From contig QNQO01000525.1 of assembly GCA_003290165.1 (NCBI GenBank), forward strand, positions 310,001-374,000: 64,000 nt of DNA, written 5' to 3'. Position 1 is the stretch's first letter, and every line of letters starts with the position of its first letter. A program made the position numbers and the translations under genes. Positions 1-64,000 of this stretch are shown here, piece by piece. Source of the stretch: Berberis thunbergii (taxonomy: Eukaryota > Streptophyta > Magnoliopsida > Ranunculales > Berberidaceae). Below the pieces are notes generated by a model. That model was given only the letters and a program-made list of their open reading frames with translations, searched no databases and was not told the DNA's origin.

Positions 1-83
1 GGTAATCAAGAAACTTCTGCTCTTTATTCCCTCGCCTTTTTATTTATTGTGTATTGATGATGGGTGTTGATTTACATGTGCAG

Positions 84-191
84 GTTGATCGTGTACTGTA
101 CTCATCAGTTGTGTACCCCCACAACTACGGTTTCATCCCCCGTACTCTCTGTGAGGACAGTGACCCACTAGATGTTTTGGTCATAATGCAG
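84..191 (+). pseudogene. Soluble inorganic pyrophosphatase, single internal exon
   Basis: A 36-codon open exon lies between an AG acceptor (ending at 83) and a GT donor (192). It encodes the active-site part of plant soluble inorganic pyrophosphatase, the enzyme that hydrolyses diphosphate to two phosphates. [11 protein letters not shown] and the signature DSDPLDV, whose aspartates bind catalytic magnesium in this family, are both present. No other pyrophosphatase exon is found downstream before the CACTA end at 3,848, although the gene normally has several more. Upstream exons, if any, would lie outside the window. I read it as a captured fragment inside the CACTA element, not a working gene. 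The protein identity is secure; the captured status is inference. Confidence 0.85.
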
Positions 192-590
192 GTATATTGA
201 TGATCAACATGTTTGTACTGAGTTCATTTGCAATGTATCGTACTTCATAAATGCATATAAATTATGAATTTCATTAACTGAGTGAAACCTGAATAACATA
301 TGACTAAAGAGCAAATATCAGAAACTTTATTGAATTTTTCCAAGTAATTGAGCCGTTGAGGTTGCACTTTCTCTACATATTCATCCCTGATTGGCTGTCT
401 CACAGTCGTCTTTTGGCTGGACTAGTCGGAAATTTTACTTACATGACCTATCAGTATGATTATTGTGTGAAACTGTCATCTAGTTTATACTTGGGGAAAA
501 CACACACACAAATATTACTGTGGATACGCGTTAGGCTGATGGACGCTGTTGCGTCGCAGAGCATCCTGTTGTTGTGCTGTGTTCTGAGCT

Positions 591-656
591 GCTGCGATGC
601 AGTGGCCTTCATGCGAACACACTGCTGCGATGCAGTGGCCTTCATGCGAACACGCT
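591..656. repeat. Two tandem copies of a 33-bp unit
   Basis: The unit starting GCTGCGATGCAGTGGCC occurs at 591-623 and again at 624-656, almost identical. It is a local duplication with no coding meaning that I can support. Confidence 0.85.
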
Positions 657-1550
657 ACTGCGACACTCTGCAATATGGGTTTTCTTATTTATGTGAATAC
701 AATTGCTGTTTAGGTGCTTTTTATTGTTTGCGGGGATCATTTATACATTTGTTTTCTTATATTTGACTGCCTAAGAACATGAATCTCACCTCCAAAAGAG
801 CATGAGTGGAAATCTAGTCTGAATTTTCTTGACGAAATCTGCTGCAATTGATATTAGTACAATTTATACATGTTTGGGCTTTTGAAATTATTGATACATA
901 GTTGTCATTTTCATAAGTTGCAGTATTTTAATCTCAATATTTCTAGGTCTCTTATTGCTTTTATCTGGGTAAGTTTCAAGATTGGACTTTTATTGCTTTT
1001 GAGGGCTCTTCAATGAATGAATGTATCTCACTGTTTTATGATCTATGGTTCTTCTTCAGGTACTCTTAGCATCTATTTCAGGCTGAGATGTTTCAGATCG
1101 TCTTCACAAGAAAAGAAATATTTATCCGGAAAGGCATTCGAGCTTGCAGTTGGTGTTCAAGGTAAACCTAAACACAATCAAATCAGCTATAAAATTGGGA
1201 AACTGCATGACAAGTTAAATTCGAAGTAATGTTTGCTGTCCTTGGAATTGATGTTGCACATACGTAAACTCAGCTACATAACCAGTTTGCATATTTTTTA
1301 ATGGAAACTGCTCTAAATGAAGTCATTATATGGATGAATATTGTAACTAGCTTTTAATGTCAATTTGTGTCTCATTGTTATGCTTGTAATTGGAGTCTGA
1401 AATTTGGATATTCAATTTTCTTGTTTTATAGAAGGACCAATTATGAGTATCCATTTGACATTCAAATTAACTTGACTTTGTTATTTACTTGGTCAAACAC
1501 TACAAAGGCATCATTGATGAATCGGTTTGGGGATATGTACCAATAACTGT

Positions 1551-1600
1551 GTTTTTAAATATGAAGTGGTGTTTTTAAATATGAAGTGGTGTTTTCAAAT
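1551..1600. repeat. 20-bp tandem repeat, two and a half copies
   Basis: GTTTTTAAATATGAAGTGGT is repeated exactly at 1,551-1,570 and 1,571-1,590, followed by a partial degenerate third copy. Confidence 0.85.
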
Positions 1601-1615
1601 TTCAAAAATTCTAAC

Positions 1616-1760
1616 TGTCGAGGGAAATGGCGAGGAAAACAGCGAGGGGGGAGCGTCCATCCCCCCGGGATGCGTGCGTTGAAAAGTCAAGCGCGCATCC
1701 CGGGGGGATGGACGGTCCCCCCCCCACCACCACCCCTCCCCCTCGCTGTTTTCCTCGACA
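1616..1760. repeat. GC-rich foldback (palindromic) element
   Basis: The outer ends are TGTCGAGG and CCTCGACA. The arms share AAAACAGCGAGGGGG and CGTCCATCCCCCCGGGATGC in inverted orientation around a short central loop near 1,673-1,692. The right arm has an extra C-rich tract, the left arm a 12-bp duplication. Its GC content is far above its surroundings. It could be a foldback MITE; I see no clear target duplication. Confidence 0.75.
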
Positions 1761-2549
1761 CTTAGATGGGTTCTTTTTTTTTATGATTATACAAATATAG
1801 AAATACTTTAACATATTTTTACCTCAAGCTTGATACTTGAAATGTTCTATTAGCTAGATTGAACTATTGACATATCTCAGAGCTTAACCATCACACTGTT
1901 CACAAGAAAGATTGATGTCGAAATCACGAGGAGGTCCAGGGCTGATATTTGAATCTCAGAATTTGGACATTCACCAGGCATAAAAGGTAATACTATATCA
2001 CCAAATTTTTTAGCCTTCCTGATATAATTGTGGCGGCAGAAATTAATTTGTGCTTAAGTGCTCTAGTATTCTTCGTTCAGGCTTTACTGTTAAGGGTACG
2101 TTGAAGAGTATCGCTAAAGCTTCTCAAAGAAAGGTGGACTGGGCCAATAAAAGCCCTTCAAGGCATTTCAAACTCATCATCTCTTCGTCAAGAAGGTCCC
2201 CATCCCATGCACTAAGAGGAAGTTCAGTGTTGCTGACGAAAGATTTCTTCATGATCATGAACAGTGCGTAGTATCTACATGATGTAGTTCGACGTGAACA
2301 TGGTAATTAGAGTATACCAACCACCCTTTGGTATTATCCACAATCTTGCTTCAACTTAAACCGTTTCCCCTCTGCAGATTGGTCCCATCCTGATTCATTA
2401 CCACAGTTGAAACAAGTAGAGGTAGTTCCTGTAAGTTTTTATTATCTTTGATCATTCGCACAAGATTGCATATTTGAGGAAACCGCAATGAATATGTGTG
2501 GTTTTAATTGTTTGGAAATGGTGAAGTGGAGTATCAATGGCGAACAGAT

Positions 2550-2740
2550 AATCTGTTTTTTGGTCAAAAAACAAAGTTTTATTAGGCTCGATCTGTTTTC
2601 AGTCTGAAACAGAGCACATTGGGGACGTGTTTCAGCTGAGAATGCCTACTGCATTTATTTCACAAAACAGAGTGTTATTAGGCTCTATTTTTGGCCAAAA
2701 ACATAACTGATTGGGGGCGTGTTTCAGCTGCAGGGATTAT
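2550..2740. repeat. Imperfect direct duplication, about 100-bp unit
   Basis: Two diverged neighbouring blocks share TTATTAGGCTC, a TTTTTGG(T/C)CAAAAA motif and GTGTTTCAGCTG in the same order. This suggests an old tandem duplication. Origin unknown. Confidence 0.5.
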
Positions 2741-3324
2741 GGGATGGGAGGCTTTCTTCAGCTGGAGGAATTGGAGATTTGTTGACAACAATTGGTGCTT
2801 AGAAGAGGTTTGCAAGTTTTGGGCAGATTATGCAAGACTTATCACTAGGTAATGGAGATTATGTAGAGCAATATGTAAAACAAGTAGTATGACCTAAACA
2901 CAGCCCTAATAGTTTGGAATGTGTATCAATGTCCAATATTTGATAAATGAAGGTTTTCCAGTTCTTTATTAAAAGAATCGAGTGAGAAGAACTTTGTTGA
3001 GAGTTTGCTCTCCAATGTTGGTTTTTAGTTATAGGTCCTGCTCTAAATTTATCTGTTGTCAAAAAGCATGTTTTCGGCCATAGGTTATTGAATCGTGGAA
3101 GTGCTGCTTATCAAGTAGTTATTTTGATTGTATAACTCGGTACTCACTTGTTCTTCATCCCCTGATTTTCTTTATTAAATAATACCCACAGTTATTCTTC
3201 TTGTGTTCACATTTCATCTTTCATGGCTGCTAAGTGCCCCAAACACGCATGTTGGTTGCAATATAGTAGTGGAGATAGAACAATACCAAAAGCGTTTATG
3301 AAAGAATAATTGTTATGCATATTA

Positions 3325-3380
3325 CATTATTTGATAGATTTTGACTCAATGACTCAAAGTCATTTGATAGCAACAACAAA

Positions 3381-3437
<57 letters not shown>

Positions 3438-3848
3438 TTGCCACGGTTTTAAACCGTGGCTAACTGTTGCAACGGCTAAAAACCGTGGCTACCTTGCCAC
3501 GGCTTATAACCGTGGCTAGGGTTAACCACGGCTTACAACCGTGGCTACTTAATTAGACACGGTTTAAAACCGTTGCTAATATCTACACCTTGTCACGGCT
3601 TAAAACCGTGGCTATTTTTTCCACGGCTAAACACCGTTGCTATGCTTATTGCAACGGTTTAAAACCGTGGCTAAATGCTGAAAATCACCACCCCTATTCA
3701 AGCATAAAACCGTTGCTAAACATTTAGCAACGGTTTTGAGCCGTTACAAATAATTTCGCGACGCCTCTGTAGCCCACGGCTCTTAGCCGTGGCAATGGGT
3801 TACGCCCACGGTATAGAACCGTTGCTAATGGGGGTTTTTGGTGTAGTG
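3325..3848 (+). repeat. CACTA X-end subterminal module (copy A)
   Basis: The module begins CATTATTTGATAG, crosses an ATA microsatellite, and continues as a series of 15-21 bp palindromes of the type CCACGGTTTTAAACCGTGG, ending in GGTGTAGTG. It is nearly the same as 45,677-46,174 and matches the inverted, more diverged copy at 27,053-27,420. In CACTA elements such subterminal motifs bind the transposase; that role is inferred here. Confidence 0.85.
3381..3437. repeat. (ATA)n microsatellite
   Basis: About 19 uninterrupted ATA/AAT units inside the X-end module. The corresponding position is (AT)n in the copy at 45,726 and a T-run in the copy at 27,397. Confidence 0.95.
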
Positions 3849-6463
3849 ATAGCGGACCACTCGTAAAGCTACTTCCCAATGATGGGTCCGCGGTGATTGC
3901 ATGAATTGAGCCAATATATGAACCGAATAACACAACTCAGGACGTGTAATTGTTAGGTAAATCAATCGTCCAACGAGACGACGATACTGCTCCGGGTTGT
4001 CCATGAAAGGGCTGTTATCTAAAGCAAATCCATGATTCTGTTCCAGTGGAACAGTGGCTGGTTTGGCACCCAACTTTCATGTTTCTGCGACTATATCCAA
4101 CGCATATTTGCGTTGAGATAAAAATATCCCTTCGGCACCATGTGCGACTTCAATCCCCAAGAAGTACTTCAATTTACCAAGATCTTTCATGTGAAAACAA
4201 GCATTGAGATATTTCTTAAATCGAGCCAACATTCCCAAATCATCTCCTGCTATAATCAAATCATCAACATACACAAGAACAACCAGAATAGCACCATGTC
4301 GTTTAAGAATAATCAGAATATGACAACAGGAATCCATAAGTTTTTAATGCAAATGAGAGTTTAGCAAACCAATTTCGGGGTGCCTGCTGCAAACCATAAA
4401 GAGATTTCCGTAGACGGCACACTTTCCCAAGAAATGAGCCAGAAAAACCAGGTGGTGGCCGCATATGAACTTCTTCGTTAAGGTCCCCATGTAAAAATGC
4501 ATTACGAACATCCCTTTGATGTAAAGCCCAATTCTTTTCGGTGACCACTGCTAACATAACTCTTACTGTAGCCATTTTAGCAATAGGAGCAAATGTTTCA
4601 TTGTAATCGATCCCTGCTTTCTGATTGTTCTCAAGCATCACCAGGTGTGCCTTATGACGCTCAATTGAGCCATCGCAATTGTACTTTGTTTTGTAAACCC
4701 ATTTGCAACCGATGGGTTTCTTCTCAGAAGGCAAATTCTCCACAGTCCACGTCCCATTATCTTCGAGGGCCTTTATTTCTTCTTGCATAGCAGTGCGCTA
4801 TGTGTCATGTTTGACAACCTCAGAAAAACGTGTAAGCTCAGTCTCGGCTGTAATAGCTGCCAAAAAATGACGATGTGGTGCAGAAAAGATATTACAACTT
4901 ACATAATTAGTTATGGGATAGGGAGTACCTGAGGACAACGGAGGGGTAGGATTTGGTGTGACGGGATCGGGGCATCGAGCAGTGTGACATACATAGTCCT
5001 GTAAACGGCTCGGAGGACTCCGTGTACGTTGTGTACGACCTTTTGTAGCACTAGAAGCAATGGACATGGATTCAACAATACCAACACTCCCCCTGTCGCT
5101 AGGCTTCTGCGACTCATCATCTATACCCAACTGTAACGGCGTTGGATCCATGGAATTTTCATCACCAACGGCATCCTCAACTAGGAACTCGTTGCTTGTG
5201 GCAATAATAGGATCAGTATGGGGTTTTTGAAATGAAAACTCCCCCTCACTAAAAACAACATCACGAGAAACAAAGAACTCATTTGTCTCCAAATCATACA
5301 ATTTCCATCCCTTTTTTCCATACGGATAACCCACAAAAGCACATTTACGACTTCTAGATGCAAATTTATCACTTTCCCGGACTCGAGCAAAGCACAAGCA
5401 CCCAAATGTACGAAATGTTGTCATAAGATGAAGCATTATTAAATAGAACTTCATAAGGGGTTTTCCTACCCAAAACAGAGAAGAGTGTCTTATTAATCAA
5501 ATACCCAGCGACCAACACACATTCTCCCCAAAATTGAATGGGAAGACTAGCCTGAAAACGCCAGGCACGAGCCACATCAAGATATGACGATGTTTTCTTT
5601 CTACTCTACCATTTTGTTGAGGAGTCCCAACACAAGATGTTTGAAATTCAATTTATTTTTCAACAAAGAAAGAATTTAGTGAAGTAAATTCAGTCCCATT
5701 ATCACTCATCAATATTTTCACTTCTTTACCAAACTGTCTACTAAGCATAATACAAAAATTCTTCAAAATATTATACACTTCAGATTTCTCAATGAGCAAA
5801 TAAATCCACACTGCTCTAGTAAAATCATTCACGATGGTTAAGAAATAAACTGCTCCACAAGAGGACGAGACACGATAAGGCCCCCATAAATCACAATGAA
5901 TCAGGGAAAAAGATTCATTTGCATTTTGACTACTTTGTTCAAAGACATCTCTAGTTTGTTTTGCACGCAGACAAATTTCACAAGCTTTATTTTCCGAATC
6001 AACAATACCTGAATTAAAATGTGGTAGAGTTCCTATAATACGATAAGACAGATGTCCCATACGACGATGCCACAGCTCAACATCATTCTTGCATTTCACC
6101 TTGTGCGCGCGCGCCGGTGTCACACCCCGCAAGACATAGATCCCGTTATGTTGTTCACCCACACTAATCAAGGTCCTCGAGGTACGGTCCTGTATCACAC
6201 ACAACTTATTAGTAAGAGTGATTATAAAGTTTGCTTCACAAAGTAATTTACTAGCAGACAACAAATTGCAATTCAACTGTGGAACAAATAGAACATGTGA
6301 CAATTTCAATTTATCTCCAATAACCAATGTTCATTCTTTCGTTACCATTGTTTCATCTTCATTCGGTAGTCCCACGGGACATGGAGCCACTTCGCAAACA
6401 TCAACAAGAAGATCAATTCATCTGGTCATATGTTGCGAAGCTCCGGAGTCAAGAATCCACTAT
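3849..6463 (-). pseudogene. copia pol polyprotein remains (protease, integrase, reverse transcriptase)
   Basis: Reading down the minus strand: aspartic protease motif WILDSGASQHMT near 6,425-6,460; gag-pre-integrase and integrase core (5,653-6,327) with HCDLWGPY and SDNGTEF carrying two catalytic acidic residues; integrase C-terminal part with FGCLCFARV (4,798-5,454); reverse transcriptase start with KPIGCKWVYKTK (4,303-4,788); then the polymerase motif YVDD near 4,255-4,272 and LGKLKYFLGIEV. The chain is split by at least four stops or frameshifts (near 5,650, 5,455, 4,795 and 4,340). It ends in mid-domain at the CACTA junction, so RNase H is absent. No active protein can be expected. Confidence 0.9.
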
Positions 6464-6702
6464 TGTTCAGAGATCTTACCAGTCAGCTTTTCTGTGAGAG
6501 TGATCTTTTGGGCGTTCAGCATCGCACAAGCGTTGTCCATTGATCTTTGGTAAGGCATGGAAGGCATGCACGATCTGCCGAGGTTAATGTATACGGCGTG
6601 ATTGCATCATTCTTGCTCTTGCCATTGTTACCTCCTCCGACCATGGTGATTCACAGAAGTTTCGATTTTTATTTATTTATTTATTTTTAGAGGAATTTCG
6701 AT

Positions 6703-6715
6703 TGCTTTGATACCA
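6703..6715 (-). other. copia primer-binding site
   Basis: The minus strand reads TGGTATCAAAGCA directly after the LTR end. It resembles the initiator-methionine tRNA complement (TGGTATCAGAGC) used by most plant copia elements, with one change. Confidence 0.7.
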
Positions 6716-6909
6716 TGATGATTTTTGGCATCCAAAATTTTTGTTTTTCATTGATCTCTCACAGTTACATATAAAACTATCAAAAGCTAAAATCAAGGAA
6801 GTTAACCCAAAATAAAGACTAAGTATAAGGAGAGAAAATCTCCAACAAAAGGAAAGATCCTAACTACAATTTTCCTAGCCCAAAAATACTGCACCGCATC
6901 TCGCCAACA
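6716..6909 (-). repeat. Putative copia 5' LTR
   Basis: On the minus strand it starts TGTTGGCGAGATGC and ends ATCATCA immediately before the primer-binding site. At about 194 bp it is short but within the copia range. The partner LTR is not in the window, so the outer boundary is tentative. Confidence 0.5.
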
Positions 6910-8130
6910 ATTGCCTTTAAGTTGCTCGAGGCGAATTGAAAGTTAACGGGTAAGATATTATTACATTTTTTTTATTTTATTGTTAATAACAATTATAATT
7001 CTTCAATTATATATAGTGATATGCATATTGTTATTTAATTTGCTAAAATATCCTTGGTCGATATATCAATGTGATAATAGCATTGAAGCGAATACTTGAG
7101 AAAACTTTGTTTATAGACAAAACACGCGTAATTACATGAAACTTATCCAACAAAGACATGATGAATACATATTTTGAGCGTCAAACAGCAGCAACACTAG
7201 ACTAGATGACTAGTATAAACTGGACTGGTCTGTCAATTCTGAAGATGCACTTTGAAAATATTTTCCAACTTGTCAATGCAGAAGTTTGTTCAAACACATG
7301 GCCAGAATGCGCATCCTCCTTTCAATTAAAGTTAAAGGTCATAAAGTGAATTTTGTCACGTCATAATAATTTGGCGCGCAGATCCACATCAACAACCGAG
7401 TGTGTGAATTGAATGAACAGCGCCGGCCCTCAAAACTGCGATTACATTTGAATAGTATTCTCAACTGTTGACTCAAAAAAATGCTTCTCTTTGTTATTAT
7501 ATCAAAAATTCTAGCCAGCTTTGATTGAGTTTTTTTACACCTTAAACTACATGAGTTTATCATCTACGTCCTCCCTTTTCATTTTTGTACTACATCTTCT
7601 TCTTTCGTCTCTCGTTTTTCTCAATATTTGTTTACGATGATGATACAGAAAGTAATACTCCCCTAATTATAAATTCCAACCCGCATTACCATCCAATTTC
7701 TCCGGTTCCCTCTTGAACAATGAAGAACAAAGCAAAGTCAGTACATGGAAATAATACACATTGGTATTCCAACAACATTTTTTTATAATAGGATAGTTTA
7801 ATCTATTTTATTTTCACTCGTATGCTCCTAAATATTCCAACACTAATGTCTTTCATCATTGCTTACTAGCTACAAAAATGGAACCTCGGTGATCTGCTAA
7901 CTTTTTAAATCATTTCCCCTCAATCAGGAGGCGATCTAATCATCCAAACTCAAAACCAAAATGAAATAAATCAATCATGCAAGTTCCTTACGTGCCCTTT
8001 TGACTCACCAAACCAAACATTATTGCCCAAAACATATTAACAAGACAATGAAATCACTATATATAAAACCCTAATCAAACACCAAGTCAAAGACTTCAAA
8101 CCTTGACCAAACCCCCATGACCACATTTTC
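6910..8130. other. Intergenic, no gene seen
   Basis: AT-rich spacer between the copia LTR and the NAC promoter. The open frames are short and unlike known proteins. Confidence 0.6.
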
Positions 8131-8145
8131 TACAACTCCAAACAA

Positions 8146-8384
8146 CACGTGTACCAAATTTAGACCTTATAAACCCCAAAGTCCAAACTTAGCACCAAAA
8201 AAAAAAAAGTGTTTGATTGAGTGAAAGAAACCACCCTAAACACTACTTCAACACACAATTCCACTTTTGGACAACTATTTGCACCCCAACAATTTCCCTT
8301 TCAACCTCCCTTTTGGCGCCACCTAACTATCCTCGACGTGTTAGCACATGACATGAGCAAGAGCAAATATCACTTGTCACGTGT
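8146..8384 (+). promoter_or_regulatory. ABRE/G-box-like cluster upstream of NAC gene
   Basis: CACGTGT occurs at 8,146-8,152 and 8,378-8,384, and ACGTGT at 8,336-8,341, roughly 370-610 bp before the start codon. ACGTG cores bind bZIP factors of the ABF/AREB type in abscisic-acid-responsive promoters. That fits the gene's relation to stress-induced NAC factors, but function here is inferred. Confidence 0.5.
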
Positions 8385-8628
8385 GGAAATCAAATTCCCC
8401 ATACGTACCCTTCTAGAAACCTAATGAACCGCGTGTCAGATTGTAGTAGCTTACTCAGCATGTTTTCCTCTGTGATTGCATCAGTTGTTCATGCACCGAA
8501 ACCGAACTTCCGGATAAGGTCGGCCGCAAGATAAACAAGAACCTCTTGGGGGCACGCGTCGAGCTATCGATGTGTGGGGACCAGTGATGAAGTGGAGTGT
8601 AGACAAGGACGACCGTACTTATCTCTCT

Positions 8629-8637
8629 CTATATAAA
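8629..8637 (+). promoter_or_regulatory. TATA box of NAC gene
   Basis: CTATATAAA follows a CT-rich run. Transcription would start near 8,660, giving a 5' leader of about 90 bases before the ATG at 8,753. Confidence 0.65.
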
Positions 8638-8752
8638 CAACCGCCACCATATCATTTTAAAAAGAACAAAAGAAAATCAAAATTTTTACTTTCCTGCATC
8701 TTCTCTCATTTTCTCTCCCATTTTTTCTGAGGAATTCAATTAAACCAAGAAG

Positions 8753-8953
8753 ATGGTGGTGTCAAACGCAGACCCTGTTTCTCAGCTAGCCTTACCACCG
8801 GGTTTCAGATTTTACCCCACAGATGAAGAGCTTTTGGTGCAATATCTATGTCGAAAAGTTGCAGGACACCAATTTTCGCTGCAGATCATTGGCGAAGTCG
8901 ATCTATACAAATTCGATCCATGGGTTCTTCCAAGTAAGTATTAAATTCATAAT

Positions 8954-8993
<40 letters not shown>

Positions 8994-9971
8994 TTTCTGT
9001 GATTTTTAGAAAAATTGACAAAAATGAGGTTATGGGGTTTGTAGGTAAGGCGATTTTTGGAGAAAAAGAGTGGTATTTTTTTACTCCAAGGGATCGAAAA
9101 TACCCGAACGGATCGAGACCGAATAGAGTAGCTGGATCCGGGTATTGGAAAGCAACTGGAACTGATAAGGTTATTACTAATAGAGGAAGAAAAATTGGGA
9201 TTAAGAAGGCCTTGGTGTTTTATGTTGGGAAAGCACCTAAAGGAATGAAGACTAATTGGATCATGCATGAGTATAGACTCTCAGAATCTACAAGGAAGAG
9301 TGGAAGCTCAAGAGTAAGTCCTTGATTCAATGATATAGCCTTGATTTCATTTATATAAGTAGATTTTATTTTTATTTTTATTTTTTCTCTTACTAACGTA
9401 GGATCAAACAACCACAGCCTAATTTAATATTTTGTTGCAATGTTTTATGCAGTTGGATGAGTGGGTTTTGTGTCGGATCTACAAGAAGAATTCCGGAGCC
9501 GGAGTTGGAACTCTGACACCCGAAATCAGTGTAGGCAACAAAGAAGTTAGTAACAGTTCTTCATCATCTTCATCACACTTGGACGATGTTCTTGAATCAC
9601 TGCCAAAAATAGATGACCGGTCATTCATGCTTCCACGTGTCAACTCTCTCAAGACATTCGATTGGGCTAGTTTAGCTACAATGACCGCTTTGCCAGGACC
9701 AACATCGAACGGTCAGAATAAATCAAGATGTCCAAATGACGTGTACTGCCCTTCCATCCCACCGTTGTGCCACGTGGACTCACCGTCTGAGAAGCTCGGT
9801 AGCTCGATAGAGGAGGAGGTAGAAAGCGGGTTCGGGTCACAACGGGTTGATAATTCGGGTTGGCTTCAGCAGACAAATGGGTTGGCTCAACCGTTCTGTG
9901 ACTCGCTTGATCCGTTCGGGTTGCGGTATTTGACGAACCCGGTTTCAGGAAGATTCGGGTTTGGACAGTAG
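8753..9971 (+). CDS. NAC domain transcription factor, three exons, ATAF/RD26-like group
   Basis: Exons are 8,753-8,933, 9,045-9,313 and 9,453-9,971, with GT-AG introns of 111 and 139 bp. They give 322 codons plus stop. The N-terminal NAC DNA-binding domain (about residues 15-160) is complete: [19 protein letters not shown] (A), the B motif with [29 protein letters not shown] (C), [16 protein letters not shown] with [13 protein letters not shown] (D), and NWIMHEYRL with [12 protein letters not shown] (E). The C-terminal half is Ser-rich with acidic and aromatic patches, as expected for the activation region. The domain and exon layout match stress- and ABA-induced NACs of the ATAF/RD26 type, nuclear DNA-binding regulators that dimerise. 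ACGTG elements upstream agree. I see no lesion; it is probably the only working gene here. The exact orthologue is not assigned. Confidence 0.95.
8958..8990. repeat. (TA)n microsatellite in NAC intron 1
   Basis: About 16 TA units inside the first intron of the NAC gene, likely to vary in length. Confidence 0.95.
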
Positions 9972-10852
9972 ACAAGTGTAGAAGAGAATGGATGAATGGT
10001 GTAGTTGTAAATATGTGGGATTTTGGGGGAAAAAAGAGGGATGTGCGTGGGTAGCGAAAAAGAGAGGTTTAAAGACTGTAGATGAAGATTCAAATCAAAT
10101 ACAAAGGGTTTCTTCATGTAGAAAATGAAGTTTGGGTCATTTGATTCATGAAATGCCTATACAAGACTTCAAAACTTCTCCCCAACACAAGACTGCTATT
10201 CAGTCATTATTAGCATTATTATTTGTTTCCTTTTGTTTGTGGAATTTATCGCATAGATGCACTCAAAATTTCTTGAATTCTTTCTTTAATTTGGTGTGGA
10301 GTTCATGGTAGAAACTTCATCTACACTCTCGATGTCAACAACTTACAACAGTCTGAATATGCAACAGGTTGATTTTGGTGGTTATTGAAATTTGTGTTTG
10401 AACATTTAGCTTCATTTTCGGAAGAGCTTACTTTAATTATTGACCACGTGGCTCAATCAAAATGCAAAATATATAAATAAATAATTCAATTACCATAAAT
10501 GGTTTAACATGTTATTATTGGCGGCCTTTGTCGAAGATGCATGAACATTGTGGAAGTGGGGTGCTTCACGAAAAAGTTAATATTTTTGCATTTTTTTGAG
10601 CAATCACATTGCAAAATTGTGCCTGGTGGCGTGAGTTAAGTGAGAATGAAATAAAATAATATATATATATAGCCATAAATTGCATGCCTAATTGGTACGC
10701 GTGGTATCTCCTTTGTGGTTTGGGGGGCCACGTATTATTGACTTGTGAGACGATTACATTTAAAAAGAGAATTGATATTGCATTTTTAACAAGAAATACA
10801 GGTCCATCTGGAATAGAGTTGGAGATGATCTATTAAATTACTCAAATCTTGT
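9972..10852. other. NAC 3' untranslated region and spacer
   Basis: The first 250 bases or so are the likely 3' untranslated region. I see no clear AATAAA signal that fixes its end. The remainder is AT-rich spacer without a recognisable gene. Confidence 0.5.
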
Positions 10853-11633
10853 CAGGGGCTGATTTAGGATTACATACAAAGGGAGGCAAACAATACACAA
10901 CTATTTTACTATACAATTAGACAAATATACATAGCATGATTAATTCGACTATAGCTAGCAAATGAAGAGCTTACCTTTTTGAATTGGAGAAAACAGAATT
11001 AAGCATAGTGGTATAAGATGAGAGTTGGGGAGAAACATATCTCTGCTATCTTTCTAACTTTTTGGCGTTGATGCAAACATAACAATACAATCTAAGTCCA
11101 AGTAGTATTAGCAGCAGTAGCCTAGGTAGTGTCTATTATCTGGACTAGACTGAATGGAGAGTTTTCTCCTTTTAGGCTAGCTCGAACGAAGCAGACAAAC
11201 AACAACTTTTGAAATCTTAAATTTATAATTGTTTAATCTAAAATAAAGAGATTAAATAGATAGAAATAAAAAAAATCTTTGAAATGTATAATTTTCCTTT
11301 CCCCAATCCCCAACTCAATTAATGGTGGGAATTAAAATAAAGAGAAATTAAAAAAAGAAAAAGAGAGGTGGTGGGTGAATAGATGGGAATTAGAAAAGGA
11401 GAGAGAAAGATATGAAGTAGGATTGAAATTGGTGAATTTAGAGTTTAAAAAATAAAAAACAATACCCTTTATTTTAAAATGATCTGGAGGTAATAGTCAA
11501 GATTGTATATAAAGAGGGTCAATCTAAAAATTTAAAGGGAGGCAAGATATAGCATACAAGTGACTTAATGAGATTTTTCAAAAATATAAGGGGGTCAATT
11601 GACCCCCTTATCCAACACATACATCCGCCACTG
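10853..11633. mobile_element. Non-autonomous hAT-like element
   Basis: It starts CAGGGGCTGATTTAGG and ends CATCCGCCACTG, imperfect inverted termini typical of a plant hAT MITE group. The flanks are AATCTTGT (10,845-10,852) and AATATTGT (11,634-11,641), an 8-bp target duplication with one mismatch. A GGGGGTCAATTGACCCCC palindrome lies near the right end. At 781 bp it has no transposase frame. Confidence 0.75.
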
Positions 11634-12126
11634 AATATTGTCGAGTTCACGTTAATGACTGGTTAAAAATATTTTTTCAATTTTTATTTTATTTTATCAT
11701 GAGTTAAACCACATTAAGCTTATCTCCCTAAAATTTTATCAAACCCTAAAATGTCTTATCTCATAGAAAGTATTCTCTCACCTAATGTGGACAATAATTA
11801 CTATTCAACAATTGTATATGGTACAGATAAAAAATGATGGGTAGCAGATGATTTATTCTCTTCATCGCAGTTGGCATTTTTGGACACTATTGGTGAACTT
11901 CCCATCAAAGGCTAAAAGGCAAAACCAAGATGGAGAATGACAAACAAGGTGTCACAGTGTTGAGCTTGAACTTTGGAACGCCTTTCCCCACTTCCAAACT
12001 TCTAAATCGTTGTGCGTAATTCTCCTACATGTCAATAAGGTTATCGTCAGTTTGTTTAAGAAGCATGAAGAAAAATAGGCAAAACATTCCCATTTCAGAG
12101 CATTATTAGGAACAGAAAATGAAAAT
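11634..12126. other. Spacer, nothing recognised
   Basis: AT-rich sequence with no open frame or repeat that I can support. Confidence 0.5.
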
Positions 12127-12590
12127 TTAGCAGAAGTTCCAACTGATCTTGGGATGCCTCTGCAAATAAGAGGAACTGCTCGCTAGGCCATTCTCTTCTC
12201 TGTCAAACTGTTCTGAGTAACTAGAAGGTGAAGGAGACCAAACTGGAACAACACCCCCCATCTCTTTTCCTTCTGCCACTGCTTGATGACTCTGCTGCAT
12301 CATCTGCATTTCTTAAGCCTAAAGAAATATTAAACCGGGACTGATTCTCATTTCTAAAAGCTTGCAGGTTGCCATGCTTCAATATATCTCTCCTTGCTTC
12401 TTAACCGACATTAACTGTTGGAGAAGAAGTTTTGGTCTGGAAGGAGATGGAGACAGATCTGGTTTGCCTCGAGATCACGAGGGAGAGTTCTCTTTCCCGT
12501 GATGAGAGGGTTTGTGAGGAAGATCTCATGGTGAGAAGAGAGTTTGCAGAGAGAGACGGAGTTGTGTGGAAGAAGAGAAAACATTGCAAA
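12127..12590 (-). other. Possible small gene, unrecognised
   Basis: Two minus-strand frames are suggestive. One starts at the ATG near 12,528 with a Ser/Arg-rich peptide (MRSSSQTLSSRERELSLVIS). The other, 12,127-12,309, is Ser/Gln-rich and ends QRHPKISWNFC. A CT-rich leader precedes the first. They could be two exons of a small gene, but I cannot find a splice that joins them in frame, and I recognise no family. Low confidence. Confidence 0.2.
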
Positions 12591-12609
12591 TCAAACACCA
12601 ACCAATGGT

Positions 12610-14014
12610 AAGGACAAAAGGATCTAAAAAATAATTTAATGATTCAGATTAGACTCAAATAATTTTCAAAATGAAGGCAAAACTCTAATAAATATAAATT
12701 AATAAATTAATGAGTGCTAAAATAAAAAATAAAAAAAAATCCAAAAATAATTTAGGACGGATTAGGGATAAGACAAACATAGCTTTTCCAATTTATGTGA
12801 AGTCACAAATAATTACAAGAAAATATAAATAAACTCCTAAAAGGAATTGTTTTGACAATGAGAACTAAATACCTAGCCTCCATTTTACCTACTAATTCGC
12901 TATAACCCTCAGTAACAGTCAATTTTAGTCAACTACTTTGATCAACCTTGATTATTTCTATTTTTATAAACTCAATAATGCCCTTTATTTGGAAGCCGTG
13001 TGTTGCACATCTTAAGTCCAGAATCTACAAAACTCAAAGTTCAGGGTAAAAGAACAAATCTCTAGTTGATATGATTTTTAAAATACAACCAAAAATATAA
13101 AACATCTGACCACTCTCTATCTCCTTCATTTCCTTAAACACGCACTCGCACAACTCCATCACAAGATGAAAAACATTGCTATCCTCATAGGCGTCTTCAA
13201 GCTTACAATATAATGTATGTTCGGATGAGGAGTCAATTTCTTCATGGATTAGACACAAAGCTTGACCCTTGCACTACCATTAGATCCACAGTCAATATAA
13301 TAATTCTTGTAAAATGGGTTCAGCATCCTTCTCCACTTCTTTTCTGCCGAACTTTCGAAATGGGCCATACAACAATTACCTATCGATCAAAGCTTCAAAC
13401 TCCTCAATTATCTGATGTAGATATATACTTTCAAATCCAGAACCGACAAAAACACCCAACCTCAAACTCCACTCCAATATTAAAGATTACTTTTCTTCCC
13501 TTGTTTTGCACTTTTATTTTTAAGTATCTAAACAAGAATCCCAATTGGAATCCAACCCAAAAATGGATCAAAAATCAAAACTTTCGGAACCCAAAAATTA
13601 GGGAAATGGTGAACTTTGAAAGGAAGAAAATGGGTCCGAAGATTGAGAGAAATGAGTGATAGTGAGAGGCGTGAAGTTTTTGCCTCCAAGTATTTGTTCT
13701 TAATAAATATCTCGACTCTAATCCCAGACTCTATCTCGATCGATTGGGTTTTTCCGATTACCAAGTAGTATATACTGCTAAATTGTTAGGGATTGGGTAG
13801 GGACAATTTATGTGATATTTTCTTATATGCATGATGATGGGTTGCGGTGGTTTGATGGAGGAGCTGGGCCTTGTGGAAATGAAGGAGATGGTGTTCAGAT
13901 GTTTTGTTTTTATTGCATTTGAAAATCACATCACCTACAGATTTGTAACATTAATCCCTGAACCTTGATGAGTTTTGTAGGTTTTGAACCTAGTATGTGC
14001 ACGACACATAAATT
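12610..14014. other. Spacer, nothing recognised
   Basis: AT-rich sequence. The longest frames (13,213-13,659 plus, 13,528-13,764 minus) overlap each other on opposite strands and resemble no known family. Confidence 0.5.
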
Positions 14015-15304
14015 TTGGTTAACAAATTTGGAGTTTTAGATGAGGAAAATTCGGAAGATTGTGGGGAAGGAATTGAGGAAAAGCATGAAGATCTCAAGAT
14101 GGTGGAACATATTTTTCACACGGCTCATGACAATGCCGTAGTTGTTCCAAAATCCACGGAGGAATGCCTTTTGGAGGCGGGGTACACAGTTTCGGCGATT
14201 GCAAATGTTATGGGGAACCAGGAATTGACTTTAAAGCAGGATAATGTTGTAAATTCAGGGGCTATGTTTGCTGTTTCACCCAAAACTGAGCCGCAACTTC
14301 AGGGTGTTGCAGCGACTGCGCAGGGTGCTTCAGCGCACACACCACAGGGTACTCCAGTGACTCCAGTGCACATCCCACAGGGTGCTCCGCAGGGTGTTAT
14401 AGTGAATTCAGCGCACACACCACAGGGTGCTCCAGTGCTACAACACACACACCACAGGGCACTCCAGTGACTTTGACGAAGGATGGGAATGAAAATGATA
14501 CGATAAATCAAGATTAGACAGTAGATAATGAAGAGGCTATGCAAGGCAATTCTCCCAAAACCCCAAAGGATGTTGTCTCTACTTCCATGGAAAATTTAAC
14601 TGAAACAAGGTATGAGGTTGGAAGTATGGCGTTCGACATTGAAAATATGGAAAGTCCATTAACCTTGTCTAAGGTAAATTTTTTTTTTTTAAACATTAGA
14701 AGATCATGAAAATGGAATTGAAACCAACAATGCAACAAAGGGGGCAATAGAGAAATATGGCGGGAATAGGGTGAATCAAAGGTTTTTACAACTAAAAGAT
14801 ATGATGGAAGTGGAATTAACTAAGTTGGGTCAAAAGAACATTGGAAATGAAGGTTAGGCTACCACACCTCAGTTGCCCAATGGAAACGCTCCTCGAAGAT
14901 CTACGCGAACAAAGCATGCAAACCCTAAATTCATGGCTTAACCCAAACAGAGAAGTTGTTTGCTCTCTGTTTTTGGTGGGTTCTAATATTGGGCATTGGG
15001 AAGAGTTGTAATTGTGTTGCCATAGTGTTGTTTTTGGACAGGTTTTGTGCAGTTTGTGTGGTTGTCATTGAGCAGGAAATTTGTAGTTGATAAGCTGATT
15101 TTGGAAGGCCAGTGAATTTTCAGTGAGCCCCTTTGGCAGTGGAAATGGCTGTAGGTTGTGGCCTTATCGTCTCATGGATGTGGTGCGCGATTTTTGTAAT
15201 CTTTTCGTTTTGGTTTTCTGGGCAAAGTCATAAAGTACTCCCGCTAGATGTAACTCTTTTTTAGAAGCAATAAAGGTCTGAAATTTAAATTTCAAAAAAA
15301 AAAA
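14015..15304 (+). mobile_element. Truncated LINE-like (non-LTR) sequence with poly-A tail
   Basis: A plus-strand frame (14,015-14,470) starts with NKFGVLDEE, like the end of a plant LINE ORF1. It continues through a Thr-Pro-Gln-rich repeat region, is broken by stops, and resumes to about 14,940 with an Arg-Ser-Thr-Arg-rich tail. There follow some 350 bases of 3' untranslated sequence, an AATAAA signal (about 15,269) and a run of A ending at 15,304. The poly-A end points to target-primed reverse transcription. Endonuclease and reverse transcriptase are missing, so it is internally deleted. A retrocopy of a host gene is the alternative. No target duplication found. Confidence 0.5.
14318..14465 (+). 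repeat. Coding minisatellite, AHTPQG(A/T)PV units
   Basis: Degenerate repeats of CACACACCACAGGGTGCTCC and shorter variants encode repeated HTPQGAPV-like peptides within the LINE-like frame. At least four units are visible. Confidence 0.7.
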
Positions 15305-17566
15305 ACATATCTTCCAAGTAGAAGGCATTATAATGTCAGATTGAGGGTTAGAGAGAACTAGTTTTTAAAATGAAGATTAGACTCTATTAGATATAAATTA
15401 ATGATGACCAAACTCGAGAAAAAAAAAAACCAACTTAATAGTTTTCTTTCACTCTTTCTCTCCCAATTCATTCGTTTTTCAAATATGTTCATGTATCTTT
15501 CTATTATTTCTATTTTAGGATGAATATCCAAAAAGCTTAAGAATATCCAAAACTTCAACCATGCATTTCTTGGAACTATGATTCATGCTATATTAATCGA
15601 GTAGTTATCCAATGTATCTAGTCAAGTAAACCACTATAAAATAGCAAACACAGACTCACTCAAACCTTATTCCAACCATTCAAGCCAAATATTTGGAGAA
15701 TATACTTGGTCCATTTCTTCAACTCTAAGCGTGCCATATTGATCAAGTACTTATCCAATGTTTCTAGTCAAATAAAACCCCAATAAACTAGCAAATACAT
15801 ACTTTCATTCATCCAATCGTGCCAAATACTTGGAGATAAGCAAAAACACAAAAGTCTCTTTTAAAAGATAATCATCATTACTCATCCAAACCACACTTTC
15901 TTTCCATTTCAAAACTAGTGCTCTAAAATATTTATCTTTCCCAAAAGTTCCTTTACTTTACTTTCTTTACAACCCGATCCAACTTCGACTCACCTCTTTG
16001 ACTTTCAACTTACGTAGCAAACACATCGACGTGTCATCTTATCCATCGCAGTTGCAAAGAGTAAATCACCTAACCTTTGCGGCGCACGTGAGGACAAACT
16101 AGGGTGACGCAAGCGATGACGTCATGATACGATGAGACGGACACGAAGGTTCGTGTGCGCGAATACGACAAAACTGAGTAGATAGCTTTGTTTCTTTTTC
16201 GTTTTATGGAGCACGTGTCAGTTGTTTATGTTATGTTGGGGAATCAGAAAGAAAGCAATAATGAGAATGACATGTAGTTTGTGGGAATACTCGAAAGCTG
16301 GACGGAGGGATAGATGGGTTCTAGACCTAACTTTGTTGTCACTTGTGAAATGATTGACAATTTGAGAATGTAGGACCAGGAAGGATGGCATAAAATGGGT
16401 TGGGTCCAGGTTGGATTAGGGGTGATCCGGATCCGAATCTATTTTCAAAAATTGAATTTGGGTTCGGGTCAAGATTCATTCAGGTCTCCATGAGTGGATC
16501 TATACTCAACTCATTTTCTAAAGTGGGTATTCACATTCGACTTGTTTCGATCCATATTTGTTGGGTGTGTTGGATCAGGGCAAATTGGTTATGATCGACT
16601 AGATCTACTTTTGTAATAGTAACTAATGCAATCGATTTTCACTCCCTGGTTTAACCTTGACCTGCAAACATGCACAATGAACGCACGTGGGCCACTGATC
16701 ACCATTGCGGTGGTCGATGACACTCCAATGCTAAAGTCAGACATGGATTTGAGGAATGTGTAATGTTGTAAATACAGAATTTGTAGTGTACCTTAGCTTA
16801 CCAACCTCATGTCTTATTTATAGTATTGGAGTCCTAGTTCGACCAGGCCATCGATGGCATAGTTTAGGGAAGAAGATCTTCGTGGAAATCCTTTTCTAAT
16901 TAGGAGTTGTGCTGTTAAGGAGAGTTTCCCTGTTAGCCTTCTGGTCCTAGATACATGGAAGATAGTTCCCAATCAGAGAGTAGTTCATAGATGGAAGTTT
17001 CCATGTGCGACGTATACTCTAGTATTTGCTTCCTAGTTGGAAGCAAAATGTTGTCGTCTTGCCTGTCCGAAATTGATCATCGAGATACTTGCCTTAGCAG
17101 GGCTTACAGGTATTGAGGATAGTTGTGAGACACGTGGGCTTAGCAGACTGTAATGATTTGGATCCGTTTGGCGGACTGCATTGTGCGAGCTTAGAACCGC
17201 TTGGGCCGAATCAGTGTTGGGCTGACGCTCAAGCCTATTATTTATTGAGATCATCAAGACATGTGTACAATGTAGAAGAGAGATCATTTTGGTGTATCAT
17301 CAGCAATTTCCTTCCGAGTTAGTGGGTCATCGCATTGGTTCACTAAGTCACTTCTTGAAAAGATACGCCGCTCATAATGATCGAGTCTGAATCGTTGTTT
17401 GAGCTATGCGCTTCATTAATTACGTGTGCATCGGTCCAGTGGATAAGAGGTGAACAACCAATTCCTATTTAGATATTCCTTTCTGCGAAGATTGACTCTT
17501 TGATTTCTTTGCTTTTAGCGATTTTGCTCTATTCGTCTCTTGATTGAAAACTTGTTCACCTTTTTC
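15305..17566. other. No gene recognised; right part may be a gypsy LTR and leader
   Basis: 15,305-16,620 is plain AT-rich spacer. From about 16,650 the base composition changes. A TTATTTATAG box near 16,814 and a leader precede the gag-like frame at 17,567. This could be the 5' LTR and leader of the gypsy-type element, but I found no second copy to prove it. Confidence 0.35.
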
Positions 17567-18690
17567 ATGGCTTACCAAAACCATTTTGATGATGGGACTT
17601 TGGCTAAGGGCCTCGAGTTTTTCGAAGAAAAGTCGATCTCCGAGTCGGGCCTTGACAAAATTTGAAGGACGTTCGGGGCCCTGAGGACCTGCCATTCTAT
17701 GCTCCGAAGGATGATCAGACGTCGATGTTTCCTCCGGAAGGGTTCGTCTGTTTGCACCGTGGAAAAATACTTCTAATTGGAGTTTATTTTCTTGTTCTTG
17801 ACGAGATTTGGGCCGTCTTGGATTTCCTTGGAATCCTTCCTGCCCAGTTGGTACCCAATGAGTATAGGATCATCCTTCTTATCTTGATCAGGGCGAAAGA
17901 TGTTGGCGTCCGTGTGACTCTGCGGATGATTCAGTAGCTGACTTCTCCTCAACTGAATGATCACGTTGTTTGTAAGATGGCGTCGTCGGTCTGTTTCGGG
18001 AAGTTGCTAGATGACTTCAAGTTCTGACAAAAGTACTACTCTTTGGCTCCTTTAAATTTGAAGTACTTCAAGTTCAAAGGTCGTTCGCTTGAGCGGGCGT
18101 TCAGGCGACTTTGTAAATATAGCTTCATTTTTTGATCTCGTTGCGTTGGTTGTATGTTGATCATCACATATGTTTCTTCCCAGGGAGGTTCCCTACTATT
18201 CCTCTTTTCCTAGAGGAGCAAGACACTATGAATACATTCCGTGACATGCCGAAGATGAGTGTGGAGGAAGTCATATGTCCTACTAACTTCAGTTGTAGTG
18301 GTTTGTGGGCAAACTGGCACGTGGCCCCCATTCTTTACCGCACACCGAAGGTGGAGCCCCTTCCAAAAAAAGGAAGACTTCCAAAGTTAAGGCTCCTACT
18401 TTATCTGACACAGAGGGGCTTTCTGAGACACCTGCCTCATTTGTAAGTTCGAAGAGGTCCCATACTAAGATTGAGCTGGCTCCCAAACGATCTACTCCAG
18501 TAAGGGAGGAGTGTGAACCTGGTCAGCCTGCTAGGGCGGAGGCTGAAGTGTCTGGCTGGGAAAGGGACCACCTGGGATTAGTAGGGATTGAAAATGCGTC
18601 GAATCTGAGTGTCGAGCAGGCTGAAGCTTTGAGTGAGAAGTTGATGTTGGCTGCTGTGGAGGCTTCCATTGGTGTTGGCCAGTCCAAAAC

Positions 18691-21600
18691 TGTAACACCC
18701 CTAAATTTCATAAAGATAATTTATTTTATTTTTAATTAAATAAATACGGTTACATTTAATTGATGTGAATTTCGAAATTTTTTATTTGGTGAGTTTAGAA
18801 GGTGGGTGTTTTCAGAAGTCCAGTGGGGGCGAATAGCCACCCACCCTATAAAGAGAAAACCCTATTTTCTTTTCTTTCTCCTTCCTTCTTCTTTTCTCCT
18901 TCTCCTTCCCTTGTGTTTTCTTCTCGGTGGCGGCGTCGAACTGATTCGTCGGTCTGTTGATCGACTCTGTGAGTTGAGGCGCGAGATGAAGGGTTGTTCG
19001 ATGGTGGTTTGTTGGTCTGTTTCAGGGCTGATGGAGGCGATTCAGTGCTGATGGAGGCGATGGGGTTTCAGATACGACTCTGTGATGGCGACAAACTCTG
19101 CGACCTGGAGGCGAGATGGCGGATAGAAGGAATGGCAAAGCTTGGAGGGGAAGGTGGTAATGGTGACGGGGGCATCATCGAGGATTGGGTATGATCTCTG
19201 TGTCTATGGAAACCTTTTCCCTTCTCTATTCTCTTCCAGTTCCAGCAGTGAAAATGTATCTCCATATTGAATATTGGGTTTCATTTTACTAAGTTGAAGA
19301 AAGGGATATTGTTTTATGGATGGCGATAATAGCAGGTAATGCTCAGAATGGGGCTCCTACTGAAGCTTTGGACCTGTTCGAGAAGATGCAGAGCCTAGGA
19401 GTGAGACCGAATCTAGTTACAATGGCGAGTTTAGTCTCTGTTTGCTCCCAATTAGGAGATAATGAGACGGGACGATGGGCTCATGACTTCATGGTGAAGA
19501 GTGGTATGTCAATAAATATCATTTCCTGCACAGCTTTGATGGATATGTACATCAAATGTGGATTAGTCGACGAAGCTCTGAATCTCTTTGATAAATTCCG
19601 AGGAAGAGATGTTGTGGCTTGGAACTCTTTAATCAATGGCTATGCTAAGAATGGTTATGCGAAGGAGACATTAGAAGTCTTCAAAGAGGTGCAGGATATG
19701 GGGTTAGAGCACACTGAGATCACATTTCTGACTGTCCTTTCTTCATGCGCTCAACTAGGAGCTCTTGAGAAAGGAAAGGAAATTGATCACACTTTGACAA
19801 AGATGGGGGTCTCGTCTATTCTGCATCAAAAGCAGCTATGAACGCCATAAGATTTAAAATCAGTGAGTTTTCTTCATTCTTCCTCTTTTACTGTAAGTTT
19901 TCTTATTCTCTGTATTTTGCAAATCATTGTTTCTTGACTAAATTAGTGATTGTATTTGTGAGGATTTGATGATGGGGTTTGTGAGTTTTGTTGCGAGGAT
20001 GTGTGGTTATGATTTGGATTTTGGTTTGGCGGTGTGCTGACCGGTATTTGTGTGTCCTTGATGATTTTGGATTGGATTCTTAGGCTTGTTATATTGCTTG
20101 ATTTAAATTCCATTTCAAAGGTTTTGGGTGTAAGGTGTAAGTGAAACTCTTAACCCTTTATCTCTTTGGATGAGCAATTCAGTGGGGATATATTCATCCT
20201 TATTCTAATTGGTTTGATAGATGTAAGTATGATTAAATATTCTAAACTCATAGTCCTTCATCTTTTAGCCATTGACATATTTTACCCTTGGTTGGATACT
20301 CATGATTGAAAGAGTTGAATAAAACATATCTAATTGGATCATCATAAGAAATATATATTCAAAACTTATATATCAGTTTTGTGTGTTCAACATGGTGAAC
20401 GACAAGTGAGGTGGATCGAGTCTTAACATATGCAAAGGTAGAAAATCAGATCACCTAATTAAAAGTATTCCATTTTAGTGGTGAAAATGATCCTTATTCA
20501 TGTCATTGAGGGAGTTATGGGGTTGTTTGATTTATGTGATGGCAACATGTGTGGAAGTAACCCATTTGAAGTTGTATTAGGGAGAGAAAGAGGTTGATGA
20601 TAGGAAACATTGAAGGATTAAATTGAATCCATACTGTTGTGAAGAATTTTCTTGTTAACATTGGAAGATGGATTATCTTAGGGCTGGTCATTTTAATTGG
20701 TGTATATGTATACTGTATGTATATTGCTTGTATGGAAATGACGGGTTTCATTTCAGGTAATCCAACTGTGAGATTTTAGACATGTTTGAGAATGAGGTTG
20801 CCTTATTTGTGGTGTTTTGTGCTGCAAACGCTTGATCTCCAATATTTTTGATCTGTTTGATGTGTGAGATTTTCCTAGCTTTCTTGGTTCATGTTTGGGG
20901 TCACCCATGTTTACCATTTTATTGATTGGGTGTGACTTTGTTTGGTTGGTGTTTGAATGGTTAATGAATATTAATGCATTGTGATAAATTTGGAGATTTG
21001 TATCAATATTGACTTGTTTATGCATTATAAAGAATTTGGATATTTGAATCAAGGAGTGGCTTGATTGCCATATTGTTACATAGCATGATTAATGAATATG
21101 CTATGTTTTCCCCAAAAATGTGGGTGAATAGATTGTGAATCAATTTATGTATGACAAAATGTCATTGTGGAGAAATTCTGAATTATCAAAAATAAATGAT
21201 ATTGGTAAACCTTGATTTCTGAAAATATAAACCACTTGGACTTGTTTCACTTAGAACTACCACATCTCTTTTGTTTATTATTTCCCCTCTCTTACTAGAG
21301 AAACTAAATGACCATTGGGTCATCTTGCGGAGTTGGGGCACCCATTTCTTACTAGAGAAACTAAAATAACCTTCGGGTCAGTCTTGCGGAAATGTGGTGA
21401 GTTTGTATGCCTAAAATAGGCTTTGATATTTATCCGTCAAAAGTGTGACATGAGTTTATGCGCATTGATAGCCCAAGGGTGGCTTTTGGTACTCATATAG
21501 CTAGGGGTATCCGCGATGCATGCCTGTATATGATGTCCCCACTTGGGCATGGATGACGGAGTAGTCCTCCTTTATATGAGAGAGGCATACGGATATGTAT

Positions 21601-22300
21601 GTTCGACACGGAGGTGGTGCGAATGTGGTATCGTCTAAGTGATCATTCCGTTAAAAAAGATGAACCTAATTCAAATAAAAATGAATAAATTACGTTGCAT
21701 TGTTTCTAATCTTCTTATGCAGGATGGCAAGTCCACTAATATTTCTGCAGGTCAGACTTGCCATAGTCAACTCCTATAGGGTAAGTACAGGTAAATGCAT
21801 ATTTAGATATTAGGATGATGAGATGATTGCCTCGTTGAGGAACTAAATTCTTGGAACTGTGTTTTTCTTGCATCACACCTTTGCCTCATTGAGAAACTAC
21901 CTATTGGTGTGATGGTTTGTTGTTTGTGTTTAGCTTGATGTTTATCACGTGCGAGTTTATTGATTTTTGGGATGAAGATTTCTCACACCAGCTTTATTGC
22001 TGACCCAAGTGAGCTTTTGCTTCTTGGGTACATTCCTTTGGGAATGTAGCCGATTAGCTTTTCAGGTTCAGAGACTTTTGAGTAGCGATACGGGAGTTTC
22101 GCTAGTGGGGTAGCAACATCAGTATTTTCCGGTTAGAGTTTTATTATAAATTTTAGTTTGTTCCTATTTTCTAAAATATACTTTTGTCATTGCTGCTAAA
22201 TATTTATGTTGTTATTGAATTTCAAGTCTCGAGATTTTGGGAAACAGATAATCCTAGGTGGATTTTAGGATTTTGTTTCTTCGAAAATCGGGGCGTGACA
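18691..22300 (+). mobile_element. 3.6-kb LTR-type insertion (probable solo LTR) carrying a PPR fragment
   Basis: The insertion starts TGTAACACCCC and ends GGGGCGTGACA, a TG...CA pair with short inverted ends. Identical 5-bp flanks AAAAC (18,686-18,690 and 22,301-22,305) are the target duplication. The interrupted gag-like frame resumes across it. No internal copy of the ends, primer-binding site or pol is visible, so a solo LTR of a long-LTR gypsy element is the simplest reading. A TATA-like CCCTATAAAGAG near 18,845 and a CT-rich leader lie in the left part, two partial repeats of TTACTAGAGAAACTAAA near 21,295-21,365 in the right. It has gained a pentatricopeptide gene fragment. Confidence 0.7.
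19316..19841 (+). pseudogene. Pentatricopeptide repeat (PPR) protein fragment
   Basis: An open frame of about 175 codons encodes roughly five PPR units: NAQNGAPTEALDLFEKMQSL, RPNLVTMASLVSVCSQLG, TALMDMYIKCGLVDEALNLF, RDVVAWNSLINGYAKNG and TFLTVLSSCAQLGALEKGKE. The unit pattern is that of the PLS class of organellar RNA-binding proteins. Full members have ten or more units plus N-terminal targeting and C-terminal E/DYW domains; none is here, and the frame ends abruptly in unrelated residues. It lies inside the 3.6-kb LTR-type insertion, so it is most likely a transduced exon piece. Expression from the LTR leader upstream is possible but unproven. Confidence 0.85.
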
Positions 22301-23650
22301 AAAACCGTTCTACTTGAGGTTCCTGATGCGGATTCGCTTGAGGTCCAGAGTCCAATTGCTCCACTGATAGGTCATCTGACAATGGTGGCGATAATGCGGG
22401 TCATCCTTCTTGTAGTTCGCATTGTTCCCCATCTCATTCCAGGCCATCTATCAGGGTGATATTCTCTTTCATCTCTTCCATCAGGTTCCGCTGAGCTGTA
22501 TCGCACTAAAGGGTCAGCGGCTGGTGAGAAAGGGAAGGCCGCAGATGAGGGTCTATGTGCAGTGGTGACTGTGAAGGGCGGTGTTAGCGTAATTTCGCAT
22601 TTGGGAGAGCTCTTTCCGGATGTGTGGATAAGTTTGTTTGCTTCGAACGTAGTAAAGATGAGCAATCGGGCTTGGCACCAGAAAGTTGACGTGGACTATG
22701 CTTCAAGGAAATACATAAGCAGGCATTATAGTTGGCTGATAGACCACGCTCCGAAACCCGAGGAGGATACGCTAGAAAGGCGTATGGATGGACATGGGTT
22801 TAAAGCATCTTATGCTGGGGATGTCACATTTGAGTTAGGTGGTCGTCGCTGGGACGAAAGTCGAGGTAGCTCGTGAAAGGGTGTACACCATGGAGTTTGT
22901 TTTCTCGAATATGCAAAAATTGTATTCTGATGCACTGTTTGAGATTGAGATGTTGAGGAAGTAGAATGAGGAGAAGAGTTGGGGCAGTCAGCCGTTGTCG
23001 CGGAGACTCAGAGGGTTCGTCCAGAAGCCCTTGAGTCTAATTTGGCAAATGCGGTGTCCGCGAGGGATAGATTTAAGCAAGAGTTAAACCTGAGTCGCCG
23101 TGATCTGGAAGTTATTGAATGAGTTTTCGCGAAATCTCACCGAAAATTTTGTGTTTTGAATTACGAAAAGAAAAAAGGTGAAATATAAATTTACATTTTT
23201 TTGAAAAAAAAATTGGACATTTTTCAATTTTTTTGAGTTTTTTTTTCTCCGTAAAATTCAATCTTTTTGCAAATAAACACATAACTCAGTGAGAAAGGTT
23301 GAAGATTAGCTTCAACTGGAGGAACACGAACTCAGCGCTATTAAGAGTAGTCTGGCTACAGAGCCGTCTCAGGTTGATGCATTAATGGGCTAGCTGAAGC
23401 TGTGGAGTGTGAACTTGTTGAAGCGAAGGAGCGTGAGGAAGAGCATATCAAGGCGTAAGGCAAGTGTGAATTTCGCTGGGTCGTGCATGGGAGATTGGAT
23501 TTGTTGGCGCTGATGAAGGAGGAGCATCTGGAATGGGACCTCGCATATTATAAATTGATGTCATACGTAGACCTAGCAGTGGTCTTTGTGTCATCAGAAG
23601 AAGAAGATGATCCGGATCGCGATGCTTAGATTGAGGCGCGTATGGACGCA

Positions 23651-25594
23651 ACTCCTCTTCCTTCCTCTGTTAAGCTTAGTTCTCCTATTTATGTACCCCT
23701 TCCTGGAGAGGAATAGACTTTGTGCACTTGTATTTTTTTTATTTTAACTATTAATGAAAACAAATTTTTTTGAGTACGTCTTGTACCCGCATAGTGTTCG
23801 GTCTCCTTTGTCTCGTGCTTTTCATTTTGCCTCATCATTTCATTTTGATACAGGTATGGTTGGGTTAGCAGGAAGCCGAGTGGTCTGTCTGCTGTTGAGA
23901 GCTTGACCATTTGTGTCGTGAATGATTCTGACATGTTCTGTTGTGCGGTCTTACAGTCATTATTGCTTGTTACATCAATAGTGGGAGTTCCGTGGGACTT
24001 CTGATCCATAGCTCATTCTCTAGGTAAGCATTTGGAGACTTAAGTTGTATATTTGACTTTCGGTTGCAGCTACTGCAATGAGTAAACTGTGGTAGTCCAG
24101 CACATGCATTGTATTTGAGATAGAACACTTGTCTCGAGTCAGGTTTTGTAAGCTTTGACTAACATTCCATGTAGCGTTCGTCCGCGTGTCAGTGAGATGA
24201 TTTTTATGTTGGCTTGAGTGGCCATTGCTGATAATAGAATGCTAGCCTGTATGAGCATGAAGACGTTGTCTGAGTCGTGATTTCTTTCGACGATCGCAAT
24301 TTTAAAAGGGAGCGGTGGTCGCATGGTGAGCCGTCAGAATTAGTTCGGGACTAACTTGGCTCCCACCTTCCAAACCATTTACACCCACGTGAAGCATATT
24401 ACAGGTTAGGGATGTAAGAATTCGGCGATCATGGTCTGTTGAAGAGCGACGACCCATGGCGAGCCGTCGACATTAGTTCAAGACTGACTAGGCTCCCACC
24501 TTCCAAACTATCTTCACCCACGAGGAGCAGACTACAAGTTTGAGACGAGGGGATTCGGTGACCATGGTCTGTAGAAGAGCAGTGGTCCCGTGGCAAGCCT
24601 TCGGAATCAATTCGGGACTGACTAGGCTTCCACCTTTCAAACCATCTACACCCACGTGGAGTGAGCTACAGGTCTGTGGTTGGTAATTCGACGACCATGG
24701 TCCGTAGAAGAGCAGTGGTTTCGTGGCGAACCATCAACATCATTCTGAACTGACTTGGCTTCCACCTTTTAAACCATCTACACCCGCCGAATGGGGGCTA
24801 CAGTTCTGGGCTTTGATAAGAAGTCGTTATTTGTTATCATTTGGATGGGCTTACCTGATCGGATTCGACGACTGTTGTCTGCGATGGGGGCAATGGTCCC
24901 TGGTGAGTTGTCGCCACCAGGCGTGATAGCGTTGATTAGACTCCCAATTCCTAAACCATCGACATCCGTGCTGGGCAGACTAGGGGTCAGGTTGGACCAG
25001 AAGTCGTCGTCATCAACCGAAGCTGACTAAGCTTGCCTGGTTAGGTAGGGGCTCCACATGTAAAGGGCGTGCGAGCCTACATCCGTGCACATAATGCATC
25101 GTGCAGATGAGTTTTCCTTTGAAGAGATAGGAGTACCTTAAATCAGTTGGTGATATGCAGGCGTGATCCGCATTTCAAAGGTCACTAAGGTTTCTAATGC
25201 TGGTGTCAGGCATGTGGTAGAATATTGCTTGAATTGTGGGCCGAGCCCATTGGCATGTACAAGAAAAGTTGGGGTTTGTTGTAGGATCAAGACGCTACGT
25301 GTACAATGTAGATTGCATGGTGACACGCGTATGACGTAGATCGCAAAACGGTTGAGTATCAGTTACTATCCCAATTAATGGGGTTGTCTGCAACATCATC
25401 AATTGGATGAACGTGGTCCTGTGTAGCTTCCTTGGGAACTGTCGTCTCCTCATTTCCCATACAATATTCAATGGTGATAATCAATTTGAAGTGTTTGTTT
25501 CGTGAACCACTATGTCTATATAATGGTGTTCTTCATCGTTATAGGCATTATCCTCCATAGAGCGCACCTTCCCAGATGCTCTTACTCAAAGAAC
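23651..25594. other. Decayed 3' part of the gypsy-type element
   Basis: No coding frame recognised. Contains the 133-bp tandem repeats (listed separately), a common feature of the untranslated 3' region of Tat-lineage elements. Confidence 0.45.
24306..24890. repeat. Tandem repeat, about 133-bp period, four copies plus a degenerate fifth
   Basis: The marker GGCT(C/T)CCACCTT(C/T)(C/T)AAAC starts at 24,358, 24,491, 24,625 and 24,757, spacing 133, 134 and 132. Each unit also holds a GAAGAGC(A/G) and ACCATGGTC motif. A degenerate fifth copy follows near 24,940. Confidence 0.85.
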
Positions 25595-26254
25595 CAGTGT
25601 TCTAAAAATCGCTAGGCGCTGGGCGGGCGGCGAGCAGGTGCCTAGCGCCCAGGGGCCTAGGCGGGTGCCTAGGCGGTCTTAGGTTTTGTATTATAACTTT
25701 AATAATTTACAAAAGTTAAGCATAATACCTTATCAATTACATCCAATTTAATGTCAATATATATATGCAAAATTTAAAAACATGAAAAATTAACAATCGT
25801 GAACAAAATTTATTAAAACTCAAATGACTGAAATTGGTCATGATGGGTACTTTATATAAATTTGAATTTGTGTACTCTTTTATTTTTCTTCAAATTGCAT
25901 GAATAACCTCAGTTATGTTTGATAAAATCTACATTAGTAAAATTGGTACCGGCAGATCCTTTGAGAATTCCATTAAGTAATCATCCTTCGCTACATTTAG
26001 ACATATCATCATTATCATCATCAAAGCCCATTCCCGAGATTTTCTAAAAAAACAATTAAATATTTTATTTCTAAAAAATAGGAAAGAAAAATAAAATAAG
26101 AACACAATCAACCTTATTAAAAAATAAAAAAATAAAAAATAAAAAAAATAAAAAATCTCCCAGACCGCCTAGACCCCGCCCAGACCCGCCTAGACCCGCC
26201 CAGACAGCCGCCCAGGCATTAATCTGGCCGCCTAGACCGATTTTTAGAACACTG
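25595..26254. mobile_element. hAT MITE, 660 bp
   Basis: The termini CAGTGTTCTAAAAATCG and CGATTTTTAGAACACTG are perfect inverted repeats. Beyond them are GC-rich blocks rich in CCTAGGCG and its complement CGCCTAGAC. The flanks CAAAGAAC at 25,587-25,594 and 26,255-26,262 are an exact 8-bp target duplication, diagnostic of hAT. The centre is AT-rich and non-coding. Confidence 0.95.
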
Positions 26255-26262
26255 CAAAGAAC

Positions 26263-27049
26263 ATAGTTTGGGTTTTCCAAAGGCTGAAGGGATTTCTCCA
26301 ATGCTGGAGTCTTCGAATGTTCTGACATTTCTGTTGATGAGTCGTGATAAGACTTTCTGTTATGCGTGGTCACCTGCTCTGGGTGAGCACCCAATTGGTT
26401 CGTTGAGATCTTGTAATTTCTTCTCGTATTACAAAAAAGAGTTATGACTCCCTTCCAAAGGATGTGTCTGTCATTTATTCACCAACACTTCGGTGTTACC
26501 TTGTGCCACTTTGTCTGTCGGAAGACACTCCCTATGGCTAGATTAGGTTTGATTGAAGTGTTGGCAGATGCGTCATTGTTCGGGGGGTGGTATCTCTGAG
26601 TCATCCCAAGTATCGCGCATGGGAGAAGTGTCCTTGCTTGGCAACACTGTGAGACCTTAACTTCCTTGTCGCTTGCAACCATATTTGTTTGTCATCTTCT
26701 ACCACCTTCAGGAGGTCGGATGCCGGATTGAAGATGTCTACTCGCAAGGTCTACATTGTCGTTGGCAGGCCATTTTTTCGGGGTGATTTGGCAGAGCAAT
26801 TTGCTGTGATTGTTCTTACAACCCCTTTTTGCACATTTGTCCTTGATCTTGAGACAACTTCTTCGGAGGAGTCGCTGAGTTTACTTTGGGTACCTTAACT
26901 GTCGCTTTTGAGTCTTCTTCTAAAATCGAACTGTTTAAGCGAATCTTTACTGTATGTCGCATCAGATTCATGTGCTTGTAGTTTGTAGTCATTTGTGTTC
27001 GCCTCGGGGCGATCGTTGTTAGATCTTTTTAGTAATCAATAAAGTGTGT
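26263..27049. other. Spacer or end of gypsy-type element
   Basis: No supported gene. The sequence ends in AATCAATAAAGTGTGTG just before the outer CACTA element. The AATAAA could be an LTR polyadenylation signal. Confidence 0.35.
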
Positions 27050-27052
27050 GAT

Positions 27053-27420
27053 CACTACACCAAAAATACCCATTAGCAACGGTTTTGAACCCTGGGGGTA
27101 ACCCATTGTCACGGCTTAGAGTCGTGGGCTGTAGAGGCGTCGCTAAATCCCCAGTAACGGCTAAAAACCGTGGCAAAACATATTAGAAACGGTTTTATGC
27201 TCGAGGACGGTTGATGATTTAACCACGGTTATAAACCGTTGCAACAATGTTAGCCACGGTTTTAAGTCGTTGCAAAAGTTTAGCCACAATTTTAAGCCGT
27301 GGCCAGTCCTAGCCATGGTTATAAGCCGTGGCAAGTCATGGCCACGGTTCTGAGCTGTTGCAATAGTTAGCCACGGTTTTAAGCCATGGCAAAATTTTTT
27401 TTTTGCTATCAAATGACTTT
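27053..27420 (-). repeat. CACTA X-end subterminal module (copy B, inverted)
   Basis: This is the inverted relative of 3,325-3,848, more diverged. It runs from CACTACACCAAAAA through ACGG/CCGT palindromes to TTTGCTATCAAATGACTTT. Confidence 0.85.
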
Positions 27421-27452
27421 TAATTACATCTTATAGGTAAGTATAATTCAGC

Positions 27453-27690
27453 ACGTGCATCAATTCTTGCATCAGGTAAGTAAAATTTAATATGACTTTT
27501 TATTAAATTTAAAAACAACATTTACAACCTCTGATCAGCAAATTCCAGCAATTGCTTTCAAGCAATTCATTACAGCAGCAACATTTACAATTCATTAGAG
27601 CAGAAATTTAGATCATTTACAATTCATTACAACACGTGCATCAATTCAGATCATTCACAACCTCTGATCCGCAAATTCCAGCAATTTGTT
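27453..27690. repeat. Local direct duplication, about 130 bp apart
   Basis: ACAACCTCTGATC(A/C)GCAAATT occurs near 27,527 and 27,656, and CACGTGCATCAATTC near 27,453 and 27,636. This marks an imperfect tandem duplication next to the pyrophosphorylase fragment. Confidence 0.65.
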
Positions 27691-27884
27691 TTTTCAGCAA
27701 ATTCAATAATGCGCCCTTCTTCGTCAATTTTCATCAGACCAAATGCAATGGCACGTTGTTCATCCATTGGCAGCGCAACAACAGTGATGTCAGCATTTGT
27801 TTCTCTATGAGCTTGAATAAACTTCACATAGATCATACGATATAGATGATCTCCAGCAAGAACCAAAAACTCCATCACATTGCT
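27690..27884 (-). pseudogene. ADP-glucose pyrophosphorylase small subunit fragment
   Basis: The minus-strand frame reads [34 protein letters not shown] and [17 protein letters not shown], the nucleotidyltransferase core of the plastid small subunit. That enzyme makes ADP-glucose from glucose-1-phosphate and ATP for starch synthesis. About 63 codons remain of roughly 520. The usual KPKG following EFAEK is replaced by unrelated residues and a stop. The Asp of the DYEKF motif is changed (RMIYVKF). It lies just inside the X end of the outer CACTA element, the last of its fragments in the Y-to-X direction. A captured piece, not functional. Confidence 0.9.
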
Positions 27885-29319
27885 TTTTGGCAAAAAGAAT
27901 GGGAGAAAACAACCATATCGAGAACATTCTTGGACTACTAACAACAAAGTAATACCTCTAGAAGTAATATCTCTTCATCTGCATTCCAGTCTGGACATAT
28001 AAGAGGGAACGAAAAATTGTTCTGTTGAACAAAATATACAGAAACATTTTAAGAAACCTAGCAAGTAAGAAATAAATAAACCTTCTTTGTCTAATCTCTT
28101 TCTTGAAACAGTATAACTGGATGAGAACAGAATAAGTTAATAAACCAAACTAAGACAGTTGTATTAAAAATGTCAAGCATACATCATCATAATCGAATAA
28201 GCAATGTAAACCGCTAAAATCAACAGAAAGAAAATAGTTAAATAGGAACAATGTCTCTTCTTATAAAGAAAATAATAATAATTATAAAAGAAATCAGTAT
28301 ATCATTGATATCAATGGTTAGGCAATGTTATGAGGCAACACTTTATACGAGTCTGTTTGATGTTTATTTCCTTTTTATTCAACGTAAGGAGAAATTTTCA
28401 AGATGTAAATTTTCTAGGAAGCTGTTATTTCTTCTATCATGACTCCTAAAAATTGAGGATTCACGTTCAGTTAAGGTGGTTTTCTGTGTATTCGGTGCTG
28501 CCTACAGATAGATCATCTCCAAGGAGAAAAGTGCATTTTTTGCTTGTCATGCACTTTATAAGAAAGATGAAAAATTAGTAGATCATGTCCTCATTCATGT
28601 GACTTTGCTAATTGATGGTATGTTTGTTTACATAGAATCATATTTCATGGAGTGTACCCCACATTTGATGTCAAATGTTATCAATGAGATTCATCCTCAT
28701 TCCCAGACTGTCAACATTGAGAATGCAACTAAGTGACACAGACCAAACACTTGTGACTTTAGTTCATTCTTCACATATTTCTTCGGCCATTAGACGACTG
28801 GTAACATCCATACATGCTCATCAGAACTCCCCTCAACCACCAAATTTAATAGTTAAAATGAATTTTAAATCTTAAGAGTAGTCCACTTTTCATATTAAAA
28901 TCGAAGTCTAAAGCTTAAATTTTCCCAACCCATGGATACATCATATTGCTATTGAGGCCAATTGAGTATATGTTTCTTTGTTTCATTACCTCTTTTGCAA
29001 TTAAGTTAAAAAACATTTAAACCAATTAAGCTAGAATACCCAAATGATCATGCTCATAACAATACAAACACACAGACATGGCTAAAGAAGACTATTGAGT
29101 AAATCATGTTGATGGTCTATACAGAGTAGCAGACTCAAATCCCTCCAATTGAAATGCTCCCTTGTACATAATAAACACTAGTGCTTAACAAAAGTCTCAA
29201 AAGTTGCATTGGGGAATATACTAAGAGCATTAAGGGATTTGCTCTAGGAAGAGTATAGAAACTCACAAGTTTCCCATGGAAGCATATTTACAAAAATGGA
29301 AAGGAACCAGGGACCAGTG
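27885..29319. other. CACTA interior, nothing recognised
   Basis: AT-rich sequence, probably intron and linker sequence between captured exons. No frame on either strand resembles a known family. Confidence 0.5.
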
Positions 29320-29540
29320 CAATACCCTTTTTGTCTGGATTTGCTTCTTTGAATGACTTTCTAAAATCATCCCTACAACAAAATTCATTCCAGTTAGAGT
29401 TGAAAACAATGTTCTTAGCCAATACAATTTATCAAGGAAATACTTACAAAAACATAAAGTAAGCAGTCTGAGGACACTTTGGCATGTTGGGGTCTTTTGA
29501 TTTCCTACTCTTCTTTGCTTATGATGATGATTTCACTACC
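29320..29540 (-). pseudogene. HMGB-type HMG-box protein fragment, two exons
   Basis: The upstream exon (ending 29,448 at a GTAAGT donor) carries a basic stretch, SRKSKDPNMPKCPQTAYFMF, equivalent to the PKRPPSAFFVF start of a plant HMG box. The next exon starts at 29,371 after TTGTAG and reads DDFRKSFKEANPDKKGIALV, helix I of the box. The two join in frame across an intron of about 76 bp. HMGB proteins are abundant chromatin architectural proteins that bend DNA. Helices II and III are missing and a stop lies in the basic N-terminal part. One of the minus-strand fragments of the outer CACTA element. Confidence 0.7.
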
Positions 29541-29867
29541 TTCGCATTCCCTACCTTGGCTTTAGTCCTAAAAAAATTTCGTACAAATTTTCATCAAATA
29601 TCTCACACTCACAAAACAGACTATAGCAGAAGAAAAACCTACTTGGTTTCTGCAGCTCTTTCAACAACAGTAGACTCTGAAAATCAAATAGAAATAGAAA
29701 ATTAGAACAACAATGTTCATATACTATTTTTTTTCAAATCAATGATCAACATACTGACTTGTATGCTTGAATCTGTGCAGCCAATGTTAGAAAAATAGTT
29801 CAAAATTTTCAGCCAATGTGGTGAACAAAGAATGTGCTTTTTAACACATAAATGGAGATGTTTATTC

Positions 29868-29910
29868 ACCTCGGGCACTTCAGATAAATCTTCTGAAGTG
29901 GTGTTTACTA
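29868..29910 (-). other. Exon-like segment, unrecognised
   Basis: A minus-strand open stretch reading VVNTTSEDLSEVP lies between an AG and a GT. It is too short to assign; it fits the pattern of captured exons here. Confidence 0.25.
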
Positions 29911-30613
29911 CCTATTTTGAACAAGTACAAAATTAGTACAACGCACTCATTCGAAACAAAGACACAAACTGATCATTTTGCTTATAAACTAGCAACCCTA
30001 ACTTCACCAAGGATAAGGCCTAAAACAAAAATAAGTTTAGACCTTAAAAGACCTTTATCATGAATTAGGCCAACCAAACTTTCAAAACCCAAATTGCAAC
30101 CATAAACTTGTAAGCAATTAAAAAAACCATACCCGGCTGACTCTAGCCCAATCCCCTGTTGAATTTCAGCACACCATCACGCTAACAGCAGAAGAAAAAA
30201 AAAGCAACAGAGTGCATCAGGACAGAGCACTCCGTCAAAACAGAGCGTGCTGTTCAGTGTATTGCAGCACTGAAAAAAACTAGACAGAGCAACTCCAATT
30301 CTTGGCAGACCAACCCTGGAAGCAAACTTCGCTGCTCCGATTCTTGTTCATTGTTCTTATGTTGATGAATGAAAGAATAGTAATTTCTTATTTGTTTTCA
30401 ACTAGCTTTTATCATAGTTATTTCGATTCTTGTTCGTTTATTTTAATTATTACTTCATTTATTTCAATTTATTTGTTAGTTATAGCACTAACACATGCTC
30501 TATAATTCTGACAATGGCAATCTTTGTACCATTTACTAGTTGTCCACGAAGATTTAACTTATTAAATCAATTAAATCGACAAAGAAATACAATTTAAAAG
30601 CCTAAACACCAAC

Positions 30614-30673
30614 CTGCTTGAAAATGATGCCTATTGTTGGGCGACTAGCAGTAACCAGTCGCTCACTGAACCC
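30614..30673 (-). other. 60-bp exon-like segment, unrecognised
   Basis: Flanked by CTTCAG and GTTGGT, it encodes exactly 20 residues, GFSERLVTASRPTIGIIFKQ, without a stop. The clean splice borders suggest another captured exon; I do not recognise the family. Confidence 0.4.
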
Positions 30674-31234
30674 CTGAAGCACACCAAACAAAAGTAGTGA
30701 ATAAGCATGTGAATTCAAAAATAATACACACAAGTATTAAACTACTAAAATAATATGGATAAAAATTAAGCATGACTTATATTTCCATAAGCCAATCACA
30801 GACAGAACATCCAGCTCAATCACACTTAGTTGATTTTTCAGACTTTTTGTGTGTTTAAGTCAATATTCATTATAAAAGACTTTAACATGGCAATGATGTC
30901 AACTAAGAGTCAATATCATGATCTAATATAACATGGAGATAAAGATTCAGAACACTACCAATTTTCAGTGTTTAGCATAAGCAAGAAGAAAATCTTGGTG
31001 ATTGCTAAACAACTAGTTTGATCTAAACACCACTTAAGTCTTAAGCGACAAAATAAGTTTGTGCCTCCGACTTCGAAAACATAGCTACAGTTTGATCAGA
31101 GAATTGTGCTTAAACTGATATTGTTTACCATGACTCAAACTCTTCATGGGACGAAAAGATATCAGGCAAGATGAAATTCAGCAACGACCAGAGTTCAGCC
31201 AAGATATCATGGGACTGATATTGTTTACCATGAC

Positions 31235-31341
31235 TTAAACTCTGCTGCTTGGTTGTTTGCTCCTATAGCTGCAGCCTACCACCCACCATAGTTTCCACTG
31301 GGATCACTCATGTATCTGGAAGCCAAAGTTCTAGTCCCATC
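31235..31341 (-). pseudogene. 20S proteasome alpha-4 subunit fragment
   Basis: After a TTTGCAG acceptor the minus strand reads DGTRTLASRYMSDPSGNYGGW, a stop, then [35 protein letters not shown] is a hallmark of plant proteasome subunit alpha type-4, part of the outer ring of the 20S core. The Lys after GGW has become TAG, and the start of the exon (normally WDANYGFQL) is altered. The rest of the about 250-residue protein is absent. Captured fragment in the outer CACTA element. Confidence 0.85.
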
Positions 31342-32897
31342 CTGCAAATAGAAATGAAACACCAAATGAGTTAACCATGCCATAAGCAAACCGGGATTTA
31401 AGTTGAAGTAAAGCTTACCACCTTTGTCAATGGTATTCAAACATATCAAAATGTGTGAAACAGTGATGCCAACTACAATAACACACACACATATATCAAA
31501 ATTTCATAAACAAGCAGCTAGAAAACCTTAATTTGTTTCCCTCGCCTCACACATCAATATCAATAACTACAACTACAATAACACACACAGAGACAAAAAA
31601 AGTGAATTTTAAATTCAGATTGAAAAGCAAAGGGAGGTAATGCAGTCTGGATGGTGCAGGAAACTAATCGGAAATAGATCGAGAGAAAGAGAGGATACCT
31701 AAAGGAGAACTTCAGTAAGGCAGTAGTGAAATCAAATAAGAAAGTTGGGGCTCTACAGTAGAATGTGATGTAAGCAGAGGTTTGTAACTCAAATGTATTT
31801 CCTGCAAAGTTGAAATATAAAACTTTACTTCTTTCTCAAAAATAAATAAATAAATAATCATCAAATATTATTGCATAAATTGTGTGTATGATAAATATTA
31901 TTGAATAAATATTATTACTGTGTGGACACTGACGATATTCAACTGCAATTCGAATTCAATTCTCTGAATTGAAATTATGGTGCAAGCATTCCAAATTTTG
32001 AGTTCTCTTCAACACCTACAAGGTCAGCAAATATACTTAGGGGAATAACAAGTCCAATACACAACCTAAATAGCAAAAACACTCAAGCATGAAGGCTTTC
32101 TTCCCACAAAAAAATGTTATATTCTAAATAGCAAGGCAGCATAAGAATCTTGAAAGAGTGTATGACTCTTGGAAATATATTATTTTGGTGCATAAAAAAT
32201 TCCCAAGTTTTGGACAACAAAAACTAAAATAATGGGGGAGAAATCACTTGATTCCCCCCAGATCCCACAATCTCGACTAATCTTGCTGTAGAAGTCCCTA
32301 ACAAGTCTAGATAAATATGAAACCTTAAAATACTAGAACAATAACAAAAATTTGGATGAATGATGACAAATGCAGTGACTGAATTTAAATAACTCACAAG
32401 ATTTGACAACTGAATGTGGGAGACTCTCCCCTTTATAAAAGTTCAGCCTAAACCTAAAGAACATAACACCCACTTTAAGAAACTTCACAAGCAACCCACG
32501 AAAAATTGACTCACTTGAACAATGAACTCTCAGTCTTGCAGCTTTTGAACACCATCTTATCCAAAATCCATTATACAACAAGTTATTTTTTCTAATTGAA
32601 TGAAGAAACACTTTCAATCAAAATGTCAATCCATTTATTAAACTAAAAGTAGTAGTATAAGTAGCAGTAGTAAGCAACCAGAGCAGCAGAATAATGTTAT
32701 AAGCACCAGTTCCATAAACCAACATGACACTCAACATTGTAGCAAATTCATGCATGATAACTTATCTATCCAAAACCAAAGTGAAGGAAGGAAGGAAGAA
32801 AGTATTCACATACGCACGTACCACATACGCGCGACCTGAAGAAATTTGTTTTTTGTTTTTTATAAATTAAGATAGAAAAAAGATGCTCATGTATTAC
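31342..32897. other. CACTA interior, nothing recognised
   Basis: AT-rich linker or intron sequence between captured exons. No supported frame. Confidence 0.5.
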
Positions 32898-33028
32898 CTG
32901 CTCTCACCTCCAAAATGCAGTCCCTTTCATTTGCATCATCCTTAGGAAGAATGGACATGAGCAGCAAGTTTTGCAATTGTTCTTCCTTACTTTGAGATAG
33001 TTGAGTGCAAGATTCTATCCTTGTGATC
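32898..33028 (-). pseudogene. Organellar peptide chain release factor 1 fragment, one exon
   Basis: A 131-bp minus-strand exon lies between TATGCAG and GTAATAC. It encodes RITRIESCTQLSQSKEEQLQ, then LLLMSILPKDDANERDCILE and VRA. The LPKDDA(D/N)ERDCILEVRAG stretch is the start of the domain preceding the GGQ loop in bacterial-type release factor 1 of plant mitochondria or plastids. That factor ends translation at UAA and UAG. The catalytic GGQ part and the rest of the protein are absent. The exon itself is open and its splice signals are intact. Captured fragment in the outer element. Confidence 0.8.
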
Positions 33029-34611
33029 CTGCATATACGATCAAATGAATTAATTCATAAGCTTTTTCCTATTTTTTTTATTCAGAGCGCAGACTCCATG
33101 AAAGAAGGGGGCAATTTACCTTAAAATGAACAATCACGTGCCCGTAGTGTATTTTACTCAGCTCCTCTTTTGCTGCCACCATTACATTGCTTCCAACATA
33201 GTTGTAACTATCAATCATCAAGTTCCACATGATTTTTACACCATACAAAGACCAGGTTACCAACATATGTCATGAAGATGTGAGTGTCATCACCACATCT
33301 AAAAGAATACCTACAAAGCGATATATGTAGTCACAAGTTTCATAGTAGACATATTTTGTGTAATAATATGAAGATGGAATCCATAATATCTGTACTTGAT
33401 GTTGCTGGTACTAATGCTTCAAACAAATCTGTATCATAATTTACATCCCCAACTTGTATATGATTTAGAAGATGACGTTCACACTCTTAACAGTTTGGGT
33501 GGCTAAGCTGTTAGGTTAATCACGATTGATATTTTACTTGTTGGGGAGAAAGGGTTTTGAGCTAAAACAAAACAAGGAAATTTCAACCTTCATGGATATC
33601 TAGCAGTAGGGATGTAAAGATATTGCAGTTGATTGAATTAACTTTTGTTCTGCATGTTCATTTCGGGGAGCTTTCAAACATACTTAAATAACTTGTAACA
33701 TGTATCTTGTTCATTCATAAAAATTTAAGCTTCACAACAAGGGAAGTTAAAGGCCACATTTCGGAGAAGTTCAGTCTATACAGAACATCAGTCTCCTTAT
33801 CAGTTTCTTCAATGGAGGTGACAAACAAATAGTTAATTAAAATTCTTTGAACAGAATAACAATAATTATTTGAAGATAATTCTTTGAACAGTTCAAGAGA
33901 ACGGTGCCGATACTAGGTTACCGCTAGTATAACGAGGTGTTCATCCAAGAATTGTTCTTAGAATTGTTTTGAGAAAACAAATAGAGCATACTCAAGAATG
34001 AGAAAAGGAAAAGGTGGGGAAGGAGACCACGTATTTGTCAAACTCTGTTTGTAGAACTCCAAATAACAGGGACACTATTGGTGTTGGGCACAAGTTTGAG
34101 CATCTGACACATCACTAAGAAACTTGAAGAAGCCAACAGATAAGTATATATGCAATTTTTTATTAGGTACATTATTCTAGTTAAAAGACCTAAGCTGTTA
34201 TACCCTGCACCAACGTAATCTATACAAGTGTAACTGTGATCATAAATATAGCTTAACTCATGTTATTACTTGGCAGGATAGACTTTTCCTAGTGATTTGT
34301 TGACCTTGTAGATTACATATACAAAGTTTGAAAATATGAGGGAAAAAATGAAATATGTCCTAGATTTCCTTGACAACTAAAGTCAATAACAGACATGAAT
34401 TTTCAACTCCAACAAGATTCATCTCATCAATACCTCAACAGCAGAATAATTCTTTTATGTATAAATATGCCAAGAAATTGAGGAAAGAAAACATAGAGAG
34501 TATTAAGAACCAAGTCAGAAAAATTTCCAGATGACTTGCAGGTTTCACTATCTAGCAAAACAGGGAGTGCATGCTACACATGTTCCTATTTAGAAAACAT
34601 CCTACTGAAAA
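33029..34611. other. CACTA interior, mostly unrecognised
   Basis: A minus-strand frame at 33,078-33,266 includes YNYVGSNVMVAAKEELSKIH and ends at a GT; it may be another captured exon, family unknown. The rest is AT-rich without features. Confidence 0.35.
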
Positions 34612-35015
34612 CCCTACACCAAAAGGCCGGTTTAGCTACGCCGAGATGGCCACGGTTCTAAACCGTTGGTTTATTTGCCACGGCCAAACACCGTAGCTAT
34701 AAGTACCAACGGCTTAAAACCGTGGGTAAAATAAACCTGGCCACGGCTTAGAACAGTTGGTATATTTGGAACGGCTAAACACCGTAGCTAGTATTAGCAA
34801 CGGCTTCAAACCGTGGGTACTATTAGCAACGGTTAAAAACCGGTGCAAAAAAAAAAAATTAGCAACGGTTTATAACCGTGGCTATGTATAGCAACGGCTA
34901 AAAACCGTGGATAAAAAATTACACCAAAACGGTTGCCACGGTTTTAAACCGTGGCTAAACTTGCCAACGGTTTATAACCGTGGCTAAACTCGCCAACGGT
35001 TTAAAACCGTAGCTA
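34612..35015 (+). repeat. CACTA Y-end subterminal module (copy D)
   Basis: The terminus is followed by about 20 degenerate ACGG...CCGT palindromes 15-20 bp long, such as CAACGGTTTATAACCGTGG. A TTACACCAAAACGG motif at 34,920 looks like an internal terminus relic. The first 44 bp match the inverted sequence at 50,251-50,294. Confidence 0.85.
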
Positions 35016-35550
35016 TCTAATTTACACTTTTGCAATTTGGTGAAAATATTTTCGCGCTTTGGCGAAAAAAATTGGGGAGAAATAGGTTCTCACTCTCTCC
35101 ACAGCTCCAGAAGCACGGATTCTCGAACCAGAGAAGAAGAAGAACTCAAGAAGGAGAGGACGATTTCTTTCTTCTTCTTCTTCTTCTTTAGATCTTGAGA
35201 GAACTGAACTGAAGAACATGAAATTGGAACTCCATTGTCAGTTTCTTCTTTCCAGTCGATTTCTTTCTCTCTCCGTCCAAATCACAAGTAGAAGAAGCAT
35301 CTAAGCATCTCACCCCCTTCAGCTAGTAATAATCGCGTTGGAACCCCAGGTTGGCCCATTCTTCCAAATCTTAGTTTCTCTTTCACTCATTCTCATTATC
35401 AACCATTGGGTATCTTCTAATCAACCACAAAATCAACCAAATGATCACAGCAAGAAATGGGTTTGTTTTTCTGTTGAAACTAAATTTTGAACCCTCGATT
35501 TTGAGGGTTTTCGAGTCAACTCTCCGATTTGATTCAACGATCTAGTCGTC
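35016..35550 (+). other. Leader between Y end and clathrin exon 1
   Basis: Untranslated sequence with a (TTC)n tract near 35,166-35,189 and CT-rich stretches. It resembles a plant 5' untranslated region and may include the captured clathrin leader and promoter. Confidence 0.4.
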
Positions 35551-38500
35551 ATGGCGGCCGCAAATGCTCCGATCACCATGCGAGAGACTCTCACGGTGAC
35601 TGACTCTTCTATTCTTTTATTGAATATTGTTCAGTAGCTCTATTTTTTGTATCAGTTGTTTAAAATAATTTTATTCGATCTGATTCTCGATTGATTCACT
35701 CTTGAACTTCGAATTCAGTTAAGTTTTGGTGAATTTTTGAGTCAAGATTTGGTGATTGTGTCGATCATGACAGATCTGTAGTATAAGTCAAGATTTGATT
35801 AGTTCAATCTAAGTTTTTTCAACTCAATTATGCAATTAAATGCTGAAAGATGTTTCGTAATCCGATTCATTGTGTTTGCAGCTTCTGAGCGTTGGAATCA
35901 ATCCGCAGTTTATCACCTTCACTCATGTTACTATGGAATCTGAGAAGTATATGTGTGTTCGGGAGACTTCGCCACAGAACAGTGTTGTGATAATTGGCAT
36001 GAAAATGCCTATGCAGCCATTGAGAAGACCTATCACTGCCGATTCGGCCTTGATGAACCCAAATTCAAGAATTCTTGCTCTCAAAGGTTTGGAGTTTCTT
36101 ATTGCGATTAATAGTGTCCATATTTTTCTATGAATTCGCGGTATCTAATGAATGCACAGAGTCAGTAGGTACTCTAATCGAATTATTAGTAGATGATTCA
36201 ATATTTTAGTTACATTAACAATGCCTTGCATTTATCTTGTTCATCACTGCAATCTGTTTTCAAACTCAGCATTTACGTGATTTGTAATGTACACCTCGTT
36301 AGTGGTACCATGAGCAAAATTTTTGGCTAGAAGAGTGAAAGAAACAAAAATATTCCATTTATGTAATGCAGATTGTAAGTTGTTGATTAATTAGCTGATA
36401 TTAAATTGGTGATTAATCTCTTTTTGCTAGTAGAGCGTTATATTTTTGAACTAATGGTTTGAATAATTCCTTGGCCGAGTAATCGGCGAATATTTGCTAA
36501 TTCAACTATTAATCACGATTAATCTCTTTCAAAAGTCACCAATTAATCGGTCCATAGCAATGTAAAAAAATCGTTTTTCCCCATAACCTCATTGAGAGAA
36601 CAACCAAACGAATGATAAGCAAAACTAAAGAATATTGCACCTTTGACATTGAATTCTTTATTTTGTTATAATTTGCTTTAAAATGTGACAACTGATGTTC
36701 ACTACTTAAATACACATTTTTTTAGAATTAAACACATTACTTAGAAGGATAAAGAAATTATGTTTATAAAATATAGGCTGATTAATTTTGATTAATCCCG
36801 ATTAATTTCATATCGCTCATTAGGGTCCAATTAATAATTGAGATTCACAAATGACAAGTGACCTTTGCAATTGGGAGGGATGGAAAACTTATGAAGATGT
36901 GACTCAATTTGCCATCTACTAGGCATTCTAAACGCAATGATTAGTGATAATATCGATTTTGTTCACATTACATATAAAAGCAGATTACTATACTTTCCAA
37001 GTGCTGAAATTTTGTTTTTGTTTGAAGCTCAACTTCAAGGAACCGCGCAAGATCACTTGCAAATATTCAACATTGAAGCAAAGGCAAAAATGAAGTCTCA
37101 TCAGATGCCTGAGTAGGTTATAATTGCATCCTGTTTACTTTTCCATCATAAAAGTATCTTTGTTTTTTTGTTGGAATAAGGCTAATTTTTGCTTATTTGT
37201 TGTCATTCATCCAGGTTGTCTTTTGGAAATGGATTACCCCAAAGACGTTGGGTTTGGTCACTCAAACGGCAGTATATCATTGGTCAATTGAAGGTTGATA
37301 TTTGGTTTGCCTTTTGATAGCCAAGTTTTTTTTTTCTTAGTTTGTTTTGTTTGCAAATTCTGAATTGAATTCTGTCATGATATATGTTTGCATGGTGTTT
37401 ATCCAGGCGAATCACAACCTGCTAAGATATTCGAAAGAACAGCTAATTTGGCGAATAATCAAATTATCAACTACCGATGTGATCCAACAGAGAAGTGGTT
37501 AGTCTTGATTGGAATTGCTCCTGGCTCAGCTGAGGTGTGTGTTAACCTTATAGATCATGTATTTCTGTTACTTTTTTCAAGGCAAACCAATCATTCAGAT
37601 ATTGTTTATTGTTGCATCCTAACCGATTACTCCACCTGACATTATTCGTCTTCCATACATCCAATTTGATTGATTGTTGACTGCCGAAAAAGTGAAAAAG
37701 TTACACATTATAAATTAAGTAATTAACAACATACACATTTTCTTAAACATCGAAAGTTTTCCCTGATGTTGTGGTGGACATATTTTTGTCAGGAGTTTTG
37801 AATTTGACTTGGAGCTTTATGCATGGAATACTACTAGAAAGAAAAAGCTATTACCTGACAATCTAAATGCACTAATACATACTTACTCTGCTCTTTCTTT
37901 TCCAGGAAAGGAGCATTTAAGTGATTTTAAAATGTTTTTGTGTTGTTTTGCTACAAGATCGTTACATGAGTTGTTTGCCAGATCTAATTGGGTTACCACA
38001 GTTAGGGATGTGGAGTTGTAAGCGAGCATCATTAGTCTGATCTGTCAATTGGTGTTTAAGCACCTCACAATTACACATCTTCATCGATGATCATTGGTTT
38101 TGGTTTACTGTAAAGAATGGTTTCATTGGTGTTTTCATGCTTATATGTAGACTACATACTAGAGTTGTAAAGAAAAATCCTTGCATGGTCCATTGAGTTG
38201 GAAATGGATGAATATCGCGGATCAGTTTTGTTGATCCGAATCTCGCATCATAATGATAATATATTCTTGTGAATTATTGTACACTAATCGATGCCCTAAA
38301 CCGTTGTAGAGATCGGTGCTAGGAGTCTTAATCAAAGATTTTTCTTTTGTTATTTGATAGGATGTCATATGAATTTTCATCAACATGTTCCTTTTTTATT
38401 TCTAGTTGTGTTGTGTGAAGCAATGTGCCAGTTCTTAAGAGATGAAGACAACTTCAGTTTGAGATTACTGTTACAAAATTTTGTCACATGTCATCCACTA

Positions 38501-39639
38501 TTAATGTGCTTTCCATTGTTTTTGTATATATTAGGACTATTGTAATCTAAATCATTATTTTGTATCTAAATTTCTCACTTTCTCAGTGCTGCATTTTATC
38601 ACAGTTGTTTTGTGCTTTCCCTAATCTCATCAAAGTATCATGAAAGGTTGTTTACTTGTAATATATACAGAATGTAGATGCTAGTATCATTTATTTTTAG
38701 ATCCTGATTCTCAAATTCAATGGTATGGTATTTTTCTGGTAGCATTTACTACTGTACTCTAATTTATTTTTCATTTGTTAAACTCAATTGCAGAGGCCTC
38801 AACTAGTTAAGGGGAACATGCAACTTTTCTCTGTGGATCAGCAGCGTAGTCAGGCTCTTGAAGCACATGCAACATCGTTTGCTTCATTCAAGGTGCGACA
38901 CGTTTCTTTCTCTCATTTTTTTTGCTTTTTAATTTTGATTGTATTTCTCCTATTGACACTATATTCTTTTTGGCGTTATGCTCAGGTCCCTGGGAATGAA
39001 AACCCTTCTACGCTAATCTGCTTTGCCTCAAAGACTTCCAATGCTGGACAACTTACGTCAAAGTTGCACGTGATTGAGCTTGGTGCCCAGCCAGGTTATT
39101 ATATATTTTCCGTGTCTCTTATTTAGGCAATGGATAACCATTGTGTACTCCTTATTATCCATGATTAACTAACACTCTCCCCTTTTGTTTCTCGTGCCTT
39201 TCTTGTGTTTACTTATTTTGTTAAATTTGGTGCTGATTTTTTGAATTTGATATGCAGGGAAGCCGGGCTTTTCAAAGAAACAAGCAGACCTTTTCTTCCC
39301 TCCAGATTTTGCTGATGACTTGCCACTGTAAATGAAGCAACCATTGTGCCATTTGTCAGCGGTCAAGTAAGTCTTATAGATTTACCTTTTTAGTTACTAA
39401 CATAGCAACTGAAATGTATTTCTCACGAGTGTGCTCTTGCAACTGCTATAGCTAAACAATTTGGAGCTTGCTGTTAGTCTTGCAGTACTTTGGGACATTG
39501 TTAACTAAAGGAAAGCTCAATGCATTTGAGTCTTTGGAATTATCTCGTTTAGTTGTGAATCAGAACAAAAAGAATTTTGGAGAACTGGTTGGCTGAGGAT
39601 AAACTTGAATGCAGTGAGGAACTCGGAGATCTTGTCAAG
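35551..39639 (+). pseudogene. Clathrin heavy chain, N-terminal multi-exon fragment
   Basis: Exons with GT-AG borders: 35,551-35,595 (MAAANAPITMRETLT), 35,882-36,086, 37,028-37,116, 37,215-37,293, 37,407-37,534, 38,794-38,892, 38,986-39,094, 39,258-about 39,364 and about 39,453-39,639. They cover the seven-bladed beta-propeller terminal domain and linker of clathrin heavy chain, which coats endocytic and trans-Golgi vesicles: [66 protein letters not shown]. Lesions: the Gln ending exon 3 is TAG; exon 8 jumps from DFADDLP to a later LATVNEATIVPFVSGQ part; exon 9 joins NLELAVSLA to [20 protein letters not shown], with a frameshift near KKN. The remaining two thirds of the about 1,700-residue protein is absent. 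First fragment after Y in the inner element. Confidence 0.93.
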
Positions 39640-40414
39640 GTATGGTTAGGAATCTTAATATTGAATGACATTCTGCTTTACAGTTTCAGTTATGTCAAAT
39701 CAATTCTAATCTGAATATTCAATAATTTTTTTCTTTTTTTTTTTCTTCCTGAAAACTCTTTCATGTATCTTCGTGAACTCCGAATCTCTGGTTACCCAGT
39801 CAGTTATATCCTGATTATTGGGTGCTTATTTTGAAGTTATATTGTATGTATCCGTGTAGTCATTGGCCTGAAAAGTAGTTGCTTTAGCACCCTTCTAGAA
39901 CGCTTGGTTATAATTATCACAACTATCATGCCACCAACACATTTCTTTGCAAGCTTTAGTTTTGATGAGAAGCCCATCCAGTGCTCTACCATCATTCCAC
40001 CATCACCACCTATTTAGTCTTAAGTGAAACAAGTTACTCCCAACGTTGTCTATGCGGCGTAACACTTGTTCTCCATTCCTAAACAAAGAACTCCATGCAA
40101 CAAATCTTCTAGAATTTGGTGTAGTAGGCTCCAGCTCGTTCTATGGTTTTTCTATTCCACCTCTGCTTCATTATTTGAAGTTTCTAATCCATTACATGTT
40201 CTTTCCTTTATCTATTTTCTTTTGATACTATTGCTGTCCTTCTTTGGATGTACAATGGATTCTAACTGGGCACAGTAGGTGTCAAGCCTACACATACAAT
40301 AGGTTGGCTGATTGGATGAAATATCCAGTTTATCATGTTGAAATCTGTGATTATAAGATCTTGAACTAGACTAAATTGATCAATTTGTACCTCATTTGTA
40401 TTTATATTTTGTAG

Positions 40415-40813
40415 GAAGGCCCTACTCTCAAAAGCAGGGAAAAAGCTGGCTGTGCGACCAGATTGCAGTTTTAACATGGAGGTCGTTGTTAATAATGTCA
40501 AGGGAGTGGGAGTACTTTTGGCTTCGGCTGCTTCTCTCCACTCTTCTTGCAGTCTGTATTGGTACAATATTTTTCAACCTCGAGCATTCTCTGTCATCTG
40601 TAATGGTGAGTTTCTGAAATTCTACGTTGTGTGTTTTTAATTTTAATTTTTTTGAAGTTTCTGACTTTATTCAACAGTAAAAGAGAGCATCAAAACATAA
40701 CCCAGATATCCCAACAATTTTTGCAGGTGAGAGTTGCAGCGGTGTTTGTCTTTGTATCGTTTACTTCTCTCATGAGTATTACTGGTTTACCTGCTCATAT
40801 AAAAGAAATCAAG
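40415..40813 (+). pseudogene. ABCG half-transporter fragment, two exons
   Basis: Exon 40,415-40,604 encodes AVLTWRSLLIMSREWEYFWL, RLLLSTLLAVCIGTIFFNLE and HSLSSV. Exon 40,727-40,813 encodes RVAAVFVFVSFTSLMSITGL followed by PAHIKEIK. This is the start of the ABC2-type membrane domain of a plant ABCG (white-brown complex) half-transporter, closest to the ABCG3-like kind as I recall it. The ATP-binding domain and most membrane helices are missing. Splice borders are intact (TTTGTAG, GTGAGT, TTGCAG, GTAACC). Same strand as the clathrin fragment; captured by the inner element. Confidence 0.8.
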
Positions 40814-41095
40814 GTAACCTTGCTTCCATTTTTAGCTATAAGCAGTACTAGAGCATACAAGTTGAGTATATATACAATAAATCCTCAAATTCAATTGTTC
40901 TTTCACCCATTAGTTAAAGGTTTCATGTCTCTGTCGCTCACTTGCTTTTACTTGTAAATTGTTACGAAGGATACATGCATGCTCGAAGCATTCAAACATG
41001 AAATGAAGAAAATTTGAAGAAGGGTACTAGGTCAATCTCCTCCACCCAGAAAAGTTGCCCATTGATCATAATGCCCTTGCTTTCAGAGCGGAAGC

Positions 41096-41919
41096 TCAGG
41101 TACAACAAGGTCAGTGAGTGACTCAGTGATTTCAGCTCTGTTTCTCACTTTCTTGTTTGTGGGATTTTAGGTTTGTGTGTAAAGTTGTTGACTTTGCGGT
41201 AGGTGATTGCCCAAGCATCAGCAGCAGGGGAATCTGAAGCTCAGCAAGAGGTTTTTGATTGGACTTCTGTAATTTTGCCGTAAGTTCTTATTCATACCCA
41301 TTTTAGCAAATTTGAGGTCCCAGTTTCTAATTACATTTTTGCATTTTTGATTACCATACACATTCTTCACTGTTGAGCTTAGCTGTATGAAAGTCACAAT
41401 CTTAAAAAGTAAAGAAATGTGAATGAAGGATGACTTCTTTTGATCACTTATTAAGAACTACTTGCGCTGTGCAGACGTCACAGTATACCAAGGGTTGAGG
41501 TTGCTTGTCCCTGGTATCTGTCAAGAGGTTATTATAAAGTATAGGTATTAGCACTTATAAGAATAAATTGAATATGCAATGGGCATCTACACATCAATCT
41601 AATTCTTCATATAGAATCACATGGTATTGTTCGCCATTCTTGTTTATGAAGATGTTGTCTTCTTACAGGTTCTTATTCCCAGCTTTAGGGGGGTTACTAT
41701 TTGGATATGATATTGGTGCCACCTCTGGAGCTACTATCTCTTTGCAGGTTCCTCTTATTTTAATTTTGTAGTTGTTTTCCCCCTTCCTTTATTTTTTTTA
41801 TCTCTTTATCCCAACCAACTTCACTTTGGTTGATGCCATTTTTATTTTCATCCTGACAGTCAGCCGAGCTTAGTGTCATGACATGGTTCAACCTGACATC
41901 AGTACAGCTTGGTCTTGTG
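41096..41919 (+). pseudogene. Plastid-type sugar transporter (MFS) N-terminal fragment, four exons
   Basis: Exons about 41,096-41,119, 41,203-41,279, 41,669-41,747 and 41,860-41,919. They encode an acidic lead-in (ASAAGESEAQQEVFDWTSVI), the first membrane helix and MFS motif FLFPALGGLLFGYDIGATSG, then SAELSVMTWFNLTSVQLGLV. The frame is kept across introns (LP-FLFP is split CC|G TTC). It matches chloroplast-targeted D-xylose-proton symporter-like proteins, members of the sugar porter branch with twelve membrane helices; only the first is here. Captured by the inner element, same orientation as its neighbours. Confidence 0.8.
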
Positions 41920-42210
41920 GTACATTTCGTGCTTGAAATTTGTTGTGAAGCATAAGTGTTGGAAACAATTTTATACGGTGGATTTTACTCAAAATTCACA
42001 TTGAATGTTACGTTAATTGCAGTTACAAATTATGTTTTTGTGTACCTTCTATATCATTCATGCACCTTGCTTGTTTTCTCCTCCCTTCACAAGCCCTCTC
42101 ATTATCTCCACTTGTCCTTCCCGTTCTCCTCCTCCTCTCTCACTTGGTATACTTGTTAGATCATTAGACCAAGAGGTATATCTAAAAGGCCCTCTAAATA
42201 AAGAAGACAT

Positions 42211-44195
42211 ATGTCTTTAACGATGCAAACCCCAAATACCCAATGTTCTTCTCCATCCACACCTTCACCCCTTTCTCGAATTTACAACACAGAATCTCAA
42301 ACCCCTGCGTCTGCCTTCAGTTCTCCATCACCTTCTTCATTACGCCACTGGAGACCTGCAACACAACGAAACCTGAAAAACCAATGGTTAAAACTGCTCT
42401 CTCATAAACAACAATGGTTCTCAGCATCATCAAGTGGCAGGAATCACGCCATTGACCTTGCCAACAAGTATCTCTCTCGGATGTATATACAAGATCTTTG
42501 TATTTTTTCAATTTGTCACTTGTATTGAATTTGCTCGGCATTAGCGTTTCTAGGGCACAATTTGGCACACATTATTAAGGTTTTGTCTGATGAATATTAT
42601 TGACTTAGGTACTTACCAGCAATGGATTTGGGTGTTTTAAAAGATATGCCAAACATTCGATAAAAAGCTGGCCAGAAATTAGCGAAGCAGCAGGTAATTT
42701 TGGGTTCGACTTTGGTTATTGCCATACAGTATGACATGCGTCTGTGATATTGCAGTGGGGTATGAATTTTGTAAAACAAAAAACTGCGCATTTTTACAAG
42801 AAATTAAGGCCCCTAATTAGATTAAGAAGCAATCCCCATTCCTTCAGTATCACATATGTTTTGACATCTGATTCAGTAAAATTGTTTACTTAGTTTTTTT
42901 GTGCTGGTTTAGCTTTACTTATAACTAGCCGTTTCCTCAAGGGTGTTGGTGAATTAGTGTGAATCATCTTTTTAGAAAAGAGTAGAAGGTTGTTTCAAGA
43001 TGCCAATAAGGAAAAAAGGAAGACAATAGCTACATATCTCACTGTCTTACGCTAACTTGTGAATGTGGTGCCTATCAATAAATTCATCTTACTGGGAAAA
43101 ATGGATATGTGCATATATCATGTGTGTGTGTGTGCACGCTCGTGTGTTGAAGCTTCTTAAGTGATGTCAATTTTATTGGATAAGGTTTGAAAAGTGTTTG
43201 TCAATTAGGTATTATTCCATATAACTTAGTTACTATTATAGGGATTGGGAGATTAGCATAAGCATCCCAAATCTGGAATAAAATGCATGTGAGCTTGTGT
43301 ATGGAAATTGCTTTATAAATTTGTTTCTTCATATTTTTGGCTGTCTTACATTGTTTAATTGCTTCATTTCAGGAGCTTTACCGAAGCAATTTCTTATCAT
43401 CCTACAAGGACATGGTACGTGTATTTGACATCCTAATGACAAAAACACCTTATTAGTGATCTTTAGATGTTACCATACTGCAACTTGACACATTGGATTA
43501 AAATAATCGAAAACACTACCACACTCGAGAAGATTATATAAACATCTAACAGATCTGCATTCTCGGCAGAGATGCATTCCTGTTTCCTGGTAAGAAACCC
43601 CCACATGTAAGTGTTGTTTTAGAGCATGAAACATGTGAAGCAGGTCAAACCCAAATTTCTCCGGACCAGTGTTAGCAAATCTGTATGAGTTTAACCTCAT
43701 GACTAGAAGAACTTCTCTGGCATTTAAACAGGTTAAGAAAGAAACATAAGTAAATGTGCTTATGTGAATATGGATTTTGTTTTCTTCTTTTCATAGTTTC
43801 GGTAGTTCTGAGTATATATCTAGACAATATTTGCCGTGTACAAGGTATATCATGAAAGAAAGAAATTGTTACTAACTTATTGTATCATTATTATCTTTCT
43901 TTTAGTAAACAAAAAGGTTTATTTCACTAATGTTATTCTTTGAGTTGTGTGATTAATGTAATGTCATTCATGTCTAATACATGTAAAACTTTTGAGTTGA
44001 CTAATTCTCATTGATCTCACCAACAGGTACATGCTGTCTGTCAGATGATCAACACCTCTAGCTCTATGAGGTGCTTCCTTAAAGGACCAGTTGGCAGTTC
44101 GCTTGTACAATTTTCAAATTGTTGTGAGAATGAAAATGACCTTGGTGATGGTGGAGGGTCCCCGGTCTTCACATTTTGGTCAGTTTCATATTTTG
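42211..44195 (+). pseudogene. Conserved-looking Ser-rich plant protein, fragment of unknown function
   Basis: The first exon starts at ATG 42,211 with a Ser/Pro/Thr-rich N terminus, then LRHWRPATQRNLKNQWLKLL and NHAIDLANKYLSRM. Further exons with clean borders are 42,609-42,693 (YLPAMDLGVLKDMPNIR, then a TAA stop, KAGQKLAKQQ), 43,373-43,414 (ELYRSNFLSSYKDM) and 44,027-44,195 (INTSSSMRCFLKGPVGSSLV and GGGSPVFTFWSVSYF). The exon phases fit one another, so it derives from a real spliced gene. I recognise a conserved plant protein but cannot name it. The in-frame TAA in the second exon and the missing 3' part make it non-functional. Captured by the inner element. Confidence 0.6.
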
Positions 44196-45394
44196 GTATG
44201 CTTCAAATCGTACAAAATTTCTACTTTTTTAATTTAAAAGTTGAGTGTATGCTTGCACGAATACCATGGAAATTATGTGCCCAACAAATTTGTTTTAAAG
44301 GGGTCTCCAGTCATTGTTTCCCCCTTTGAAAATGATTTTACTCATATTTACACATGCATACCAACACTCCAACAGGGTCTTCATGAACACCCTCCATCAA
44401 CAAAACCACATCTCCTCATGAGTGCCACCACCACAACATCACCACCACCACCACAAATCTCATAGCTGCTGCAACATAATAAGTGATTGGTGCATGTTCT
44501 TGGTGGCATCACTATGCAGAACAAATCTATCTTTACCAAGACCCATCAAGAGGATCATCTTACCACTAAATCTGTGACTATTGGGGCCTTTTTTTATTGC
44601 CAATCAGGTCCCATATAAGTGACTGCTTGCCACAATTCCAACACCTACCAAAAAAATTTATTTTCTTGTTACCATTTTTTTTTGCCTTAGCACATATGAA
44701 GCTGCAACTTCGGCCTTGTTACTTGGATTAGGCTCCTTTTGTCTTCTCATATCAGGGTGTCTTGCATGAAATCTTATTTAACGACTTGACTCTTTACCAA
44801 CGGTTTTTAAATTATGTACAATTGAATTGAAACTCAAAGTACCTTCATCTATAGGCAATGTATGAAATTCTTCCTTCGTTCGTCATGCAGCAAAGATTTT
44901 TCAATTGTTCGCAAAACTCTTTAGCCAAAATAATTTCCTACCCTGTACACGTTGTTTGCTAAACTGCATTCCAATAAGTTTTCCCATTCGTCGTCATTTG
45001 TGTCTAGCAACACGGTTTCTTCAGTACACACATGAAGACCCACCTCTTACTATAAAACTTTTAGGAATTCCATTAAGTTCATTGATGAGTGCACATCAAA
45101 GTATAAAATCCAATGTGTTTAAATCAGTACTGACAGATTGTTTGTCAATTGGCAGTAAAGCAGGGCGTCCAGTCTCGGACAAAAAGATTTGATGGTAATC
45201 TACTTCAAATTCTTCTTGTGGAAGATGTAGCATTGCAATTGAAGCCTCCGAGCTTATGGCTGAACATTCAAGTGAGTAAAGTGAACTAGTGATTGCAACT
45301 TATACTACATTTGAGTTTCCAGTCCATCTAGACAGTGGTTCCCCATATCTTAATTTTTCGACCGTAAGCCTTGTAAGTTGTAACAAGAATTCAG
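44196..45394. other. CACTA interior, nothing recognised
   Basis: A CCA/CAC-rich low-complexity patch lies at about 44,420-44,460. An open frame at 44,905-45,192 has no recognisable relatives. Probably linker and intron sequence. Confidence 0.4.
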
Positions 45395-45600
45395 AAGTCG
45401 CAAAAGATGCTCTTATTGCTGAGTATGGCCAAAAATGGAAAATGACCAGTCTCCAATCTTATGCATTCATGGGTCTTGCTGCTGGTAGCATTTTGGGCAA
45501 CTTCTTTGGCGGTTATTTCTTACTCAAGACACAACCCAAGACAATGTTTCTTCTGTTCGCTCTTTTACTATCATTTCAGATGACTATTTCCTTGACTATC
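45395..45600 (+). pseudogene. Folate-biopterin transporter family fragment
   Basis: An open plus-strand frame encodes SEVAKDALIAEYGQKWKMTS, LQSYAFMGLAAGSILGNFFG and GYFLLKTQPKTMFLLFALLL. This resembles a central cytosolic loop and two membrane helices of the plant folate-biopterin transporter family, membrane proteins with about twelve helices. Flanking sequence on both sides departs from the family, so only one exon remains. It is the last fragment before the X end of the inner element and shares the plus orientation of the others. Confidence 0.65.
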
Positions 45601-45676
45601 ATTGTATTTGAGATATTATTTGATAGATTTTGACTCAATGTAATACATTTTCTTATTAATTACATTACTTTGCCTC

Positions 45677-46174
45677 CATTATTTGATAGATTTTGACTCA
45701 ATGACTCAAAGTCATTTGATAGCAAATATATATATATATATATATAATTAAAAAACAAAATTTTGCCACGGTTTTAAACCGTGGCTAACTATTGCAACGG
45801 CTAACAACCGTGGCTACCTTGCCACGGCTTATAACCGTGGCTAGGGTTAGCCACGGCTTAAAACCGTTGCTACTTAATTAGACACGGTTTAAAACCGTTG
45901 CTAGTATCCATACTTTATCACGGCTTAAAACAGTGGCTATTTTTGCCACGGCTAAAAACCGTTGCCATTCTTCTTGCAACGGTTTAAAACCGTGGCTAAA
46001 TGCTGAAAATCACCACCCCTATTCAAGCAAAAAACCGTTGCTACAATGTTTAGCAACGGTTTATAGCCGTTACAAAGAATTTCGCGACGCCTCTGTAGCC
46101 CACGGCTCTTAGCCGTGGCAATGGGTTACGCCCACGGTATAGAACCGTTGCTAATGGGGGTTTTTGGTGTAGTG
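45677..46174 (+). repeat. CACTA X-end subterminal module (copy C)
   Basis: Nearly identical to 3,325-3,848 apart from an (AT)n tract (45,726-45,746) in place of (ATA)n. A partial second copy of its first 27 bases (TTATTTGATAGATTTTGACT) lies at about 45,614-45,640. Confidence 0.85.
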
Positions 46175-46268
46175 AAATAACAGGATATAACAATCTTCAT
46201 CATGATACTTTTATTGTATTCATTGAACAACTTAATATAAACAAAGCGGTAGTAGTATAGAATAAAAC

Positions 46269-46474
46269 CTGTATACATAATTTTATCCCATTTCTGCTCC
46301 AATAGTGAGATGTTTTAGAAACAGCACCTTCAACAACTCTTATAGCAGAGCTATCTAGATACTCTTCTACGAATCTTGCAACTAATGAAGACGTAGCTGG
46401 AGAAATTTCTGATGGTTTCAAGACCACAGTATTACCAACTGCTATTGTTCCATTGACTGGATCGAAAGACAACA
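46269..46474 (-). pseudogene. Aldehyde dehydrogenase family 3 fragment, one exon
   Basis: A minus-strand exon lies between TTTCAG and GTTTTA. It encodes LSFDPVNGTIAVGNTVVLKP, SEISPATSSLVARF and EEYLDSSAIRVVEGAVSKT, then after a frameshift LEQKWDKIMYTG. This is part of the NAD-binding domain of ALDH3-type enzymes, which oxidise fatty and other aldehydes; VVLKPSE is a hallmark. The catalytic Cys and Glu regions are absent. It lies between the inner CACTA insertion and the helicase fragment and belongs to the outer element, in its Y-to-X direction. Confidence 0.88.
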
Positions 46475-47059
46475 CTGAAACAAAATAAAAGAAACTTTAA
46501 TTTTTCTTCACAAAATAAAATAAGATAGTCACTATGGATGACTATAGATGTAACCAACACGAGCAAATGTAACATAAGAGAGTATAAAGGGTGTTGGGTG
46601 CCAAACTTATGTCAAGTAAAAAAAGAAAGTTGAAGTCATGCAAGATCATATCCAATTTTACAGTGCCATTCAAGTAAACTATAGGAGTACGAGTATCTGA
46701 AAGACTTGCTGCCTACAGAAAGGGTAGTTCCATGTTGAAATGATCTATATAACGCCTAGTGGTTCTGACACAATTTCAGCTGTTGAAGGGAAAGTTGTAA
46801 TTGTTGTTTTAGCCTGAAAAGTATTAGAAGATTCACATCATATGTTTGTGGCAGCTACAGAATGAACTGCATAGCATGATTGATAATTATTTTCACATCT
46901 AAACTTATGGAATGGTTCTAGAAGCATTACCTTTTCTAGCTTCATCCAGTGTTTTAGTTCTTTAAGAGTCACGGTACATGAAGTCTTTAACATGTTTGTC
47001 AAACCCATCCTAATAGTGAACCATAACCAAATTAGACACAACATATGCCAAAATAGACA
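46475..47059. other. CACTA interior, nothing recognised
   Basis: AT-rich linker. Short frames without similarity that I can support. Confidence 0.45.
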
Positions 47060-47236
47060 CAACATATTCTCCACAAGAATATTTGATAAGCTGATACAAG
47101 TCTTCATGAACATCTAAATCAGAGAATATGAATTCCAGATTTTGAATTATTGGCATTCTTCCGACGAAAGCTTGCTGAAGCATGTCAGCCTCATCAAGTT
47201 TCTTCTCATTAGCTTCTTTAACATCCGTCAATAACA
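47060..47236 (-). other. Exon-like segment, unrecognised charged protein
   Basis: After a TCTGTCAG acceptor the minus strand is open: LLTDVKEANEKKLDEADMLQ, then QAFVGRMPIIQNLEFIFSDL. The composition suggests a real protein with helical segments. I do not recognise it; its right border is uncertain. Possibly another captured exon. Confidence 0.35.
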
Positions 47237-47372
47237 CTGACAGACATAAGTGAAGAGATGAAAAAACATTAAAAATAGCAGCTATATACCCAAGAAAATG
47301 CTGGGAAAATCTACACATGGTGCAAATAAAATCATTAATTTGCTATATTTGAGTAAAAACAGAAATATATAC

Positions 47373-48412
47373 CTGACTTCTTCAAAAGCTTGCCAGCATC
47401 TTGTGCCTTCTTCATAGCCTTCACTGCTTTAGCCTTTCTATAAGCCACATCTACAACTAACTTTCCTTCTTTCTCTTTCTTACCACGGTGTCCACCCTGT
47501 AATTTTTCAGTGTCCACGTACTTAATGACTCTAGACAAACTCCCCGCCAACAAGGAATATGATTCAGTTAATGCATCAGCAAAAGCGATGATAAAACATA
47601 CCTGTTCTACGTCATCGCCTTCGTACTCCATCTCTTGAGCACCTTCCAGCCTACGACGCTTCTTTCGTGGCAAGTTTTTCTACATCAAAGTAGTGCCTCC
47701 ACATAATCAACATTTATGTCGTAACAAGCATCTAGAAATGAAACAAACTAGAGGGAAAAATTATGAAACCTCTAGCTCCCGCTTTCTCTTTTCTTTCATT
47801 TTGAGATCTTCCGCTTGTTGGGCACTGATCACTTCCTTCCCCATTCTGTTGTTTCCAACAGAGGCCTGTAAAAAGAAAATGCACATCTTCATGATACAAG
47901 AACTTGAACACTTAGTAAAACATATTAGAGTTCATAGACTAACACACTATTCAGTATGGGTGATTATCAGATTATTATTTGACTCCCCTTGATATCTTAA
48001 ATACAGGAGTAGCTGTAGCTGTGCACACTAGTGAGGAATAAAAAGAACCAAAAGATAATTTTGTCTCTACAATATAAACCAACTTGCAAACTTGGACACA
48101 AAGGAATGGGCCAAAAGATTTGCAAGAGACAAAACTTCGAAAATTATTTGTGCATGAAAGTTTTTACATTAGCCCACTAATAAAACGAACCTTTGTTGCC
48201 TCCATTTCAGCTTTTCTTAGAGCTATCTCTTCCCTGCAAACAGATGGAACTTTTATTTTCAAATAACACCAAAAAAAACTCACAAGTAGAGAAAATGCAG
48301 TTATGAGACAATAATAACCTTTCTTCCTTGAGAACAGCAGAAATTTGATCTTCCATTTGTTCAATAGTCTGACACCACTTGGTTACAAACAACATAAACT
48401 CTAATCTGAAAT
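47373..48412 (-). pseudogene. DEAD-box RNA helicase (RH28-like) C-terminal fragment, five exons
   Basis: Minus-strand exons: about 48,319-48,412 (IEQMEDQISAVLKEER), 48,191-48,233 (EEIALRKAEMEATK), 47,770-47,865 (VISAQQAEDLKMKEKRKREL), 47,602-47,679 (KNLPRKKRRRLEGAQEMEYE) and 47,373-47,496 (VVDVAYRKAKAVKAMKKAQD). All have GT-AG borders and join in frame. The basic, Lys/Arg-rich tail matches my memory of the C terminus of plant nucleolar DEAD-box helicases of the RH28 kind, which act in ribosome assembly. The helicase core (DEAD, SAT motifs) is not present. This is the best-preserved multi-exon capture in the outer element. The family name is from memory; the splice structure is seen directly. 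Confidence 0.65.
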
Positions 48413-48517
48413 ATAACAAACAAATATTAGCCAGAGCTCTGTAATAACTCACAATCAATCAAAGTAGACAACATAGTTTTTAGTTTAGAAAAGAAAAAAA
48501 ATCATCATAATACCTAC

Positions 48518-48757
48518 CAATAAGTCTTCTGGTAGCCTCTCCAACATTGACATGTCCGAGCTCCTCCTCGCACGACATGGCTTCTTCAATGGAGTTTTAG
48601 AAGGGGAGTAGAGACACAATGGTTCCACTTGCTTCCTCCCCATTGATCCCATGAGCCTAACTACGCCATATACTTTTTTTCCTTCATCAATATCAGAATC
48701 CATCATCTTATTAGGGCAAGTTATTGACAATGCCATTCTTTCTTCTTTAAACTCCAA
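48518..48757 (-). pseudogene. F-box protein first exon (FBS-like)
   Basis: The minus-strand frame from ATG 48,736 (or the in-frame ATG 48,757) reads MALSITCPNKMMDSDIDEG, then YSPSKTPLKKPCRARRSSD and MLERLPEDLL. It stops at a GTAGGT donor after 48,518. The end is the first helix of an F-box, as in small stress-induced plant F-box proteins (FBS group), substrate adaptors of SCF ubiquitin ligases. The rest of the F-box is not present downstream. This is the Y-proximal fragment of the outer element and includes a natural start codon. Identity is moderate; an unrelated protein with a chance LPEDLL match is possible. Confidence 0.45.
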
Positions 48758-50114
48758 GCTTAGATCTGTATCATTGGATAGAGTACTTGGAAGTTAATAA
48801 CAACATACAAAAAGCCCCAATTTCACATAAACATCCAATCATTTTTTTTTTATCATGAAGTTGAACAATAGCCAAAACCAAATCAAATCCCTCAACCATG
48901 CAAACCCTAAATTTCTCAACTAAGATAAGCCGCAAATCAAACTATTCAAAACCCTAATTTACACAAGTAAAGAAGCAAACAATTGTTACATCCAACTAAA
49001 ACAAAATCCTCAAAACCTCAACCTTCAAAGACACCAAATCTCTACATTGAAAACCCCTAAAACCAACTATGAAATAAACATATCGCCTCATTGTGCTAAA
49101 CACAAACAACAAGCAACCAAATAGTCCGTTTCAAAACACTGAAACAAATCAACGACCAAATGTACTGAACCCCAAATGAACAAACCCCTCAAAACCCGAA
49201 GCTTCTCAACCACCAAAATCCCCAAATCTGATAGTCTTCCTTCCAAAATCCCAACTTTCTGCAGAATGAACAAAACCCCACCATTTCTAACTCGTCAATA
49301 ACCACGAGTCTGAAACCCCATTAATTCAAAACCGCTAAACCCATCAAAACCCAAAGCTTCCTAACCACTGAAATCCCCAAATCTGACCTTCAAAATCTCA
49401 ACTTTCCGCATATTGAACAAAACCCCAACATTTCTAACTCATCAATAACCACAAATCTGAAACCCCATTTATTCAAAATCAATAAACTCATCAAAACTAA
49501 CCAAACCTTCCTAATCACTTAAACCCCAAATATGACTAACATCCCTTCAAACTTGAAACACATAAAAATCAGAAATTGAATAACACCCAACATTTCTAAC
49601 CACAAATCCAAACACCCCCTTGCTTCAAAACCCCGGACACTTCATCTACCAATCAAACTAAACGAATCAAACAACCAAAACAATAAACAAACATTTTTTA
49701 TTTGTTACCTGATGAACACTTGAACAAAACTTTATCCTTACTCTTTCCTTGCGAACTCACTCACGACAATCTCTCTATCTCTATCTCCTTCTTCTACGTG
49801 CAGCAAAGACAGAGTCCAAACTAAAAAATTGTACCCCAAACTTCAAAAACAGAGTTCAAACATTCTTTTTCTTCTTCGACGAACTCTCCTTCAAGAACCG
49901 GAGAAGGGACGCAAAAACATTTTTAGGGTTTCGGGAGATCAGTGTGTGCTTTCGGGAGATCTGTGGGGAGATGGAACAAATTTTAGGATTTGAAACAAAA
50001 GGTTGAAAAGTGCAAAGTTGGGGGGAGAATGCAAAGTGGGAATGCAAATTTTTTTCGCCCGCGAGAAATCGACTCGACTTCTCCACACATCCACGTGCAA
50101 CACACATGTAATTT
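48758..50114 (-). other. Intron and untranslated leader between F-box exon and Y end
   Basis: Read on the minus strand, a CT/GA-rich leader near 49,709-50,000 ends at a GTAACA donor (CATCAG|GTAACA). A long AT-rich intron-like stretch follows, with repeated AACCCCAAA motifs. It then meets the F-box start. It looks like a captured promoter and 5' untranslated exon. Confidence 0.45.
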
Positions 50115-50294
50115 AGCAACGGTTTTAAGCCGTTGAGCACTATAGCCACATTTTTTAACCGTGGCAAACACACCAACGGTTTAGAACTGTGGCCAAGCCT
50201 TTTTTTAACCACGGTTTTAGGTCGTTGGCCATTATAGCCACTGTTTTTGGCCGTGGCCACCTCCGTGTAGCTAAACAGGCCTTTTGGTGTAGTG
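50115..50294 (-). repeat. CACTA Y-end subterminal module (copy E)
   Basis: Degenerate ACGG/CCGT palindromes end in GGCCTTTTGGTGTAGTG. Inverted, its first 44 bp match 34,612-34,655 with few differences. Confidence 0.85.
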
Positions 50295-50890
50295 GATGAT
50301 ATAACAAAATAGACTAATTACCGCTACTGTTCACGTGGCATAAGGATCCATCACGAGAAAACAACGCCTAATCCATTGAGCCAGCTTATAAAACCAAGAA
50401 AAAAATAAGACCAACTGCAAAGGCCCGGATGAGGCCTGCTAATGAGGAAAAACAAACAGGGACTAAATCCAAGCCCAAAATGAATCACAGCCTGGATCCA
50501 GGCCCGACACGAGTTCTCTCATAAAGGAGAAGAATATTGCACAAAAAAGAGCTGTGGAGGGAGTTACGCCTCCATGAGCGCACTTCCATAAAGGAAGAGG
50601 CTATTACAAGAAACATCTCCTTCCGTTGCGCCTCATACACTTAAGTCACGCAGAGAGTTAACCATGACCAATATAAAAGGTAAAGAAAACATTCAACAAA
50701 GGTATGCAACTTTAACTAAATTTTGTCCAGATTTACATCCTTCTTCCAACAGAGTTACTGACTTATGCATTGGAGTGCCTTCGACCACCAAAAAGGTGGT
50801 CTTTGGCAGTCTAACAGTAGTTTTAAAGATCAAACTCACAGGAGGTCGAGTTTTAGACGCATCAGTTTGACGCTGTCTGTAGGGAACAGC
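50295..50890 (+). other. Possible gypsy LTR end with primer-site-like motif
   Basis: A TATAAAAGG box lies near 50,673. The motif TTTGACGCTGTCTGTAGGGA (50,866-50,885) resembles the TTTGGCGCCGTCTGTGGGGA found next to LTRs of plant Tat/Athila gypsy elements. No second LTR seen; weak. Confidence 0.3.
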
Positions 50891-51266
50891 GGATTTTCTT
50901 TTATAAAAATGGAACACACAGTGATAAAGCTCACCACAACCTACCTTCACTTTATTTTAATGTTAAACATGCTTTTGGGATTAACATGTTTCATTGCAGT
51001 TGACACATCTAAAACTTTGACTTATGGGAATTAGTGATTTGGATAAAATATTACTTAAGAGGTTTTTATTTTTTATTTTTTATTTTTTCATGGAAAAAAC
51101 AATCTAGCTTTATGAATTGAGCATCAATTAATTCTGCGTGAGCTTGAAATGTGTGATGCCTTGTGTTACCTTCTTTCAGATCACCCAAACACTTTAATCT
51201 TCAACATTAAATATGATATGCATGTTCCCAACATCTCTAACTTATTGCTCATCTTTTGTGCAACCA
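50891..51266. other. Spacer or upstream intron of the EamA pseudogene
   Basis: AT-rich sequence without a recognisable exon. Confidence 0.4.
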
Positions 51267-51360
51267 GTAACATTCCAATAGTAAAAGAGATAGAAGCTAT
51301 TATGGACTCGGCAGCCTTTGCCGTTGTGCGCTTTAACTCCATTTATACCACTTCCCCAAA

Positions 51361-51530
51361 TCTTAATGGCCTGGGAACCGACCTGGTTTTCCCTGCCTGG
51401 GGGGCGAAAATACAATTTTGCCCCCCCCCCTCTTTAAACACACTCTCCAAAAGTGTTTATAGAGGAGGGGGGGAATTGTGTTTTTGCCCCCCAGGCAGGA
51501 AAAACCAGGCTGGTTCCCAGACCATTAAGA
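51361..51530. repeat. Foldback element, 170 bp, inside the EamA exon
   Basis: The ends TCTTAATGG(C/T)CTGGGAACC and its inverse, then CCTGG(T)TTTTCC(T)GCCTGGGGG, pair nearly perfectly. Inner arms include TAAACAC and GTGTTTA around CTCTCCAAAA. The arms are about 75 bp with runs of C and G. It lies between two parts of one transporter exon. Confidence 0.85.
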
Positions 51531-51823
51531 ATTTCTCATCAAAAGGCACGTGGTGATGTACAAACTCGTAATTCTGGAAAAGAGTTAGGCATCTGCATTA
51601 GTCTAGGCTATCTTATGTAGGCCCTTGGACTAATTACATCAGATGCTAGATGTGCATTATTTTTTATTTCAGTCACAGTATGCTCTTTGTTAAGTTGTTC
51701 TCTGAAGATTTCTGTTAAATTTTTTTCTAAAACAGTTGTCTCTGTTGGATGCTCATTGAGAGCATATAGTCAATGCAGTTATAAAGAGATATGGTGATTT
51801 GAGGAGCGTTTGTTGGTGTACAC

Positions 51824-52116
51824 TATTGATGAAGAAGATGGATATTACTTACTTGCGGAATTAGCCATGCTGCAGTCAGAGATCAATCTTCTCTTCTCTG
51901 TGGATAAAAAATGTTCTTTGCTTTTGAATAGGATAAGCAACACCCAAAATGAACATACATAATACCATGAGAAGTGAGACCTTATCTCTTAAAGAAAAAT
52001 AACTGCTCTCACTGCTCTCCCTATCAGAGAGTTAGTTATTTGTTTTCCTCCATTATGTAACTTCTCTTCAAAGAGTCAGTTATTTGATAAACTCACATAA
52101 TAGAGAAATTCCTACA
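51824..52116 (-). repeat. 3' LTR of copia element, with internal deletion
   Basis: 293 bp, ending GAAATTCCTACA. It lacks about 60 bp found after TATTG in the other LTR; both sides of the gap carry TTG, suggesting a slippage or microhomology deletion. It has small insertions elsewhere (CACTGCTCT). Confidence 0.85.
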
Positions 52117-52130
52117 TTCTCCCACATGAG
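52117..52130 (-). other. Polypurine tract
   Basis: The minus strand reads TGTGGGAGAA immediately before the 3' LTR, the expected plus-strand primer site. Confidence 0.65.
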
Positions 52131-52545
52131 TGCAATCAAACCATATAAATAAGTATACAATGATCACTAAATAATTATGATCAATAAACTTTTCAACTGA
52201 ATCCAATGATCTATTAGATGAACTTCAGACAACTTAAAACAAAACAGAGTATTAGTGTTCCAAAATCACAAACTAATCAAATCAAAGAAACGTTGGTCTT
52301 ATGGAGGCTTCAAATGAAAGTTGTTTGGTACCATTATAACTCACACGTTTCTTAATGGTCATATGACACTGCAGATGTCATCTTTTGTCTCACATTTCTG
52401 CAAAATTGTAAGACAAACTTTATTAGAGTTGAACTTTTATAAGTGAATTACATCGTCATGTAAAAGGACTCATATCTTAATAAGCGCAATCTCTGATCAT
52501 AAATGCAAACAACAACAAAATGTGGCAATTACCTTACTCCCACAT

Positions 52546-55500
52546 TTAAACATTATCCATGGATGTTTGCAAACCCATGCTTGGCAAATGTCTCTGAAAA
52601 GCTGTCACATGCAATGCCTTGGTTAATGGATCTGCAACCATGTAATAGGTGCCAATATGCGCCACATCTACAATCCCAATTCTGACTTCATCTTGAAGCT
52701 TCAAATACTTAATATCCATGAGTCTTGAAGCTTCTGATCTTCCGTTGTTCTTGGCAAAGAATACTGCAGATGTGTTGTCACAAAGATTTCTAATTGGTTT
52801 TTCAATGCTTCTCACTACTTTCATCTCAAAAATCAAATTCTTAAGCCACACAACTTGTCTCATTGCCTCAAAACAACCTATATATTCTGACTCCATTGTC
52901 GAAACAACTTCTAGTGGTTTGTTTTCTACTTCTCCAAGAAACAACACCACCAGCTAATGTGAAAATATACCCACTAGTTGACATTCTATCATCTACACAT
53001 CCTCCCAAATCTGCATCACTATAACAAAGCACTTCCAAATTTTTCAACACTATGAAATCCCAAAACATAAGCTTATGCTTTCTTCAAATACCTCAAAACT
53101 TTCTTGCCTGCATTCCAGTGAGCAATAACAGGATTCACTTGAAACCTTCCCAATACACTAAGTGCAAAGGCTAAGTCAGGCCTTGTACATATCTGGACAT
53201 ACATTACACTACCAACAAGAGATGCATATGGTTTATCTTTCATTACCTCTCTCTCATGATCAGTCACTGGACACTGTGAATTAGAGAATTTATCACCCTT
53301 GACAATTGGAACATCACCACCATTACAACTCTCCATATTAAACCTTTTAGGAACTCGATCAATATAGTTCTTTTGGGAAAACCCCAAGGTCTTCTTCAGT
53401 CTATCTCTGGTAATTTCAATGCCCAAGACATAATGTGCCTGTCCATATCCTTCATATCAAAGCTTGCTGACAACATTTGCTTTGTTTTTTTAAGTAGCTG
53501 CACACTTGAACTAGCAAGAAGTATATCATCAACATAGAGAAACATAAAAATGAAATTGCATTTAACCTGCTTCATATAAATGCATCTATCAATCTTATTC
53601 TCTATGAAACCAAATGAGTGAACAACTTGGTCAAATTTCAAATACCATTGCCGAGAAGCCTGTTTTAATCCATAAATGGATTTGTTGAGCTTGCACACTA
53701 AGTGTTCCTTCCCCCTTTCAATGAATCCTGGTAGTTGTTTCATATAAATATCCTCATCAAGACTGCCATTAAGAAATGCAGTTTTGACGTCCATTTGGTG
53801 CAACTCCAAGTCGAGATGAGTTGTGAGGGCCATAATGACTCTAAAAGAATCTTTGGTGGAAACTGGTGAAAAGGTTTCTGTATAATCCACACCTTCTCTC
53901 TGAGTGAAACCCTTAGCAACATGGTGTGCTTTGAACCGTTCAATCTGTCCATGTGCATCCCGTTTTGTTTTATAAACCCATTTACAGCCTATGGGTTTAA
54001 TAAATTCCGAACCTTCAACCAAAGTCCAAACAACATTTTTGTGCATTGAATCCAATTCTTCTCTCATTGCAGCTTCCCAAAGTGTGCTTTGTGAGCCATC
54101 CATTGCTTGTTTACAAGGCACAAGATCATCATGATCACCAATGTCATATTCTATCTCTTGTAAGTAAGCCACATAATCACTGGCAAGTGCTGGTATCCTA
54201 GCTATAGTTTATCTCCTTAATGGAATAGGCTCATTCGAAACAATTGGTAAAGGTGTTGGCAAAGTAGAAACCTCATGCAAATCAAGAACTGATCTAGATG
54301 AAGGTTGACTTACCAAAGTCTGACCTGGAGGTTCTACCCCATGAGATGAAAAAACTGGCAGATTGGAACTTGGTACATTTGCAGTAAGTGGCATTGGTGG
54401 AAGAACTTTATTACTAGCTGCTTTGGGTTCAAAAATAGATTGCTCTTCAAAAACATAAGAGTTCCTGGATTTGGAGTGGAAGGAACCAAAATCTTCAATG
54501 AACTTTGCATTATTGCTCTCAGCCAAGCGCGTATGTGAAGTAGAATAGTAAAATCTAAATCCTTTTGATTTTTCTGCATATCCCACAAAATAGCAACTAG
54601 TGGTTCGCATCTCCAATTTCTTCTCATTTGGATTGTACAAACGAGCTTCACATTGACAACCCCAAATGTGAAAATGATTGAAGCTTTGTTGTCTTCCTGT
54701 CCAAATCTGAAATGGAGTTGTTTGGACTGCTTTTGTGGGAACTCTATTCAGAATATAGTTGGATGTCTTTATGGCTTCCCCCCACAAAAATTTTGGCAAC
54801 TGAGAATAAGATAGCATGATGGTACCATGTCCTTCAAAGTTCAGTTTTTGCGTTCTGCAACTCCATTTTGTGATAGGGTACCTGGAGTAGTGTACTGTGC
54901 AACTATACCCTCTTACTCTAAAAACAGAGCAAAAGGTCCTTTATGTTTTCCACTTTTTGTATATCTACGAAAGTATTCTCCACCACGATCTGATCTCACA
55001 ATTTTAATACGTTTGTCTAACTATTTTTCTACTTAAAAGATTTAAAACAGCTAAGAACTTGTGATTTTTCAGAAAGTAAATATAAATATGTATATCTAGA
55101 AAAATCATCAATAAATAGAACAAAATAAGAATTTCCACAAATTGTTCTCGTTGGAAATGGGCCACATATATCTATATGAATAATCTATAAGAGATCATTA
55201 CTTCTTGTGGTTTTTGATTTGGTTGCTGAATTGGTTGTTTTTCCTTTATAACAATCTATACAATCCTCAAATTCATTAAGATCAAGCTTTGACAGCAAAG
55301 CACCATCTTTCATTAATCTTTTCATTCTATCTTAAAATAAATGCCCAAGTCTCCTATGCCAAAACATGGAAGAACTCTCATTATGGAGCAATCTTTTGGA
55401 AGCTGAATGATCAACACTCAAACATTCATGAAAGTAAGTGCACTGAATTTTCCAAAGATCACCATTGAGAAATGCATAACCAAGGAGATTGTCAAATTGA

Positions 55501-56137
55501 CTCTTAAAGAAAAACTGAATTTGATTGTCATTTCCAATATAAGAAAAACCATCCTTTACAAACTGAGTAACAGAAAATAAATTCCTTCTCATCAAAGGTA
55601 CATAAAGAACATCATTTAAAACTAAAACATAACCAGAAGACAATCTCAACATTACACGGCCAACTGACTCAACAACCACTTTGCTTCCATTGCCAACATA
55701 AACATTGTAGACATCCTTATTTTTTCGTGTTTGACTTTGGTGAAATCCCTGCAAAGAGTTTGTAATGTGCACAGAACAGCCAATGTCAAACCACCTGGAG
55801 TTTTGAGGAATAAAAATTAAGTTTGACTCAACAGTAACAAAAACATCATTAGAAGTTGTACCTTTCTTTATGAGCCAAGCCTTAAAAGCAGGACAATCCT
55901 TCCTTAAGTGCTCAAGGGATTGACAATGAAAACATTTCTTGAAAATTTTCTTAACAAATGTGAGACCAGAACCAGAACTGGAGGAGCCATTAGTTTTAAT
56001 AGATGAATCAAAAAGAGGATGAGTACCTTTCTTTGCAGCTTAGATCCTTTGTAGTTTGCAGAGTTGTTTGCAGCAACCTTTCCTTTTCTCTTGCCAACAT
56101 GAACCAGATTGGCTGCCCCAATTCTAGTCTTCTTCAT
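52546..56137 (-). pseudogene. copia pol polyprotein remains
   Basis: Down the minus strand: zinc-knuckle region with CFHCQSLEHLRKDCPAF near 55,900; protease-like part with SRWFDIGCSVHIT (the usual D(S/T)G appears as DIG); gag-pre-integrase with MFWHRRLGHL (55,332-55,772); integrase with HIDICGPF and a decayed DNGxE part; the integrase tail with [18 protein letters not shown] (54,209-54,817); reverse transcriptase with KPIGCKWVYKTKRDAHGQIE and FLYVDDILLASSS (53,396-54,172); then RNase H with STMESEYIGCFEAMRQVVWL and a DPLTKAL end (52,546-52,950). Stops and frameshifts occur near 55,330, 55,020, 54,205, 53,430 and 53,075. Related to but clearly diverged from the copia copy at 3,849-6,909. Confidence 0.9.
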
Positions 56138-56146
56138 TCTCTCCTC

Positions 56147-56752
56147 TTATTGGCAACAGATAGAAATTAGTTCATTAATACTCCAGGTTTCCTTCAGAGT
56201 ATTATAGTTGACCTTAATTTGTTCATAGTCACTCGAGAGAGATAAGAGTGCCAAATGAACTAGAAATTGGTCAGTGATGCCAATGTCCAAGGCATTCAAC
56301 TTGTTGGACAGATTCACCAGTTTAAGTAAATGCTCACGGATGCTGCTAGTACCATCATACTTGGTGTTTATCGGATCAGAAAGATAAGAGCCCGCTTTAG
56401 CCTTGTCAAACCTCTTAAACTTCTCTTCTATTTCAGCCATGTATTCATTTGCCAAATCACAAGTGGCTATACCACCCCTGATGTGATCCTCCGTAGCATT
56501 CTGCATGATTAGCAGTGACATATGGTTCGCCCTCTCCCATTTAGCAAAGTTGTCTCTCTGCTGGACTGTGCTTTCTTCAGTGAGGGTAGTTGGTTGAGGA
56601 AGCGTGAAAGCAATGCTAAACTCCAACATTCCCAGATGCATTTCAATCTGTTGCTTCCATGCTTTGAAATTATTGCCATTCAATTTCTCAATGTTGATGA
56701 GATTCAACATGTTGAAATCTGCATAATTTCCAAAATTGATTTGAGAATTCAT
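56147..56752 (-). pseudogene. copia gag
   Basis: An open frame of 201 codons starts MNSQINFGNYADFNMLNLIN. It contains the LNGNNFKAWKQQIEMHLGML and ANEYMAEIEEKFKRFDKAKA stretches typical of the copia-type gag (UBN2) domain that forms the particle. It ends at a stop just before the zinc-knuckle segment; the following frame (MKKTRIGAANLVHVGKRKGK) continues the protein, so the stop is a lesion. Starts about 490 bp from the primer-binding site. Confidence 0.85.
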
Positions 56753-57241
56753 ATACGAAAACTATAGAACAGTCACACCTTTAGGCAAGAAACTGTTTAT
56801 ATAAACTTTATGTATGAATATCAAATCTAGCATGATAAAAAACAAACAAAAAATACATAATAACCTGTGCAAATGCAACACCTTTAGGCAAGAAGAGTTA
56901 CACAGACTACCAGTAGAAAAATTCACAAGTCACCATGCTTCAGTTTATATAAAACCCAGTAGAAAAATTTCTTTGGAAATTAGTCTACTTGTTAAATGCA
57001 TATAAACCAAGAACTTTAATAGATACTTAGACTACAAAAGGTTAATTGCATGAAAAATCACTTTGGTGACACATAGAAACCATTCTGCAGTAAAAACAAA
57101 CAGACATCAGTAGGAAACATGAAATAGTAAGCAGAAAAATATAGGACTCGATTGCGGAATAGAATCCGAAGCATATAATTGATGTAGGGTTCATGGCAGC
57201 ATAAACAATAGAGAGTATAAATTAATTTGATGCTTAGATTG

Positions 57242-57256
57242 TTGGCTCTGACACCA
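57242..57256 (-). other. copia primer-binding site
   Basis: The minus strand reads TGGTGTCAGAGCCAA two bases after the 5' LTR. It is complementary to initiator-methionine tRNA apart from one base. Confidence 0.85.
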
Positions 57257-57258
57257 CA

Positions 57259-57603
57259 TATTGGAATTATTTACTTGAGACAATTAAGCAATCAAATCAC
57301 ATTGTGTCAATTAAACATGCTTGATGAAGAAGATGGATATTACTTACTTGTGGAATTAGCCATGCTACAGTCAGAGATCAATCTTCTCTTCTCTGTGGTT
57401 CAAAAAATGTTCTCTGCTTTTCAATAGGACAAGCAACACCCAAAATGAACATACATAATACCATGAGAAGAGAGACCTTATCTCTTAAAGAAAAATAACT
57501 GCTCTCCCTATCAGAGAGTCAGTTATTTGTTTTCCTCAATTATGTAACTGCTCTCCAGAGTGTCAGTTATTTGATAAACTCACATAATAGAGAAATTCCT
57601 ACA
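57259..57603 (-). repeat. 5' LTR of copia element
   Basis: 345 bp. Aligns over most of its length with 51,824-52,116 at high identity with a few indels. Confidence 0.88.
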
Positions 57604-58639
57604 TACACATGCTAAGGACCGACATATTTCTAAAAATACCAAGAAATCAAACTTCTAAGCACTCCTCAGTCATGAGGTTATTTTTCCCATTAGAAAACTC
57701 TTCTTCCTGAAATTTGGTCTGACGTGGCTTAGCCTTTGTAATTTGAGCAATCTAATGTCATCATTCAGGTTTTTGTTGTCCGCTATATTCTCAAGAGTCT
57801 GGTACTTCATTGGAGGTCATTATGGAGGCATGCATGGATGGAACCCAGAATCATGGACTTGGACAATGGTGTGGAATTGGATTAATGAATTTCCATGGAT
57901 TGCTGCATTGTACACAAATATTTTCTACTGGGTTATGCTTATGGGGAGATGTATGATTTTTTAGCAACATTTTATCTATTTTATGTACAGTTCTTTCATG
58001 TTGTCTTTTCTTTAGCTTAATTTTGCAAAATTTTCTTATTAGCTATGTTTTCCTTTGAGTGTGTATGGTTATACATATCCAATACACGAATTCCATTACC
58101 AGTGTCAATTGTATAAACTGCATTCCTAATAAGTGGCCTAAATTTGGTTGGGGTTTTTTTTTTTCCAATTACATTTTGGAACACTTATCTCTAAGCTCAA
58201 TAACGAAATTTCATAATATGGTGTAGGTTACAAATTTAAGCTAAGAAGAGCGTAGCTTTAGTTTAAAAGCTTGAAGATTTCTATCTCATTCAAGAAAATT
58301 GTAGTCTTCGGAAAAGTAAGTTACATTGTTTCTAATTGAAATTGAATAATGTTGATTAGGTTTAGACTCTAAATTCTCTTTGGGCTTTGATTTTATTCCA
58401 TTGTTCATTTCCCTTGTTATTAATAGAAGTTTACATAAAATAAAAATCATCTAGATTGTCGCAATGCGTGCTGTATCAGCTACAGAAATTGCCCTAGTAT
58501 ATGGTTTGGAACCTCTTTGTGGTGCTGGTTTCTCTTAGGTGAAAGGTGGGGCACTGCTAGATGTATTGGTGCTGCCCTCATACTGGGTGAGAGGACTAGT
58601 TCATTATTGTCATTGATTTTCTTTTTCATTTGTTTATTT

Positions 58640-58860
58640 ATTTATTTTGGAAAGGTTCAAATTTTATTGAAAAGGGAGTGAAAAAAAAAACACAGAAAAA
58701 TAAAATTACAACCAGGATTACAAAGTAGAAACACCCCCTACTCCGATAACAATACAAAGTCATAAACCCCCCAAGGGCGCAAGTGTTCTGATACAAAATC
58801 TCTAAGCAAATAAAAAAAAGTCTGAAATAAATCTAACAATCTCAATAAGAAATTAGGCAT
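58640..58860 (-). mobile_element. Possible antisense LINE 3' end
   Basis: Read on the minus strand it ends CAATAAAATTTGAACC followed by an AAAT-rich tail (58,635-58,650), like plant L1 elements. The internal part has no frame. Lies after the last EamA exon seen. Confidence 0.35.
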
Positions 58861-59329
58861 TGAGTTTCAGTTAATGGGATGTGTGTTCATGAGTGTTTGT
58901 TGGTTGTTGTTGTTGTTCTTGATTTTAGTTTTGTGTTTCTGTAACTGCTGATGCGAGTCTTTCACTCCCTTTGCTATGTACACTCCTTATATTAATGAAT
59001 TTGTTGTCGTTTAAATGATATAAAATAATAATAATAAGTATATAAAAGGAAAGTAATTGTGCATATGTTGGCCACCAATAAATGAATTTAATTAAAGCAA
59101 AGTAATTGTGTATATGTAAGAAAGAAAAGATCTTAGATTCCACTCTCTGTCTCTCTATGAAGTTTGCAGGTCGAGTGGATGGGTTGTGTCAAGTGTGGTG
59201 TCGGTGGGGCTGAGTCTGTAGCCTGACTGTTTCTTTCTTTCTTCCTACTAAAATTGAATCAAAGCAAAGGCAGGCAAATGGGTGGTTCGATCCCTCTTAA
59301 TTACTTCACAAACTTTACTTAACTCTGTG

Positions 59330-59521
59330 TTTTGGAACTCTCTTACAATAACTTTGGTTGAGAAATCCCCCTTGAGAACCTCAATAGCTAACCTACAAAA
59401 GTTATTTCATTTCTCTATTTTTGGTAATTTTCTTTCAGAGGAGATACCTACTGAGTTGTTTCAAATGCTCAATTTGGAAACTTTGCACCTCAGCAGTAAC
59501 CCCTTGAAAGTGTCACGCTGA
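59330..59521 (+). pseudogene. Leucine-rich repeat fragment (LRR receptor-like)
   Basis: Plus-strand pieces read LELSYNNFG, a stop, EIPLENLNS, a stop, then in another frame NLQKLFHFSIFGNFLSEEIP and TELFQMLNLETLHLSSNPLK. These are about two and a half plant extracellular LRR units (consensus LxxLxLSxNxLxGxIP), as found in receptor kinases and receptor-like proteins. The stops and the frameshift show decay. No kinase domain or signal peptide nearby. Confidence 0.65.
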
Positions 59522-59529
59522 TATGAAAT

Positions 59530-60239
59530 AAATCATGTCTAGTTGATACAACATCTTTTGTTTTAGTTATTCTGATTGTCTTGCCCATTTTTTTGTAATA
59601 CTTCGCAGTTTTCTTCTACGTTTTGGGTTGTTTTAGTCAATAATTTGTAAACCATATCAACATTTATGCTTTTGAATGCACAAAAGAAGTACCAACCTAT
59701 GGGTGAAGCATTTATGGATGAAGGTAATATACATGTAGCTGATTTTAGATTGTTTTTTTGTCCTCTATACATGTTAACGTTTTCTTTTTTGTTTTGATAC
59801 TTGGAACTTAAAAGCACATCCTACTATTTTAGGTCCAAAATGAGTGATACTACATAGTTAGACAAAATCGTAGGATTCAAATTTCATGGTTTAGCTGGAT
59901 TTTCAGTTAATTGATATCGCTATAATTGATTAAATTCAATCGCACTCAATAAGAAATTATACTTGTAAGAGTTTTGATATATCTTTATGTTTATGTGGCT
60001 GGATGAAGAAGAAGATGAAGGATGAAGAAGAAGAAAGTGACTTAAAAAAAGATTCTATGTACTTTGAAGAAATGACATTTTCATGTTATGTTTATGTACA
60101 TGTCATGTAATAACTAATGAGATTTATTTAGTTTGCGATTGTACTTATGTTTCTACCATTTATTAAACTAGTACGATTATGCTATAATTGAGGATTTTCT
60201 TACATGGACGGTTTCTATTTACTATTGTATTTTAATAGC
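59530..60239. other. Spacer, nothing recognised
   Basis: AT-rich sequence with no supported gene or repeat. May belong to the CACTA element ending at 60,607. Confidence 0.4.
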
Positions 60240-60607
60240 ACGTAAAATATCGCAAATGATGCCAACATAGCTAAAAACAAAAGGGCAAAAAAAAATGTCA
60301 TAGACTTTTAACAACACTTTTAAAGTGCCATGATTAATTAACTTTAAAAAAAACTGTTATGTAACAACATCTTTTAAACGCTATGAATAATATTAGAACA
60401 ACGTTCAACACTATACAACAACAATTTCTAAATGTTGTAAAAAATGTTACAACAGGGAGTTAAAACCCTATTAAAATAACGCTCCAAAAATGCTATCATA
60501 GAACACGACTTTTAATAACGTGAGCTATCACAATATGTCATTTAACACTATCATATCCAATTATATTGTTTTTGGCATTGCTATAAATGTGGATTTTTAG
60601 TGTAGTG
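60240..60607 (+). mobile_element. Right end of a second CACTA family
   Basis: Ends GGATTTTTAGTGTAGTG, the inverse of CACTACACTAAAAATCC. It is preceded by many direct and inverted AACAAC/ACGCT/TTTTAA motifs such as AAACGCTATG and AACGCTCC, a subterminal repeat region. Its sequence differs from the ACGG/CCGT family elsewhere in the window. The left terminus was not found. Confidence 0.55.
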
Positions 60608-60789
60608 TGTGCTTGTCGATTGGGATTAGTTTGCTCATGGTGACTTTGCTGAGGGATGCAGTGACTCGAACGAGACATAGGTTAGCTAGTCCGAAAGGTA
60701 TATGTTAGTTTGATTTATTATTAAAGCCAGTCTTTATTAATCAATGCAATATAACACAAAGTTTAAGTTAAAATTAGGTAATACTATCT

Positions 60790-61145
60790 TGTCGATGTTG
60801 GTTTTCCATTAGTTTCTAGTATACTTAAACCATATTGCGGGACACGAGACCATCTGTGTCATTATGGTAATCACCAACCTGAAACCCCAAAGGAATTATT
60901 TAACTTTCGACATTTATCATTATGTACTGTCATTGAGAAGACCATCAGGTTGTTGAAAAAAATATTTGCACACATTAGGAATAGTACTTTCATTCCATAG
61001 TATGAAAACACGAGCAAAAATAGTTATTGCATGTTATGCATTACACAATTTCTTGAGGGATAAAAATCAAAATGATGTGTGTGAGGGGGATGACTCTGAT
61101 GAGAATGAAGATGATAATGATGTTGGCGTTGTTATTGTTTCCTAA
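60790..61145 (+). pseudogene. PIF/Harbinger transposase C-terminal remnant
   Basis: In a plus frame the segment reads GNHQPETPKELFNF and RHLSLCTVIEKTIRLLKKIF. After a frameshift it continues TRAKIVIACYALHNFLRDKN, then an acidic tail rich in DEDDND. The (K/R)ELFNxRHxxLRxVIERxF and KIVIACxALHNFI patterns are those of the DDE domain of plant Harbinger (HARBI1-like) transposases. The catalytic aspartates further upstream are not found, probably because the CACTA end at 60,607 lies there. Frameshifted and truncated. Confidence 0.75.
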
Positions 61146-61532
61146 CCTATATGGAAATTATTAAGGGAAATGATGGCACTTGAGATGTACTCAAATAGAA
61201 ATCGTCGTTAGTTATATTGTTTACATTAGCCCTATTTTATTTTGACTTATAGAATTTTGTATGAGATCTCTTGTATTATTCTGGTTTAGCTAATGTTGTT
61301 TATTGCATGAAACTCTATGTATGTGCATTTTTTTAATCTTTAATTTAATGAGACTTGATTTAATTTCATGTTGGTTAAGTTTTTCATTGTTAAATTTAAT
61401 TTTTTTTTTTTTGTTGTTGTTAGACATACTTCAATCTATCTATGTCCTTCAAATGTCTTGTTGTTGATTATTTTTTGCTACTAGTTGTGGATTACTAGCA
61501 TTTGTGCAAGTATGATATTGTTTTAATTTAGG

Positions 61533-61860
61533 ATGACATCTCAAGCGGAAAACTCTTCTAGAAAACAATTTCGTTGGAATGTACTTAAAAATGATTTTAT
61601 GGTAAATGTATTATATGAAGAAGCAATCAAATGTGCAAATAAGTCTGACAATAGGTGAAGGCCAGATGCACTAGGTTGTGTTGTGAAGGAGCTCAATAAG
61701 AAGACTGGAGAGTTGCCTACACGTGAAAATATTCGAGCTAGACTTAAGACAATGAAAAAAGTTTACTTGTCCGTGAGGGAGGTTATGAAATAAAATGGCT
61801 TTGAATTTGATTCGGCAACCCAGTGTGTTATAGCTGATGATGATGTCAGATACATACTGG
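61533..61860 (+). pseudogene. Harbinger Myb/SANT-like second protein remnant
   Basis: From ATG 61,533 the frame reads MTSQAENSSRKQFRWNVLK, a stop after CANKSDNR, then LGCVVKELNKKTGELPTREN and LKTMKKVYLSVREVMK, another stop, and NGFEFDSATQCVIADDDV. This is the Myb/SANT-like DNA-binding domain that accompanies Harbinger transposases and helps them bind DNA and enter the nucleus. Its position just downstream of the transposase remnant in the same orientation agrees. Two stops make it dead. Confidence 0.7.
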
Positions 61861-64000
61861 TAATGTTACTACTATATGTTTTGTTTCATCAATTTTAACC
61901 CTTCACCTAATAATTATAACTAGTACACTTTATTTGAATTTCATAGGCACAAAGTGACGCATCTAGTTTTTCTTAATATTATTCAAATTTCACCAGGGTA
62001 CCACGATTTTGCAATCAAGATTTACAACAAGGATATATGTAAGGATCGAGAAATATTTACACATATCTTGAGGAATATATCATTCTCGTAAATCGTACCA
62101 CGTCACCCTAGTTGTAAACATGATTGCAAAATTTTGATTCCCAAGTATTTTCAATGTTTTTGTTAGTATTAAAAAATTCTATTTGTTGGTCTAATCTATG
62201 AAGTTTGGTTGCAGGCTATCTTTTAATCTTGCCAAATCGGATCCCCTGAGGTGAAATAGCTTGAAAGAAGTTCTAAGATTCTGTTAGATCCAAATGGATC
62301 TGAAGAAGATGATGACATATACAATGATACAATCTCATGATTGATAATCTGAACATTGTGAGGGTTCCTGAAGAGCCTTTCCTCACACACAAATATTATG
62401 TAATGATTTGGTGTCTGCAATATGGAAATCATGGAATAATTTGAATATGCTGTTGTAGATTTATGGTTTAATGGGTAGATCAGTGAATCAGATATTCCCA
62501 ACTCAAGCCCAATAGGCCTAAGGCCACTATTTGAGCTTGGGCTTGTACAAACCCAATCAAAACGGGATGGAATCTGGTACATAATTTTCGAAAACCCGAC
62601 TTGATATCATACTCATAATTCAAAACAAGGGTAAATTTGGGTTTAGCTACTACATTCCTGCGTCACTGGATTAAGAAAGACAAAATGAGTTTTATGGACA
62701 AATTAAAAGGGACTCGAACTTCGGCCAGTTGACAAAAACTGACCCAAAGTCTAAACCCAAGCCCAAGCCATATATCGGTCGTGATAATTTTATTCTTATT
62801 TGGATTAATAATTATGTTTTCCTTTTGTAAAAGTCTCACACGATATCCATTTATTCTCACACCATATATATTTGTAAGTCCAATAAGATAAAAAAGAAGA
62901 AGCCCATTATGACTAACACATGGTTATGGTTATGTGATAAAGACAATAATCCCAATAAATAAGATACCAAGATGATAATGTTCTTTATTAACATTAGCAT
63001 GTAATTGGCTATATTAAAGCAGTGGTCAGGATTTTTTTTAAATCCCCTAAAGTAAACTCTTTAGATTGAGAGTTCATATTCCTGACCTAGCATCCTCCTC
63101 AGTCATCTATGCTCTTGGAGATATGTGTTATCACACATTTTTGAACCGTCCCTTTCTAATGTTATGTATCCCAAGGAAGAATAGATGGCATCTCTGGATG
63201 CTTAGCTAAATGTGTTTGGCTTATCTTGCGCTTGTTTTTTTAGGAGGTTAAAAGTTCTGAACAAGCTTCTAAATGAATTTTATTTTGCTTCTGATTGAGC
63301 TGTTGATTAGAAGTTGTAAAATTAAAAGATGTTTGTTTTTAGGTGTTGAAGTAGACTTGTTTGACAATTTTATCCCACGAATAAATATTGTGCTTAAAAT
63401 CATATCCAATAATAATCCAAATCCTAGATAATGGTGCAATATTTTTCAGTACAAGAATATCGAAAATACAGGGATAAAAAAAGCTTGGAAAATACATAAA
63501 GGGAGAGTTAGAGATATGACAAAAAACTTGAAAACTACTGAGAAATAAAACAAAGATGAATGAGAGAAACGTGATAAGTTTCTTACTGTTAAAGAGTCCT
63601 TATGAAGCTGGGTAGAGCGACAATGCTTGGTAAAGAAAATGAAGACATGACGTCAAAATTTAACTCAACTTGTTTTTAAGAAAATGTGATAACAATTGTC
63701 ATTACAAAATTATTTCAAGATTACTATTAGATTCATTTTTGAGTCAGCACTCAGTGCTAAGTGATCAACAACTCCCTTTTGTTTATTCTAATCAGAACTA
63801 AAAACAAACGCTCTTATTTAAGTGTCTCACTTCTTATTCCAAACTTCTGAAAACACCCTCTTAGCTTAATGCTTACTTTGCATTATAACATGTTTTTCTC
63901 CATGAGAATCACGTTTGAAAATATTGGAATATTTAGGATATTTCCACTTTTTGAGTAAAGGATAAAAATAATGATATTTTTGTTGGGACAAATACCAATA
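61861..64000. other. Spacer, nothing recognised
   Basis: AT-rich sequence. The open frames at 62,223-62,582 and 62,663-62,860 (minus) resemble nothing known. The Harbinger element's right end is not resolved. Confidence 0.5.

Follow-up and report, generated by a model that had tools for sequence, protein, structure and literature searches.

Pack-CACTA and Pack-TYPE elements of Arabidopsis, rice, and maize carry pieces of host genes between non-autonomous CACTA ends and mix the blocks of related elements; the available sections of these reports state no rule for direction relative to the captured gene (PMC8903248, PMC13317346). In Ipomoea nil, CACTA members of the Tpn1 family share common ends and have captured genic regions, an HMG domain among them, and a Tpn1 element makes chimeric transcripts. 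The family hallmarks are a 28-bp terminal inverted repeat (TIR) and subterminal repeats of 122/104 bp, the 5' and 3' subterminal regions having unlike repeats, which by description resembles the elements reported here; a direction rule was not found in the sections available (PMC5105172). The soybean CACTA element Tgm-Express1 contains five fragments of host genes, together with portions of introns, that are spliced as exons of a single transcript, and the words "orientation" and "antisense" are absent from the text available (PMC1947982). Their joint splicing implies that these five fragments share one direction. Tgm-Express1 differs from the elements described below in its length (5.7 kb) and in transcripts that initiate at the host F3H promoter, outside the element (PMC1947982).

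We analysed a 64,000-nt stretch of the Berberis thunbergii genome (assembly GCA_003290165.1, contig QNQO01000525.1, positions 310,001-374,000, forward strand; hereafter the window). Its elements are Pack-CACTA-like and differ from described Pack-CACTA elements in holding several genes each with introns kept, in measuring approximately 8-12 kb where both ends are seen, and in being strictly one-way relative to two distinct ends, Y and X; this strict one-way rule is their unusual part. Helitrons, unlike CACTA elements, are rolling-circle transposons without TIRs or target site duplications (TSDs), and their gene fragments show a sense bias. Maize Helitrons likewise capture many gene fragments stepwise, and the sense bias was not found in the available text of PMC3288121.

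Two nested CACTA elements in opposite directions

The window contains two nested CACTA elements and part of a third family member:

27053..50294, minus strand: outer CACTA element, Y end on the right and X end on the left, split by the inner element
27053..27404, minus strand: outer X end, terminal repeat and subterminal repeats
50067..50294, minus strand: outer Y end, subterminal repeats and terminal repeat
34612..46174, plus strand: inner CACTA element, Y end on the left and X end on the right
34612..35015, plus strand: inner Y end, terminal repeat and subterminal CCGTGG/CCACGG-type repeat array
45763..46174, plus strand: inner X end, subterminal repeats and terminal repeat
1..3848, plus strand: third family member, truncated by the window start, X end on the right and Y end outside view

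The Y and X ends of each element are mutually distinct, and Y to X reads minus in the outer and plus in the inner element. The nested arrangement proposed in the initial annotation agrees with the ends and with the TSDs, which are GAT/GAT for the outer element (27050-27052 and 50295-50297) and AAA/AAA for the inner element (34609-34611 and 46175-46177). Three ends of the nested pair, as well as the X end of the third element, carry the terminal inverted repeat CACTACACCAAAA without mismatch, while the fourth, the inner Y end, reads CCCTACACC and thus opens with CCCTA where CACTA is expected. Short subterminal repeats run in both directions; a 16-base repeat core is matched 61 times in the window, where 0.66 matches would be expected. 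CACTA-starting terminal repeats, a 3-bp TSD, and bidirectional subterminal repeats place the elements among the CACTA (En/Spm) transposons, and the host gene fragments within non-autonomous copies place them among the Pack-CACTA type. A Pfam scan of 17 of the 18 frames of the inner and outer elements found no transposase (TnpA/TnpD) family, and both copies are therefore considered non-autonomous; this lack is compatible with CACTA membership.

Both elements are multicopy in the genome. A Y-like end was within reach in four distinct fetched elements. Of these, L034 (GGC), L041 (AGT), and L043 (AAT) have matching 3-bp TSDs, and L051 has no matching TSD. In a scan of viral contigs the X end had no match, and the Y end had a lone exact 17-base match (L001), which we took as chance.

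Captured host-gene fragments read from Y to X

The following host-gene fragments were recognised, listed together with one unconfirmed open segment (Pfam cut-offs are the curated ones):

35882..39645, plus strand: clathrin heavy chain, Pfam cut-off reached, PDB match
40416..40815 (approximate ends), plus strand: ABCG (ABC2_membrane), Pfam cut-off reached, two exons and an intron
41670..41920 (approximate ends), plus strand: sugar transporter, weak HMM match (E 0.027-0.034), two exons and an intron
45385..45600 (approximate ends), plus strand: BT1 (folate/biopterin-type transporter), Pfam cut-off reached
46262..46775 (approximate ends), minus strand: ALDH3-type aldehyde dehydrogenase, Pfam cut-off reached, PDB match
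32897..33030 (approximate ends), minus strand: release factor PCRF, weak HMM match (E 0.055 and 0.0012)
31240..31340, minus strand: proteasome alpha-subunit, weak HMM match (E 0.011), one nonsense codon
31123..31200, minus strand: SNF2 helicase (DDM1-type), below the Pfam cut-off (E 3e-4 and 2.3e-5)
29312..29500, minus strand: HMG box, below the Pfam cut-off (E 9e-8 and 2.9e-5), PDB match (1.4e-6)
27690..27892 (approximate ends), minus strand: NTP_transferase of the glucose-1-phosphate adenylyltransferase (AGPase) type, Pfam cut-off reached
85..192, plus strand: inorganic pyrophosphatase in the third element, likewise Y to X
48516..48736, minus strand: open segment initially called F-box, without database support

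The clathrin fragment consists of seven ordered exons, read by eye, with introns; it carries one nonsense codon and one frameshift, and the middle of the gene is absent. The ALDH fragment has exons with an intron and frameshifts, and the HMG-box fragment has two exons separated by a short intron. Since the exons hold stop codons and frameshifts, no selection on protein is visible. The BT1 fragment is joined to the X-end module of the inner element. Visual inspection of motif and exon ends is an additional basis for the proteasome and sugar transporter names. At the proteasome/DDM1 junction, most scored matches are copies, complete or partial, of the captured stretch at 96-98% identity.

Ten of the twelve fragment names initially given to the nested pair have database support, three of them weakly, and all 10 run from Y to X as had been claimed (two-sided p ~0.002, assuming independent captures). 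The other two did not hold up. The F-box segment had no Pfam match, with 0 of 470 candidates scored in a protein search, and is left out of the counts since it lacks database support; the inner segment listed as unknown found no support, and other inner segments tried gave no Pfam match at the cut-off. The PDB search gave no match for ABCG and BT1, and on the sense side of the outer left arm it had the HMG piece as its sole query; 10 further sense-side segments had no Pfam match.

A uniform direction could also arise if only sense fragments had been noticed, given that inspection by eye of a single window produced the first list. Both strands of the window were scanned, with the gaps given here. 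The whole-frame antisense Pfam scan covered eight of nine frames (all but the third plus frame of 46175-50294) and detected no family, and the PDB search gave no antisense match over its coverage, which excluded minus 34612-35299. Twenty long antisense segments yielded four Pfam matches, all below the curated cut-off. The best was DUF7698 (E 0.0085), part of which shadows an exon on the sense strand, and another was SelP_N (E 0.017). Since two antisense segments scored at these values, an HMM E-value near 0.01 alone is not evidence.

Strand-blind census of the host genome

The initial annotation had proposed counting fragment orientation across the family. An X-end search of the host genome gave 1464 first-look candidates, and the count was run on a sample of 14 further X-end regions in the same genome rather than on the entire family. 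Open segments were named by eye with the strand concealed and shared blocks masked beforehand; pieces shorter than 48 residues were left out. The blind set omitted the inner, outer, and third elements, which had been seen previously, L032, a 98% copy of the inner element over 10,017 bp, and L044-L048, which are probable haplotype or assembly copies judging from their flanks and 99-100% identity. In L036, L037, L038, L042, and L050, named pieces were assumed to lie within the element, since 10 kb was fetched without a Y end.

The census comprised 476 open segments, 253 plus and 223 minus, 425 of them without a host-gene name (7 of these are gypsy). All 51 named host segments were sense, corresponding to 21 of 21 element-by-gene sets, three of which had been marked weak before unblinding. 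They add 20 genes, three named weakly. When the count is limited to elements with both ends in view and matching TSDs (inner, outer, L034, L041, and L043), 20 of 20 genes are sense. No antisense host fragment was recognised among 31 genes (for six of which the name or the support is weak), and a mixture of strands is rejected for the recognised host fragments. Naming in the census was again by eye but strand-blind, and chance or ascertainment as the source of the rule is refuted at the depth sampled and scarcely credible.

Shared interior blocks of at least 200 bp, counted with the copies L044-L048 and L040 omitted, run in the same direction in 62 cases and in the opposite direction in none (69.8 kb in total). 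The elements are mosaics of co-oriented shared blocks, and the window's inner and outer elements are multicopy, as would be expected if one ancestral one-way set of fragments had spread by block inheritance or exchange and direction were mostly shared history. Against so few independent events, the 31 genes are distinct, lie mostly in separate elements, and were counted after masking of shared sequence; moreover, the direction of each gene's first capture cannot come from shared history. We consider this explanation improbable.

Retained introns and splice-like signals

Introns are retained between exons in the clathrin, ABCG, HMG-box, ALDH, sugar transporter, and PDR fragments. Capture of spliced transcripts, one mechanism put forward in the initial annotation, would, if it ran through reverse transcription and the product were linked to a transcript from Y, be expected to yield one constant direction. 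However, the introns in these six fragments exclude a spliced cDNA source for the fragments examined, and we regard such capture as very improbable. Unspliced pre-mRNA may have served as a capture template.

In the non-redundant interior outside the window, donor-like splice sites numbered 57 sense versus 23 antisense (36.2 versus 29.3 in shuffles), in agreement with the sense bias of the named fragments; window donors at a 9-bit threshold showed no bias (6 versus 4). Acceptor-like sites numbered 88 sense versus 35 antisense (68.8 versus 30.0 in shuffles), an enrichment that arises partly because the strand is T-rich. T-richness was seen in 23 of 23 sequences, a set that includes mutual copies. 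The T-over-A excess also runs, in the Y-to-X direction, across the L040 stretch whose recognised genes are antisense (28 of 35 windows), and an excess of T therefore does not mark sense cleanly. T-rich runs are present outside the elements too; of six 500-bp windows lying beyond the Y ends in L034 and L043, three were T-rich.

A leader-like block at the Y end

A recurrent block resembling a promoter and 5' untranslated region adjoins the Y end in six of six Y ends examined. In the nested pair it is located as follows, its function being putative:

35016..35349, plus strand: leader-like block of the inner Y end, with a possible splice donor at 35350, at its edge
49700..50066, minus strand: leader-like block of the outer Y end

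This block is probably a promoter with a first exon, and read-through from Y, also suggested initially, would fit its presence at the six Y ends.

Discussion

Since no exception appears among 31 genes (six weak), unordered repair alone cannot account for the rule, which leaves directional capture or the loss of antisense captures. We favour the latter, giving an even chance to a Pack-CACTA-type transcription unit starting at Y from which antisense captures are lost later. The non-autonomous elements would have two unlike ends, with Y as the 5' end and X closing the element. Pieces of host genes would be taken up as genomic DNA, introns included; transcription would start at Y, and pieces in sense would be spliced through as extra exons, for which the chimeric transcripts of Tgm-Express1 and of a Tpn1 element offer a precedent. 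Elements acquiring an antisense piece would not be retained, possibly because antisense RNA invites silencing of the element or harms the source gene. Against this model, antisense DNA is able to persist, as the inner element sits head-on within the outer one, and a filter after capture predicts some young antisense pieces, whereas none was recognised.

The same absence of antisense pieces would follow if direction were fixed at the uptake of a piece, which we consider possible while holding it below an even chance. Inserted antisense DNA seems to be tolerated, not only in the nested pair but also in L040, where gypsy segments lie in antisense at a location assumed to be within the element. 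The SNF2/DDM1-type fragment has an exact 22-base repeat of its exon end at its upstream junction, and this copied exon end suggests template switching. Repair or fusion might be tied to donor transcription, for example through X-side strand invasion at an R-loop, or DNA-trapping tandem element pairs might favour one orientation to the gene when they insert. However, we know of no capture step that is tied to donor gene direction. Pack-TYPE elements are reported with same-orientation local insertions (PMC8903248), and one published capture model is a fusion of tandem Pack-CACTA insertions (PMC13317346); that model, as far as the available text describes it, orients the two elements mutually and not relative to the gene.

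Should direction indeed be set at uptake, the family could tentatively be seen as a one-way exon collector, whose uptake is inherently limited to the transcribed sense of donor genes with respect to the promoter end; conceivably, and jointly with this, capture would be coupled to transcription, either the donor gene's or the element's own. Transposons that capture genes have been proposed to give rise to new plant genes, and their capture mechanism is unsettled. The one-way rule makes this mechanism directly testable: because a single genome holds multiple copies of the family, dating of the fragments against their parents can separate directional capture from loss.

Nested CACTA elements with one X end and one Y end

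Three members of one CACTA family lie in the window. Y denotes their promoter-like end and X the opposite end; sense is the Y to X direction and antisense X to Y.

27053-50294, minus (Y to X), outer element, flanking target duplication GAT/GAT
34612-46174, plus (Y to X), inner element, flanking target duplication AAA/AAA
X end at 3848, start before the window, plus (Y to X), third element

The inner and outer elements each have one X end and one Y end, with CCGTGG/CCACGG-type repeat arrays just within both. The outer X end begins CACTACACCAAAAATACCCATTAGC..., the outer Y end begins CACTACACCAAAAGGCC..., and the inner element is inserted into the outer one in reverse direction. Since no transposase domain was found in the frames scanned (17 of 18 in the nested pair), both are classed as non-autonomous CACTA elements. 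By eye, the X end of the third element lies inside a copia-like retrotransposon reading minus (3849-6330), and a second copia-like stretch is located on the right-hand side of the outer element (52549-56761). A tandem array outside the elements (24310-24785; period 133, 3.6 copies) and another motif resembling a CACTA terminus, with one mismatch (60595-60607, minus), were also observed.

Captured gene fragments in the window

The initial annotation had claimed that all captured host fragments of both nested elements read Y to X, and the ten fragments with database-supported names are all sense. In Pfam searches of whole frames, with stops written as X, clathrin, aldehyde dehydrogenase, PCRF, NTP transferase, and SNF2 all lie on the Y to X strand, and the antisense frames scanned (8 of 9) gave no family. 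Tighter segments added ABC2_membrane, BT1, the HMG box, and SNF2 (HMG also in the PDB), and gave weak matches to PCRF, proteasome, and sugar transporter. In the PDB, clathrin was matched on the sense strand in five stretches across three frames, the matches listed being in order (residues 13-88, 107-136, 175-220, and 443-470), and aldehyde dehydrogenase was likewise matched in sense. The PDB gave no antisense match, with the sense side of the outer left arm covered by the HMG piece alone, and no match to the ABCG and BT1 pieces. A pyrophosphatase piece in the third element also reads Y to X. The curated Pfam cut-off was reached by 6 of the 11 window genes (clathrin, ABCG, BT1, ALDH, NTP transferase, and pyrophosphatase) and by none of 20 antisense segments run the same way. 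Thus ten of the twelve fragment names first proposed stand, three of them weakly; F-box lacks support in Pfam and the protein search, and the 'unknown' fragment in the segments tried in Pfam.

The captured pieces are genomic DNA. Clathrin, read by eye, retains seven exons with introns between them and order kept, part of the gene being missing, and the HMG box has two exons whose reading frame is continuous over a short GT-AG intron. Introns are also kept in the ABCG, aldehyde dehydrogenase, and sugar transporter pieces, and the captured exons contain nonsense codons and frameshifts. Splice ends are GT/AG by eye, exon ends being partly recognised by those same signals. At the proteasome/DDM1 junction (31123-31260), the 22 bases across the end of the DDM1 exon and the start of the intron recur without mismatch 100 bases upstream of the original, as if the template had switched during capture; near-identical copies of this stretch are present elsewhere in the genome.

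Strand-blind survey of further family members

Fragment orientation was counted in further family members, as the initial annotation had proposed. The window, whose genes are plant-like, lies at C525:310001-374000 of a 2.24 Gb assembly. The inner X end as query against this assembly gave 1464 first-look candidates, of which the 40 that were scored all have at least 99% identity. For 20 X ends, 10 kb of Y-side sequence was taken; judging from flanks and identity, 5 are probably haplotype or assembly copies, leaving 15.

In 14 fetched sequences, with stretches shared with sequences already used masked, 476 open segments of at least 48 residues (253 plus, 223 minus) were read in shuffled order with the strand hidden, and names were fixed before unblinding. 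All 51 named host segments, recognised by eye, were sense; they form 21 element-by-gene sets of 20 genes in 8 of the 14 sequences, and three of the genes had been marked weak before unblinding. Both by-eye names checked against the protein database held: asparagine synthetase and a PDR-type ABC transporter, with exons for its first 813 residues in order. Seven pieces of gypsy retrotransposon, all in one region, L040, were the sole segments recognised in antisense.

With the 11 window genes, 31 of 31 genes are sense (two-sided chance below 1e-8 if independent, also without the three weakly named genes), and the number of independent captures may be below 31. In the strict set of elements with both ends and matching target duplications (inner, outer, and regions L034, L041, and L043), 20 of 20 genes are sense (two-sided chance about 2e-6). 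With 31 genes, the antisense share is at most about 10% (upper 95% bound), for recognised segments of at least 48 residues in a non-random sample chosen by X-end similarity, in which several sequences end before the Y end.

Interior blocks of at least 200 bp common to elements, X ends excluded, are co-oriented in 62 of 62 cases (69.8 kb). The elements are mosaics; for example, L050 shares X-side sequence with the inner element and Y-side sequence with L041. An X-proximal module with the BT1 piece (45024-46174) is common, whole or in part, to many elements with differing Y sides (L032, L035, L038-L040, L043, and L049-L051). In L041, blocks at 5894-7062 (X at right) resemble the inner element's clathrin part at 80-89% and are co-oriented with it; they may stem from a separate or earlier capture of clathrin. 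L039 and L040 have X ends on contig C6650 at 33349 and 22033; the two are separated by 11.3 kb, share the flank CGTATTAATT, and may represent a tandem duplication. Measured from the second X tip, sequence unlike other elements begins at about 1.2 kb in L040, and the antisense gypsy segments lie at about 5.0-8.7 kb.

Y-end block and annotation-free strand signals

Each of the six Y ends examined (inner, outer, L034, L041, L043, and L051, the last included though its target duplication mismatches) has a recurrent block after its repeat array. By eye, form 1 (inner, L034) reads TTTCGCGCTTTGGCGAAAAAA...TTCTCACTCTCTCC, and form 2 or near it (outer, L041, L043, L051) reads CTCGCGGG...TTTGCTTCAAACCCTAAAATTT. 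Among the other sequences of the set, L037 alone has the form-1 core (up to two mismatches allowed), close to its start and reading Y to X (L044 being a copy of L034). The block looks like a promoter-proximal leader, and a possible splice donor follows it in the inner element and L043. The blocks hold TTTCGCGC or TTCCCGCG-like letters (35047-35070; 50030-50066; L034, L041, L043, L051), which are candidate E2F-like sites.

Donor-like sites in the non-redundant interior outside the window number 57 sense versus 23 antisense (shuffles, 36.2 versus 29.3), and in the window 27 versus 9 in one count and 27 versus 12 in another (6 versus 4 at a stricter threshold). T-richness accounts in part for the sense bias of acceptor sites. 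Read from Y to X, all 23 of 23 sequences (copies among them) have more T than A, as do 187 of 227 windows of the non-redundant interior outside the window. Introns are generally T-rich on the sense strand; the T excess fits such introns but is not specific, because the antisense-gypsy stretch of L040 and some extra-element stretches are also T-rich.

Origin of the one-way orientation

A 2026 review of plant gene capture (PMC13317346) describes fusion of tandem Pack-CACTA insertions, and none of the words orientation, sense, or direction was found in its main text. In soybean Tgm-Express1, five fragments are reported to serve as exons of one transcript (PMC1947982), which implies one common direction; Tpn1 elements reportedly capture host genes, and one yields chimeric transcripts (PMC5105172). 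In the portion of the gene-capture literature surveyed, a direction rule for captured fragments was not found stated, and it may be in print.

In the most likely reading, transcription would start at the Y end and sense captured pieces would be spliced through in the transcript from Y. The absence of antisense pieces fits two causes, loss of antisense captures after uptake or a directional capture step. That the capture step itself is directional seems to us a reasonable but somewhat less probable explanation. Two observations favour it: gene pieces in antisense are absent, and antisense insertions seem to be tolerated (the inner element in the outer one; the gypsy segments in L040). Since RNA antisense to a live gene is known to trigger silencing, we lean slightly towards later loss of antisense captures as the source of the one-way rule.
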